Shown piece by piece: positions 1-64,000 of a stretch of DNA of 64,000 nucleotides. Source of the DNA: Sipunculus nudus. Lineage: Eukaryota > Annelida > Sipuncula > Golfingiida > Sipunculidae. The stretch spans positions 72,213,416 through 72,277,415 of the forward strand of contig CM049315.1 of the NCBI GenBank assembly GCA_026874595.1, read 5' to 3'. Every line of letters starts with the position of its first letter. The first letter of the stretch is position 1. A model generated the notes under the pieces. That model was not told where the DNA came from. It saw only the letters and a program-made list of their open reading frames with translations, and did not search any database. Made by a program: the position numbers and the translations under genes.

Positions 1-421
1 GTATGTCCATATAAACTTTATAAACGGAGGGAAACATGAATGCACAGAGTCATGCAGGAATGCACGATGACACGCGTTTTAGTAAGACAAAGACACGTGT
101 AGGTATGAGCGACAATCAGCGCAGTTTGCTCGTTTTGTGTAGGGTCCATCGGGCCAAATGCCAATTCAGGCCCGCAGCCTACGGGAGGAATTAATTGGCG
201 TAGCGGGGACCACGGCCACTTCCTGGTAAAAACTTGTGAATAAATATACCGGACGGGCTGACCATTTTCTCAGGGCCATAGGAATGTCACCATTCCAGCG
301 TGCCCTCAGACCTGGTCAGACCTGGTCAGACCTAAAACGCGTGCCTGCACATCTGTGCGCATGCAGGTGATTGCTGTCCAAAGTTTCAGTCGCTGTGTCC
401 TTCAGGAAAGGACCCGAACCG
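1..421 (+). repeat. S421 module-end segment, copy 1
   Basis: First of eight copies of a 421-bp segment that closes one class of module. It starts at GTATGTCCATATAAAC and ends at the CCCGAACCG that precedes a poly-T run. It contains a short tandem repeat of a 10-mer (ACCTGGTCAG, about 301-330) and an inverted pair CCTGCA/TGCAGG (about 343-366). The stretch TGCACGATGACACGCGTTTTAG (about 60-80) resembles the 3' part of the 1,274-bp monomer, so the two segments may share ancestry. No coding potential is supported. Confidence 0.9.
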
Positions 422-1696
422 TTTTTTTTTTTTTTTTTTTAATTGCTCGCCGGAAATCTTCGATTTCTGCAGGCAGGTTGGCCAGTCGCAAATGTCTGTT
501 TGTTGCTTGCCGGAAATCTTCGATTTCTGCAAGCAGGTTGGTCAGTCGCGGATGTCTGTTTGTTGCTTGCCGGAAATCTTCGATTTCTGCAAGCAGGTTG
601 GTCAGTCGCGGATGTCTGTTTGTCTGTTTGTTTGTTTGTCTGTCTGTCTGTCTGTCTGTGTACTCTCTACAGGCCACAATTTTCCAGCAATTGCTTTCAA
701 ACTTATACAGCTGGTAGACAAGCAAAAGTCCTGGAGGCCTATTTTTTTTGGGCATTATAGGTCAAATGTCAAGGGCAAGGTCATCAAAAGTATACAAAAC
801 GGTTTTTTGTTCATATCTGTGTTAATATTGGTCGTATCTACTTCAACAGTAGCTCATTTTAATCGTCATTCCAAGGCCTGTTTTCTGGTATGTAGCTGAC
901 TCAATTTGCGGTAACCATGGTAACGCATTTTTGGGGAAAAGTGCTGATATTTTTCTAAATTTGTCAGTTTTAAAGCTACAGAGGTCTAGTTTTTTGCTTC
1001 AGGTAGCATTCACCTAGTACTACAAGATTCTATTAAGAGTCTCGCAATATCTCGTATAATATCTCGTCAAACGAGATATTTCGAGATTTCAGTAATCTTG
1101 CCCTGGAGGCCACAGTTTTGCAGGAATCTTTTTGAAACTGACATATTGAAAGTCCTACACTATTATCTCGAAATCAATTTTTCATTTTTTTAATTCGGCC
1201 GCTAGGGGGCGCTGGGTGCAAACCTCTCCAACATATTATGTTTTGGCAATATCTCCAAAATTATAAGCCTCAATTACAAAAACTATAGTGTTTTTTTTTT
1301 CCTCTATGTCTTCTTCATGAACTCGTTTAGTCATCTGGTCTCAATCTTGTGTCACTTTGTCTGTGTGTCCGTCTGTTTCTCAGTTGTCCTCAAATCCGCT
1401 TGCTTGCCGGTTCTTTGCTTCTCACATATACCATTCTACAGGGGACAGTTTTGAAAGAATCCTTTTAAAACTATTACATCTTATGTCTTACACTAATATC
1501 TCGAAACCCATTTTTTCATTTTCCAGAATTGGCCGCTAGGGGGCGTTGCACATGACCCTCACTCACATATCATTATATTGGCCATATCTCTAAAACCCAA
1601 AGACTCAATTACATAAACTATAGCTTATGTTCTTCCTTTGAGTCTTCCCCATAACCTGGTTAAGTCATCTGGTCTCGGTCTTGTGTCACTTTGTCA
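422..1696 (+). mobile_element. Repeat module: minisatellite plus regulatory-motif body
   Basis: The module opens with poly-T (422-440) and three 60-bp minisatellite units (441-620), whose hairpins begin GCTCGCCGG or GCTTGCCGG. A (GTTT/GTCT)n run reaches 659. The body has a degenerate AGGTCA cluster (about 759-784), a perfect X-box-like GTAACCATGGTAAC (911-924), a 9-bp-stem hairpin AATATCTCG/CGAGATATT (1058-1080) and two CTCF-like cores about 334 bp apart (1199-1212 and 1533-1546). It leads into the next S421 copy. No 3' stem-loop/CTAG end is seen here. Confidence 0.75.
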
Positions 1697-2117
1697 GTAT
1701 GTCCATATAAACTTTATAAACGGAGGGAAACATGAATGCACAGAGTCATGCAGGAATGCACGATGACACGCGTTTTAGTAAGACAAAGACACGTGTAGGT
1801 ATGAGCGACAATCAGCGCAGTTTGCTCGTTTTGTGTAGGGTCCATCGGGCCAAATGCCAATTCAGGCCCGCAGCCTACGGGAGGAATTAATTGGCGTAGC
1901 GGGGACCACGGCCACTTCCTGGTAAAAACTTGTGAATAAATATACCGGACGGGCTGACCATTTTCTCAGGGCCATAGGAATGTCACCATTCCAGCGTGCC
2001 CTCAGACCTGGTCAGACCTGGTCAGACCTAAAACGCGTGCCTGCACATCTGTGCGCATGCAGGTGATTGCTGTCCAAAGTTTCAGTCGCTGTGTCCTTCA
2101 GGAAAGGACCCGAACCG
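1697..2117 (+). repeat. S421 module-end segment, copy 2
   Basis: This copy is nearly identical to the copy at position 1. It belongs to the subfamily with CAGTCGCTGTGTCC near its end and a long following poly-T (18 T). Confidence 0.9.
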
Positions 2118-3537
2118 TTTTTTTTTTTTTTTTTTAATTGCTCGCCGGAAATCTTCGATTTCTGCAGGCAGGTTGGCCAGTCGCAAATGTCTGTTTGTTG
2201 CTTGCCGGAAATCTTCGATTTCTGCAAGCAGGTTGGTCAGTCGCGGATGTCTGTTTGTTGCTTGCCGGAAATCTTCGATTTCTGCAAGCAGGTTGGTCAG
2301 TCGCGGATGTCTGTTTGTCTGTTTGTTTGTTGCTTGCCGGAAATCTTCGATTTCTGCAAGCAGGTTGGTCAGTCGCGGATGTCTGTTTGTTGCTTGCCGG
2401 AAATCTTCGATTTCTGCAAGCAGGTTGGTCAGTCGCGGATGTCTGTTTGTCTGTTTGTTTGTTTGTTTGTCTGTCTGTCTGTGTACTCTCTACAGGCCAC
2501 AATTTTCCAGCAATTGCTTTCAAACTTATAAAGCTGGTAGACAAGCAAAAGTCCTGGAGGCCTATTGTTTTTGGGCATTATAGGTCAAATGTCAAGGTCA
2601 AGGTCATCAAAAGTATACAAAACGGTTTTTTGTTCATATCTGTGTTAATATTGGTCGTATCTACTTCAACAGTAGCTCATTTTAATCGTCATTCCAAGGC
2701 CTGTCTTCTGGTGTGTAGCTGACTCAAATTTGCCGTAACCATGGTTACGAATTTTCGGGAAAAAGTCATGATATTCTGAAATAAGGGGTCTTATTTTTCT
2801 AACTTTGTCAGTTTTAAAGCTAGAGAGGTCTAGTTTTTTGCATGAGGTAGCATTTAACAAGTACTGCAAGATTTTATTAAAATTCTCGCGATATCTCGTT
2901 CAATATCTCGTCAAACGAGATATTTCGAGATTTCAGTAATCTTGCCCTGGAGGCCACAGTTTTGCAGGAATCTTTTTGAAACTGACATATCGTAAGTCCT
3001 ACACTATTATCTCGAAAAAAATTTTTCATTTTTTGAATTCGGCCGCTAGGGGGCGCTGGGTGCAAACCTCTCCAACATATCATGTTTTGGCAATACCTTC
3101 AAAATTATAAAGCTCAATTACATAAACCACAGCTTATTTTCTTCCTCTGAGTCTTTCCAAAATCCTGGTGTAGTCATTTCGACTCAATCTTGAGTCACTT
3201 TGTCAGTGTGTCCGTCTGTTTCTCAGTTGTCCTCAAATCCGCTTGCTTGCCGGTTCTTGCGTCTCACATATAGCATTCTACAGGACACAATTTTGAAAGA
3301 ATCCTTTTAAAACTATTACATCTTATGTCTTACACTAATATCTCGAAACCGATTTTTCATTTTCCAGAATTGGCCGCTAGGGGGCGCTGCACATGACCCT
3401 GACACACATATCATCATATTGGCCATATCTCTAAAACCCAAAGACTCAATTACATAAACCATAGCTTATGTTCTTCGTCTGAGTCTTCTCCATAACCTGG
3501 TTAAGTCATCTGGTCTCGGTCTTGTGTCACTTTGTCA
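2118..3537 (+). mobile_element. Repeat module with five-unit minisatellite
   Basis: Poly-T (2118-2135) is followed by five hairpin minisatellite units (2136-2446), one pair separated by an extra 12 bp of TCTGTTTGTTTG type, and then (GTTT/GTCT)n to 2482. The body carries AGGTCA-type half-sites (about 2583-2608), a perfectly palindromic GTAACCATGGTTAC (2735-2748), an ATCTCG hairpin (about 2910-2932) and CTCF-like cores at 3043 and 3373. The long + frame across 2138-2722 comes from the stop-poor minisatellite and is not proposed as a gene. Confidence 0.75.
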
Positions 3538-3958
3538 GTATGTCCATATAAACTTTATAAACGGAGGGAAACCTGACTGCACAGAGTCATGCAGGAATGC
3601 ACGATGACACGCGTTTTAGTAAGACAAAGACTCGTGTAGGTATGAGCGACAATCAGCGCAGTTTGCTCGTTTTGTGTAGGGTCCATCGGGCCAAATGCCA
3701 ATAAGGGCCCGCAGCCGACGGGATGAATTAATTGGCGTAGCGGGGACCACGGCCATTTCCTGGTAAAAACTTGTGAATAAATATACCGGACGGGCTGACC
3801 ATTTTCTCAGGGCCATAGGAATGTCACCATTCCAGTGTGCCCTCAGACCTGGTCAGACCTGGTCAGACCTAAAACGCGTGCCTGCACATCTGTGCGCATG
3901 CAGGTGATTGCTGTCCAAAGTTTCGGTCGGTGAGTCCTTCAGGAAAGGACCCGAACCG
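3538..3958 (+). repeat. S421 module-end segment, copy 3
   Basis: This copy belongs to a second subfamily (with the copies at 7629 and 15962): GGTCGGTGAGTCC near the end, ACTCGTGTAGG in the middle, and only 9 T following. It also has private changes such as AATAAGGGCCCG. Confidence 0.9.
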
Positions 3959-4730
3959 TTTTTTTTTAATTGCTTGCCGGAAATCTTCCATTTCTGCAGG
4001 CAGGTTGGCCAGTCGCAAATCTCTGTTTATTGCTTGCCGGAAATCTTCGATTTCTGCAAGCAGGTTGGTCAGTCGCGGATGTCTGTTTGTCTGTTTGTTT
4101 GTTGCTTGCCGGAAATCTTCGATTTCTGCAAGCAGGTTGGTCAGTCGCGGATGTCTGTTTGTCTGTTTGTTTGTTTGTTTGTCTGTCTGTCTGTGTACTC
4201 TCTACAGGCCACAATTTTCCAGCAATTGCTTTCAAACTTATACAGCTGGTAGACAAGCAAAAGTCCTGGAGGCCTATTGTTTTTGGGCATTATAGGTCAA
4301 ATGTCAAGGTCAAGGTCATCAAAAGTATACAAAACGGTTTTTTGTTCATATCTGTGTTAATATTGATCGTATCTACTTCAACAGTAACTCATTTTGATCG
4401 TCATTCCAAGGCCTGTCTTCTGGTGTGTAGCTGACTCAATTTGCGGTAACCATGGTAAGCATTTTTGGGGAAAAGTGCTGATATTTTTCTAAATTTGTCA
4501 GTTTTAAAGCTACAGAGGTCTAGTTTTTTGCTTCAGGTAGCATTCACCTAGTACTACAAGATTCTATTAAGAGTCTCACAATATCTCGTATAATATCTCG
4601 TCAAACGAGATATTTCGAGATTTCAGTAATCTTGCACTGGAGGCCACAGTTTTGCAGGAATCTTTTTGAAACTGACATATCTTAAGTCCTACACTATTAT
4701 CTCGAAATCAATTTTTCATTTTTTTAATTC

Positions 4731-6120
4731 GGCCACTAGGGGGCGCTGGGTGCAAACCTCTCCAACATATCATGTTTTGGCAATATCTCCAAAATTATAA
4801 GCCTCAATTACAAAAACTATAGTTTTTTTTTTCCTCTAAGTCTTCTTCATGAACTCATTTAGTCATCTGGTCTCAATCTTGTGTCACTTTGTCTGTGTGT
4901 CCGTCTGTTTCTCAGTTGTCCTCAAATCCGCTTGCTTGCCGGTTCTTGCGTCTCACATATAGCATTCTACAGGCCACAGTTTTGAAAGAATCTTTTTAAA
5001 ACTATTACATCTTATGTCTTACACTAATATCTCCAAACCGATTTTTCATTTTCCAGAATTGGCCGCTAGTGGGCGGTGCACTCAAACTTGCACAACATAT
5101 CATTTTTTGGCCATATCTCCAAAACTATAAACATCATTCACATAAACTATAGCTTATTTTCTTCCTCTGGGTCTTTCTAAAAACCTGGTGTATTCATTTG
5201 GTCTCAATCTTGAGTCACTTTGTCTGTGTGTCCGTCTGTTTCTCAGTTGTCCTCAAATTCGCTTGCTTGCCGGTTCTTGCGTTTCACATATAGCATTCTA
5301 CAGGCCACAGTTTTGAAAGAATCCTTTTAAAACTATTACATCTTATGTCTTACACTAATATCTCGAAACCGATTTTTCATTTTCCAGAATTGGCCGCTAG
5401 GGGGCGGTGCACTCAAACTTGCACAACATATCATTTTTTGGCCATATCTCCAAAACTATAAACATCATTTACATAAACTATAGCTTATTTTCTTCCTCTG
5501 GGTCTTTCCAAAAACCTAGTGTATTCATTTGGTCTCAATCTTGAGTCACTTTGTCTGTGTGTCCGTCTGTTTCTCAGTTGTCCTCAAATTCGCTTGCTTG
5601 CCGGTTCTTGCGTCTCACATATAGCATTCTACAGGCCACAGTTTTGAAAGAATCCTTTCAAAACTATTACATCTTATGTCTTACACTAATATCTCGAAAC
5701 CGATTTTTCATTTTCCAGAATTGGCCGCTAGGGGGTGGTGCACTCAAACTTGCACAACATATCATTTTTTGGCCATATCTCCAAAACTATAAACATCATT
5801 TACATAAACTATAGCTTATTTTCTTCCTCTAGGTCTTTCCAAAAACCTGGTGTATTCATTTGGTCTCAATCTTGAGTCACTTTGTCTGTGTGTCCGTCTG
5901 TTTCTCAGTTGTCCTCAAATTCGCTTGCTTTCCGGTTCTTGCGTCTCACATATAGCATTCTACAGGCCACAGTTTTGAAAGAATCCTTTTAAAACTATTA
6001 CATCTTATGTCTTACACTAATATCTCGAAACCGACTTTTCATTTTACAGAATTGGCCGCTAGGGGGCGGTGCACTCAAACTTGCACAACATGTCATTTTT
6101 TGGCCATATCTCCAAAACTA
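4731..6120 (+). repeat. 330-bp tandem array, first copy
   Basis: Five successive units have CTCF-like cores at 4733, 5063, 5393, 5723 and 6053, a constant step of 330 bp. Each unit also repeats TATCTCGAAACC, GCCATATCTCCAAAACTAT, a TATAGCTTATTTTCTTCCTC stretch and GTGTCCGTCTGTTTCTCAG. The cores differ: CCACTAGGGGGCGC in the first, a G-to-T change (TAGTGGGC) in the second, GGGGGTGG in the fourth. No function is assigned. Confidence 0.92.
4733..4746 (+). promoter_or_regulatory. CTCF-like core motif (exact consensus match)
   Basis: CCACTAGGGGGCGC satisfies the commonly quoted CTCF core CCASYAGRKGGCRS at every position. It is the best representative of the form found at the head of 330-bp units. 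Binding is not shown, and the organism's CTCF specificity is unknown. Confidence 0.5.
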
Positions 6121-6519
6121 TTAACCTCATTTACATAAATTATAGCTTATTATCTTCCTCTTAGGTTTATTCATAACATGATTAAGTCATCTGTTCTCAA
6201 TCTTGGGTCAGTATGTTTGCCTGTTTGTCAGTTGTCCTCACTTTGCCTGCTTCCTGGTTCTTGCGTCTCACATGTAGCATTCTACTGGCCACAGTTTTGA
6301 AGGAATCGTTTTGTAAATTACACTTGTCATATATCGTGATGATATCTGGAAGTCCTATGTTTATTATTTAAATAAGTCAAAGGTCAAGGTCAAGGTGATC
6401 AAAATATATCAAAATCTTATTTTCTTTAGAACTTTGTTAATATTGGTTCTTTCTTCACAAACTATGGATTATTTTCTTTCACTTTGACACTGCTCGTTCA
6501 TCTGACTAACCTTACATCA

Positions 6520-6552
6520 TTTCCGGCAAGCGCGTGACCTCAGGTCATCTAG
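6520..6552 (+). other. Rolling-circle-like 3' terminus
   Basis: TTTCCGGCAAGC is followed by the stem-loop TGACC-TCA-GGTCA, then T, then CTAG, with T as the first flanking base. Twelve other copies lie at 12441, 14853, 20747, 22494, 25990, 30054, 33757, 37831, 48834, 50265, 58083 and 63586. Helitron-group 3' ends are known for a short hairpin just before CTRR. The fit here is good, but the hairpin is unusually close to the end. Confidence 0.55.
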
Positions 6553-7628
6553 TTTGTTTGTCTGTCTGTCTGTGTACTCTCTACAGGCCACAATTTTCCA
6601 CCAATTGCTTTCAAACTTATAAAGCTGGTAGACAAGCAAAAGTCCTGGAGGCCTATTGTTTTTGGGCATTATAGGTCAAATGTCAAGGTCAAGGTCATCA
6701 AAAGATTACAAAACGGTTTTTTGTTCATATCTGTGTTAATATTGGTCCTATCTACTTCAACAGTAGCTCATTTTAATCGTCATTCCAAGGCCTGTCTTCT
6801 GGTGTGTAGCTGACTCAAATTTGCCGTAACCATGGTTACGAATTTTTGGGAAAAAGTCATGATATTCTGAAATAAGGGGTCTTATTTTTCTAACTTTGTC
6901 AGTTTTAAAGCTAGAGAGGTCTAGTTTTTTGCATGAGGTAGCATTTAACAAGTACTGCAAGATTTTATTAAAATTCTCGCGATATCTCGTTCAATATCTC
7001 GTCAAACGAGATATTTCGAGATTTCAGTAATCTTGCCCTGGAGGCCACAGTTTTGCAGGAATCTTTTTGAAACTGACATATCGTAAGTCCTACACTATTA
7101 TCTCGAAACAACTTTTTCATTTTTTGAATTCGGCCGCTAGGGGGCGCTGGGTGCAAACCTCTCCAACATATCATGTTTTGGCAATACCTTCAAAATTATA
7201 AAGCTCAATTACATAAACCACAGCTTATTTTCTTCCTCTGAGTCTTTCCAAAATCCTGGTGTAGTCATTTCGACTCAATCTTGAGTCACTTTGTCAGTGT
7301 GTCCGTCTGTTTCTCAGTTGTCCTCAAATCCGCTTGCTTGCCGGTTCTTGCGTCTCACATATAGCATTCTACAGGACACAGTTTTGAAAGAATCCTTTTA
7401 AAACTATTACATCTTATGTCTTACACTAATATCTCGAAACCGATTTTTCATTTTCCAGAATTGGCTGCTAGGGGGCGCTGCACATGACCCTGACACACAT
7501 ATCATCATATTGGCCATATCTCTAAAACCCAAAGACTCAATTACATAAACTATAGCTTATGTTCTTCCTTTGAGTCTTCCCCATAACCTGGTTAAGTCAT
7601 CTGGTCTCGGTCTTGTGTCACTTTGTCA
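6553..7628 (+). mobile_element. 5'-truncated module body
   Basis: It starts straight after the CTAG end with TTTGTTTG(TCTG)n and has no GCTTGCCGG hairpin. It carries half-sites (about 6675-6700), palindromic GTAACCATGGTTAC (about 6826-6839), an ATCTCG hairpin (about 7000) and CTCF-like cores at about 7133 and 7463. The latter reads GGCTGCTAGGGGGCGC. It ends at S421 copy 4. Confidence 0.75.
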
Positions 7629-8049
7629 GTATGTCCATATAAACTTTATAAACGGAGGGAAACATGAATGCACAGAGTCATGCAGGAATGCACGATGACA
7701 CGCGTTTTAGTAAGACAAAGACTCGTGTAGGTATGAGCGACAATCAGCGCAGTTTGCTCGTTTTGTGTAGGGTCCATCGGGCCAAATGCCAATTCAGGCC
7801 CGCAGCCGACGGGATGAATTAATTGGCGTAGCGGGGACCACGGCCATTTCCTGGTAAAAACTTGTGAATAAATATACCGGACGGGCTGACCATTTTCTCA
7901 GGGCCATAGGAATGTCACCATTCCAGTGTGCCCTCAGACCTGGTCAGACCTGGTCAGACCTAAAACGCGTGCCTGCACATCTGTGCGCATGCAGGTGATT
8001 GCTGTCCAAAGTTTCGGTCGGTGAGTCCTTCAGGAAAGGACCCGAACCG
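7629..8049 (+). repeat. S421 module-end segment, copy 4
   Basis: Short-poly-T subfamily (9 T, 8050-8058), with GCCGACGGGATG in place of GCCTACGGGAGG. It is the paralogue of the copy at 15962 within repeat A. Confidence 0.9.
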
Positions 8050-8194
8050 TTTTTTTTTAATTGCTTGCCGGAAATCTTCCATTTCTGCAGGCAGGTTGGC
8101 CAGTCGCAAATCTCTGTTTATTGCTTGCCGGAAATCTTCGATTTCTGCAAGCAGGTTGGTCAGTCGCGGATGTCTGTTTGTCTGTTTGTTTGTT
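8050..8194 (+). repeat. Poly-T and two 60-bp minisatellite units
   Basis: Nine T are followed by two hairpin units (one with TCTTCCATTTC, one with TCTTCGATTTC) and a short TCTGTTTGTTTG run leading directly into the hairpin at 8195. The array is contracted relative to those at 2136 and 39696. Confidence 0.88.
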
Positions 8195-8363
8195 GCTTGC
8201 CGGAATCAAAGATTTCGGCAAGCATATTGCTCAGTTGCGTATGTCTGTTTGTCTGTTTGTTTGTCTGCACTCTCCTGGCCACAATTTTGCCACAATCACC
8301 TTGAAACTTACAGGGATGATAAAAAACATAATTTCTAGGTGCCCTATTGTTTTTGGTTAAAAT

Positions 8364-8388
8364 AGGTCAAAGGTCAAGGTCAAGGTCA
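8364..8388 (+). promoter_or_regulatory. Nuclear-receptor-like half-site cluster (DR1 plus DR0)
   Basis: Four direct AGGTCA half-sites occur, the first two separated by one A (a DR1 arrangement) and the next two abutting. The latter create overlapping TCAAGGTCA, the extended half-site recognised by NR5A/ERR-type monomers. Equivalent clusters recur once per module body. Binding is inferred from the motif alone. Confidence 0.4.
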
Positions 8389-9113
8389 CGACAGGTATGG
8401 TTAACGGTTTTTGCACTATAACTTCGCCATAATTAGGCTTATCCACTTCTGCAATAGCTCATTTTTTTCGTCATCACCTGGCCTTTCTTTTGACATGTAG
8501 CTTACTTAAATTTGCTGTTACCATGGTTACGCAATTTTGGGGAGAAATCATGGAATTTCCTGATATTTTTCAAATTTGCAGCAATCGTACTGATTCTGAG
8601 ATATTTTATGTAACACAAGAATATCTCGAAATTGCTTTTTTCAGATTTTGGAAATGGCCGCCAGGGGGCGTTGCAGATGAAAAAACATGAAAATTTGTTT
8701 TGGTGCTATACCTCCAGAACTATTAAACATTGGGCCATTTCCATCACAGCACCTTCAACTGGGGTCTATGGGCTTATTTTTGCGCATAGGTGCCAAAGTG
8801 CGCCATTGCCAGATTTCTCTATTTTTGGGGTAAAACTTTTGAATTTTGAAAATATGCAGTTTTCAGCTTCTAACTCTGTCAGTTTTTATGCTGGAGAGGT
8901 CAATTTTTTTGCATCTTGTAGCCCTTGGTGAGCTCTCGGTGATCCAATCAAAAATCTTGCAAAATCTCGCACCGTTTCTCGTCAAACGAGAGTCTTCGAG
9001 ATTTCATTAAATATGACCTACAGGTTGCATTTTTTTAACAATGGCTTTGAAATTGATATATTTTGTGTTATTTATAAATATCTCGAAATCAGTTTTTCAT
9101 TTTTTGGAAATAG

Positions 9114-9127
9114 CCACCAGGGGGCGT
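9114..9127 (+). promoter_or_regulatory. CTCF-like core motif (CCACCAGGGGGCG form)
   Basis: AGCCACCAGGGGGCGTGG closely matches the vertebrate CTCF consensus around CCACCAGGGGGCG. The same form recurs at about 17444, 26954, 34728, 40535, 52388 and 58698, always on the + strand. Confidence 0.5.
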
Positions 9128-9409
9128 GGTACCTGAAACACTGTAACATATCATTTTTCTGCAATATCTAAAATAATCTTAAACATGGCACAATTTTTAT
9201 CGTTGTTTCTTAAACTAGGAACATTGGCTTATTCCTCCGCACATGTAGCTTTGTGCTGTCGTTACCATGGTTACCAAATTTGTGGGTTAAACTTGACGAT
9301 CTGAAAATATGCAGTTTTTGGCTTCTATCTCGGTTAATATTTATGTGTCAAGGGTCTAGTTTTTTGCATAAGGCTGCTTCCCCTTGGTTCTGAGTCATTC
9401 AATTGCAAG

Positions 9410-10236
9410 TCTCGTCAAATTTCGCTCGGTTTATCGTCAAACGAGAAAAAACGAGATTTCACGGAAATGCTTATAACTCGGCGACTTTTACAGCTACACA
9501 GGTGTAGTTTTCGGCATTTCATAACATATGACCAGCTTGACACGCCAGAAAAGAAATCAGGCCACATCTCGCACCATATCTCGTCAAGCGAGAAAAAACG
9601 AGATATCATGGAAATGCTTATAACTAGGCGACTTTTACAGCTACTCAGGTCTAGTTTATGGCATTTGGTAACATTTGGCCAACTTGAAATAGTAAAACTG
9701 CGATACTTGGCGAAATCTCGCACTATATCTGGTCAAATGTGGAAAAACGAGATTTCACAGAAATGCATATAAGTCGGCGACTTTCACGGCTAGACAGGTC
9801 TAGTTTTTGGCATTCATTAACATTTGGACGGCTTGACATGACAAACCTGCAAGACTGGCCAAATCTCGCACCATATCTCGTGAAACGATAAAAAAGGAGA
9901 TTTCACAGAAATACTAATAACTCGGCAACTTTTACAGCTAGACAGATGTAGTTTTCGCCATTTCATAACATTTAGAGAGTTTGATATGACAAATCTACAA
10001 GACTGGCCAAATCCTGCACCATATCTCGTCAAACGAGAAAACACGAGAGTACACGGAAATGCTTATAACTCGGCGACTTTTACAGCTAGACGGATCTAGT
10101 TTTCGCCATTTTGTAACGTTTGGCCGTCTTGACATAATAAAACTGCTCGTCTTGCCAAATCTCGTACTATATCTCGTCAAGCGAGAAAAAAACATGATTT
10201 CACGTAAATGCTGATAACACGGCGACTTTTGCAGCT
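9410..10236 (+). repeat. 148-bp tandem array, copy 1
   Basis: About six units are marked by TCTCGTCAAACGAGA-type hairpins at 9434, 9581, 9731, 9878, 10026 and 10174, giving steps of 147-150 bp. Each unit contains CGAGATTTCACGGAAATGCT, TATAACTCGGCGACTTTTAC and TAGTTTTCGGCATTTCATAAC. Units are diverged from each other, so the array is old, but it has been copied intact to 17740, 27251 and 35024. The length is close to one nucleosome core. Confidence 0.9.
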
Positions 10237-10244
10237 AGTTTGTT

Positions 10245-10291
10245 GCTTGCCGGAATCAAAGATTTCGGCAAGCATGTTGGTCAGTTGCGTA

Positions 10292-10322
<31 letters not shown>

Positions 10323-12473
10323 TTGTTGGTTTGTTTGTCTGCACTGTCCTGGCCACAATTTTGCCACAATCACCTAGAAACTTTCAGAGATGATGGAGAA
10401 TTAAATTTCTAGGTGCCCTATTGTTTTTGGTTAAAATAGGTTAAAGGTCAAGGTCAAGGCCATCGAAAAACCTCGAAACCTTATTTTCCTCATAACTTGG
10501 TCAAAAATTGTCGTATCAACCTCATTCTAACCCCATTTTGTTCGTCTTTCCATTGCCCATATCCTGGTATGATCAACCTTGTCAGTATGTCTGTCTGTTT
10601 CAGGGTTGTTGTCAATTTTGTCAACGGCCTTGTTGTTCTTTCTGACATTTAGCACTCTCCATGCCACAATTTTGCCACAATCACCTTGAAACTTTCAGAT
10701 ATGATGGGCAACGAAATAGGTCAAAGGTCAAGGTCGAGGTCATCAAAAGTATACAAAACGGGTTTTTCTTCATATCTTTGTAACTGTTAGTCGTATCTAC
10801 TTGAACTATAGCTCATTTTAATCGTCATCCAATGGCCTTTCTTCTGGTGGGTACTTGACTCAAATTTGCCGTTTCAATGGTAACACATTTTCGGGGAAAA
10901 ATTATCATATTTGAAAATCAATGGACTAATTTGTCAGTTTTAATGCTAGAGAGGTCTAGTTTTTTCCATTAGGTTGCATTCGTTTAATACTACATGATTT
11001 TATTAAAAGTCTGGCAATATCTCGTAAGATAGCTCATCAAACGAGATATTTCGAGATTTCATTAATCTTGCCCTGGAGGCCATAGTTTTGCAGGAATTTT
11101 TTTAAAACTGATATATTTCAAGTCTTACCCTAGTATCTCAAATTTGTTTTTTTTTTTCATTTTTTTGGATAGGGCCGCTAGGGGGCGCTGGATGCGAACC
11201 TCCCCAACATATCATATTTTGGCCATACCTCCAACATTATAAGCCTCAATTACATAAACTATAGCTTATTTTCTTCCTCTGAGTCTTCTCCATAACCTGG
11301 TGTAGTCATCTGGTCACAATTTTGTGTCACTTTGTCAGTGTGTCTGTCTGTTTGATAGTTGTCCTCAAATTCGCCTGCTTGCTCTTGCGTCTCACATATA
11401 GTCTTACACTAATATCTCGAAACCAATTTTTCATTTTCCGGATATGGCCGCTAGGGGGCGCTGAACTCGAACCTCTCCCAACATATCATGCTTTGGCAAT
11501 ATCTCCAAAACTATAAACCTCAGCTGCATAAACTGTAGCTTTTTTCTTTCTTTGAGTCGTCTCCATAAGCTGGAGTAGTCATCTGGACTCAATCTTGATT
11601 CACTTTGTCAGTGTGCCTGTCTGTTTGTCAGTTGTCCTCAAATTCACCTGCTTGCTGGTTCTTGCGTCTCACATATAGCATTCTATAGGCCACAGTTTTG
11701 ACGGAATCCTTTTGAAACTATTACACCTTATGTCTTACACTAATATCTCGAAACAGATTTTTCATTTTCCGGATATGGCCACTAGTGTGCGCTGCACACG
11801 ACCCTCACACACATACCCTTGTATTGGCCATATCTCTACACCCAAAGCCTCAGATACATAAACTATAGCTTATTTTCTTCCTTTGAGTCTTCTCCATAAC
11901 CTGATTAAGGCATCTGGTTTCAATCTTCTGTCACTTTGTCAGTGTGTCCATCTGTTTGTCCGTTATCCTCAAAGTCGCCTGCTTGCTGGTTCTTACGCCT
12001 TACATATAACATTCTACAGGCCACAGCTTTGACGGAATCCTTTTGAAACTGGGACATCTCTTGTCATACACTAATAATACGAAACGCGTTTGTCGTTTTT
12101 TGGAATACGTCCGCTAGAGGGCGCTACAGTCGAACCTCCCAAGTATATCATTAATTCGCCATACCTCCAAAACTATTAATCTAAATTACATAAATTATAA
12201 CTCATTTTCTTCCTTTGAATCTTCTCCATAACTAGGTTAAGTCATCTGGTGTCAATCTTGTCTCACAAAGTCACTATGTCTGTCTGTTCGTCTTTTGTTG
12301 TCAGTTTTGTCTGCTTGCCTGTTCTTTTGTCCCATATGTCATTCTACGGGCCACATATTCTCAGCAATGTCCCTGAGAGTCATTCCATTAATAGAAAACC
12401 GACAATATGTTCTTTCTGTCCGTCTGTGTTTCACTTCCGATTTCCGGCAAGCGTTCGACCTATGGTCGTCTAG
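10245..12473 (+). mobile_element. Rolling-circle-like module with both ends intact (2,229 bp)
   Basis: The 5' end is the hairpin GCTTGCCGG...CGGCAAGC (10245-10273), preceded by CTAGTTTGTT. The 3' end is TTTCCGGCAAGC, the stem CGACC-TAT-GGTCG and CTAG (12441-12473), with T following. Inside are (GTCT)n (about 10291-10339), two AGGTCA clusters (about 10443 and 10709), a decayed X-box (about 10871), CTCF-like cores (about 11173 and 11446, weaker at 11777 and 12112) and 330-bp-type units. It has no coding capacity, so it would have to be mobilised in trans. Confidence 0.55.
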
Positions 12474-14885
12474 TCTGTTTGTTTGTTTGTCTGTCTGTCT
12501 GTCTGTGTACTCTCTACAGGCCACAATTTTGCAGCAATTGCTTTTAAACTTACACAGCTGATAGACAAGCAAAAGTCCTCGAGGCCTATTGTTATTGGGC
12601 GACATAGGTCCAAGGTCAAGGTCAAGGTCATCAAAACTTCTCAAAACGGTTTTTTCTTCATATCTTTGTAACTGTTAGTGGTATCTTCTTCAAACATAGC
12701 TCATTTTAAACGCCATTCCCAGGCCTTTCTTCTGGTGTGTAGCTCTTTCAAATTTGCCGTAACCATGGTTACGCATTTTGGGGAAAAGTCATGATATTCT
12801 GAAATAAGGGGTCTTATTTTTCTAACTTTGTCAGTTTTAAAGCTAGAGAGGTCTAGTTTTTTGCATCAGGTAGCATTTAACAAGTACTGCAAGATTTTAT
12901 TAAAAGTCTCGCGATATCTCGTACAATATCTCGTCAAACGAGATATTTCGAGATTTCAGTAATCTTGCCCTGGAGGCCACAGTTTTGCAGGAATCTTTTT
13001 GAAACTGGCATATCTTAAGTCCTACACTATTATCTCGAAATTAATTTTTCATTTTTTTAATTCGGCCGCTAGGGGGCGCTGGGTGCAAACCTCTCCAACA
13101 TATCATGTTTTGGCAATATCTCCAAAATTATAAGCCTCAATTACAAAAACTATAGTTTTTTTTTTCCTCTAAGTCTTCTTCATGAACTCATTTAGTCATC
13201 TGGTCTCAATCTTGTGTCACTTTGTCTGTGTGTCCGTCTGTTTCTCAGTTGTCCTCAAATCCGCTTGCTTGCCGGTTCTTGCGTCTCACATATAGCATTC
13301 TACAGGCCACAGTTTTGAAAGAATCTTTTTAAAACTATTACATCTTATGTCTTACACTAATATCTCCAAACCGATTTTTCATTTTCCAGAATTGGCCGCT
13401 AGTGGGCGGTGCACTCAAACTTGCACAACATATCATTTTTTGGCCATATCTCCAAAACTATAAACATCATTCACATAAACTATAGCTTATTTTCTTCCTC
13501 TGGGTCTTTCTAAAAACCTGGTGTTTTCATTTGGTCTCAATCTTGAGTCACTTTGTCTGTGTGTCCGTCTGTTTCTCAGTTGTCCTCAAATTCGCTTGCT
13601 TGCCGGTTCTTGCGTTTCACATATAGCATTCTACAGGCCACAGTTTTGAAAGAATCCTTTTAAAACTATTACATCTTATGTCTTACACTAATATCTCGAA
13701 ACCGATTTTTCATTTTCCAGAATTGGCCGCTAGGGGGCGGTGCACTCAAACTTGCACAACATATCATTTTTTGGCCATATCTCCAAAACTATAAACATCA
13801 TTTACATAAACTATAGCTTATTTTCTTCCTCTGGGTCTTTCCAAAAACCTAGTGTATTCATTTGGTCTCAATCTTGAGTCACTTTGTCTGTGTGTCCGTC
13901 TGTTTCTCAGTTGTCCTCAAATTCGCTTGCTTGCCGGTTCTTGCGTCTCACATATAGCATTCTACAGGCCACAGTTTTGAAAGAATCCTTTCAAAACTAT
14001 TACATCTTATGTCTTACACTAATATCTCGAAACCGATTTTTCATTTTCCAGAATTGGCCGCTAGGGGGTGGTGCACTCAAACTTGCACAACATATCATTT
14101 TTTGGCCATATCTCCAAAACTATAAACATCATTTACATAAACTATAGCTTATTTTCTTCCTCTAGGTCTTTCCAAAAACCTGGTGTATTCATTTGGTCTC
14201 AATCTTGAGTCACTTTGTCTGTGTGTCCGTCTGTTTCTCAGTTGTCCTCAAATTCGCTTGCTTTCCGGTTCTTGCGTCTCACATATAGCATTCTACAGGC
14301 CACAGTTTTGAAAGAATCCTTTTAAAACTATTACATCTTATGTCTTACACTAATATCTCGAAACCGACTTTTCATTTTACAGAATTGGCCGCTAGGGGGC
14401 GGTGCACTCAAACTTGCACAACATGTCATTTTTTGGCCATATCTCCAAAACTATTAACCTCATTTACATAAATTATAGCTTATTATCTTCCTCTTAGGTT
14501 TATTCATAACATGATTAAGTCATCTGTTCTCAATCTTGGGTCAGTATGTTTGCCTGTTTGTCAGTTGTCCTCACTTTGCCTGCTTCCTGGTTCTTGCGTC
14601 TCACATGTAGCATTCTACTGGCCACAGTTTTCAAGGAATCGTTTTGTAAATTACACTTGTCATATATCGTGATGATATCTGGAAGTCCTATGTTTATTAT
14701 TTAAATAAGTCAAAGGTCAAGGTCAAGGTGATCAAAATATATCAAAATCTTATTTTCTTTAGAACTTTGTTAATATTGGTTCTTTCTTCACAAACTATGG
14801 ATTATTTTCTTTCACTTTGACACTGCTCGTTCATCTGACTAACCTTACATCATTTCCGGCAAGCGCGTGACCTCAGGTCATCTAG
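12474..14885 (+). mobile_element. 5'-truncated module with 3' terminus
   Basis: It begins at TCTGTTTG(TCTG)n after the previous CTAG and ends with the terminus at 14853-14885 (T-A type stem). It contains half-sites (about 12607-12630), palindromic GTAACCATGGTTAC (about 12761), an ATCTCG hairpin (about 12930) and the second 330-bp array. The higher-order repeat A boundary falls inside it, near 13014. Confidence 0.6.
13064..14450 (+). repeat. 330-bp tandem array, second copy
   Basis: Counterpart of the array at 4731, with CTCF-like cores near 13065, 13395, 13726, 14056 and 14387. Private variants of individual units, such as TAGTGGGC in unit 2 and GGGGGTGG in unit 4, are shared by both arrays. 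The 330-bp amplification therefore predates the 8.3-kb duplication. Confidence 0.92.
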
Positions 14886-15961
14886 TTTGTTTGTCTGTCT
14901 GTCTGTGTACTCTCTACAGGCCACAATTTTCCACCAATTGCTTTCAAACTTATAAAGCTGGTAGACAAGCAAAAGTCCTGGAGGCCTATTGTTTTTGGGC
15001 ATTATAGGTCAAATGTCAAGGTCAAGGTCATCAAAAGTATACAAAACGGTTTTTTGTTCATATCTGTGTTAATATTGGTCCTATCTACTTCAACAGTAGC
15101 TCATTTTAATCGTCATTCCAAGGCCTGTCTTCTGGTGTGTAGCTGACTCAAATTTGCCGTAACCATGGTTACGAATTTTTGGGAAAAAGTCATGATATTC
15201 TGAAATAAGGGGTCTTATTTTTCTAACTTTGTCAGTTTTAAAGCTAGAGAGGTCTAGTTTTTTGCATGAGGTAGCATTTAACAAGTACTGCAAGATTTTA
15301 TTAAAATTCTCGCGATATCTCGTTCAATATCTCGTCAAACGAGATATTTCGAGATTTCAGTAATCTTGCCCTGGAGGCCACAGTTTTGCAGGAATCTTTT
15401 TGAAACTGACATATCGTAAGTCCTACACTATTATCTCGAAACAACTTTTTCATTTTTTGAATTCGGCCGCTAGGGGGCGCTGGGTGCAAACCTCTCCAAC
15501 ATATCATGTTTTGGCAATACCTTCAAAATTATAAAGCTCAATTACATAAACCACAGCTTATTTTCTTCCTCTGAGTCTTTCCAAAATCCTGGTGTAGTCA
15601 TTTCGACTCAATCTTGAGTCACTTTGTCAGTGTGTCCGTCTGTTTCTCAGTTGTCCTCAAATCCGCTTGCTTGCCGGTTCTTGCGTCTCACATATAGCAT
15701 TCTACAGGACACAGTTTTGAAAGAATCCTTTTAAAACTATTACATCTTATGTCTTACACTAATATCTCGAAACCGATTTTTCATTTTCCAGAATTGGCTG
15801 CTAGGGGGCGCTGCACATGACCCTGACACACATATCATCATATTGGCCATATCTCTAAAACCCAAAGACTCAATTACATAAACTATAGCTTATGTTCTTC
15901 CTTTGAGTCTTCCCCATAACCTGGTTAAGTCATCTGGTCTCGGTCTTGTGTCACTTTGTCA
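14886..15961 (+). mobile_element. 5'-truncated module body
   Basis: Repeat-A counterpart of 6553-7628: a microsatellite start after CTAG, half-sites, the GTAACCATGGTTAC palindrome (about 15162), an ATCTCG hairpin, and CTCF-like cores near 15466 and 15797. Confidence 0.75.
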
Positions 15962-16372
15962 GTATGTCCATATAAACTTTATAAACGGAGGGAAACATGA
16001 ATGCACAGAGTCATGCAGGAATGCACGATGACACGCGTTTTAGTAAGACAAAGACTCGTGTAGGTATGAGCGACAATCAGCGCAGTTTGCTCGTTTTGTG
16101 TAGGGTCCATCGGGCCAAATGCCAATTCAGGCCCGCAGCCGACGGGATGAATTAATTGGCGTAGCGGGGACCACGGCCATTTCCTGGTAAAAACTTGTGA
16201 ATAAATATACCGGACGGGCTGACCATTTTCTCAGGGCCATAGGAATGTCACCATTCCAGTGTGCCCTCAGACCTGGTCAGACCTAAAACGCGTGCCTGCA
16301 CATCTGTGCGCATGCAGGTGATTGCTGTCCAAAGTTTCGGTCGGTGAGTCCTTCAGGAAAGGACCCGAACCG
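15962..16372 (+). repeat. S421 module-end segment, copy 5 (411 bp)
   Basis: It is the only copy that is 10 bp short. One ACCTGGTCAG 10-mer is missing near 16270. It belongs to the short-poly-T subfamily. Confidence 0.9.
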
Positions 16373-16517
16373 TTTTTTTTTAATTGCTTGCCGGAAATCT
16401 TCCATTTCTGCAGGCAGGTTGGCCAGTCGCAAATCTCTGTTTATTGCTTGCCGGAAATCTTCGATTTCTGCAAGCAGGTTGGTCAGTCGCGGATGTCTGT
16501 TTGTCTGTTTGTTTGTT
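16373..16517 (+). repeat. Poly-T and two 60-bp minisatellite units
   Basis: Counterpart of 8050-8194: nine T, two hairpin units and a short TCTGTTTGTTTG run. Confidence 0.88.
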
Positions 16518-18568
16518 GCTTGCCGGAATCAAAGATTTCGGCAAGCATATTGCTCAGTTGCGTATGTCTGTTTGTCTGTTTGTCTGTTTGTTTGTCTGCA
16601 CTCTCCTGGCCACAATTTTGCCACAATCACCTTGAAACTTACAGGGATGATAAAAAACATAATTTCTAGGTGCCCTATTGTTTTTGGTTAAAATAGGTCA
16701 AAGGTCAAGGTCAAGGTCACGACAGGTATGGTTAACGGTTTTTGCACTATAACTTCGCCATAATTAGGCTTATCCACTTCTGCAATAGCTCATTTTTTTC
16801 GTCATCACCTGGCCTTTCTTTTGACATGTAGCTTACTTAAATTTGCTGTTACCATGGTTACGCAATTTTGGGGAGAAATCATGGAATTTCCTGATATTTT
16901 TCAAATTTGCAGCAATCGTACTGATTCTGAGATATTTTATGTAACACAAGAATATCTCGAAATTGTTTTTTCAGATTTTGGAAATGGCCGCCAGGGGGCG
17001 TTGCAGATGAAAAAACATGAAAATTTGTTTTGGTGCTATACCTCCAGAACTATTAAACATTGGGCCATTTCCATCACAGCACCTTCAACTGGGGTCTATG
17101 GGCTTATTTTTGCGCATAGGTGCCAAAGTGCGCCATTGCCAGATTTCTCTATTTTTGGGGTAAAACTTTTGAATTTTGAAAATATGCAGTTTTCAGCTTC
17201 TAACTCTGTCAGTTTTTATGCTGGAGAGGTCAATTTTTTTGCATCTTGTAGCCCTTGGTGAGCTCTCGGTGATCCAATCAAAAATCTTGCAAAATCTCGC
17301 ACCGTTTCTCGTCAAACGAGAGTCTTCGAGATTTCATTAAATATGACCTACAGGTTGCATTTTTTTAACAATGGCTTTGAAATTGATATATTTTGTGTTA
17401 TTTATAAATATCTCGAAATCAGTTTTTCATTTTTTGGAAATAGCCACCAGGGGGCGTGGTACCTGAAACACTGTAACATATCATTTTTCTGCAATATCTA
17501 AAATAATCTTAAACATGGCACAATTTTTATCGTTGTTTCTTAAACTAGGAACATTGGCTTATTCCTCCGCACATGTAGCTTTGTGCTGTCGTTACCATGG
17601 TTACCAAATTTGTGGGTTAAACTTGACGATCTGAAAATATGCAGTTTTTGGCTTCTATCTCGGTTAATATTTATGTGTCAAGGGTCTAGTTTTTTGCATA
17701 AGGCTGCTTCCCCTTGGTTCTAAGTCATTCAATTGCAAGTCTCGTCAAATTTCGCTCGGTTTATCGTCAAACGAGAAAAAACGAGATTTCACGGAAATGC
17801 TTATAACTCGGCGACTTTTACAGCTACACAGGTGTAGTTTTCGGCATTTCATAACATATGACCAGCTTGACACGCCAGAAAAGAAATCAGGCCACATCTC
17901 GCACCATATCTCGTCAAGCGAGAAAAAACGAGATATCATGGAAATGCTTATAACTAGGCGACTTTTACAGCTACTCAGGTCTAGTTTATGGCATTTGGTA
18001 ACATTTGGCCAACTTGAAATAGTAAAACTGCGATACTTGGCGAAATCTCGCACTATATCTGGTCAAATGTGGAAAAACGAGATTTCACAGAAATGCATAT
18101 AAGTCGGCGACTTTCACGGCTAGACAGGTCTAGTTTTTGGCATTCATTAACATTTGGACGGCTTGACATGACAAACCTGCAAGACTGGCCAAATCTCGCA
18201 CCATATCTCGTGAAACGATAAAAAAGGAGATTTCACAGAAATACTAATAACTCGGCAACTTTTACAGCTAGACAGATGTAGTTTTCGCCATTTCATAACA
18301 TTTAGAGAGTTTGATATGACAAATCTACAAGACTGGCCAAATCCTGCACCATATCTCGTCAAACGAGAAAACACGAGAGTACACGGAAATGCTTATAACT
18401 CGGCGACTTTTACAGCTAGACGGATCTAGTTTTCGCCATTTTGTAACGTTTGGCCGTCTTGACATAATAAAACTGCTCGTCTTGCCAAATCTCGTACTAT
18501 ATCTCGTCAAGCGAGAAAAAAACATGATTTCACGTAAATGCTGATAACACGGCGACTTTTGCAGCTAG
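16518..18568 (+). mobile_element. Module with 5' hairpin and internal 148-bp array
   Basis: Repeat-A counterpart of 8195-10238, with the hairpin at 16518-16546, a four-half-site AGGTCA cluster (about 16696), X-boxes near 16850 and 17582, CTCF-like cores near 16986 and 17447, and the 148-bp array at 17740-18566. It ends GCAGCTAG. Confidence 0.6.
17740..18566 (+). repeat. 148-bp tandem array, copy 2
   Basis: Six units, essentially identical to the array at 9410 as part of the 8.3-kb duplication. Confidence 0.9.
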
Positions 18569-18574
18569 TTTGTT

Positions 18575-18621
18575 GCTTGCCGGAATCAAAGATTTCGGCA
18601 AGCATGTTGGTCAGTTGCGTA

Positions 18622-18652
<31 letters not shown>

Positions 18653-20779
18653 TTGTTGGTTTGTTTGTCTGCACTGTCCTGGCCACAATTTTGCCACAAT
18701 CACCTAGAAACTTTCAGAGATGATGGAGAATTAAATTTCTAGGTGCCCTATTGTTTTTGGTTAAAATAGGTTAAAGGTCAAGGTCAAGGCCATCGAAAAA
18801 CCTCGAAACCTTATTTTCCTCATAACTTGGTCAAAAATTGTCGTATCAACCTCATTCTAACCCCATTTTGTTCGTCTTTCCATTGCCCATATCCTGGTAT
18901 GATCAACCTTGTCAGTATGTCTGTCTGTTTCAGGGTTGTTGTCAATTTTGTCAACGGCCTTGTTGTTCTTTCTGACATTTAGCACTCTCCATGCCACAAT
19001 TTTGCCACAATCACCTTGAAACTTTCAGATATGATGGGCAACGAAATAGGTCAAAGGTCAAGGTCGAGGTCATCAAAAGTATACAAAACGGGTTTTTCTT
19101 CATATCTTTGTAACTGTTAGTCGTATCTACTTGAACTATAGCTCATTTTAATCGTCATCCAATGGCCTTTCTTCTGGTGGGTACTTGACTCAAATTTGCC
19201 GTTTCAATGGTAACACATTTTCGGGGAAAAATTATCATATTTGAAAATCAATGGACTAATTTGTCAGTTTTAATGCTAGAGAGGTCTAGTTTTTTCCATT
19301 AGGTTGCATTCGTTTAATACTACATGATTTTATTAAAAGTCTGGCAATATCTCGTAAGATAGCTCATCAAACGAGATATTTCGAGATTTCATTAATCTTG
19401 CCCTGGAGGCCATAGTTTTGCAGGAATTTTTTTAAAACTGATATATTTCAAGTCTTACCCTAGTATCTCAAATTTGTTTTTTTTTTTTCATTTTTTTGGA
19501 TAGGGCCGCTAGGGGGCGCTGGATGCGAACCTCCCCAACATATCATATTTTGGCCATACCTCCAACATTATAAGCCTCAATTACATAAACTATAGCTTAT
19601 TTTCTTCCTCTGAGTCTTCTCCATAACCTGGTGTAGTCATCTGGTCACAATTTTGTGTCACTTTGTCAGTGTGTCTGTCTGTTTGATAGTTGTCCTCAAA
19701 TTCGCCTGCTTGCTCTTGCGTCTCACATATAGTCTTACACTAATATCTCGAAACCAATTTTTCATTTTCCGGATATGGCCGCTAGGGGGCGCTGAACTCG
19801 AACCTCTCCCAACATATCATGCTTTGGCAATATCTCCAAAACTATAAACCTCAGCTGCATAAACTGTAGCTTTTTTCTTTCTTTGAGTCGTCTCCATAAG
19901 CTGGAGTAGTCATCTGGACTCAATCTTGATTCACTTTGTCAGTGTGCCTGTCTGTTTGTCAGTTGTCCTCAAATTCACCTGCTTGCTGGTTCTTGCGTCT
20001 CACATATAGCATTCCTTTTGAAACTATTACACCTTATGTCTTACACTAATATCTCGAAACAGATTTTTCATTTTCCGGATATGGCCACTAGTGTGCGCTG
20101 CACACGACCCTCACACACATACCCTTGTATTGGCCATATCTCTACACCCAAAGCCTCAGATACATAAACTATAGCTTATTTTCTTCCTTTGAGTCTTCTC
20201 CATAACCTGATTAAGGCATCTGGTTTCAATCTTCTGTCACTTTGTCAGTGTGTCCATCTGTTTGTCCGTTATCCTCAAAGTCGCCTGCTTGCTGGTTCTT
20301 ACGCCTTACATATAACATTCTACAGGCCACAGCTTTGACGGAATCCTTTTGAAACTGGGACATCTCTTGTCATACACTAATAATACGAAACGCGTTTGTC
20401 GTTTTTTGGAATACGTCCGCTAGAGGGCGCTACAGTCGAACCTCCCAAGTATATCATTAATTCGCCATACCTCCAAAACTATTAATCTAAATTACATAAA
20501 TTATAACTCATTTTCTTCCTTTGAATCTTCTCCATAACTAGGTTAAGTCATCTGGTGTCAATCTTGTCTCACAAAGTCACTATGTCTGTCTGTTCGTCTT
20601 TTGTTGTCAGTTTTGTCTGCTTGCCTGTTCTTTTGTCCCATATGTCATTCTACGGGCCACATATTCTCAGCAATGTCCCTGAGAGTCATTCCATTAATAG
20701 AAAACCGACAATATGTTCTTTCTGTCCGTCTGTGTTTCACTTCCGATTTCCGGCAAGCGTTCGACCTATGGTCGTCTAG
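18575..20779 (+). mobile_element. Rolling-circle-like module with both ends intact (2,205 bp)
   Basis: Counterpart of 10245-12473. The hairpin is at 18575-18603 and the terminus at 20747-20779 (CGACC-TAT-GGTCG, CTAG, then T). It is about 25 bp shorter because of a deletion near 20010. Confidence 0.55.
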
Positions 20780-22526
20780 TCTGTTTGTTTGTTTGTCTGT
20801 CTGTCTGTCTGTGTACTCTCTACAGGCCACAATTTTGCAGCAATTGCTTTTAAACTTACACAGCTGATAGACAAGCAAAAGTCCTCGAGGCCTATTGTTA
20901 TTGGGCGACATAGGTCCAAGGTCAAGGTCAAGGTCATCAAAACTTCTCAAAACGGTTTTTTCTTCATATCTTTGTAACTGTTAGTGGTATCTTCTTCAAA
21001 CATAGCTCATTTTAAACGCCATTCCCAGGCCTTTCTTCTGGTGTGTAGCTCTTTCAAATTTGCCGTAACCATGGTTACGCATTTTGGGGAAAAGTCATGA
21101 TATTCTGAAATAAGGGGTCTTATTTTTCTAACTTTGTCAGTTTTAAAGCTAGAGAGGTCTAGTTTTTTGCATCAGGTAGCATTTAACAAGTACTGCAAGA
21201 TTTTATTAAAAGTCTCGCGATATCTCGTACAATATCTCGTCAAACGAGATATTTCGAGATTTCAGTAATCTTGCCCTGGAGGCCACAGTTTTGCAGGAAT
21301 CTTTTTGAAACTGGCATATCTTAAGTCCTACACTATTATCTCGAAATTAATTTTTCATTTTTTTAATTCGGCCGCTAGGGGGCGCTGGGTGCAAACCTCT
21401 CCAACATATCATGTTTTGGCAATATCTCCAAAATTATAAGCCTCAATTACAAAAACTATATTGTATTTTTTTCCTCTAAGTCTTCTTCATGAACTCGTTT
21501 AGTCATCTGGTCTCAATCTTGTGTCACTTTGTCTGTGTGTCCGTCTGTTTCTCAGTTGTCCTCAAATCCGCTTGCTTGCCGATTCTTGCGTCTCACATAT
21601 AGCATTCTACAGGACACAGTTTTGAAAGAATCTTTTTAAAACTATTATTATGTCTTACACTAATATCTCGAAACCAATTTTTCATTTTCCAGAATTGGCC
21701 GCTAGGGGGCGGTGCACTCAAACTTGCACAACATATCATTTTTTGGCCATATCTCCAAAACTATAAACATCATTTACATAAACTATAGCTTATTTTCTTC
21801 CTCTGGGTCTTTCAAAAACCTGGTGTTTTCATTTGGTTTCAATCTTGAGTCACTTTGTCTGTGTGTCCGTCTGTTTCTCAGTTGTCCTCAAATTCGCTTG
21901 CTTGCCGGTTCTTGCGTCTCACATATAGCATTCTACAGGCCACAGTTTTGAAAGAATCCTTTTAAAACTATTACATCTTATGTCTTACACTAACATCTCG
22001 AAACCAATTTTTCATTTTCCAGAATTGGCCGCTAGGGGGCGGTGCACTCAAACTTGCACAACATGTCATTTTTTGGCCATATCTCCAAAACTATTAACCT
22101 CATTTACATAAATTATAGCTTATTATCTTCCTCTTAGGTTTCTTCATAACATGATTAAGTCATCTGTTCTCAATCTTGGGTCAGTATGTTTGCCTGTTTG
22201 TCAGTTGTCCTCAATTTCGCCTGCTTCCTGGTTCTTGCGTCTCACATGTAGCATTCTACTGGCCACAGTTTTGAAGGAATCGTTTTGTAAATTACACTTG
22301 TCATATATCGTGATGATATCTGGAAGTCCTATGTTTATTATTCAAATAAGTCGAAGGTCAAGGTCAAGGTGATCAAAATATATCAAAATCTTATTTTCTT
22401 TAGAACTTTGTTAATATTGGTTCTTTCTTCACAAACTATGGATTATTTTCTTTCACTTTGACACTGCTCGTTCATCTGTCTAACTTAGTGTCATTTCCGG
22501 CAAGCGCGTGACCTCTGGTCATCTAG
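20780..22526 (+). mobile_element. Short module lacking a 5' hairpin, with 3' terminus
   Basis: It starts at microsatellite after CTAG and ends at 22494-22526 (TGACC-TCT-GGTCA, CTAG). It has half-sites (about 20920), the GTAACCATGGTTAC palindrome (about 21067), an ATCTCG hairpin (about 21240), CTCF-like cores near 21371, 21697 and 22027, and a second half-site cluster (about 22355). It matches the start of repeat B and is then joined directly to the (TCTG)n module at 22527. Confidence 0.6.
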
Positions 22527-23586
22527 TTTGTCTGTCTGTCTGTCTGTCTGTGTACTCTCTACAGGCCACAATTTTCCAGCAATTGCTTTCAAACTTATAC
22601 AGCTGGTAGACAAGCAAAAGTCCTGGAGGCCTATTTTTTTGGGCATTATAGGTCAAATGTCAAGGTCAAGGTCATCAAAAGTATACAAAACGGTTTTTTG
22701 TTCATATCTGTGTTAATATTGGTCGTATCTACTTCAACAGTAGCTCATTTTAATCGTCATTCCAAGGCCTGTTTTCTGGTATGTAGCTGACTCAATTTGC
22801 GGTAACCATGGTAACGCATTTTTGGGGAAAAGTGCTGATATTTTTCTAAATTTGTCAGTTTTAAAGCTACAGAGGTCTAGTTTTTTGCTTCAGGTAGCAT
22901 TCACCTAGTACTACAAGATTCTATTAAGAGTCTCGCAATATCTCGTATAATATCTCGTCAAACGAGATATTTCGAGATTTCAGTAATCTTGCCCTGGAGG
23001 CCACAGTTTTGCAGGAATCTTTTTGAAACTGACATATTGAAAGTCCTACACTATTATCTCGAAATCAATTTTTCATTTTTTTAATTCGGCCGCTAGGGGG
23101 CGCTGGGTGCAAACCTCTCCAACATATTATGCTTTGGCAATATCTCCAAAATTATAAGCCTCAATTACAAAAACTATAGTGTTTTTTTTTCCTCTATGTC
23201 TTCTTCATGAACTCGTTTAGTCATCTGGTCTCAATCTTGTGTCACTTTGTCTGTGTGTCCGTCTGTTTCTCAGTTGTCCTCAAATCCGCTTGCTTGCCGG
23301 TTCTTTGCTTCTCACATATACCATTCTACAGGGGACAGTTTTGAAAGAATCCTTTTAAAACTATTACATCTTATGTCTTACACTAATATCTCGAAACCCA
23401 TTTTTTCATTTTCCAGAATTGGCCGCTAGGGGGCGTTGCACATGACCCTTACTCACATATCATTATATTGGCCATATCTCTAAAACCCAAAGACTCAATT
23501 ACATAAACTATAGCTTATGTTCTTCCTTTGAGTCTTCCCCATAACCTGGTTAAGTCATCTGGTTTCGGTCTTGTGTCACTTTGTCA
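22527..23586 (+). mobile_element. 5'-truncated module body
   Basis: It starts with TTTG(TCTG)n after CTAG. It carries half-sites (about 22655), an X-box-like GTAACCATGGTAAC (about 22802), an ATCTCG hairpin (about 22955) and CTCF-like cores near 23089 and 23433, and leads into S421 copy 6. Confidence 0.75.
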
Positions 23587-24007
23587 GTATGTCCATATAA
23601 ACTTTATAAACGGAGGGAAACATGAATGCACAGAGTCATGCAGGAATGCACGATGACACGCGTTTTAGTAAGACAAAGACACGTGTAGGTATGAGCGACA
23701 ATCAGCGCAGTTTGCTCGTTTTGTGTAGGGTCCATCGGGCCAAATGCCAATTCAGGCCCGCAGCCTACGGGAGGAATTAATTGGCGTAGCGGGGACCACG
23801 GCCACTTCCTGGTAAAAACTTGTGAATAAATATACCGGACGGGCTGACCATTTTCTCAGGGCCATAGGAATGTCACCATTCCAGCGTGCCCTCAGACCTG
23901 GTCAGACCTGGTCAGACCTAAAACGCGTGCCTGCACATCTGTGCGCATGCAGGTGATTGCTGTCCAAAGTTTCAGTCGCTGTGTCCTTCAGGAAAGGACC
24001 CGAACCG
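23587..24007 (+). repeat. S421 module-end segment, copy 6
   Basis: Long-poly-T subfamily, followed by 17 T (24008-24024). Confidence 0.9.
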
Positions 24008-24028
24008 TTTTTTTTTTTTTTTTTAATT

Positions 24029-26022
24029 GCTCGCCGGAAATCTTCGATTTCTGCAGGCAGGTTGGCCAGTCGCAAATGTCTGTTTGTTGCTTGCCGGAAA
24101 TCTTCGATTTCTGCAAGCAGGTTGGTCAGTCGCGGATGTCTGTTTGTTGCTTGCCGGAAATCTTCGATTTCTGCAAGCAGGTTGGTCAGTCGCGGATGTC
24201 TGTTTGTCTGTTTTTTGCTTGCCGGAAATCTTCGATTTCTGCAAGCAGGTTGGTCAGTCGCGGATGTCTGTTTGTCTGTTTGTTTGTTTGTCTGTCTGTC
24301 TGTCTGTGTACTCTCTACAGGCCACAATTTTGCAGCAATTGCTTTTAAACTTACACAGCTGATAGACAAGCAAAAGTCCTCGAGGCCTCTTGTTATTGGG
24401 CGACATAGGTCCAAGGTCAAGGTCAAGGTCATCAAAACTTCTCAAAACGGTTTTTTCTTCATATCTTTGTAACTGTTAGTGGTATCTTCTTCAAACATAG
24501 CTCATTTTAAACGCCATTCCCAGGCCTTTCTTCTGGTGTGTAGCTCTTTCAAATTTGCCGTAACCATGGTTACGCATTTTGGGGAAAAGTCATGATATTC
24601 TGAAATAAGGGGTCTTATTTTTCTAACTTTGTCAGTTTTAAAGCTAGAGAGGTCTAGTTTTTTGCATCAGGTAGCATTTAACAAGTACTGCAAGATTTTA
24701 TTAAAATTCTCGCGATATCTCGTACAATATCTCGTCAAACGAGATATTTCGAGATTTCAGTAATCTTGCCCTGGAGGCCACAGTTTTGCAGGAATCTTTT
24801 TGAAACTGGCATATCTTAAGTCCTACACTATTATCTCGAAATCAATTTTTCATTTTTTTAATTCGGCCGCTAGGGGGCGCTGGGTGCAAACCTCTCCAAC
24901 ATATCATGTTTTGGCAATATCTCCAAAATTATAAGCCTCAATTACAAAAACTATATTGTATTTTTTTCCTCTAAGTCTTCTTCATGAACTCGTTTAGTCA
25001 TCTGGTCTCAATCTTGTGTCACTTTGTCTGTGTGTCCGTCTGTTTCTCAGTTGTCCTCAAATCCGCTTGCTTGCCGATTCTTGCGTCTCACATATAGCAT
25101 TCTACAGGACACAGTTTTGAAAGAATCTTTTTAAAACTATTATTATGTCTTACACTAATATCTCGAAACCAATTTTTCATTTTCCAGAATTGGCCGCTAG
25201 GGGGCGGTGCACTCAAACTTGCACAACATATCATTTTTTGGCCATATCTCCAAAACTATAAACATCTTTCACATAAACTATAGCTTATTTTCTTCCTCTG
25301 GGTCTTTCCAAAAACCTGGTGTTTTCATTTGGTTTCAATCTTGAGTCACTTTGTCTGTGTGTCCGTCTGTTTCTCAGTTGTCCTCAAATTCGCTTGCTTG
25401 CCGGTTCTTGCGTCTCACATATAGCATTCTACAGGCCACAGTTTTGAAAGAATCCTTTTAAAACTATTACATCTTATGTCTTACACTAACATCTCGAAAC
25501 CAATTTTTCATTTTCCAGAATTGGCCGCTAGGGGGCGGTGCACTCAAACTTGCACAACATGTCATTTTTTGGCCATATCTCCAAAACTATTAACCTCATT
25601 TACATAAATTATAGCTTATTATCTTCCTCTTAGGTTTCTTCATAACATGATTAAGTCATCTGTTCTCAATCTTGGGTCAGTATGTTTGCCTGTTTGTCAG
25701 TTGTCCTCAATTTCGCCTGCTTCCTGGTTCTTGCGTCTCACATGTAGCATTCTACTGGCCACTGTTTTGAAGGAATCGTTTTGTAAATTACACTTGTCAT
25801 ATATCGTGATGATATCTGGAAGTCCTATGTTTATTATTCAAATAAGTCAAAGGTCAAGGTCAAGGTGATCAAAATATATCAAAATCTTATTTTCTTTAGA
25901 ACTTTGTTAATATTGGTTCTTTCTTCACAAACTATGGATTATTTTCTTTCACTTTGACACTGCTCGTTCATCTGTCTAACTTAGTGTCATTTCCGGCAAG
26001 CGCGTGACCTCTGGTCATCTAG
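24029..26022 (+). mobile_element. Rolling-circle-like module bounded at both ends (1,994 bp)
   Basis: The left end is the minisatellite whose first unit reads GCTCGCCGG (24029); further units open with GCTTGCCGG, and (GTTT/GTCT)n reaches about 24306. The right end is TTTCCGGCAAGC, TGACC-TCT-GGTCA and CTAG (25990-26022). The next module's hairpin starts only 7 bp later, a clean tail-to-head junction. CTCF-like cores lie near 24868, 25193 and 25524, and an X-box near 24559. Confidence 0.55.
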
Positions 26023-26028
26023 TTTGTT

Positions 26029-28081
26029 GCTTGCCGGAATCAAAGATTTCGGCAAGCATATTGCTCAGTTGCGTATGTCTGTTTGTCTGTTTGTCTGTTT
26101 ATTTGTCTGCACTCTCCTGGCCACAATTTTGCCACAATCACCTTGAAACTTACAGCGATGATGAAAAACATAATTTCTAGGTGCCCTATTGTTTTTGGTT
26201 AAAATAGGTCAAAGGTCAAGGTCAAGGTCACGACAGGTATGGTTAACGGTTTTTGCACTATAACTTCGCCATAAATAGTTTTATCCACTTCTGCAATAGC
26301 TCATTTTTTTCGTCATCACCTGGCCTTTCTTTTGACATGTAGCTTACTTAAATTTGCTGTTACCATGGTTACGCAATTTTGGGGAGAAATCATGGAATTT
26401 CCTGATATTTTTCAAATTTGCAGCAATCGTACTGATTCTGAGATATTTTATGTAACACAAGAATATCTCGAAATTGTTTTTTCAGATTTTGGAAATGGCC
26501 GCCAGGGGGCGTTGCAGATGAAAAAACATGAAAATTTGTTTTGGTGCTATACCTCCAGAACTATTAAACATTGGGCCATTTCCATCACAGCACCTTCAAC
26601 TGGGGTCCATGAGCTTATTTTTGCGCATAGGTGCCAAAGTGCGCTATTGCCAGATTTCTCTATTTTTGGGGTAAAACTTTTGAATTTTGAAAATATGCAG
26701 TTTTCAGCTTCTAACTCTGTCAGTTTTTATGCTGGAGAGTTCAATTTTTTTGCATCTTGTAGCCCTTGGTGAGCTCTCGGTGATCCAATCAAAAATCTTG
26801 CAAAATCTCGCACCGTTTCTCGTCAAACGAGAGTCTTCGAAATTTCATTAAATATGACCTACAGGTTGCATTTTTTTAACAATGGCTTTGAAATTGATAT
26901 ATTTTGTGTTATTTATAAATATCTCGAAATCAGATTTTCATTTTTTGGAAATAGCCACCAGGGGGCGTGGTACCTGAAACACTGTAACATATCATTTTTC
27001 TGCAATATCTAAAATAATTTTAAACATGGCACAATTTTTATCGTTGTATCTTAAACTAGGAACATTGGCTTATTCCTCCGCACATGTAGCTTTGTGCTGC
27101 CAATACCATGGTTACCAAATTTGTGGGTTAAACTTGACGATCTGAAAATATGCAGTTTTTGGTTTCTATCTCGGTTAATATTTATGTTTCAAGGGTCTAG
27201 TTTTTTGCATAAGGCTGCTTCCCCTTGGTCTTTAGTCATTCAATTGCAAGTCTCGTCAAATTTCGCTCGGTTTATCGTCAAACGAGAAAAAACGAGATTT
27301 CACGGAAATGCTTATAACTCGGCGACTTTTACAGCTACACAGGTCTAGTTTTCGGCATTTCATAACATATGACCAGCTTGACACGCCAGTAAAGAAATCA
27401 GGCCAAACCTCGCACCATATCTCGTCAAGCGAGAAAAAAACGAGATATCATTGAAATGTTTATAACTAGGCCGACTTTTACAGCTACTCAGGTCTAGTTT
27501 TTGGCATTTGGTAACATTTGGCCAACTTGACATAGTAAAACTGCGATACTTGGCGAAATCTCGCACTACATCTGGTCAAATGTGGAAAAACGAGATTTCA
27601 CAGAAATGCATATAAGTCGGCGACTTTCACGGCTAGACAGGTCTAGTTTTTGGCATTCATTAACATTTGGACGGCTTGACATGACAAACCTGCAAGACTG
27701 GCCAAATCTCGCACCATATCTCGTCAAACGATAAAAAAGGAGATTTCACAGAAATGCTAATAACTCGGCAACTTTTACAGCTAGACAAATGTAGTTTTCG
27801 CCATTTCATAACATTTAGAGAGTTTGATATGACAAATCTACAAGACTGGCCAAATCCTGCACCATATCTCGTCAAACGAGAAAACACGAGAGTACACGGA
27901 AATGCTTATAACTCGGCGACTTTTACAGCTAGACGGATCTAGTTTTCGCCATTTCGTAACGTTTGGCCGTCTTGACATAATAAAACTGCTCGTCTTGCCA
28001 AATCTCGTACTATATCTCGTCAAGCGAGAAAAAAACATGATTTCACGTAAATGCTGATAACACGGTGACTTTTGCAGCTAG
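26029..28081 (+). mobile_element. Module with 5' hairpin and internal 148-bp array
   Basis: Hairpin at 26029-26057. The body has an AGGTCA cluster (about 26206), X-box (about 26361), CTCF-like cores (about 26499 and 26957), a degraded X-box (about 27104) and the 148-bp array. It ends GCAGCTAG before the next hairpin. It is diverged by scattered substitutions from the repeat-A version at 8195. Confidence 0.6.
27251..28079 (+). repeat. 148-bp tandem array, copy 3
   Basis: Six units with the same unit order as at 9410. Small differences include an extra A in CGAGAAAAAAACGAG and AGGCCGAC in unit 2. Confidence 0.9.
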
Positions 28082-28087
28082 TTTGTT

Positions 28088-28134
28088 GCTTGCCGAATTC
28101 AAAGATTTCGGCAAGCATGTTGGTCAGTTGCGTA

Positions 28135-28165
<31 letters not shown>

Positions 28166-30086
28166 TTGTTGGTTTGTTTGTCTGCACTGTCCTGGCCACA
28201 ATTTTGCCACAATCACCTTGAAACTTTCAGAGATGATGGAGAATTTCTAGGTGCCCTATTGTTTTTGGTTAAAATAGGTTAAAGGTCAAGGTCAAGGCCA
28301 TCGAAAATCCTCGAAACCTTATTTTCCTCATAACTTGGTCAAAAATTGTCGTATCAACCTCATTCTTACCCCATTTTGTTCGTCTTTCCATTGCCCATAT
28401 CCTGGTATGATCAACCTTTGTTGGCCTTGTGTCACCTTGTCAGTATGTCTGTCTGTTTCAGGGTTGTTGTCAATTTTGTCAACGGCCTTGTTGTTCTTTC
28501 TGACATTTAGCACTCTCCTGCCCACAATTTTGCCACAATCACCTTGAAACTTTCAGATATGATGGGCAACCAAAATTCTAGGTGCCCTATTGTTTTTGGC
28601 CCAAATAGGTCAAAGGTCAAGGTCGAGGTCATCAAAAGTATACAAAACAGGTTTTTCTTCATATCTTTGTAACTGTTAGTCGTATCTACTTGAACTATAG
28701 CTCATTTTAATCGTCATCCAATGGCCTTTCTTCTGGTGGGTACTTGACTCAAATTTGCCGTTTCCATGGTAACACATTTTCGGGGGAAAATTATCATATT
28801 TGAAAATCAATGGACTAATTTGTCAGTTTTAATGCTAGAGAGGTCTAGTTTTTTCCATTAGGTTGCAGTCGTTTAATACTACATGATTTTATTAAAAGTC
28901 TGGCAATATCTCGTAAGATAGCTCATCAAACGAGATATTTCGAGATTTCATTAATCTTGCCCTGGAGGCCACAGTTTTGCAGGGTTTTTTTTAAAACTGA
29001 TATATTTCAAGTCTTATCCTCGTATTTCAAATTTGTTTTTTTTTCATTTTTTTGGATAGGGCCGCTAGGGGGCGCTGAACTCGAACCTCTCCCAACATAT
29101 CATGCTTTGGCAATATCTCCAAAACTATAAACCTCAGTTATATAAACTGTGGCTTTTTTCTTCCTTTGAGTCTTCTGCATACCTTGGAGTAGCCATCTGG
29201 ACTCAATCTCGAGTCACTTTGTCAGTGTGTCTGTCTGTTTGTCAGTTGTTCTCAAATTCGCCTGCTTGCTGGTTCTTGCGTCTCACATATAGCATTCTAT
29301 AGGCCACAGTTTTGATGATATCCTTTTGAAACTATTACACCTTATGTCTTACACTAATATCTCGAAATAAATTTTTCATTTTCCGGATATGGCCACTAGT
29401 GGGCGCTGCACACAACCCTCACACGCATACCATTGTATTGGCCATATCTCTACACCCAAAGCCTCAGTTACATAAACTATAGCTTATTTTCTTCCTTTGA
29501 GTCTTCTCCATAACCTGATTAAGGCATGTGGTTTCAATCTTCTGTCACTTTCTCAGTGTGTCCATCTGTTTGTCCGTTATCCTCAAAGTCGCCTGCTTGC
29601 TGGTTCTTACGCCTTACATATAGCATTCTACAGGCCACAGCTTTGACGGAATCCTTTTGAAACTGGGACATCTCATGTCATACTCTAATAATACGAAACG
29701 CGTTTGTCGTTTTTGGAATATGTCCGCTAGAGGGCGCTACAGTCGAACCTCCCAAGTATATCATTAATTCGCCATACCTCCAAAACTATTAATCTAAATT
29801 ACATAAATTATAACTCATTTTCTTCCTTTGAATCTTCTCCATAACTAGGTTAAGTCATCTGGTGTCAATCTTGTCTCACAAAGTCAGTATGTCTGTCTGT
29901 TCGTCTTTTGTTGTCGGCTTTGTCTGCTTGCCTGTTCTTTTGTCTCATATGTCATTCTACTGGCCACATATTCTCAGCAATGGCCCTGAGAGTCATTCCA
30001 TTGATAGAAAACCGACAAAATGTTCTGTCTGTCCGTCTGTGTTTCACTTCCGATTTCCGGCAAGCGTTCGACCTATGGTCGTCTAG
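28088..30086 (+). mobile_element. Rolling-circle-like module with both ends intact (1,999 bp)
   Basis: 5' hairpin 28088-28116 (GCTTGCCG...CGGCAAGC); 3' terminus 30054-30086 (CGACC-TAT-GGTCG, CTAG, then T). The interior has two AGGTCA clusters (about 28283 and 28608), an X-box-like GTTTCCATGGTAAC (about 28760), an ATCTCG hairpin (about 28930) and CTCF-like cores (about 29062; weaker at 29393 and 29722). Compared with 10245-12473 it lacks one 330-bp-type unit. It is a good single representative of the family. Confidence 0.57.
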
Positions 30087-31478
30087 TTTGTCTGTCTGTC
30101 TGTCTGTCTGTGTACTCTCTACAGGCCACAATTTTCCAGCAATTGCTTTCAAACTTATACAGCTGGTAGACAAGCAAAAGTCCTGGAGGCCTATTTTTTT
30201 TTTGGCATTATAGGTCAAATGTCAAGGTCAAGGTCATCAAAAGTATACAAAACGGTTTTTTGTTCATATCTGTGTTAATATTGGTCGTATCTACTTCAAC
30301 AGTAGCTCATTTTAATCGTCATTCCAAGGCCTGTTTTCTGGTATGTAGCTGACTCAATTTGCGGTAACCATGGTAACGCATTTTTGGGGAAAAGTGCTGA
30401 TATTTTTCTAAATTTGTCAGTTTTAAAGCTACAGAGGTCTAGTTTTTTGCTTCAGGTAGCATTCACCTAGTACTACAAGATTCTATTAAGAGTCTCGCAA
30501 TATCTCGTATAATATCTCGTCAAACGAGATATTTCGAGATTTCAGTAATCTTGCCCTGGAGGCCACAGTTTTGCAGGAATCTTTTTGAAACTGGCATATC
30601 TTAAGTCCTACACTATTATCTCGAAATCAATTTTTCATTTTTTTAATTCGGCCGCTAGGGGGCGCTGGGTGCAAACCTCTCCAACATATCATGTTTTGGC
30701 AATATCTCCAAAATTATAAGCCTCAATTACAAAAACTATAGTGTTTTTTTTTCCTCTAAGTCTTCTTCATGAACTCGTTTAGTCATCTGGTCTCAATCTT
30801 GTGTCACTTTGTCTGTGTGTCCGTCTGTTTCTCAGTTGTCCTCAAATCCGCTTCCTTGCCGGTTCTTGCGTCTCACATATAGCATTCTACAGGACACAGT
30901 TTTGAAAGAATCTTTTTAAAACTATTACATCTTATGTCTTACACTAATATCTCGAAACCAATTTTTCATTTTCCAGAATTGGCCGCTAGGGGGCGGTGCA
31001 CTCAAACTTGCACAACATATAATTTTTTGGCCATATCTCCAAAACTATAAACCTCATTTACATAAACTATAGCTTATTTTCTTCCTCTGGGTCTTTCAAA
31101 AAACCTGGTGTATTCATTTGGTCTCAATCTTGTCTCACTTTGTCAGTGTGTCCGTCTGTTTCTCAGTTGTCCTCAAATCCGCTTGCTTGCCGGTTCTTGC
31201 GTCTCACATATACCATTCTACAGGGGACAGTTTTGAAAGAATCCTTTTAAAACTATTACATCTTATGTCTTACACTAATATCTCGAAACCCAATTTTTCA
31301 TTTTCCAGAATTGGCCGCTAGGGGGCGTTGCACATGACCCTCACTCACATATCATTATATTGGCCATATCTCTGAAACCCAAAGACTCAATTACATAAAC
31401 TATAGCTTATGTTCTTCCTTTGAGTCTTCTCCATAACCTGGTTAAGTCATCTGGTCTCGGTCTTGTGTCACTTTGTCA
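30087..31478 (+). mobile_element. 5'-truncated module body with three CTCF-like cores
   Basis: It begins with TTTG(TCTG)n. It contains half-sites (about 30212), an X-box GTAACCATGGTAAC (about 30362), an ATCTCG hairpin, and CTCF-like cores near 30652, 30983 and 31315, then S421 copy 7. Confidence 0.75.
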
Positions 31479-31899
31479 GTATGTCCATATAAACTTTATA
31501 AACGGAGGGAAACATGAATGCACAGAGTCATGCAGGAATGCACGATGACACGCGTTTTAGTAAGACAAAGACACGTGTAGGTATGAGCGACAATCAGCGC
31601 AGTTTGCTCGTTTTGTGTAGGGTCCATCGGGCCAAATGCCAATTCAGGCCCGCAGCCTACGGGAGGAATTAATTGGCGTAGCGGGGACCACGGCCACTTC
31701 CTGGTAAAAACTTGTGAATAAATATACCGGACGGGCTGACCATTTTCTCAGGGCCATAGGAATGTCACCATTCCAGCGTGCCCTCAGACCTGGTCAGACC
31801 TGGTCAGACCTAAAACGCGTGCCTGCACATCTGTGCGCATGCAGGTGATTGCTGTCCAAAGTTTCAGTCGCTGTGTCCTTCAGGAAAGGACCCGAACCG
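31479..31899 (+). repeat. S421 module-end segment, copy 7
   Basis: Long-poly-T subfamily, followed by 20 T (31900-31919). Confidence 0.9.
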
Positions 31900-31923
31900 T
31901 TTTTTTTTTTTTTTTTTTTAATT

Positions 31924-33789
31924 GCTCGCCGGAAATCTTCGATTTCTGCAGGCAGGTTGGCCAGTCGCAAATGTCTGTTTGTTGCTTGCCGGAAATCTTC
32001 GATTTCTGCAAGCAGGTTGGTCAGTCGCGGATGTCTGTTTGTCTGTTTGTTTGTTTGTCTGTCTGTCTGTCTGTGTACTCTCTACAGGCCACAATTTTGC
32101 AGCAATTGCTTTTAAACTTACACAGCTGATAGACAAGCAAAAGTCCTCGAGGCCTATTGTTATTGGGCGACATAGGTCCAAGGTCAAGGTCAAGGTCATC
32201 AAAACTTCTCAAAACGGTTTTTTCTTCATATCTTTGTAACTGTTAGTGGTATCTTCTTCAAACATAGCTCATTTTAAACGCCATTCCCAGGCCTTTCTTC
32301 TGGTGTGTAGCTCTTTCAAATTTGCCGTAACCATGGTTACGCATTTTGGGGAAAAGTCATGATATTCTGAAATAAGGGGTCTTATTTTTCTAACTTTGTC
32401 AGTTTTAAAGCTAGAGAGGTCTAGTTTTTTGCATCAGGTAGCATTTAACAAGTACTGCAAGATTTTATTAAAATTCTCGCGATATCTCGTACAATATCTC
32501 GTCAAACGAGATATTTCGAGATTTCAGTAATCTTGCCCTGGAGGCCACAGTTTTGCAGGAATCTTTTTGAAACTGGCATATCTTAAGTCCTACACTATTA
32601 TCTCGAAATCAATTTTTCATTTTTTTAATTCGGCCGCTAGGGGGCGCTGGGTGCAAACCTCTCCAACATATCATGTTTTGGCAATATCTCCAAAATTATA
32701 AGCCTCAATTACAAAAACTATATTGTATTTTTTTCCTCTAAGTCTTCTTCATGAACTCGTTTAGTCATCTGGTCTCAATCTTGTGTCACTTTGTCTGTGT
32801 GTCCGTCTGTTTCTCAGTTGTCCTCAAATCCGCTTGCTTGCCGATTCTTGCGTCTCACATATAGCATTCTACAGGACACAGTTTTGAAAGAATCTTTTTA
32901 AAACTATTATTATGTCTTACACTAATATCTCGAAACCAATTTTTCATTTTCCAGAATTGGCCGCTAGGGGGCGGTGCACTCAAACTTGCACAACATATCA
33001 TTTTTTGGCCATATCTCCAAAACTATAAACATCATTTACATAAACTATAGCTTATTTTCTTCCTCTGGGTCTTTCCAAAAACCTGGTGTTTTCATTTGGT
33101 TTCAATCTTGAGTCACTTTGTCTGTGTGTCCGTCTGTTTCTCAGTTGTCCTCAAATTCGCTTGCTTGCCGGTTCTTGCGTCTCACATATAGCATTCTACA
33201 GGCCACAGTTTTGAAAGAATCCTTTTAAAACTATTACATCTTATGTCTTACACTAACATCTCGAAACCAATTTTTCATTTTCCAGAATTGGCCGCTAGGG
33301 GGCGGTGCACTCAAACTTGCACAACATGTCATTTTTTGGCCATATCTCCAAAACTATTAACCTCATTTACATAAATTATAGCTTATTATCTTCCTCTTAG
33401 GTTTCTTCATAACATGATTAAGTCATCTGTTCTCAATCTTGGGTCAGTATGTTTGCCTGTTTGTCAGTTGTCCTCAATTTCGCCTGCTTCCTGGTTCTTG
33501 CGTCTCACATGTAGCATTCTACTGGCCACAGTTTTGAAGGAATCGTTTTGTAAATTACACTTGTCATATATCGTGATGATATCTGGAAGTCCTATGTTTA
33601 TTATTCAAATAAGTCAAAGGTCAAGGTCAAGGTGATCAAAATATATCAAAATCTTATTTTCTTTAGAACTTTGTTAATATTGGTTCTTTCTTCACAAACT
33701 ATGGATTATTTTCTTTCACTTTGACACTGCTCGTTCATCTGTCTAACTTAGTGTCATTTCCGGCAAGCGCGTGACCTCTGGTCATCTAG
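31924..33789 (+). mobile_element. Rolling-circle-like module bounded at both ends (1,866 bp)
   Basis: Counterpart of 24029-26022 with only two minisatellite units. It begins GCTCGCCGG and ends TTTCCGGCAAGC, TGACC-TCT-GGTCA, CTAG (33757-33789). The next 5' hairpin starts at 33795. Confidence 0.55.
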
Positions 33790-33794
33790 TTTGT

Positions 33795-35854
33795 TGCTTG
33801 CCGGAATCAAAGATTTCGGCAAGCATATTGCTCAGTTGCGTATGTCTGTTTGTCTGTTTGTCTGTTTATTTGTCTGCACTCTCCTGGCCACAATTTTGCC
33901 ACAATCACCTTGAAACTTACAGCGATGATGAAAAACATAATTTCTAGGTGCCCTATTGTTTTTGGTTAAAATAGGTCAAAGGTCAAGGTCAAGGTCACGA
34001 CAGGTATGGTTAACGGTTTTTGCACTATAACTTCGCCATAAATAGTTTTATCCACTTCTGCAATAGCTCATTTTTTAGCTCATCGTCATCACCTGGCCTT
34101 TCTTTTGACATGTAGCTTACTTAAATTTGCTGTTACCATGGTTACGCAATTTTGGGGAGAAATCATGGAATTTCCTGATATTTTTCAAATTTGCAGCAAT
34201 CGTACTGATTCTGAGATATTTTATGTAACACAAGAATATCTCGAAATTGTTTTTTCAGATTTTGGAAATGGCCGCCAGGGGGCGTTGCAGATGAAAAAAC
34301 ATGAAAATTTGTTTTGGTGCTATACCTCCAGAACTATTAAACATTGGGCCATTTCCATCACAGCACCTTCAACTGGGGTCCATGGGCTTATTTTTGCGCA
34401 TAGGTGCCAAAGTGCGCTATTGCCAGATTTCTCTATTTTTGGGGTAAAACTTTTGAATTTTGAAAATATGCAGTTTTCAGCTTCTAACTCTGTCAGTTTT
34501 TATGCTGGAGAGTTCAATTTTTTTGCATCTTATAGCCCTTGGTGAGCTCTCGGTGATCCAATCAAAAATCTTGCAAAATCTCGCACCGTTTCTCGTCAAA
34601 CGAGAGTCTTCGAAATTTCATTAAATATGACCTACAGGTTGCATTTTTTTAACAATGGCTTTGAAATTGATATATTTTGTGTTATTTATAAATATCTCGA
34701 AATCAGATTTTCATTTTTTGGAAATAGCCACCAGGGGGCGTGGTACCTGAAACACTGTAACATATCATTTTTCTGCAATATCTAAAATAATTTTAAACAT
34801 GGCACAATTTTTATCGTTGTATCTTAAACTAGGAACATTGGCTTATTCCTCCGCACATGTAGCTTTGTGCTGCCGTTACCATGGTTACCAAATTTGTGGG
34901 TTAAACTTGACGATCTGAAAATATGCAGTTTTTGGTTTCTATCTCGGTTAATATTTATGTTTCAAGGGTCTAGTTTTTTGCATAAGGCTGCTTCCCCTTG
35001 GTCTTTAGTCATTCAATTGCAAGTCTCGTCAAATTTCGCTCGGTTTATCGTCAAACGAGAAAAAACGAGATTTCACGGAAATGCTTATAACTCGGCGACT
35101 TTTACAGCTACACAGGTCTAGTTTTCGGCATTTCATAACATATGACCAGCTTGACACGCCAGTAAAGAAATCAGGCCAAACCTCGCACCATATCTTGTCA
35201 AGCGAGAAAAAAACGAGATATCATTGAAATGTTTATAACTAGGCCGACTTTTACAGCTACTCAGGTCTAGTTTTTGGCATTTGGTAACATTTGGCCAACT
35301 TGACATAGTAAAACTGCGATACTTGGCGAAATCTCGCACTACATCTGGTCAAATGTGGAAAAACGAGATTTCACAGAAATGCATATAAGTCGGCGACTTT
35401 CACGGCTAGACAGGTCTAGTTTTTGGCATTCATTAACATTTGGACGGCTTGACATGACAAACCTGCAAGACTGGCCAAATCTCGCACCATATCTCGTCAA
35501 ACGATAAAAAAGGAGATTTCACAGAAATGCTAATAACTCGGCAACTTTTACAGCTAGACAAATGTAGTTTTCGCCATTTCATAACATTTAGAGAGTTTGA
35601 CATGACAAATCTACAAGACTGGCCAAATCCTGCACCATATCTCGTCAAACGAGAAAACACGAGAGTACACGGAAATGCTTATAACTCGGCGACTTTTACA
35701 GCTAGACGGATCTAGTTTTCGCCATTTCGTAACGTTTGGCCGTCTTGACATAATAAAACTGCTCGTCTTGCCAAATCTCGTACTATATCTCGTCAAGCGA
35801 GAAAAAAACATGATTTCACGTAAATGCTGATAACACGGTGACTTTTGCAGCTAG
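33795..35854 (+). mobile_element. Module with 5' hairpin and internal 148-bp array
   Basis: Counterpart of 26029-28081, with hairpin 33795-33823, X-boxes near 34134 and 34876, CTCF-like cores near 34271 and 34730, and the 148-bp array. It ends CTAG at 35851-35854. Confidence 0.6.
35024..35852 (+). repeat. 148-bp tandem array, copy 4
   Basis: Six units, offset 7,773 bp from the array at 27251 and almost identical to it. Confidence 0.9.
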
Positions 35855-35860
35855 TTTGTT

Positions 35861-35907
35861 GCTTGCCGAATTCAAAGATTTCGGCAAGCATGTTGGTCAG
35901 TTGCGTA

Positions 35908-35946
<39 letters not shown>

Positions 35947-37863
35947 TGGTTTGTTTGTCTGCACTGTCCTGGCCACAATTTTGCCACAATCACCTTGAAA
36001 CTTTCAGAGATGATGGAGAATTTCTAGGTGCCCTATTGTTTTTGGTTAAAATAGGTTAAAGGTCAAGGTCAAGGCCATCGAAAATCCTCGAAACCTTATT
36101 TTCCTCATAACTTGGTCAAAAATTGTCGTATCAACCTCATTCTTACCCCATTTTGTTCGTCTTTCCATTGCCCATATCCTGGTATGATCAACCTTTGTTG
36201 GCCTTGTGTCACCTTGTCAGTATGTCTGTCTGTTTCAGGGTTGTTGTCAATTTTGTCAACGGCCTTGTTGTTCTTTCTGACATTTAGCACTCTCCTGCCC
36301 ACAATTTTGCCACAATCACCTTGAAACTTTCAGATATGATGGGCAACCAAAATTCTAGGTGCCCTATTGTTTTTGGCCCAAATAGGTCAAAGGTCAAGGT
36401 CGAGGTCATCAAAAGTATACAAAACAGGTTTTTCTTCATATCTTTGTAACTGTTAGTCGTATCTACTTGAACTATAGCTCATTTTAATCGTCATCCAATG
36501 GCCTTTCTTCTGGTGGGTACTTGACTCAAATTTGCCGTTTCCATGGTAACACATTTTCGGGGGAAAATTATCATATTTGAAAATCAATGGACTAATTTGT
36601 CAGTTTTAATGCTAGAGAGGTCTAGTTTTTTCCATTAGGTTGCAGTCGTTTAATACTACATGATTTTATTAAAAGTCTGGCAATATCTCGTAAGATAGCT
36701 CATCAAACGAGATATTTCGAGATTTCATTAATCTTGCCCTGGAGGCCACAGTTTTGCAGGGTTTTTTTTAAAACTGATATATTTCAAGTCTTATCCTCGT
36801 ATTTCAAATTTGTTTTTTTTTCATTTTTTTGGATAGGGCCGCTAGGGGGCGCTGAACTCGAACCTCTCCCAACATATCATGCTTTGGCAATATCTCCAAA
36901 ACTATAAACCTCAGTTATATAAACTGTGGCTTTTTTCTTCCTTTGAGTCTTCTGCATACCTTGGAGTAGCCATCTGGACTCAATCTCGAGTCACTTTGTC
37001 AGTGTGTCTGTCTGTTTGTCAGTTGTTCTCAAATTCGCCTGCTTGCTGGTTCTTGCGTCTCACATATAGCATTCTATAGGCCACAGTTTTGATGATATCC
37101 TTTTGAAACTATTACACCTTATGTCTTACACTAATATCTCGAAATAAATTTTTCATTTTCCGGATATGGCCACTAGTGGGCGCTGCACACAACCCTCACA
37201 CGCATACCATTGTATTGACCATATCTCTACACCCAAAGCCTCAGTTACATAAACTATAGCTTATTTTCTTCCTTTGAGTCTTCTCCATAACCTGATTAAG
37301 GCATGTGGTTTCAATCTTCTGTCACTTTCTCAGTGTGTCCATCTGTTTGTCCGTTATCCTCAAAGTCGCCTGCTTGCTGGTTCTTACGCCTTACATATAG
37401 CATTCTACAGGCCACAGCTTTGACGGAATCCTTTTGAAACTGGGACATCTCATGTCATACTCTAATAATACGAAACGCGTTTGTCGTTTTTGGAATATGT
37501 CCGCTAGAGGGCGCTACAGTCGAACCTCCCAAGTATATCATTAATTCGCCATACCTCCAAAACTATTAATCTAAATTACATAAATTATAACTCATTTTCT
37601 TCCTTTGAATCTTCTCCATAACTAGGTTAAGTCATCTGGTGTCAATCTTGTCTCACAAAGTCAGTATGTCTGTCTGTTCGTCTTTTGTTGTCGGCTTTGT
37701 CTGCTTGCCTGTTCTTTTGTCTCATATGTCATTCTACTGGCCACATATTCTCAGCAATGGCCCTGAGAGTCATTCCATTGATAGAAAACCGACAAAATGT
37801 TCTGTCTGTCCGTCTGTGTTTCACTTCCGATTTCCGGCAAGCGTTCGACCTATGGTCGTCTAG
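35861..37863 (+). mobile_element. Rolling-circle-like module with both ends intact (2,003 bp)
   Basis: Counterpart of 28088-30086. Hairpin 35861-35889; terminus 37831-37863 (CGACC-TAT-GGTCG, CTAG, then T). It is 4 bp longer, by one extra TCTG in the microsatellite. Confidence 0.57.
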
Positions 37864-39255
37864 TTTGTCTGTCTGTCTGTCTGTCTGTGTACTCTCTACA
37901 GGCCACAATTTTCCAGCAATTACTTTCAAACTTATACAGCTGGTAGACAAGCAAAAGTCCTGGAGGCCTATTTTTTTTTGGGCATTATAGGTCAAATGTC
38001 AAGGTCAAGGTCATCAAAAGTATACAAAACGGTTTTTTGTTCATATCTGTGTTAATATTGGTCGTATCTACTTCAACAGTAGCTCATTTTAATCGTCATT
38101 CCAAGGCCTGTTTTCTGGTATGTAGCTGACTCAATTTGCGGTAACCATGGTAACGCATTTTTGGGGAAAAGTGCTGATATTTTTCTAAATTTGTCAGTTT
38201 TAAAGCTACAGAGGTCTAGTTTTTTGCTTCAGGTAGCATTCACCTAGTACTACAAGATTCTATTAAGAGTCTCGCAATATCTCGTATAATATCTCGTCAA
38301 ACGAGATATTTCGAGATTTCAGTAATCTTGCCCTGGAGGCCACAGTTTTGCAGGAATCTTTTTGAAACTGGCATATCTTAAGTCCTACACTATTATCTCG
38401 AAATCAATTTTTCATTTTTTTAATTCGGCCGCTAGGGGGCGCTGGGTGCAAACCTCTCCAACATATCATGTTTTGGCAATATCTCCAAAATTATAAGCCT
38501 CAATTACAAAAACTATAGTGTTTTTTTTTCCTCAAAGTCTTCTTCATGAACTCGTTTAGTCATCTGGTCTCAATCTTGTGTCACTTTGTCTGTGTGTCCG
38601 TCTGTTTCTCAGTTGTCCTCAAATCCGCTTGCTTGCCGGTTCTTGCGTCTCACATATAGCATTCTACAGGACACAGTTTTGAAAGAATCTTTTTAAAACT
38701 ATTACATCTTATGTCTTACACTAATATCTCGAAACCAATTTTTCATTTTCCAGAATTGGCCGCTAGGGGGCGGTGCACTCAAACTTGCACAACATATAAT
38801 TTTTTGGCCATATCTCCAAAACTATAAACCTCATTTACATAAACTATAGCTTATTTTCTTCCTCTGGGTCTTTCAAAAAACCTGGTGTATTCATTTGGTC
38901 TCAATCTTGTCTCACTTTGTCAGTGTGTCCGTCTGTTTCTCAGTTGTCCTCAAATCCGCTTGCTTGCCGGTTCTTGCGTCTCACATATACCATTCTACAG
39001 GGGACAGTTTTGAAAGAATCCTTTTAAAACTATTACATCTTATGTCTTACACTAATATCTCGAAACCCATTTTTTCATTTTCCAGAATTGGCCGCTAGGG
39101 GGCGTTGCACATGACCCTCACTCACATATCATTATATTGGCCATATCTCTGAAACCCAAAGACTCAATTACATAAACTATAGCTTATGTTCTTCCTTTGA
39201 GTCTTCCCCATAACCTGGTTAAGTCATCTGGTCTCGGTCTTGTGTCACTTTGTCA
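37864..39255 (+). mobile_element. 5'-truncated module body with three CTCF-like cores
   Basis: Counterpart of 30087-31478, with an X-box near 38140 and CTCF-like cores near 38429, 38760 and 39092. Confidence 0.75.
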
Positions 39256-39676
39256 GTATGTCCATATAAACTTTATAAACGGAGGGAAACATGAATGCAC
39301 AGAGTCATGCAGGAATGCACGATGACACGCGTTTTAGTAAGACAAAGACACGTGTAGGTATGAGCGACAATCAGCGCAGTTTGCTCGTTTTGTGTAGGGT
39401 CCATCGGGCCAAATGCCAATTCAGGCCCGCAGCCTACGGGAGGAATTAATTGGCGTAGCGGGGACCACGGCCACTTCCTGGTAAAAACTTGTGAATAAAT
39501 ATACCGGACGGGCTGACCATTTTCTCAGGGCCATAGGAATGTCACCATTCCAGCGTGCCCTCAGACCTGGTCAGACCTGGTCAGACCTAAAACGCGTGCC
39601 TGCACATCTGTGCGCATGCAGGTGATTGCTGTCCAAAGTTTCAGTCGCTGTGTCCTTCAGGAAAGGACCCGAACCG
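39256..39676 (+). repeat. S421 module-end segment, copy 8
   Basis: Last copy in the window, long-poly-T subfamily (19 T, 39677-39695). Confidence 0.9.
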
Positions 39677-41020
39677 TTTTTTTTTTTTTTTTTTTAATTG
39701 CTCGCCGGAAATCTTCGATTTCTGCAGGCAGGTTGGCCAGTCGCAAATGTCTGTTTGTTGCTTGCCGGAAATCTTCGATTTCTGCAAGCAGGTTGGTCAG
39801 TCGCGGATGTCTGTTTGTTGCTTGCCGGAAATCTTCGATTTCTGCAAGCAGGTTGGTCAGTCGCGGATGTCTGTTTGTCTGTTTGTTTGTTGCTTGCCGG
39901 AAATCTTCGATTTCTGCAAGCAGGTTGGTCAGTCGCGGATGTCTGTTTGTCTGTTTGTCTGTCTGTCTGTCTGTGTACTCTCTACAGGCCACAATTTTGC
40001 AGCAATTGCTTTTAAACTTACACAGATGGTAGACAAGGAAAAGTCCTGGAGGCCTATTGTTTTTGGGCAATATAGGTCAAAGGTCAAGGTCAAGGTCATC
40101 AAAAGTTCCTAAAGTGCTCTTTTCTTCATATCTCCATTACTATTTGTCATAGCCACTTCAAACATGGCTCATTTTATTCGGCATTCCAAGGCCTTTCTTC
40201 TGATATATATGTTGCTGAAATCTGCTGTTTCTATGGTTACACATTTTTGGGGAAAACTCATGATTTTCGAAAATAAAAGGCCTAATTTTTCTAACTTTGT
40301 CATTTTTAAAGCTAGAGAGTTCTAGTTGTTTGCATCAGATAGTACTAAATAAGCTTTTTATCATACAAGTGAAAGTCTCGTAAAATCTCGCACCATTTCT
40401 CGTCAAACGAGAATTTTCGAGATTTCATTAAATATGGCTTACAGGTCGCATTTTTTAAACTATGACTTTGAAAATGACATATGTTGTGTTATTTAGAAAT
40501 ATCTCGAAACCAATTTTTCATTTTTTGGAAATAGCCACCAGGGGGCGTGGTACATGAAACACTGTAACATATCATTTTTCTGCAATATCTCAAAAAATAT
40601 TAAACGTGACACCATTTTTTTTTTGTCGTATCTGAAACTAGGAACATTGGCTTATCCCTTCGCACATGTAGCTTTGTGCTGCCGTTACCATGGTTACCGA
40701 ATTTTGGGGTAAAACTTGACAATCTGAAAATGCGGAGTTTTCCAGCTTCTATCTCTGTTGATATTTGCGATAGAAAGGTCTGGTTTTCGGCGTTAGACAG
40801 CATCCCTCTAGTTCTAAGCCGTTCAATCGCAAGTCTCGTCATATCCCGCACCGTTTCTCGTGAAACGAGAACACGTGACCATTCAAAGAAATGCCTATAA
40901 TTCTGTCATTTTTGACGCTACAGACACATGGTTTGCAGCGCTGCATAGCGGCTGAAACTCGCGGTCACATTCAGGGGTTACATTGTTAGTCTCGTCAAAT
41001 CTCGCGCCGTTTTACGCCAA
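39677..41020 (+). mobile_element. Transition module: minisatellite, motif body, diverged 148-bp units
   Basis: Poly-T and four hairpin units (39696-39945) are followed by a body that drifts from the repeat-B sequence after about 40027. It has half-sites (about 40075-40098), a decayed X-box (about 40229), a CCACCAGGGGGCGT core (40535-40548), an X-box (about 40682) and two to three diverged 148-bp-like units with TCTCGTGAAACGAGA hairpins (about 40810-41020). It ends in the GC-rich segment. Confidence 0.7.
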
Positions 41021-41155
41021 ACCACGAAGACACGTGCCGTCGCCGCAAGTGGCGGCAGGGTCCTTACGGTGGGCGGCCGGCGTGTGCAGCGGTCCGTGAC
41101 GGCCTCTCCGGGCCCCATCTATTATCGTACATGTTGGAGGCACAGTCACAACTTT
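41021..41155 (+). repeat. GC-rich module-end segment, copy 1
   Basis: About 135 bp, markedly GC-richer than its surroundings, from ACCACGAAGACACGTGC to the TTTATTGCTTGCC junction. Other copies lie at 46030, 52871 and 55215, with a decayed one near 59495. Every intact copy lies just before a 5' hairpin, so it behaves as an alternative 3' end. Confidence 0.85.
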
Positions 41156-41344
41156 ATTGCTTGCCGGAAATCTTCGATTTCTGCAAGCAGGTTGGTCAGT
41201 CGCGGATGTCTGTTTGTTGCTTGCCGGAAATCATTGATTTCTGCAAGCAGGTTGGTCAGTCGCGGATGTCTGTTTGTCTGTTTGTTGCTTGCCGGAAATC
41301 TTCGATTTCTGCAAGCAGGTTGGTCAGTCGCGGATGTCTGTTTG
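41156..41344 (+). repeat. 60-bp minisatellite, three units
   Basis: Three hairpin units, one with TCATTGATTTC in place of TCTTCGATTTC, leading without a break into the first 1,274-bp monomer, whose own hairpin is a relative of these units. Confidence 0.88.
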
Positions 41345-44300
41345 TTGCTTGCCGGAATCAGAGATTTCGACAAGTATGTTGATCAGTTCCGTTTGTTTGT
41401 TTGTCTGTATGTCCCCGCTCTACAGGCCACAATTTTGCACCAATCGTCCTGAAACTTATAGATAGAGTGTATAATCGGTTCTTCTCGGAGCCTATTGTTT
41501 TTGGTCATGATCGGTCAAGGGTCAAGGTCAAGGTCACCAAAAAGCTCAAAAACGGTTTTTTCTTCATACCTTCGTCAAAAATAGCCGTAGGCACCTAATC
41601 TGTAGCCCGTTTTATTTGCCACTGCATGGCCACTTCCAGCACTGCAAAATTGCCTCATTTCCCTGTTACCATGGTTACGCAATTTTGGGGAGAAATCATG
41701 GAATTTCGTGATATTTTTCAAATTTGCAGCAATTTTACTGATTCTGAGATATTTTATGTAACATAAGAATATCTCGAAACGGGTTTTTCAGATTTTGGAA
41801 ATGGCCGCCAGGGGGCGTTGCAGATGAAAAAACATGAAAATTTGTTTTGGTGCTATACCTCCAGAACTATTAAACATTGGGCCATTTCCATCACAGCACC
41901 TTAAACTAGGGTCCATGGGCTTATTTTTGCGCATAGGTGCCAAAGTGCGCTATTGCCAGATTTCTCTATTTTTGGGGTAAAACCTTTGAATTTTGAAAAT
42001 ATGCAGTTTTCAGCTTCTAACTCTGTCAGTTTTTATGCTAGAGAGGTCAAAATTTTTGCAACTTGTAGCCCTTGGTGAGTTCTCGGTGATCCAACCAAAA
42101 ATCTTGCAAAATCTCGCACCGTTTCTCGTCGAATGAGATTTCCCGATTTCACGGTGACATGCCCTACAGGCCACAGATATGCAGGCATCCTTTTGAAACT
42201 GATACATGTTACTTCATACATTATTATCTCGAAAGCAATTTTTCAGTTTTTGGAAAATTACCGCTAGGGGGCGCTGCACTGCAACCCCGTACCTACTATC
42301 ATTGTTTAACCATATCTCCAAAACTACACATTTTAGGTACACAAACTGTACAGCATATGAGTTGGCGTTTCATGGCCTTTCTGCCCATGGCCTCTTTTGT
42401 TTAATCAAACACGGTCACCACAAATTTTAGCAACTTTTTAAAAATTAAAACCCGCATGCACCAATACATATGCCATCACGCATGCATGCACGCGTTTTAG
42501 TATGAAAGACAGACACGCTTTCTCGTGACTGCAAAAATTATAGCGTTCGCCGTATAAAATAAGTGACCACAGGCACTCTTTGCGGGCCGGTTTGCCATTT
42601 CTGTCGCGTTATAGTTTATTGCTTGCCGGAATCAGAGATTTCGACAAGTATGTTGATCAGTTCCGTTTGTTTGTTTGTCTGTATGTCCCCGCTCTACAGG
42701 CCACAATTTTGCACCAATCGTCCTGAAACTTATAGATAGAGTGTATAATCGGTTCTTCTCGGAGCCTATTGTTTTTGGTCATGATCGGTCAAGGGTCAAG
42801 GTCAAGGTCACCAAAAAGCTCAAAAACGGTTTTTTCTTCATACCTTCGTCAAAAATAGCCGTAGGCACCTAATCTGTAGCCCGTTTTATTTGCCACTGCA
42901 TGGCCACTTCCAGCACTGCAAAATTGCCTCATTTCCCTGTTACCATGGTTACGCAATTTTGGGGAGAAATCATGGAATTTCGTGATATTTTTCAAATTTG
43001 CAGCAATTTTACTGATTCTGAGATATTTTATGTAACATAAGAATATCTCGAAACGGGTTTTTCAGATTTTGGAAATGGCCGCCAGGGGGCGTTGCAGATG
43101 AAAAAACATGAAAATTTGTTTTGGTGCTATACCTCCAGAACTATTAAACATTGGGCCATTTCCATCACAGCACCTTAAACTAGGGTCCATGGGCTTATTT
43201 TTGCGCATAGGTGCCAAAGTGCGCTATTGCCAGATTTCTCTATTTTTGGGGTAAAACCTTTGAATTTTGAAAATATGCAGTTTTCAGCTTCTAACTCTGT
43301 CAGTTTTTATGCTAGAGAGGTCAAAATTTTTGCAACTTGTAGCCCTTGGTGAGTTCTCGGTGATCCAACCAAAAATCTTGCAAAATCTCGCACCGTTTCT
43401 CGTCGAATGAGATTTCCCGATTTCACGGTGACATGCCCTACAGGCCACAGATATGCAGGCATCCTTTTGAAACTGATACATGTTACTTCATACATTATTA
43501 TCTCGAAAGCAATTTTTCAGTTTTTGGAAAATTACCGCTAGGGGGCGCTGCACTGCAACCCCGTACCTACTATCATTGTTTAACCATATCTCCAAAACTA
43601 CACATTTTAGGTACACAAACTGTACAGCATATGAGTTGGCGTTTCATGGCCTTTCTGCCCATGGCCTCTTTTGTTTAATCAAACACGGTCACCACAAATT
43701 TTAGCAACTTTTTAAAAATTAAAACCCGCATGCACCAATACATATGCCATCACGCATGCATGCACGCGTTTTAGTATGAAAGACAGACACGCTTTCTCGT
43801 GACTGCAAAAATTATAGCGTTCGCCGTATAAAATAAGTGACCACAGGCACTCTTTGCGGGCCGGTTTGCCATTTCTGTCGCGTTATAGTTTATTGCTTGC
43901 CGGAATCAGAGATTTCGACAAGTATGTTGATCAGTTCCGTTTGTTTGTTTGTCTGTATGTCCCCGCTCTACAGGCCACAATTTTGCACCAATCGTCCTGA
44001 AACTTATAGATAGAGTGTATAATCGGTTCTTCTCGGAGCCTATTGTTTTTGGTCATGATCGGTCAAGGGTCAAGGTCAAGGTCACCAAAAAGCTCAAAAA
44101 CGGTTTTTTCTTCATACCTTCGTCAAAAATAGCCGTAGGCACCTAATCTGTAGCCCGTTTTATTTGCCACTGCATGGCCACTTCCAGCACTGCAAAATTG
44201 CCTCATTTCCCTGTTACCATGGTTACGCAATTTTGGGGAGAAATCATGGAATTTCGTGATATTTTTCAAATTTGCAGCAATTTTACTGATTCTGAGATAT

Positions 44301-46029
44301 TTTATGTAACATAAGAATATCTCGAAACGGGTTTTTCAGATTTTGGAAATGGCCGCCAGGGGGCGTTGCAGATGAAAAAACATGAAAATTTGTTTTGGTG
44401 CTATACCTCCAGAACTATTAAACATTGGGCCATTTCCATCACAGCACCTTAAACTAGGGTCCATGGGCTTATTTTTGCGCATAGGTGCCAAAGTGCGCTA
44501 TTGCCAGATTTCTCTATTTTTGGGGTAAAACCTTTGAATTTTGAAAATATGCAGTTTTCAGCTTCTAACTCTGTCAGTTTTTATGCTAGAGAGGTCAAAA
44601 TTTTTGCAACTTGTAGCCCTTGGTGAGTTCTCGGTGATCCAACCAAAAATCTTGCAAAATCTCGCACCGTTTCTCGTCGAATGAGATTTCCCGATTTCAC
44701 GGTGACATGCCCTACAGGCCACAGATATGCAGGCATCCTTTTGAAACTGATACATGTTACTTCATACATTATTATCTCGAAAGCAATTTTTCAGTTTTTG
44801 GAAAATTACCGCTAGGGGGCGCTGCACTGCAACCCCGTACCTACTATCATTGTTTAACCATATCTCCAAAACTACACATTTTAGGTACACAAACTGTACA
44901 GCATATGAGTTGGCGTTTCATGGCCTTTCTGCCCATGGCCTCTTTTGTTTAATCAAACACGGTCACCACAAATTTTAGCAACTTTTTAAAAATTAAAACC
45001 CGCATGCACCAATACATATGCCATCACGCATGCATGCACGCGTTTTAGTATGAAAGACAGACACGCTTTCTCGTGACTGCAAAAATTATAGCGTTCGCCG
45101 TATAAAATAAGTGACCACAGGCACTCTTTGCGGGCCGGTTTGCCATTTCTGTCGCGTTATAGTTTATTGCTTGCCGGAATCAGAGATTTCGACAAGTATG
45201 TTGATCAGTTCCGTTTGTTTGTTTGTCTGTATGTCCCCGCTCTACAGGCCACAATTTTGCACCAATCGTCCTGAAACTTATAGATAGAGTGTATAATCGG
45301 TTCTTCTCGGAGCCTATTGTTTTTGGTCATGATCGGTCAAGGGTCAAGGTCAAGGTCACCAAAAAGCTCAAAAACGGTTTTTTCTTCATACCTTCGTCAA
45401 AAATAGCCGTAGGCACCTAATCTGTAGCCCGTTTTATTTGCCACTGCATGGCCACTTCCAGCACTGCAAAATTGCCTCATTTCCCTGTTACCATGGTTAC
45501 GCAATTTTGGGGAGAAATCATGGAATTTCGTGATATTTTTCAAATTTGCAGCAATTTTACTGATTCTGAGATATTTTATGTAACATAAGAATATCTCGAA
45601 ACGGGTTTTTCAGATTTTGGAAATGGCCGCCAGGGGGCGTTGCAGATGAAAAAACATGAAAATTTGTTTTGGTGCTATACCTCCAGAACTATTAAACATT
45701 GGGCCATTTCCATCACAGCACCTTAAACTAGGGTCCATGGGCTTATTTTTGCGCATAGGTGCCAAAGTGCGCTATTGCCAGATTTCTCTATTTTTGGGGT
45801 AAAACCTTTGAATTTTGAAAATATGCAGTTTTCAGCTTCTAACTCTGTCAGTTTTTATGCTAGAGAGGTCAAAATTTTTGCAACTTGTAGCCCTTGGTGA
45901 GTTCTCGGTGATCCAACCAAAAATCTTGCAAAATCTCGCACCGTTTCTCGTCGAATGAGATTTCCCGATTTCACGGTGACATGCCCTACAGGCCACAGAT
46001 ATGCAGGCATCCTTTTGAAACTGATACAT
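41345..46029 (+). repeat. 1,274-bp tandem array, 3 full and 1 partial monomer
   Basis: Monomers start at 41345, 42619, 43893 and 45167 (steps of exactly 1,274 bp). The last stops after 863 bp at GATACAT. Copies show no difference in the stretches compared. Each monomer has a 5' hairpin (GCTTGCCGGAATCAGAGATTTCGACAAG), (GTTT)n, a GGTCAAGG half-site cluster, an X-box GTTACCATGGTTAC, CTCF-like cores CCGCCAGGGGGCGT and CCGCTAGGGGGCGC, and a tail rich in ATGCATGCACGCG ending GTCGCGTTATAGTT. Such uniformity implies very recent amplification, homogenisation or an assembly artefact. Confidence 0.95.
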
Positions 46030-46190
46030 ACCACGAAGACACGTGCAATTGCCGCAAGTGGCGACAGGGTCCTTACGGTGGGCAGCCGGCGTGTGCAGCG
46101 GTCCGTGACGGCCTCTCCGGGCCCTATCTATGATCATACATGTTGGAGGCGGAGGCACAGTCCAGACTTTATTACTTGTATTACTTGCCG
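46030..46190 (+). repeat. GC-rich module-end segment, copy 2
   Basis: Joined abruptly to the truncated monomer at GATACAT. The same join occurs at 55214, so it predates the duplication. It ends TTTATTACTTGTA before ACTTGCCGG. Confidence 0.85.
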
Positions 46191-46628
46191 GAAATCTTCG
46201 ATTTTCGCAAGCATGTTGGTCACCCGTGTATGTTTGTTCCTTCATCTTATGTATTATACTAATATCTCAAAACTTATTTTTCATTTTCCCGATATGGCTG
46301 CTAGGCGGCGCAGCACTTGACCCTTCCAAAAAATTCAGTTTTTGAACATATTTCCGTAAGAGTAAACCTATATTACACGTACTATAGCTTATTTTCTTTC
46401 TCTTGGTCTTCTTCAAAACATGGTCAAGTCATCTGGTCTCCATCTTGTGTCACTTTGTCAGTATGTCTGTCTGTTTGTCATTTATCCTCAAATTCGCCTG
46501 CTTGCTAGTTTTTGCACTTTAGATATAGCAATCAACAAGTCAGATATGTGGACGATTCCTTTTGAAACTATTACATCTTATGTCATACAGTAATATCACG
46601 AAACGCATTTGTCGCCTTCAGGATATGT

Positions 46629-46642
46629 CCACTAGAGGGCGC
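46629..46642 (+). promoter_or_regulatory. CTCF-like core motif (CCACTAGAGGGCGC form)
   Basis: Meets CCASYAGRKGGCRS at every position with A at the R position. The paralogue at 55813-55826 keeps it although neighbouring bases differ. Confidence 0.45.
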
Positions 46643-46890
46643 TGCAGTCGAACACCCCCAGTATATCATTATTTGGCCATATCTCCAAAATTATAAGCCT
46701 CAATTACATAAAGTATAGCTTATTTTCTTCCTCTGAGTCTTCTCCATAACCTGGTTAAGTCATCTTGGATCCATCTTGTGACCCTTTGAAAGTTTGTCTG
46801 TTTGTTTGTCGGTTGTCCTCAAATTCGCCGGCTTGTTGGTTCTTGAGTCTCACTGATAGCATTCTACAGGCCACCGTTTTGAAAGGATCA

Positions 46891-48128
46891 TTTTTAGCTC
46901 AGCTGACTTTCAGTCATGCTGGGCTATAGCGATGAGTCTTTGTCCGTCGTCCTTCCATCTGTCCATCCTGCTGACTGGCCGTCCGTCTGTTAGCAGGGCA
47001 CAAATCGTAACTGTACGGGCTAGGGTCATGGACCCTATGTAGTCTTAGAGGTTCTAAAATGATCTCCTTGCAAACCTGAAATTAGGTCCCTGACCTATAT
47101 TCTCGAAGTTACAGGGTGTGTATGCACCCCCGAGAAATAATTCTTTTAGCTAAAATTTTCATCCAAAACCTTCCATCTTTCACATACAGCTCATCTACCA
47201 ACAGGGGAAGAACCATAATTATTTTGAAGTCAACAGGTCAAAGGTCAAGGTCACAGGAGCCACTTTTTTAATGCCTGTGGTACATTTTAAGCCAAATCTT
47301 TCATCCCAATTCTTTGATCTTTTACATATATTTCACCTACTAAGAGGGAGAAAAATCCTATAGATTTTTAAGTCACAAGGTCAAAGATCAGGGTCACAGG
47401 ATTCAATTTTTTTAAAAGGTTGTGAAAACATTTCAAGCTAGACATTTCATTCCAAACTTTCCAGCTCTGATATCGCTTCTCTGCCAACAGGGGAAAAGAC
47501 CCCTTAATTTTGAGGTCAAAGGTGAAATTCACTGCACCCATTTTTTGTGTGGGGTCATTTTCAGGAAACTTTTCAATTTATACCTTCCATTTGTCATATA
47601 TGGCTTACCTACCAATAGGGAAAGAAGCCTATCGATGTCGAGTTCAAAAGGTCAAAGGTCAAGGACACAACACTTAATTATTCTAAATGGTTGTGAACAT
47701 TTTGCAAGTGAAACTGTTCAACCCAAACCTTCAGTCTTTCACATATGCCACATCTATGCATCACTCAATTTGATTCAAACTTCATATTTATAAGCACCCG
47801 TTTCTCAATAATTCTTGCATGGATTTCCTTGATTTTTGCTATATATTTTGATCTTATAATTGCCCTTTGTGGTGTTTCTTTTGAGATTGACAGGTATCAA
47901 GCAAGCTATGGGAATAGTTACTGATAGCTTAACAATCGTACATTTTTCCTCAGACCATCCAGTCACTGTGTTATAACCAGACATAGGTGATATATATTTC
48001 TGTTGTCGTAGAAAATTTCAACATATTGGCAAATTGGTTCTTCAAAATGTGACTGGAAGTTGTGAATCTCAGTCCATGATGTGGCAGGTCAAGCTTGCCA
48101 GCTGAGCGTCATGACCAATGGCTCACTT
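46891..48128 (+). mobile_element. Nested insertion with GCTCAGCTG terminal inverted repeat, copy 1
   Basis: About 1.24 kb interrupts a 330-bp-type unit: the left flank ends GTTTTGAAAGGATCATTTT and the right flank resumes TTAAACTAATACATC, whereas uninterrupted units read through this point. The ends carry an inverted GCTCAGCTG (46898) / CAGCTGAGC (about 48099). The interior holds about four 135-150 bp units, each with ACCAACAGGGGAAG and AGGTCAAAGGTCA-like sequence (about 47235, 47380, 47514 and 47648). No transposase frame is evident. The frame at 47422-47793 crosses the repeats and is not supported. Confidence 0.6.
47235..47253 (+). promoter_or_regulatory. DR1/DR0 AGGTCA cluster in the nested insertion
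   Basis: AGGTCA-A-AGGTCA-AGGTCA, the same arrangement as in the main modules although the flanking sequence is unrelated. Confidence 0.35.
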
Positions 48129-48865
48129 GTTAAACTAATACATCTTACATCTTACAGTAATATCTCGAAACAGATTATTCATTTTCCGGATATTGTCAAT
48201 AGGTGGCGCTGCACTCGCCCCTCCCCTATATATATATTTTTGCCTATTTCTACAAAACTATAAACCTCAATTACAAACACTTATTGATTGTCTTCCTTTG
48301 AATCTTCTCCATAATCTGAGTTAGTCATCTGGTCTTATTCTTGTGTCACATTTTCAGTATGTCTGTCTGTTTGTCAGTGATCCTCAATTTCGCCTGCTTG
48401 CTAGATCTTGCGTCTTACACTCAGCAATCTTCAGGCCACAGTTTTCCAGGAATCCTTTTGGAATTGAAACATCTTATTTGTTATATTAATAGCTCAAAAG
48501 AAATTTTTAATATTTGGGATATGGCCGCTAGGAGATGCTGCAGTAGAGCCTCTACACCATATCATTTTTGGGCCATATCTCCGACATTATAAACTCTACC
48601 TACTAAAACTATAGCTCATTTTGCTTCTCTTTACGTTCCCCACTTTTTTCTGGTATTCTGTTATCTCAGGTGTGTCAGTATATCTGTCTGTTTTGAGCTT
48701 AGTCTGCTTTCATGTTCTTTTTTGTAATATATGTCGTTCAACAGGCCAAGCTTTCCAGCAATCGCTTTAAAATTCATACAGTTGATAGAAAACCGACAGT
48801 TTGTCATGTTTGTCCAATCTGTAAGTCATTTCGGTCCGGCAAGCTCTCGACCTATGGTCGTCTAG

Positions 48866-48871
48866 TCTGTT

Positions 48872-48902
<31 letters not shown>

Positions 48903-50297
48903 GTACTCTCTACAGGCCATAATTTTAAGGCAATTGCCTTATAACTTATACAGCTGGTAGACAAGCAAAAGTCCTCGGGGCCTATTATTTTTGGGCAATA
49001 CAGGTCAAAGGTCAAGGTCAAGGTCATCAAAACTTCTCAAAACGGTTTTTTCTTCATATCTTTGTCACTATTAGTCGTATCTTCTTCAAACATAGCTCAT
49101 TTTAAACGTCATTCCAAGGCCAGTCATCTGGTGTGTAGCTGACTCAAATTTGCCGTAACCATGGTTACGAATTTTTGGGAGAAAGTCATGATATTCTAAA
49201 ATAAGGGGTCTTATTTTTCTAACTTTGTCAGTTTTAAAGCTAGAGAGGTCTAGTTTTTTGCATCAGGTAGCATTTAACAAGTACTGCAAGATTTTATTAA
49301 AATTCTCGCGATATCTCGTACAATAACTCGTCAAACGAGATTTTTCGAGATTTCAGTAATCTTGCCCTGGAGGCCACAGTTTTGCAGGAATCTTTTTGAA
49401 ACTAACATATTGAAAGTCCTACACTATTATCTCGAAATTAATTTTTCATTTTTTGAATTCGTCCGCTAGGGGGCGCTGGGTGCAAACCTCTCCAACATAT
49501 CATGTTTTGGCAATATCTCCAAAATTATAAGCCTCAATTACAAAAACTATAGTTTTTTTCCCCTAAGACTTCTTCATGAACTAGTTTTGTCATCTGTTCT
49601 CAATCTTGTGTCACTTTGTCTGTGTGTCCGTCTGTTTCTCAGTTGTCCTCAAATCCGCTTGCTTGCCGGTTCTTGCGTCTCACATATAGCATTCTACAGG
49701 AGACAGTTTTGAAAGAATCTTTTTTAAACTATTACATCTTATGTCCTACACTAATATCTAGAAACCGATTTTTCATTTTCCAGAATTGGCCGCTAGGGGG
49801 CGGTGCACTCAAACTTGCACAACATATCATTTTTTGCCCATATCTCCAAAACTATTAACCTCATTTACAAAAACTATAGCTTATTGTCTTCCTCTGAGGT
49901 TTCTTCATAATATGATTAAGTCATCTGTTCATCAATCTTGGGTCAGTTTGTCAGTATGTTTGTCTGTTTGTCAGTTGTCCTCAATTTCGCCTGCTTTCTG
50001 GTTCTTGCGTCTCACATGTAGCATTCTACTGGCCACAGTTTTGCAGGAATCGTTTTGTAAATTACACTTGTCATATATCGTGATGATATCTGGAAGTCCT
50101 ATGTTTAATATTCAAATAAGTCAAAGGTCAAGGTCAAGGTGATAAAAAATATATCAAAATATTATTTTCTTTAGAACTTTGTTAATTTTGGTTCTTTCTT
50201 CACAAACTATGGATTATTTTCTTTCAGTTTGACACTGCTCGTTCATCTGACTAACTTAACATCATTTCCGGCAAGCGCGTGACCTCAGGTCATCTAG
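48866..50297 (+). mobile_element. 5'-truncated module with 3' terminus
   Basis: It starts TCTGTTTG(TCTG)n after CTAG and ends at 50265-50297 (TGACC-TCA-GGTCA, CTAG). It has half-sites (about 49005), a palindromic X-box (about 49158), an ATCTCG hairpin (about 49330), CTCF-like cores near 49467 and 49791, and a second half-site cluster (about 50118). It is a diverged relative of 20780-22526. Confidence 0.6.
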
Positions 50298-50848
50298 TTT
50301 GTCTGTCTGTCTGTCTGTCTGTGTACTCTCTACAGGCCACAATTTTCCAGCAATTGCTTTCAAACTTATACAGCTGGTAGACAAGCAAAAGTCCTGGAGG
50401 CCTATTTTTTTTTGGCATTATAGGTCAAATGTCAGGTCAAGGTCATCAAAAGTATACAAAACGGTTTTTTGTTCATATCGGTGTTAATATTGGTCGTATC
50501 TACTTCAACAGTAGCTCATTTTAATCGTCATTCCAAGGCCTGTTTTCTGGTATGTAGCTGACTCAATTTGCGGTAACCATGGTAACGCATTTTTGGGGAA
50601 AAGTGCTGATATTTTTCTAAATTTGTCAGTTTTAAAGCTACAGAGGTCTAGTTTTTTGCTTCAGGTAGCATTCACCTAGTACTACAAGATTCTATTAAGA
50701 GTCTCGCAATATCTCGTATAATATCTCATCAAACGAGATATTTCGAGATTTCAGTAATCTTGCCCTGGAGGCCACAGTTTTGCAGGAATCTTTTTGAAAC
50801 TGGCATATCTTAAGTCCTACACTATTATCTCGAAATCAATTTTTTTCA
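50298..50848 (+). mobile_element. Truncated module body joined to 1,274-bp monomer tail
   Basis: It begins TTTG(TCTG)n and matches the body at 22527 (X-box about 50573; ATCTCG hairpin about 50730, weakened to ATCTCATC) up to CTCGAAATCAATTTTTT. There it switches to 1,274-monomer sequence. The switch lies within a shared run of T and CAGATTTT (about 50841-50848), just upstream of a CTCF-like core. Confidence 0.8.
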
Positions 50849-51677
50849 GATTTTGGAAATGGCCGCCAGGGGGCGTTGCAGATGAAAAAACATGAAAATT
50901 TGTTTTGGTGCTATACCTCCAGAACTATTAAACATTGGGCCATTTCCATCACAGCACCTTAAACTAGGGTCCGTGGGCTTATTTTTGCGCATAGGTGCCA
51001 AAGTGCGCTATTGCCAGATTTCTCTATTTTTGGGGTAAAACCTTTGAATTTTGAAAATATGCAGTTTTCAGCTTCTAGCTCTGTCAGTTTTTATGCTAGA
51101 GAGGTCAAAATTTTTGCATCTTGTAGCCCTTGGTGAGTTCTCGGTGATCCAACCAAAAATCTTGCAAAATCTCGCACCGTTTCTCGTCGAATGAGATTTC
51201 GCGATTTCACGGTGACATGCCCTATAGGCCACAGATATGCAGGCATCCTTTTGAAACTGATACATGTTACGTCATACACTAATATCTCGAAAGACATTGT
51301 TCAGTTTTTGGAAAATTACCGCTAGGGGGCGCTGCACTGAAACCCCGTACCTACTATCATTGTTTAACCATATCTCCAAAACTACACATTTTAGGTACAT
51401 AAACTGTACACCATATGAATTGGCGTTTCATGGCCTTTCTGCCCATGACCTCTTTTGTTTAATCATACACGGTCCCCGCAAATTTTTAGCAACTTTGTAA
51501 AAATTAAAACCCGCATGCACAAATACATATGCCATCACGCATGCATGCACGCGTTTTAGTATGAAAGACAGACACGCTTTCCCGTGACTGCAAAAATTAT
51601 AGCCTTCGCCGTATAAAATAAGTGACCACAGGCACTCTTTGCGGGCCGGTTTGCCATTTCTGTCGCGTTATAGTTTG
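50849..51677 (+). repeat. Partial 1,274-bp monomer (3' 829 bp)
   Basis: It matches the monomer from CAGATTTTGGAAATGGCC to the GTTATAGTTT end, with scattered differences from the 41-46 kb array. It has CTCF-like cores near 50863 and 51320. Confidence 0.9.
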
Positions 51678-52870
51678 TTGCTTGCCGGAATCAGAGATTT
51701 CGACAAGTATGTTGATCAGTTCCGTTTGTTGCTTGCCGGAAATCTTCGATTTTCGCAAGCATGTTGATCACCCGCGTATGTTTGTTTGTTTGTTTGTTTG
51801 TTTGTTTGTTTGTCTGTCTGTTTGTTTGTCTGTATGTACACGCGCTACAGGCCACAGTTTTCAAGCAATCGCTCTGAAACTTATGCATTAAGTGTAAGAT
51901 TGGTTCTCCTCGGAGCCTATTGTTTTTGGTCATGATCGGTCAAAGGTTAAGGTCAGGGTCACCAAAAAACCTAAAATTTTTACTTTCTTCATATCTTTGT
52001 CAATAATAATCGTAGCCGCATAATCTGTAGCTCATTTTATTCCTCACTATGTTAGCTTTCCAAGTGCTGGCAAATTTTTCCGGTCAATGGTTACCATGGT
52101 AACGTATTTTTGGGGGAAATTCAGAAAATTCGAAAATTTCCCTCCAAATTTCTCATTATTTAAGTTAGAGAGGTCTAGTTTTTTGCAATGCGTAGCATTT
52201 AATATGCTCTATGCGAAATTAATGTAAGTCTCGCAAAATCTCGTGCCATTTGTCGTCAAATGAGACTTTTCGAGATTTCATTAAATACGATTTACAGGTG
52301 GCAGTTTTACAGCTAAAGTTCTGAAAGTGGCATATTTTCTGTTGTTCTGTATTATCTCGAACTTGTTTTTTCATTTTTCGGAAATAGCCACCAGGGGGCG
52401 TGGTACTGGAAACACTACAACTTATCATTTTTCCGCAATATCTAAAAAAATATTAAGCAAAGAACAATTTTTTTTGTCGCATCTAAAACTAGGATCATTG
52501 CCTTATTCCTTCGTACATTTAGCCTTGTGCTGCCGTTACCATGGTTACCAAATTTTGGGGTAAAACTTGACAATCTGAAATACGGAGTGTTCCTGCTTCT
52601 GTCTCTGTCAATATTTGCGATAGAACGCTCTGGTTTTTGGCGTTAGATAGCATTAGTTTACTTCTTAGTCATTCAATAGAAAGGCTCGTCATATCTCGCA
52701 CCGTTTCTCGTGAAACGAGAACACGAGACCATTCAAAGAAATGCCTATAATTCTGTCATTTTTTACGCTACAGACACATGGTTTTCAGCGTTGGGTAGCG
52801 CCTGACACTCGCAGTCACATTCAGGGGTCATATTGTAAGTCTCGTCAAATCTCGCGCCGTTTTTCGCCAA
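51678..52870 (+). mobile_element. Module: hairpins, (TTTG)n, motif body, diverged 148-bp units
   Basis: Two 5' hairpins (GCTTGCCGGAATCAGAG at 51680; GCTTGCCGGAAATC...CGCAAGC at about 51731) precede a (TTTG)n/(TCTG)n tract (about 51779-51835). The body has half-sites (about 51938), an X-box GTTACCATGGTAAC (about 52089), a TCGTCAAATGAGA hairpin, CCACCAGGGGGCGT (52388-52401), a second X-box (about 52535) and two diverged 148-bp-like units. It parallels 39677-41020 and 58115-59494. Confidence 0.7.
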
Positions 52871-53009
52871 ACCACGAAGACCCGCGCAATTGCCGCAAGT
52901 GGCGACAGGGTCCTTACGGTGGGCGGCCGGCGTGTGCAGCGGTGCGTGACGGCCTCTCCGGGCCCTGTCTGTGATCATACATGTTGGAGGCACAGTCCGA
53001 AGAACTTTA
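52871..53009 (+). repeat. GC-rich module-end segment, copy 3
   Basis: It starts ACCACGAAGACCCGCG and ends CGAAGAACTTTA before TTGCTTGCCCG. Confidence 0.85.
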
Positions 53010-53077
53010 TTGCTTGCCCGAAATCTTCGATTTTCGCAAGCATGTTGATCACCCGCGTATGTTTGTTTGTTTGTTTG
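53010..53077 (+). repeat. Single hairpin minisatellite unit
   Basis: One GCTTGCCCGAAATC...CGCAAGC unit with (GTTT)n, directly before the next 1,274-bp monomer. Confidence 0.8.
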
Positions 53078-55214
53078 TTGCTTGCCGGAATCAGAGATTT
53101 CGACAAGTATGTTGATCAGTTCCGTTTGTTTGTTTGTCTGTATGTCCCCGCTCTACAGGCCACAATTTTGCATCAATCGTCCTGAAACTTATAGATAGAG
53201 TGTATAATCGGTTCTTCTCGGAGCCTATTGTTTTTGGTCATGATCGGTCAAGGGTCAAGGTCAGGGTCACCAAAAAGCTCAAAAACGGTTTTTTCTTCAT
53301 ACCTTCGTCAAAAATAGCCGTAGGCACCTAATCTGTTGCCCGTTTTATTTGCCACTGCATGGCCACTTCCAACACTGCAAAATTGCCTCATTTCGCTGTT
53401 ACCATGGTTAAGCAATTTTGGGGAGAAATCATGGAATTTCGTGATATTTTTCAAATTTGCAGCAATTTTACTGATTCTGAGATATTTTATGTAACATAAG
53501 AATATCTCGAAACGGGTTTTTCAGATTTTGGAAATGGCCGCCAGGGGGCGTTGCAGATGAAAAAACATGAAAATTTGTTTTGGTGCTATACCTCCAGAAC
53601 TATTAAACATTGGGCCATTTCCATCACAGCACCTTAAACTAGGGTCCATGGGCTTGTTTTTGCGCATAGGTGCCAAAGTGCGCTATTGCCAGATTTCTCT
53701 ATTTTTGGGGTAAAACCTTTCAATTTTGAAAATATGCAGTTTTCAGCTTCCAACTCTGTCAGTTTTTATGCTAGAGAGGTCAAAATTTTTGCATCTTGTA
53801 GCCCTTGGTGAGTTCTCGGTGATCCAACCAAAAATCTTGCAAAATCTCGCACCGTTTCTCGTCGAATGAGATTTCGCGATTTCACGGTGACATGCCCTAT
53901 AGGCCACAGATATGCAGGCATCCTTTTGAAACTGATACATGTTACGTCATACACTAATATCTCGAAAGCAATTGTTCAGTTTTTGGAAAATTTCCGCTAG
54001 GGGGCGCTGCACTGCAACCCCGTACCTACTATCATTGTTTAACAATATCTCCAAAACTACACATGTTAGGTACATAAACTGTACACCATATGAATAGGCG
54101 TTTCATGGCCTTTCTGCCCATGACCTCTTTTGTTTAATCATACACGGTCCCCACAAATTTTAGCAACTATGTAAAAATTAAAACCCGCATGCACCAATAC
54201 ATATGCCATCACGCATGCATGCACGCGTTTTAGTATGAAAGACAGACACGCTTTCCCGTGACTGCAAAAATTATAGCGTTCGCCGTATAAAATAAGTGAC
54301 CACAGGCACTCTTTGCCGGCCGGTTTGCCATTTCTGTCGCGTTATAGTTTATTGCTTGCCGGAATCAGAGATTTCGACAAGTATGTTGATCAGTTCCGTT
54401 TGTTTGTTTGTCTGTATGTCCCCGCTCTACAGGCCACAATTTTGCACCAATCGTCCTGAAACTTATAGATAGAGTGTATTATCGGTTCTTCTCGGAGCCT
54501 ATTGTTTTTGGTCATGATCGGTCAAGGGTCAAGGTCAGGGTCACCAAAAAGCTCAAAAACGGTTTTTTCTTCATACCTTCGTCAAAAATAGCCGTAGGCA
54601 CCTAATCTGTTGCCCGTTTTATTTGCCACTGCATGGCCACTTCCAACACTGCAAAATTGCCTCATTTCACTGTTACCATGGTTACGCAATTTTGGGGAGA
54701 AATCATGGAATTTCGTGATATTTTTCAAATTTGCAGCAATTTTACTGATTCTGAGATATTTTATGTAACATAAGAATATCTCGAAACGGGTTTTTCAGAT
54801 TTTGGAAATGGCCGCCAGGGGGCGTTGCAGATGAAAAAACATGAAAATTTGTTTTGGTGCTATACCTCCAGAACTATTAAACATTGGGCCATTTCCATCA
54901 CAGCACCTTAAACTAGGGTCCATGGGCTTGTTTTTGCGCATAGGTGCCAAAGTGCGCTATTGCCAGATTTCTCTATTTTTGGGGTAAAACCTTTCAATTT
55001 TGAAAATATGCAGTTTTCAGCTTCTAACTCTGTCAGTTTTTATGCTAGAGAGGTCAAAATTTTTGCATCTTGTAGCCCTTGGTGAGTTCTCGGTGATCCA
55101 ACCAAAAATCTTGCAAAATCTCGCACCGTTTCTCGTCGAATGAGATTTCGCGATTTCACGGTGACATGCCCTATAGGCCACAGATATGCAGGCATCCTTT
55201 TGAAACTGATACAT
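53078..55214 (+). repeat. 1,274-bp tandem array, second site (1 full and 1 partial)
   Basis: Monomers start at 53078 and 54352, again exactly 1,274 bp apart. The second stops after 863 bp at GATACAT, as at 46029. Unlike the first array, these two copies differ at several positions, for example GCATCAATCG versus GCACCAATCG, and GTGTATAATC versus GTGTATTATC. Confidence 0.95.
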
Positions 55215-55367
55215 ACCACGAAGACACGTGCAATTGCCGCTAGTGGCGACAGGGTCCTTACGGTGGGCAGCCGGCGTGTGCAGCGGTGCTTGTCGGCCTT
55301 TCCGGGCCCTATCTATTGTCATACATAATGGAGGCGGAGGCACAGTCCAGACTTTATTACTTGTATT
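55215..55367 (+). repeat. GC-rich module-end segment, copy 4
   Basis: Paralogue of 46030-46190, with several substitutions (GGTGCTTGTCGGCC). Confidence 0.85.
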
Positions 55368-56075
55368 ACTTGCCGGAAATCTTCGATTTTCGAAAGCATG
55401 TTGGTCACCCGTGTATGTTTGTTCCTTCATCTTATGTATTATACTAATATCTCAAAAATTATTTTCATTTTCCTGATATGGCTGCTAGGGGGCGCTGCAC
55501 TTGACCCTTCCAAAAAAATCAGTTTTTGAACATATTTCCGTAAGAGTATACCTATATTACACAAACTATAGCTTATTTTCTTTCTCTTGGTCTTCTTCAA
55601 AACATGGTCAAGTCATCTGGTCTCCATCTTGTGTCACTTTGTCAGTATGTCTGTCCGTTTGTCATTTATCGTCAAATTCGCCTGCTTGCTGGTTTTTGCA
55701 CTTTAGATATAGCAATCAACAAGTCAGATATATGGACGAATCCTTTTGAAACTATTACATCTTATGTCATACACTAATATCATGAAACGCATTTGTCGTC
55801 TTCAGGATATGTCCACTAGAGGGCGCTGCAGTCGAACATCCCAAGTATATCATTATTTGGCCATATCTCCAAAATTATAAGCCTCAATTACATAAACTAT
55901 AGCTTATTTTCTTCCTCTAAGTATTCTCCATAACCTGATTAAGTCATCTTGTCTCCATCTTGTGTCCCTTTGTAAGTTTGTCTGTTTGTTTGTCGGTTGT
56001 CCTCAAATTCGCCGGCTTTTTGGTTCTTGAGTCTCACTGATAGCATTCTACAGGCCACCGTTTTGAAAGGATCAT

Positions 56076-57315
56076 TTTTAGCTCAGCTGACTTTCAGTCA
56101 TGCTGGGCTATAGCGATGGGTCTTTGTCCGTCGTCCTTCCATCTGTCCATCCTACTGACCTGCCGTCCGTCTGTTAGCAGGGCACAAATCGTAACTGTAA
56201 GGGCTAGGGTCATGAACCCTATGTAGTCTTAGAGGTTCTAAAATGATCTCCTTGCAAACCTGAAATTAGGTCACTGACCTATATTCTCGAAGTTACAGGG
56301 TGTGTATGCACCCCCCATAAATAATTCTTTTAGCTAAAATTTTCATCCAAAACCTTCCATCTTTCACATACAGCTCATCTACCAACAGGGGAAGAACCAT
56401 AATTATTTTGAAGTCAACAGGTCAAAGGTCAAGGTCACAGGAGTCCCTTTATTTAATGCCTGTGGATGCATTTTAAGCCAAATCTTTCATCCCAATTCTT
56501 TGAACTTTAACATATATTTCACCTACTAAGAGGGAGAAGAATCCTATAGATTTTTAGGTCACAAGATCAAAGATCAGGGTCACAGGATCCAATTTTTTTA
56601 AAAGGTCGTGAAAACATTTCAAGCTAGACATTTCATTCCAAACTTCCCAGCACTGATATCGCTTCTCTGCCAACAGGGGAAAAGACCTGTTGATTTTGAG
56701 GTCAAAGGTCAAGTTCACTGCACCCACTTTTTGTGTGGAGTCATTTTCAGGAAACCTTTCAATCTATACCTTCCAATTGTCATATATGGCTTACCTACCA
56801 ATAGGGGAAGAAGCCTATCGATGTCGAGTTCAAAAGGTCAAAGGTCAAGGACACATTACTTAATTATTCTAAATGGTTGTGAACATTTTGCAAGTGAAAG
56901 TGTTCAACCCAAACCTTCAGTCTTTCACATATGCCACATCTATGCATCACTCAATTAGATTCAAACTTCATATTTATAAGCACCCGTTTCTCAATATTTC
57001 TTGCATGGATTTCCTTGATTTTTGCTATATATTTTGATCTTATATTTGCCCTTTGTGGTGTTTCTTTTGAGACTGACAGGTATCAAGCAAGCTATGGGAA
57101 TAGTTACTGATAGCTTAACAATCATTCATTTTTCCTTAGACCATCAAGTCACTGTGTTTTAACCAGACATAGGTGATGTATATTTCTGTTGTCGTAGAAA
57201 ATTTCAACATATTGGCAAATTGGTTCTTCAAAATGTGACTGGAAGTTGTGAATCTCAGCCCATGATGTGGCAGGTCATGCTTGGCAGCTGAGCGTCATGA
57301 CCCATGGGTCACTTG
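56076..57315 (+). mobile_element. Nested insertion with GCTCAGCTG terminal inverted repeat, copy 2
   Basis: Paralogue of 46891-48128 at the identical insertion point, with a few percent scattered substitutions. It was therefore copied with its host module and did not insert independently. Confidence 0.6.
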
Positions 57316-57530
57316 TTAAACTATTACATCTTACATCTTACAGTAACAGATTATTCATTTTCTGGATATTGCCAAAAGGGGGGCGTTGCACTCGCCTCTC
57401 CCCTATATATATTTCTTTGCCATATCTACAAAACTATAAACTTCAATTACAAACACTATGACTTATTGTCTTCCTTTGAATCTTCTCCATAATCTGAGTT
57501 AGTCATCTGGTCTTATTCTTGTGTCACTTT

Positions 57531-57714
57531 TTCAGGATGTCTGTCTGTTTGTCAGTGATCCTCTATTTCACCTGCTTGCTGGATCTTGCGTCTTACAGTT
57601 AGCAATCTTCAGGCCACAGTTTTTCAGTATGTCTGTCTGTTTGTCAGTGATCCTCATTTTCGCCTGATTGCTGGATCTTGCGTCTTACAGTTAGCAATCT
57701 TCAGGCCACAGTTT
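57531..57714 (+). repeat. 92-bp tandem duplication
   Basis: TTCAGGATGTCTGTCTG... recurs at 57623 as TTCAGTATGTCTGTCTG... with near-identical following sequence. It is absent from the paralogue near 48350, so it arose after the 9.2-kb duplication. Confidence 0.85.
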
Positions 57715-58114
57715 TGAAGGAATCCTTTTGGAATTGGAACATCTCTTACAATAATATATACATCTTGGAACATTTCTTACAATAATATCTCAAAAGAAAT
57801 TTTTAATTTTTGGGATATGGCCGCTAGGGGATGCTGCGGTAGAGCCTCCACACCATATCATTTTTTGGCCATATCTCCGACATTATAAACTCTACCTTCA
57901 CTTGTAGTCAGTTATCTCAGGTGTGTCAGTATATTTGTATGTTTTGAGCTATGTCTGATTTCATGTTTTTTGTGTGATATATGTCGTTCAACAGGCCAAA
58001 CGTTCCAGCAATCGCTTTAAAAGTCATTCAATTGATAGAAAACCGTCAGTTTGTCCTGTTTGTCCATCTGTCTGTCATTTAAGTCCGGCAAGCTCTCGAC
58101 CTATGGTCGTCTAG

Positions 58115-59494
58115 TTTGTTTGTCTGTCTGTTTGTTTGTCTGTATGTACACGCGCTACAGGCCACAGTTTTTAAGCAATCGCTCTGAAACTTATGCATTA
58201 AGTGTAAGATTGGTTCTCCTCGGAGCCTATTGTTTTTGGTCATGTTCGGTCAAAGGTCAAGGTCAGGGTCACCAAAAAACCTAAAATATTTATTTTCTTC
58301 ATATCTTCGTCAATTATAATCGTAGCCGCATAATCTGTAGCTCATTTTATTCCTCTTTATGTTATCTTTCCAAGTGTTAGCACATTTTTCCGGTCAAATG
58401 TTACCATGGTAACGTATTTTTGGGGGAAAATCAGAAAATTCGAAAATGTCACTCTAAATTTCTCATTTTTTAAGTTAGAGAGGTCTAGTTTTTTGCGTTG
58501 TGTAGGATTTAATATGCTCTATGGAAAATTAATGGAAGTCTCGCAAAATCTCGTGCCATTTGTCGTCAAATGAGACTTTTCTAGATTTCATTAAATACGA
58601 TTTAGAGGTGCCATTTTTACAGCTAAGGTTCTAAAAGTGACATATTTTCTGTTGTTCTGGATTATCTCGAACTTGTTTTTTCATTTTTTTAAATTAGCCA
58701 CCAGGGGGCGTGGTACTGGAAACACTGCAACTTACCATTTTTCTGCAATATCTCAAAAAATATTAAACGTGGCACACTGTTTTCTGTCTTATCTGAAACT
58801 AGGATCGTTGGCTTATTCCTGCGTACATGTAGCTTTGCGCTGCTGTTACCATGGTTACCAAATTTTGGGGTAAAACTTGGCATTCTGAAAATAATAAGTT
58901 TTTTGCTTCTATCTCTGTTGATATTTATACTACAAGGGTCTAGTTTTCTGCATGAGGTAGCATTCCCTTGCCTCTAATGCAGTTAATTGCAAGTCTCGTA
59001 GAATCTCGCTCTGTTTTCCGTCAAACGAGAAATTACGAGATTTCACAGAAATGCTTATAACTTGGTCACCTTTTCGGCTAAAGAGGAGCAGTTTTCAGCA
59101 TTTTGTTGCGTTTTGGAAGCTTAACATGATAATAACTTATATCTCGCCACATCTCGTATCAACTCCCTCCAAACGAGAATATTCGAGAATTCGAACAAAT
59201 GTCTATATCTCTGTCATTTTAATGCCAGAGATTTTATTTTTCTATTGTTCAAGATTCACTTGACTAGTTTGAAGTGACAAAATTGAATATCTCGTCTTAT
59301 CTCGCACCATTTCTTGTCAAACGAGAACATGGGACCATTCAAAGATACGCCTATAATTCTGTTATTTTAATGCTGAAGACCTTTAGTTTTCAGCATTCGA
59401 TAGCGTCTAACACTCTCGGTCACATTATGTGATTATATTGTAAGTTTCGTCAAATCTGGGATCGTTTTTTTCTTCAAATAAAAAAGTAAATCCT
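58115..59494 (+). mobile_element. Module body with diverged 148-bp-like units
   Basis: It opens (TTTG/TCTG)n after CTAG, with no 5' hairpin. It carries half-sites (about 58245), X-box GTTACCATGGTAAC (about 58401), a TCGTCAAATGAGA hairpin, CCACCAGGGGGCGT (58698-58711), a second X-box (about 58847) and three diverged 148-bp-like units with TCAAACGAGAA hairpins to about 59490. It is the last dense module before the change of sequence type. Confidence 0.7.
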
Positions 59495-59612
59495 ATTGCC
59501 GTGACCATAAGTGGCGGCAGTATGTGATAGTAAATGTCGGCAGGGGCATTACACTTGACAGTTGGAGCCATGTTCTATGGGTGTGCGATGGCCCATGAAA
59601 AGGACTTCTATT
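59495..59612 (+). repeat. Decayed GC-rich module-end segment
   Basis: GCCGTGACCATAAGTGGCGGCAG corresponds to GCCGTCGCCGCAAGTGGCGGCAG at 41036, and GTGTGCGATGGCCCATG to GTGTGCAGCGGTCCGTG. It is much more diverged than the other copies and marks the probable old edge of the array. Confidence 0.5.
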
Positions 59613-59860
59613 GTGTTGTTATCGTCTTCCTTTGATTGTTGCTTCGTAAACTTCACCGACCAGCCCCAACCACCTGGTTGCCTTGTGTCCTCAATGTAAA
59701 CAACCTTTGCTGTTTTCCATTACCTAAGATATGTATGGTAGCCTGTTCACTTGTCCTTAGATTGTTAATTGTTGGTGTATTGAAGTAAAATAAAATGCCA
59801 TGTTTTCCTGCACATTGATTGTAAATTTAAAAAAAACATACAAGAACCAACCAATGTTCT
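59613..59860. other. Apparently single-copy stretch
   Basis: It shows no similarity to the modules. It contains AATAAA (59789-59794) in an AT-rich context, which could be a polyadenylation signal on the + strand or chance. No open frame, splice pattern or RNA gene is recognisable. Confidence 0.4.
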
Positions 59861-61365
59861 ATGACCACTATTTCAGATTAGAGATCAGAACAATTGATTT
59901 CTGCATAAACCACTATGACCAGATTTGAAAAACTTTAAAGTGGTCTATATTTTTTTCTGAAGAAGTTGAGCTATATGCTTGGAGATGCATGCCAGTGGGT
60001 GTGAATGGATTGCAATGAAACCCAAACCAGGTGTGTGTGAAGAGTCTGGTGCAGATGAAGGGGGCCAAAACCTATTTGACTGTGTATCAGCATAAACTGG
60101 CCTGAAATCAGGTTTCTGGGGGCTTAAAATTTTTGTTATTGGGAACAGGGTTATATTATCTTGTTTCCCTGTATATACACCCTAAACGGGGCCTAATGAC
60201 ACCAAAACCAGGTTTTTTGGACCATCAGTACAGATTTGAGGTCAAAAAATGGATTTTCTCTGTATATCACTATGTTCACTGTGTCCAGATTTGGAAATTC
60301 AAACTGGTCCTAATTTTTTTTCTGAGGGAGTTGAGCCAAAAGCTTTGAGATACCAGCCAGTGGGTGTAAATGGATTGCAATGATACCCAAACCAGGTGTG
60401 TGTGTTGAGTTTTGTGGAGATGAGGGGTGCCAGAACCTATTTGCCTGTGTATAAGCATAAACTGGCCTGAAATCAGGTTTCTGGGGGCATGAAATTTTTG
60501 TTTGTGGGAACAGGGTAATATTATCTTGTTTCCTTGTATATACACCCTAAACTGGGCCTAATGACACCAAAACCAGGTTTTTTGGACCATTAGTACAGAT
60601 TGGAGGTCAAAAAATGGATTTTCTCTGTATATCACTATGTCCACTGTGTCCAGATTTGGAAATTCAAACTGGTCCTAATTTTTTTTCTGAGGGAGTTGAG
60701 CCAAAAGCTTTGAGATACCAGCCAGTGGGTGTAAATGGATTGCAATGATACCCAAACCAGGTGTGTGTGTTGAGTTTTGTGGAGATGAGGGGTGCCAGAA
60801 CCTATTTGCCTGTGTATAAGCATAAACTGGCCTGAAATCAGGTTTCTAGGGGCTTGAAATTTTTGTTTGTGTCAGCAGGGTAATATTATCTTGTTTCCCT
60901 GTATATACACCCTGAATTGGGCCTAATGACACCTAAACCATGTTTGTGGGACCATCATGACAGATTTGAGGTAAAAAAATGGATTTTTCACCTGTATATC
61001 ACTATGTCCACTGTGTCCAGATTTGGAAATTCAAACTGGCCCTAATTTTTTTTCTGAGGGATTTGAACCAAATGCTTTGAGATTCCAGCCAGTGGGTGTA
61101 AATGGATTGCAATGATAGCCAAACCAGGTGTGTGTGATGAGTCTGGTGGAGATGAGGTGGTCCAAAACACTATTTGCCTGTGTATAATAAGCCATATTAC
61201 TGTCCTCAGCTGAAATCAGCTTTCTGGGGGCTTGAAATGTTTGCTGGTGGGAACAAGGTGATATTATCTTGTTATCATGGATATACACCCTAAAATGGCC
61301 CTGAGGACACCAAAAACATGCATGTTGGACCATGAGTACAGATTTGAGGTAACAAATTGTCTGTC
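59860..61365 (+). repeat. 365-bp tandem array, about four copies
   Basis: The marker GCCAGTGGGTG recurs at 59991, 60356, 60721 and 61088 (steps of 365, 365 and 367). Units share AAACCAGGTGTGTGTG, CTGGCCTGAAATCAGG, ATATTATCTTGTTTCC, TATATACACCCTAAA and CTATGTCCACTGTGTCCAG. The two middle units are most alike and the outer ones diverged, as expected for unequal exchange. It is unrelated to the upstream modules and has no CTCF-like or hairpin motifs. Confidence 0.92.
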
Positions 61366-61962
61366 TATAAATTAAAAAAAAAAAAATCAAATATCAAACT
61401 GTTATAAACATGTGTCAATATATTTAATAAAATCTCTTTTCATCCAATGAATTGCATCTTATTTTTTTATAAATAAACCATGATATTCAACTACATCCAG
61501 CAATAAAAAATGAAAATAAAATGAATAAAAGTTTGTTTTTTTTTTTTGGGGGGGGGGGGGGAGGGGGTGGTTGTGTTTTGTCAGTAAAATCCAGGCTTCT
61601 CTTTGGATCCCGGCGGTGGGCGAGGGTACAATGGACACCAAACAACATTTGAATAAACATTTTTTCTGCTGTTATTGGATGAGCAAGTCTCTGTGAATTT
61701 AAAAAAAATATTTATTCTGGTATTCAAGATGACAGTGAAAATGACCCTATTTTTTCAACCATTCACCACCCTGTTCGAGCGTTCATCGAATAAGAAAGAG
61801 CCCGTCCCACCGCATTTCCTGCGAGGGTTCGTTTCTTCAGAGTCCAAACTATCCTACCAGGGCGGGGTTTAGTCCATCTCGTCTGAAATTTGTGTCCGGG
61901 GCTCGGCAAACATGATGAAAGCGGACAAAACTTTCATACGGCTGATAATGCGTATATATGTA
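61366..61962. other. AT-rich stretch with poly-T/poly-G tract, otherwise unassigned
   Basis: A run of 12 T followed by 14 G and GAGGGGG lies at 61536-61567. The segment AGAAAGAGCCCGTCCCAC (about 61794-61811) has a diverged second copy near 62640. No gene is recognised. Confidence 0.5.
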
Positions 61963-62373
61963 AACGCGGGGAATTCCCGGAGAATTCACGGAGATTTTCC
62001 GGAGAGCTTTTATATGCAATGATACTTTTAATTACACGTTAAAATCATTTAAAATCTAACACTATATAACTCTTAAGACATTTATTCACTGTTAAATTAC
62101 CGAAATAATAACCAGCGCAAACAATGTGGGACTGCCACTAACACCAATCTGGATCACCAGCTAACTATTGACTACCGATCTTACATAAGACGAAAACGCT
62201 AAACACTATATATTGTTTCAACAGTTTACTGTGCAAACCGTAACAAAACCATGCAGGATATCAAATTTACAGGTTCTTAAGGAAATATGGTACAAAACAT
62301 AAATTGTACCTTTGCTCACATTTAATGATATCATCATGATGAATTCTCCGCGAATTCTCCAGCTTCCCGCGTT
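61963..62373. mobile_element. MITE-like element with terminal inverted repeats
   Basis: The left end AACGCGGGGAATTCCCGG...GAATTCACGGAG and the right end ...CTCCGCGAATTCTCC...CCCGCGTT are imperfect inverted copies over about 30-40 bp. The 10-bp direct repeat TATATATGTA lies at 61953-61962 and 62379-62388, with 5 extra bases on the right. The interior is AT-rich and non-coding. It is non-autonomous by size, and the superfamily is not assignable from what is visible. Confidence 0.5.
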
Positions 62374-62388
62374 ATAGATATATATGTA

Positions 62389-63585
62389 TTTATTAATGAC
62401 AAAAAGTGACATACAATTTTATGGATACCCGTGTAATTGCGGTTTTCTGGACCGTCCCAGCCCACAGGTAGTGTAATATGGATTCCCGACAATATTCTAA
62501 TGACCGTTCCCTGAGCTGGAACGGCCTAAGAAGGCCCCTGTCATTTTTTTTAATTGCCAATTCCAAAGGTTTTTCGGACTAAAAAATGGCCCTACCCTTC
62601 ATTCAATCTCCAGCCTCTTCTGGCGTTCCGAGTTTAAAAAAGAGCCCGTCCCATGCCTATTTAAGCTAGGACTGCAAATTCTGGGGTCAAAACAACTCAA
62701 CTACGGCTTGGGATTACCACCTTTCCTCTTAAATTTCCATCGCGCCCGTGTCAAGTGTACCGTTTTTATTCACAAACGTGCGGCAGGCGCCAAAAAATTT
62801 GACAGCACCCCTTTCGGATGCCAGTAAATAGTTTTATATTTAAAGTCCTAACCCACCACGGAACTAGGGCCTCACAATTTTTTATCGGGTTACTTACCAC
62901 TTCAGACTCCTATAAAATCCCTGCTTTCCTTTTTTAACCAAAGATTCCAATTTTTAACAAATATTAAATTTCACATTACACGAAGGGGACATTACAGTTA
63001 ATCCGTGATGGGCAGGACTTCTTGGAATTTTATAATTCCCGGACGCAGGCTGACCGACTGCCTTTTTTCTTCAAGGACAGCCCTAATTTAAGCCATCATC
63101 AGACTTGAAGATGTCCTCAGGCCGACCTATTTGTCCAGGAATGAAAGGTCACGTCTCTGTTACCTAGAGGTCGGGTCTCTGTCTAACACGAACGCGGCTT
63201 CGCTTGCGTTTCGGCATTCTGGACGTTCAACTCTTCAAGTTTCATTTTCAGTGCTTTTTTCTTATTTCCAGCACTCAAGAATAGGAGAACTGCCAAGGAT
63301 TCAGTTGGACTTCCATTATTTTTTATTTCTGTCCAAAAATGGATTATCCTGTATAGGATGGCTACTAATAATAACACTATTAATGTCTCTCTATCTGTCT
63401 GTCTGTCTGTCTCTCTGTCTGTCTCTCTGTCTACTCCTCTTTGACTTTTGAAAATCAGCAAGACCTTATTCATATGTGCTGCTGTTTTCCCCATGATAGA
63501 GGTTTTTCATTTGATCAGATACAAATATTCCCTGTCTGTCTGCCTAGTAACTGTCTATCTATTTCGCTGTCTTATTTCCAGTCAC
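62389..63585. other. Unassigned intergenic DNA with (TCTG)n
   Basis: It contains a diverged copy (about 62590-62670) of the 61740-61815 segment and a (TCTG/TCTC)n microsatellite (about 63389-63431). The + frame at 63131-63451 ends in the microsatellite, has no recognisable domain and is not supported as a gene. Confidence 0.5.
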
Positions 63586-63617
63586 TTTCGGCAAGCGTTC
63601 GACCTCAGGTCGTCTAG
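63586..63617 (+). other. Isolated rolling-circle-like 3' terminus
   Basis: TTTCGGCAAGC, stem CGACC-TCA-GGTCG, CTAG, then T. It combines the C-G closing pair with the TCA loop otherwise found with a T-A pair. Its upstream flank is not a module body, so it is a truncated element or a separate insertion. Confidence 0.5.
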
Positions 63618-64000
63618 TTTGTTTGTCTGTCTGTCTGTCTGTCTGTGTACTTTCTACAGGCCACAATTTTCCAGCAATTGCTTTCAAACTTATACAGCTG
63701 GTAGACAAGCAAAAGTCCTGGAGGCCTATTTTTTTTGGGCATTATAGGTCAAATGATAAGGTCAAGGTCATCAAAAGTATACAAAACGGTTTTTTGTTCA
63801 TATCTGTGTTAATATTGGTCGTATCTACTTCAACAGTAGCTCATTTTAATCGTCATTCCAAGGCCTGTTTTCTGGTGTGTAGCTGACTCAATTTGCGGTA
63901 ACCATGGTAACGCATTTTTGGGGAAAAGTGCTGATATTTTTCTAAATTTGTCAGTTTTAAAGCTACAGAGGTCTAGTTTTTTGCTTCAGGTAGCATTCAC
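63618..64000 (+). mobile_element. 5'-truncated module body, cut by the window end
   Basis: TTTGTTTG(TCTG)n is followed by body sequence nearly identical to 660-1015 and 22560-22910, including an X-box GTAACCATGGTAAC (about 63898). It continues beyond the window. Confidence 0.8.

What the first reader, a model, noticed from the sequence alone, without database searches (positions are those of the whole stretch)
1197..58711. About 60 CTCF-like cores, all in one orientation
The core YAGGGGGCG within CCGCTAGGGGGCGC, CCGCCAGGGGGCGT or CCACCAGGGGGCGT occurs about 60 times by eye, with weaker variants in addition. All are on the + strand and I noticed none reversed. Many are 330 bp apart; the 1,274-bp monomer has two. 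The motif survives in units whose flanks are otherwise strongly diverged, and much of the variation falls at positions the CTCF consensus leaves free (A/G, C/T, A/G). Transposon-borne CTCF sites are known (rodent B2 SINEs), but a one-way satellite of them would be unusual and could act as a boundary or loop-anchor array.
Basis: partly seen in the sequence, partly recalled or inferred. Interest (0 to 1): 0.85.

Follow-up and report, generated by a model that had tools for sequence, protein, structure and literature searches.

The report
One-way CTCF-like sites in Helentron arrays
A rolling-circle type of jumping DNA in an unnamed animal carries what looks like the landing site of CTCF, a protein that folds chromosomes, and copies it head to tail into long arrays that all point one way; whether CTCF really lands there is untested.

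Summary
Confirmed: 63 exact YAGGGGGCG cores, all on +. The CTCF matrix (recalled) gives 76 sites at p<1e-6 on +, 0 on - (shuffles 0.14). The genome is 1.43 Gb; CCRCYAGGGGGCG occurs 13,398 times against 9 for the reversed pattern, and 9,079 (68%) carry this repeat's upstream block. The genome encodes an 11-finger CTCF orthologue and 87 two-part CTCF-type sites (control 1). Of 215 units found by flanks, 211 keep the site at p<1e-5. The core changes more slowly than flanks, and its changes avoid positions CTCF needs; but two neighbouring blocks are as conserved and one CpG in the site decays. Several array edges carry hairpins typical of non-autonomous Helentrons (HINEs), and hundreds of end-to-start junctions point to head-to-tail copying. 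So one-way polarity comes with the element's copying, not from separate selection; mouse Dxz4 is a working precedent. Binding, boundary activity and the organism's name were not testable. New variant of a known kind.

The parts
1196..58713 (+). Span of 82 units (both flanks found at E<0.01) holding the CTCF-like 19-mer (consensus TGGCCGCTAGGGGGCGCTG); 80 of 82 pass the CTCF matrix at p<1e-5, 76 at p<1e-6; none on the - strand at p<1e-6
4641..6312 (+). 331-bp tandem units (5.1 copies), one CTCF-like core each; further arrays at 12974-14645, 21280-22286, 24775-25782, 30560-31486, 32542-33549, 38337-39263
   Evidence: (TRF)
41340..46029 (+). 1,274-bp monomers in tandem, 99.97% identical, two CTCF-like cores each (for example 41802 and 42258)
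4161..22285 (+). Large direct repeat, 98% identical: 4161-13991 and 12473-22285 (shift 8,312); similar pairs at shifts 7,775 and 9,185
24027..24307 (+). HINE-type left module: subterminal inverted repeat GCTTGCCGGAAATC + IR GATTTCtGCAAGC hairpins, followed by a (TGTC/TTTG)n microsatellite; further copies at 443-659, 2138-2482, 3969-4194, 8060-8264, 16383-16595, 31922-32074, 39698-39974, 41153-41357
   Evidence: the same hairpin stands at the 5' edge of the repeat in L041, L026, L037, L035, L028
25993..26022 (+). HINE-type right module: CCGGCAAGC (complement of the left subTIR) + palindrome TGACCTCTGGTCA + TCTAG; similar ends begin at 6523, 12444, 14856, 20750, 22497, 30057, 33760, 37834, 48836, 50268, 58085
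26019..26039 (+). Head-to-tail junction: 3' end CTAG, then TTTGTT, then 5' end GCTTGCCGGAA of the next copy; also 33786. At 10235 and 18565 the CTAG belongs to a 148-bp repeat, i.e. an inner copy truncated at its 3' end meets the next 5' end
   Evidence: 460 matches of CTAGN{2,14}GCTTGCCGGAA genome-wide against 2 in the control
9434..10238 (+). 148-bp tandem repeats without the core, part of the same composite; also 17764-18568, 27275-28081, 35048-35854
8360..8535 (+). Module with nuclear-receptor-like direct half-sites (AAGGTCAAGGTCA) and an RFX-like palindrome (GTTACCATGGTTAC); repeated through the window; the names of these motifs are from memory

Best explanation
The window lies inside an array of about 102 kb or more (with at least one interruption) made of head-to-tail copies of a non-autonomous Helentron (HINE) family whose internal repeats carry a CTCF recognition site. 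SHOWN: the motif, its single orientation, its genome-wide dispersal in this repeat, HINE-type ends at several edges, end-to-start junctions, Helitron-like Rep domains in the genome, and a CTCF orthologue whose fingers 3-5 are nearly identical to the human ones (6-7 less so). INFERRED: rolling-circle copying multiplies and concatenates the element, so the site spreads and each array is one-way by construction; CTCF binds at least some copies, probably depending on methylation because about three quarters of copies carry a CpG at the site's second C. MORE SPECULATIVE: where occupied, such an array stops cohesin arriving from one side and works as a strong directional boundary, as Dxz4 does on the mouse inactive X.
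For: Motif. Genome: 6,990 + 6,408 exact 13-mers against 5 + 4 for the reversed pattern; 9,079 of 13,398 have the repeat's ATATCTCGAAA 18-44 bases upstream (control 0). CTCF: best hit 375 bits, 56% identity over 308 aa, next hit 198 bits; fingers 3-5 nearly identical to human; 13 of 17 PDB matches are CTCF, the best 7w1m at 2e-109. Canonical two-part sites in this genome: TGCANTN{3,9}CCASYAGRKGGCR 87 against 1. Site retained in 211 of 215 flank-defined units at p<1e-5, and in 65 of 76 distinct clusters at p<1e-6. Core slower than flanks, GC sites 5.00 against 10.81 steps. Changes avoid CTCF-critical positions, 0 of 5000 nulls with CpG changes included or removed. One orientation per locus: 137 same, 1 opposite neighbour pairs over 22 fetched stretches. 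HINE-type ends, and a 3.1-kb element with both ends in L037; CTAG-to-start junction pattern 460 against 2; Helitron_like_N 143 matches, seven in frames over 2,000 aa. The array runs from about C10:72,205,558 beyond 72,307,415 with 129 matrix sites on + and 0 on -.
Against: In 215 units 7 of 160 flank windows are as conserved as the core; the lowest shown come from blocks at -35 and +52. Given where the core changed, base choice is CTCF-like only when CpG changes are counted (17 of 5000; 529 of 5000 without them; window alone 753 of 5000). The first CpG of the site decays (9 C>T, 10 G>A, against 4 and 5 at the second core CpG and 2 and 8 at the one flank CpG), which suggests germline methylation and no standing protection. 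Matrix information does not clearly track conservation by position (rho 0.41, p 0.08, 13 of 190 offsets as good; rho 0.29, p 0.23, 26 of 185). Fingers 6 and 7 of the orthologue differ more from human than 3-5. The repeat lacks the TGCANT upstream motif (0 in the window) and mostly has G at position 6 and G at position 12, where two-part sites elsewhere in the genome prefer A (76 distinct strings copied against 17 outside one other repeat) and T (54 of 76). AGTGGGCG copies (10 of 215) do not fit the matrix. No occupancy data.
Confidence: 0.6

Rival explanations
1. Passive hitchhiking. The founder element happened to carry, or once used, a CTCF site; most copies are now methylated heterochromatin and unbound, and the array does nothing to chromosome folding. 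One-way orientation is only the footprint of head-to-tail copying.
For: Orientation is explained by direct repeats and end-to-start junctions. Core CpG decay. Other blocks equally conserved. The junction pattern clusters: 39 of the 55 matches listed on C1 lie in 62.2-67.8 Mb, which would fit satellite-like heterochromatin.
Against: Core slower than flanks even at G/C sites; non-CpG changes avoid CTCF-critical positions, 0 of 5000; two sites in L038 keep CCACCAGGGGGCG intact in strongly diverged flanks.
Confidence: 0.3
2. The conserved core is read by another C2H2 zinc-finger protein, for example one that silences the element, and its likeness to CTCF is partly coincidental.
For: The CTCF query gave 309 matches in this genome, showing many other C2H2 arrays. 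Further blocks are conserved with the core, so a larger complex may read the unit. The -35 block type is as numerous as the core (ATATCTCSAAA 82 on +, 0 on -; this word also fits part of the downstream block).
Against: A 19-bp match at p about 1e-9; most variants among copies (AGGTGGCG, AGAGGGCG, GGCA) stay within AGRKGGCR; two-part sites with another upstream sequence share the core. AGTGGGCG copies do not fit.
Confidence: 0.12
3. The core is kept because the element needs it for its own copying or transcription, not because the host uses it.
For: HINE-type family with conserved islands, plus nuclear-receptor-like and RFX-like motifs in the same element.
Against: The core sits in internal repeats of varying number; that HINE copying needs mainly the ends is recalled, not from a call.
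Confidence: 0.15
4. Chance or counting artefact of a duplicated G-rich word.
For: The window's copies are duplicates.
Against: 13,398 against 9 genome-wide; 65 of 76 distinct flank clusters pass p<1e-6.
Confidence: 0.01

Closest known systems
DXZ4/Dxz4 macrosatellite (with FIRRE and ICCE) of the mammalian X
   Same: Tandem array with CTCF sites of one polarity; the CTCF segment is conserved while the rest diverges; inverting Dxz4 swaps the direction of its contacts (PMC6985041, PMC3491370: passages read).
   Different: DXZ4 is a single X-linked locus with large units (3.8-5.7 kb in mouse) and proven CTCF occupancy; here the arrays are dispersed, transposon-derived, with units of 0.33-1.3 kb, and no occupancy data were available.
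Cg_HINE elements of Crassostrea gigas and DINE-1 of Drosophila (non-autonomous Helentrons)
   Same: Left module with subTIR, complementary IR and mostly tetranucleotide microsatellite; central satellite-like repeats in one orientation; right module with subTIR and palindrome; T-rich insertion sites (PMC7492417: abstract, first part of Results, passages).
   Different: Central repeats here are 331, 148 or 1,274 bp rather than mostly 140-180 bp, carry a CTCF-like site, and are stacked into arrays of about 100 kb. Sequence likeness to Cg_HINE or DINE-1 was not tested.
SINE-borne CTCF sites (rodent B2 and others; recalled, no call)
   Same: Mobile element spreads CTCF sites genome-wide.
   Different: Retrotransposon copies land singly in either orientation (recalled); here copies are concatenated head to tail.

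Membership tests
Non-autonomous Helentron (HINE) | 5' subTIR with complementary IR forming a hairpin, then microsatellite | tested here: met
   GCTTGCCGGAAATC..GATTTC.GCAAGC at 5 of 9 repeat edges inspected (L041, L026, L037, L035, L028), with (TGTC/TTTG)n after it in the window and L041; a sixth (L030) starts inside the hairpin; L032 and the two sides of the L040 junction do not show it
Non-autonomous Helentron (HINE) | 3' subTIR complementary to the 5' one, followed by a palindrome at the 3' end | tested here: met
   CCGGCAAGC + CGACCTATGGTCG or CGACCTCTGGTCG + TCTAG at 2 of 6 3' edges inspected (L034, L037); the other four (L027, L028, L032, L035) end elsewhere, so are truncated or unresolved
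Non-autonomous Helentron (HINE) | Insertion at TT / T-rich sites without target duplication | tested here: inconclusive
   Ends read CTAG|TT and TT|GCTTGCC, but no empty site was available
Non-autonomous Helentron (HINE) | Sequence-related autonomous Helentron partner | tested here: inconclusive
   143 Helitron_like_N matches; at the one locus examined a diverged copy of this repeat lies nearby but shared ends were not shown
CTCF binding site | Match to the CTCF core matrix above chance | tested here: met
   (matrix recalled, human)
CTCF binding site | CTCF protein present in the organism | tested here: met
CTCF binding site | Upstream secondary motif (recalled: present only in a subset of known sites) | tested here: not met
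   0 in the window
CTCF binding site | Occupancy in vivo or binding in vitro | not testable with these tools
   no ChIP or binding data
DXZ4-like directional boundary | Tandem CTCF sites of one polarity | tested here: met
   as sequence: 129 matrix sites on +, 0 on - over about 102 kb
DXZ4-like directional boundary | Insulation / orientation-dependent contacts | not testable with these tools
   no Hi-C

The most novel reading that the evidence does not exclude
A rolling-circle transposon family has turned CTCF sites into a self-propagating, one-way satellite: thousands of occupied sites, concatenated by head-to-tail transposition, act as dispersed DXZ4-like polar barriers that reshape chromosome folding in this animal, with the CpG in the site as a methylation switch, and with CTCF affinity perhaps favouring the element's own spread. 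A second, apparently unrelated tandem repeat with a period of about 2.43 kb carries a full two-part CTCF-type string, so recruitment of CTCF by satellites may have happened more than once here.
Probability: 0.25. Interest if true: 0.87.

Novelty: new variant of a known kind. Interest (0 to 1): 0.66.

Why it matters
The directional CTCF arrays that I could read about are a few loci on the mammalian X chromosome. If a rolling-circle transposon makes them at many places in another animal, it gives natural replicates, in both orientations and several lengths, to test whether array length and polarity set boundary strength, and whether loop extrusion stopped by CTCF operates outside vertebrates. 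A review of spiralian genome folding (PMC10658181, passages) says that direct evidence for either mode of TAD formation in invertebrates is lacking, while CTCF sites are enriched at TAD borders in one squid. It would also show a route by which a genome gains thousands of architectural sites with preset polarity.

Tried and rejected
Chance: rejected by shuffles and by the reversed-pattern control.

Protein-coding origin of the window: 10 of the 63 open frames of 100 aa or more were scanned against Pfam at E<=1; no transposase. Two frames pass a Pfam cut-off, both for KH_PARP14_4 over 21-22 residues; the rest are below cut-off. No tRNA and no Rfam match at gathering score.

Finding the repeat in other collections: the flank pattern had 0 matches in viral contigs; the core pattern gave 4 matches in genome contigs, all in records named as bacteria, taken as chance and not followed.

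Phylum: the molluscan haemocyanin domain gave no match, but nothing rang in the 14 control genomes either, so this says nothing about absence.

Autonomous partner: one Rep-bearing locus (open frame at C7:31,575,487-31,581,133) was fetched; a diverged copy of the 148-bp repeats lies about 5 kb downstream in opposite orientation, but shared ends were not shown.

Count of 3' ends genome-wide (pattern CCGGCAAGCNNNCGACC...): asked four times, never answered.

Correlation of matrix information with conservation: weak (rho 0.41, p 0.08; rho 0.29, p 0.23).

Papers: no paper in the held library has both CTCF and Helentron (0 hits). Other searches were seen as listings; passages were read in PMC10658181, PMC7492417 (also its abstract and the first part of Results), PMC3491370, PMC6985041 and PMC10325916. 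I do not claim that nothing else is in print.

Dropped or biased rows: the flank profiles were seeded with 13 units that had been picked by their core, so units without a core may be under-found. In the window three left-flank hits at E<0.01 have no paired right flank (46079, 55264, 57787). In the C1 stretches 150 left and 144 right hits gave 134 pairs, of which 104 have exact AGGGGGCG; one pair was left out of the 215-unit set because its flank ran off the stretch. The C1 stretches were chosen because they hold the core. One search counts 87 sites; I copied 80 strings (76 distinct) into the tally. From (55 sites) I copied the 23 distinct strings: 6 strings (38 sites) are one repeat, 17 strings are others.


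Full report
Observation. The core YAGGGGGCG is present 63 times on the + strand and never on the - strand. With the 19-bp CTCF matrix (recalled, human), 76 + sites and 0 - sites pass p<1e-6, against 0.14 per strand in 50 dinucleotide shuffles; the common form TGGCCGCTAGGGGGCGCTG has p about 1e-9. At p<1e-5 there are 80 on + and 4 on -, the 4 being copies of one other sequence.

Independence. All long repeats found in the window are direct, none inverted, with pairs up to 9.9 kb at 98% identity. The 80 matrix-defined units form 24 clusters at 95% flank identity and 16 at 85%. The one-way orientation is thus inherited by duplication and should not be counted as 60 independent events.

Units found by flanks. 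To avoid choosing units by their core, I built profiles of the left and right flanks alone, seeded with 13 units (themselves picked by core). With both flanks at E<0.01 they recover the 80 units in the window plus two more (46295, 57369) whose core is degraded; three left flanks have no right partner. In 20 fetched stretches from contig C1, chosen because they hold the core, they give 134 paired units, 104 with exact AGGGGGCG and 30 with variants. Of the 215 units aligned in the end, taking the best 19-mer within 12 columns of the core, 211 keep the CTCF match at p<1e-5 and 194 at p<1e-6; by distinct cluster, 65 of 76 (95% flank identity), 33 of 39 (90%) and 17 of 22 (80%) pass p<1e-6.

Core against flank. 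On a tree of flanks only, the window's inner core (13 columns) has 1.77 parsimony steps per site against 3.98 in flanks, and 0 of 165 flank windows are as low; at G/C sites the 19-column core has 2.20 against 5.39. With 215 units the core has 4.68 against 8.04, G/C sites 5.00 against 10.81; but now 7 of 160 flank windows of 13 columns (1 of 148 of 19 columns) are as low. The lowest shown come from two blocks, TAATATCTCGAAA starting 35 columns before the core and CATATCTCCAAAA starting 52 columns after the core's first base. A at position 9 is invariant (215 of 215), G at position 10 nearly so (214). So the core is one of at least three conserved islands, not the sole one.

Do changes respect CTCF? 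The 89 inferred core changes cost on average 2.05 bits of log-odds, against 3.47 (sd 0.30) if placed at random in the core (0 of 5000); with positions kept and only bases drawn, 17 of 5000 do as well. After removing 28 CpG-type changes the 61 others still avoid critical positions (0 of 5000), while base choice at the changed positions is not clearly better than expected (529 of 5000). In the window alone the two tests gave 19 and 753 of 5000. Against the reading: the first CpG (CCGC) decays often (9 C>T and 10 G>A, against 4 and 5 at the second core CpG and 2 and 8 at the one flank CpG), and C>T there harms the match. CTCF binding is inhibited by methylation of a C that the authors call C2 on the motif strand (PMC10325916, passages); I take this to be the same C, so most copies may be methylation-dependent.

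Genome context. The window is C10:72,213,416-72,277,415 of a 1.43-Gb genome. CCRCYAGGGGGCG occurs 6,990 + 6,408 times, the reversed pattern 5 + 4. At least 9,079 (68%) have ATATCTCGAAA 18-44 bases upstream, reversed control 0. Across 22 fetched stretches (L021-L042), neighbouring matrix sites within 5 kb have the same orientation in 137 of 138 pairs; the exception is a head-to-head junction in L040. The window's array starts at about C10:72,205,558 beside DNA without likeness to the window and continues beyond 72,307,415: 129 matrix sites on +, 0 on - (10 in L041, 76 in the window, 15, 14 and 14 in L042-L044). The far end was not reached. Within the window a 365-bp tandem repeat (59910-61357) and other DNA without the core interrupt the array at about 59.9-63.5 kb.

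The host's CTCF. The best match to human CTCF fingers (recalled sequence) is a locus on C11 covering all 11 fingers, 55-56% identity, 375 bits, next locus 198 bits. In finger 3 TSGELVRH is identical, finger 4 (VELSKLKRH) and finger 5 (DTYKLKRH) nearly so; fingers 6 (TQSNSLKAH) and 7 (GRKTDLKIH) differ more. Of 17 PDB matches at E<=1e-40, 13 are CTCF, led by 7w1m. Apart from the repeat, the two-part pattern TGCANTN{3,9}CCASYAGRKGGCR occurs 87 times against 1 reversed; the one such site that was fetched, in L031, lies in DNA without likeness to the window. With G instead of A at position 6 the pattern occurs 55 times against 0, but 38 of the 55 are one other repeat, leaving 17. So the genome holds canonical CTCF-type sites that tolerate G at position 6 as a minority form, and at position 12 prefer T (54 of 76 distinct strings). 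The repeat core is an acceptable but not the favourite form, and it lacks the upstream part (0 in the window). The upstream motif TGCANT is recalled.

What the repeat is. Five of nine inspected 5' edges begin with GCTTGCCGGAAATC..GATTTC.GCAAGC-type hairpins, in the window and L041 followed by a (TGTC/TTTG)n microsatellite; two of six inspected 3' edges end with CCGGCAAGC, the palindrome CGACCTATGGTCG or CGACCTCTGGTCG, and TCTAG|TT. An element spanning 3,126 bp with both ends lies in L037, between flanks without likeness to the window. These are the parts that define HINE elements in oyster (PMC7492417): subTIR, complementary IR, microsatellite, central satellite-like repeats, 3' subTIR and palindrome. 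The pattern CTAG-N{2,14}-GCTTGCCGGAA occurs 460 times against 2; about ten of the 100 listed are other arrangements, so about 410 may be end-to-start junctions by extrapolation. The pattern does not demand the palindrome: of the window's four, two have the full 3' palindrome and two follow a 3'-truncated inner copy; [quoted passage not shown] Helitron-like Rep domains are present (143 matches, seven of the listed ones in open frames over 2,000 aa).

Mechanism proposed. A HINE carrying a CTCF site was copied by rolling circle; tandem copies and later unequal exchange built arrays. CTCF probably reads the site where it is unmethylated. If so, an array of 100 or more same-facing sites would stop cohesin from one side very efficiently. 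Precedent: CTCF sites of mouse Dxz4 share a polarity and inversion of the locus swaps the contact direction (PMC6985041, passages), and the CTCF segment of DXZ4 is conserved while the rest of the unit diverges (PMC3491370, passages). Binding and barrier function are inference.

Other cargo. The element also holds AAGGTCAAGGTCA half-sites (TCAAGGTCA 59 on +, 0 on -) and RFX-like GTTACCATGGTWAC (17 on +, 8 on -), both far above shuffles. The half-sites lie in a well conserved stretch of their module (rank 22 of 417 windows over 25 copies), the RFX-like palindrome does not (rank 173 of 417). The likeness to nuclear-receptor and RFX motifs is from memory. CTCF is thus one of several regulatory-looking motifs on board.

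Verdict. The CTCF reading survives the tests that could be run, with the weaknesses told above. Polarity is best read as a by-product of transposon copying. I rate it a new variant of two known kinds, HINE satellites and DXZ4-like arrays, of high interest pending occupancy data.

Noticed in passing
G000:C17:31677703-31687434; C3:95742239-95752999; C6:9795358-9800249 and others: A second, apparently unrelated repeat carries a full two-part CTCF-type string, mostly TGCAATTGCATCCGGTAGATGGCG (38 of 55 sites); in tandem the spacing is mostly 2,427 bp.
   Followed up: no
window, e.g. 8360-8535 and throughout: The same element holds nuclear-receptor-like AAGGTCAAGGTCA and RFX-like GTTACCATGGTTAC motifs, far above shuffles.
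   Followed up: partly
window units, 35 columns before and 52 columns after the first base of each core: TAATATCTCGAAA and CATATCTCCAAAA, similar to each other and in the same orientation, are as conserved as the CTCF-like core. Their meaning is unknown.
   Followed up: partly
G000:C1:62.2-67.8 Mb: 39 of the 55 listed matches of the head-to-tail junction pattern on C1 lie in this 5.5-Mb stretch, perhaps pericentromeric.
   Followed up: no
L040:7067-7071 (C1:7657066-7657070): Direct head-to-head junction of two arrays of opposite orientation, the only orientation switch between neighbouring matrix sites in the stretches.
   Followed up: no
window 59910-61357: Separate 365-bp tandem repeat (3.9 copies) without the core.
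   Followed up: no
window 39591-40109 and 336-896: Translated hairpin repeats match 21-22 residues of the Pfam model KH_PARP14_4 (8.8e-9, 1.1e-5), above its cut-off; perhaps translated repeat sequence inside the model rather than a real domain.
   Followed up: no
window, e.g. 8978, 10025, 12930: Frequent inverted motif TCTCGT-N2-4-ACGAGA (23 copies, 0 in shuffles).
   Followed up: no
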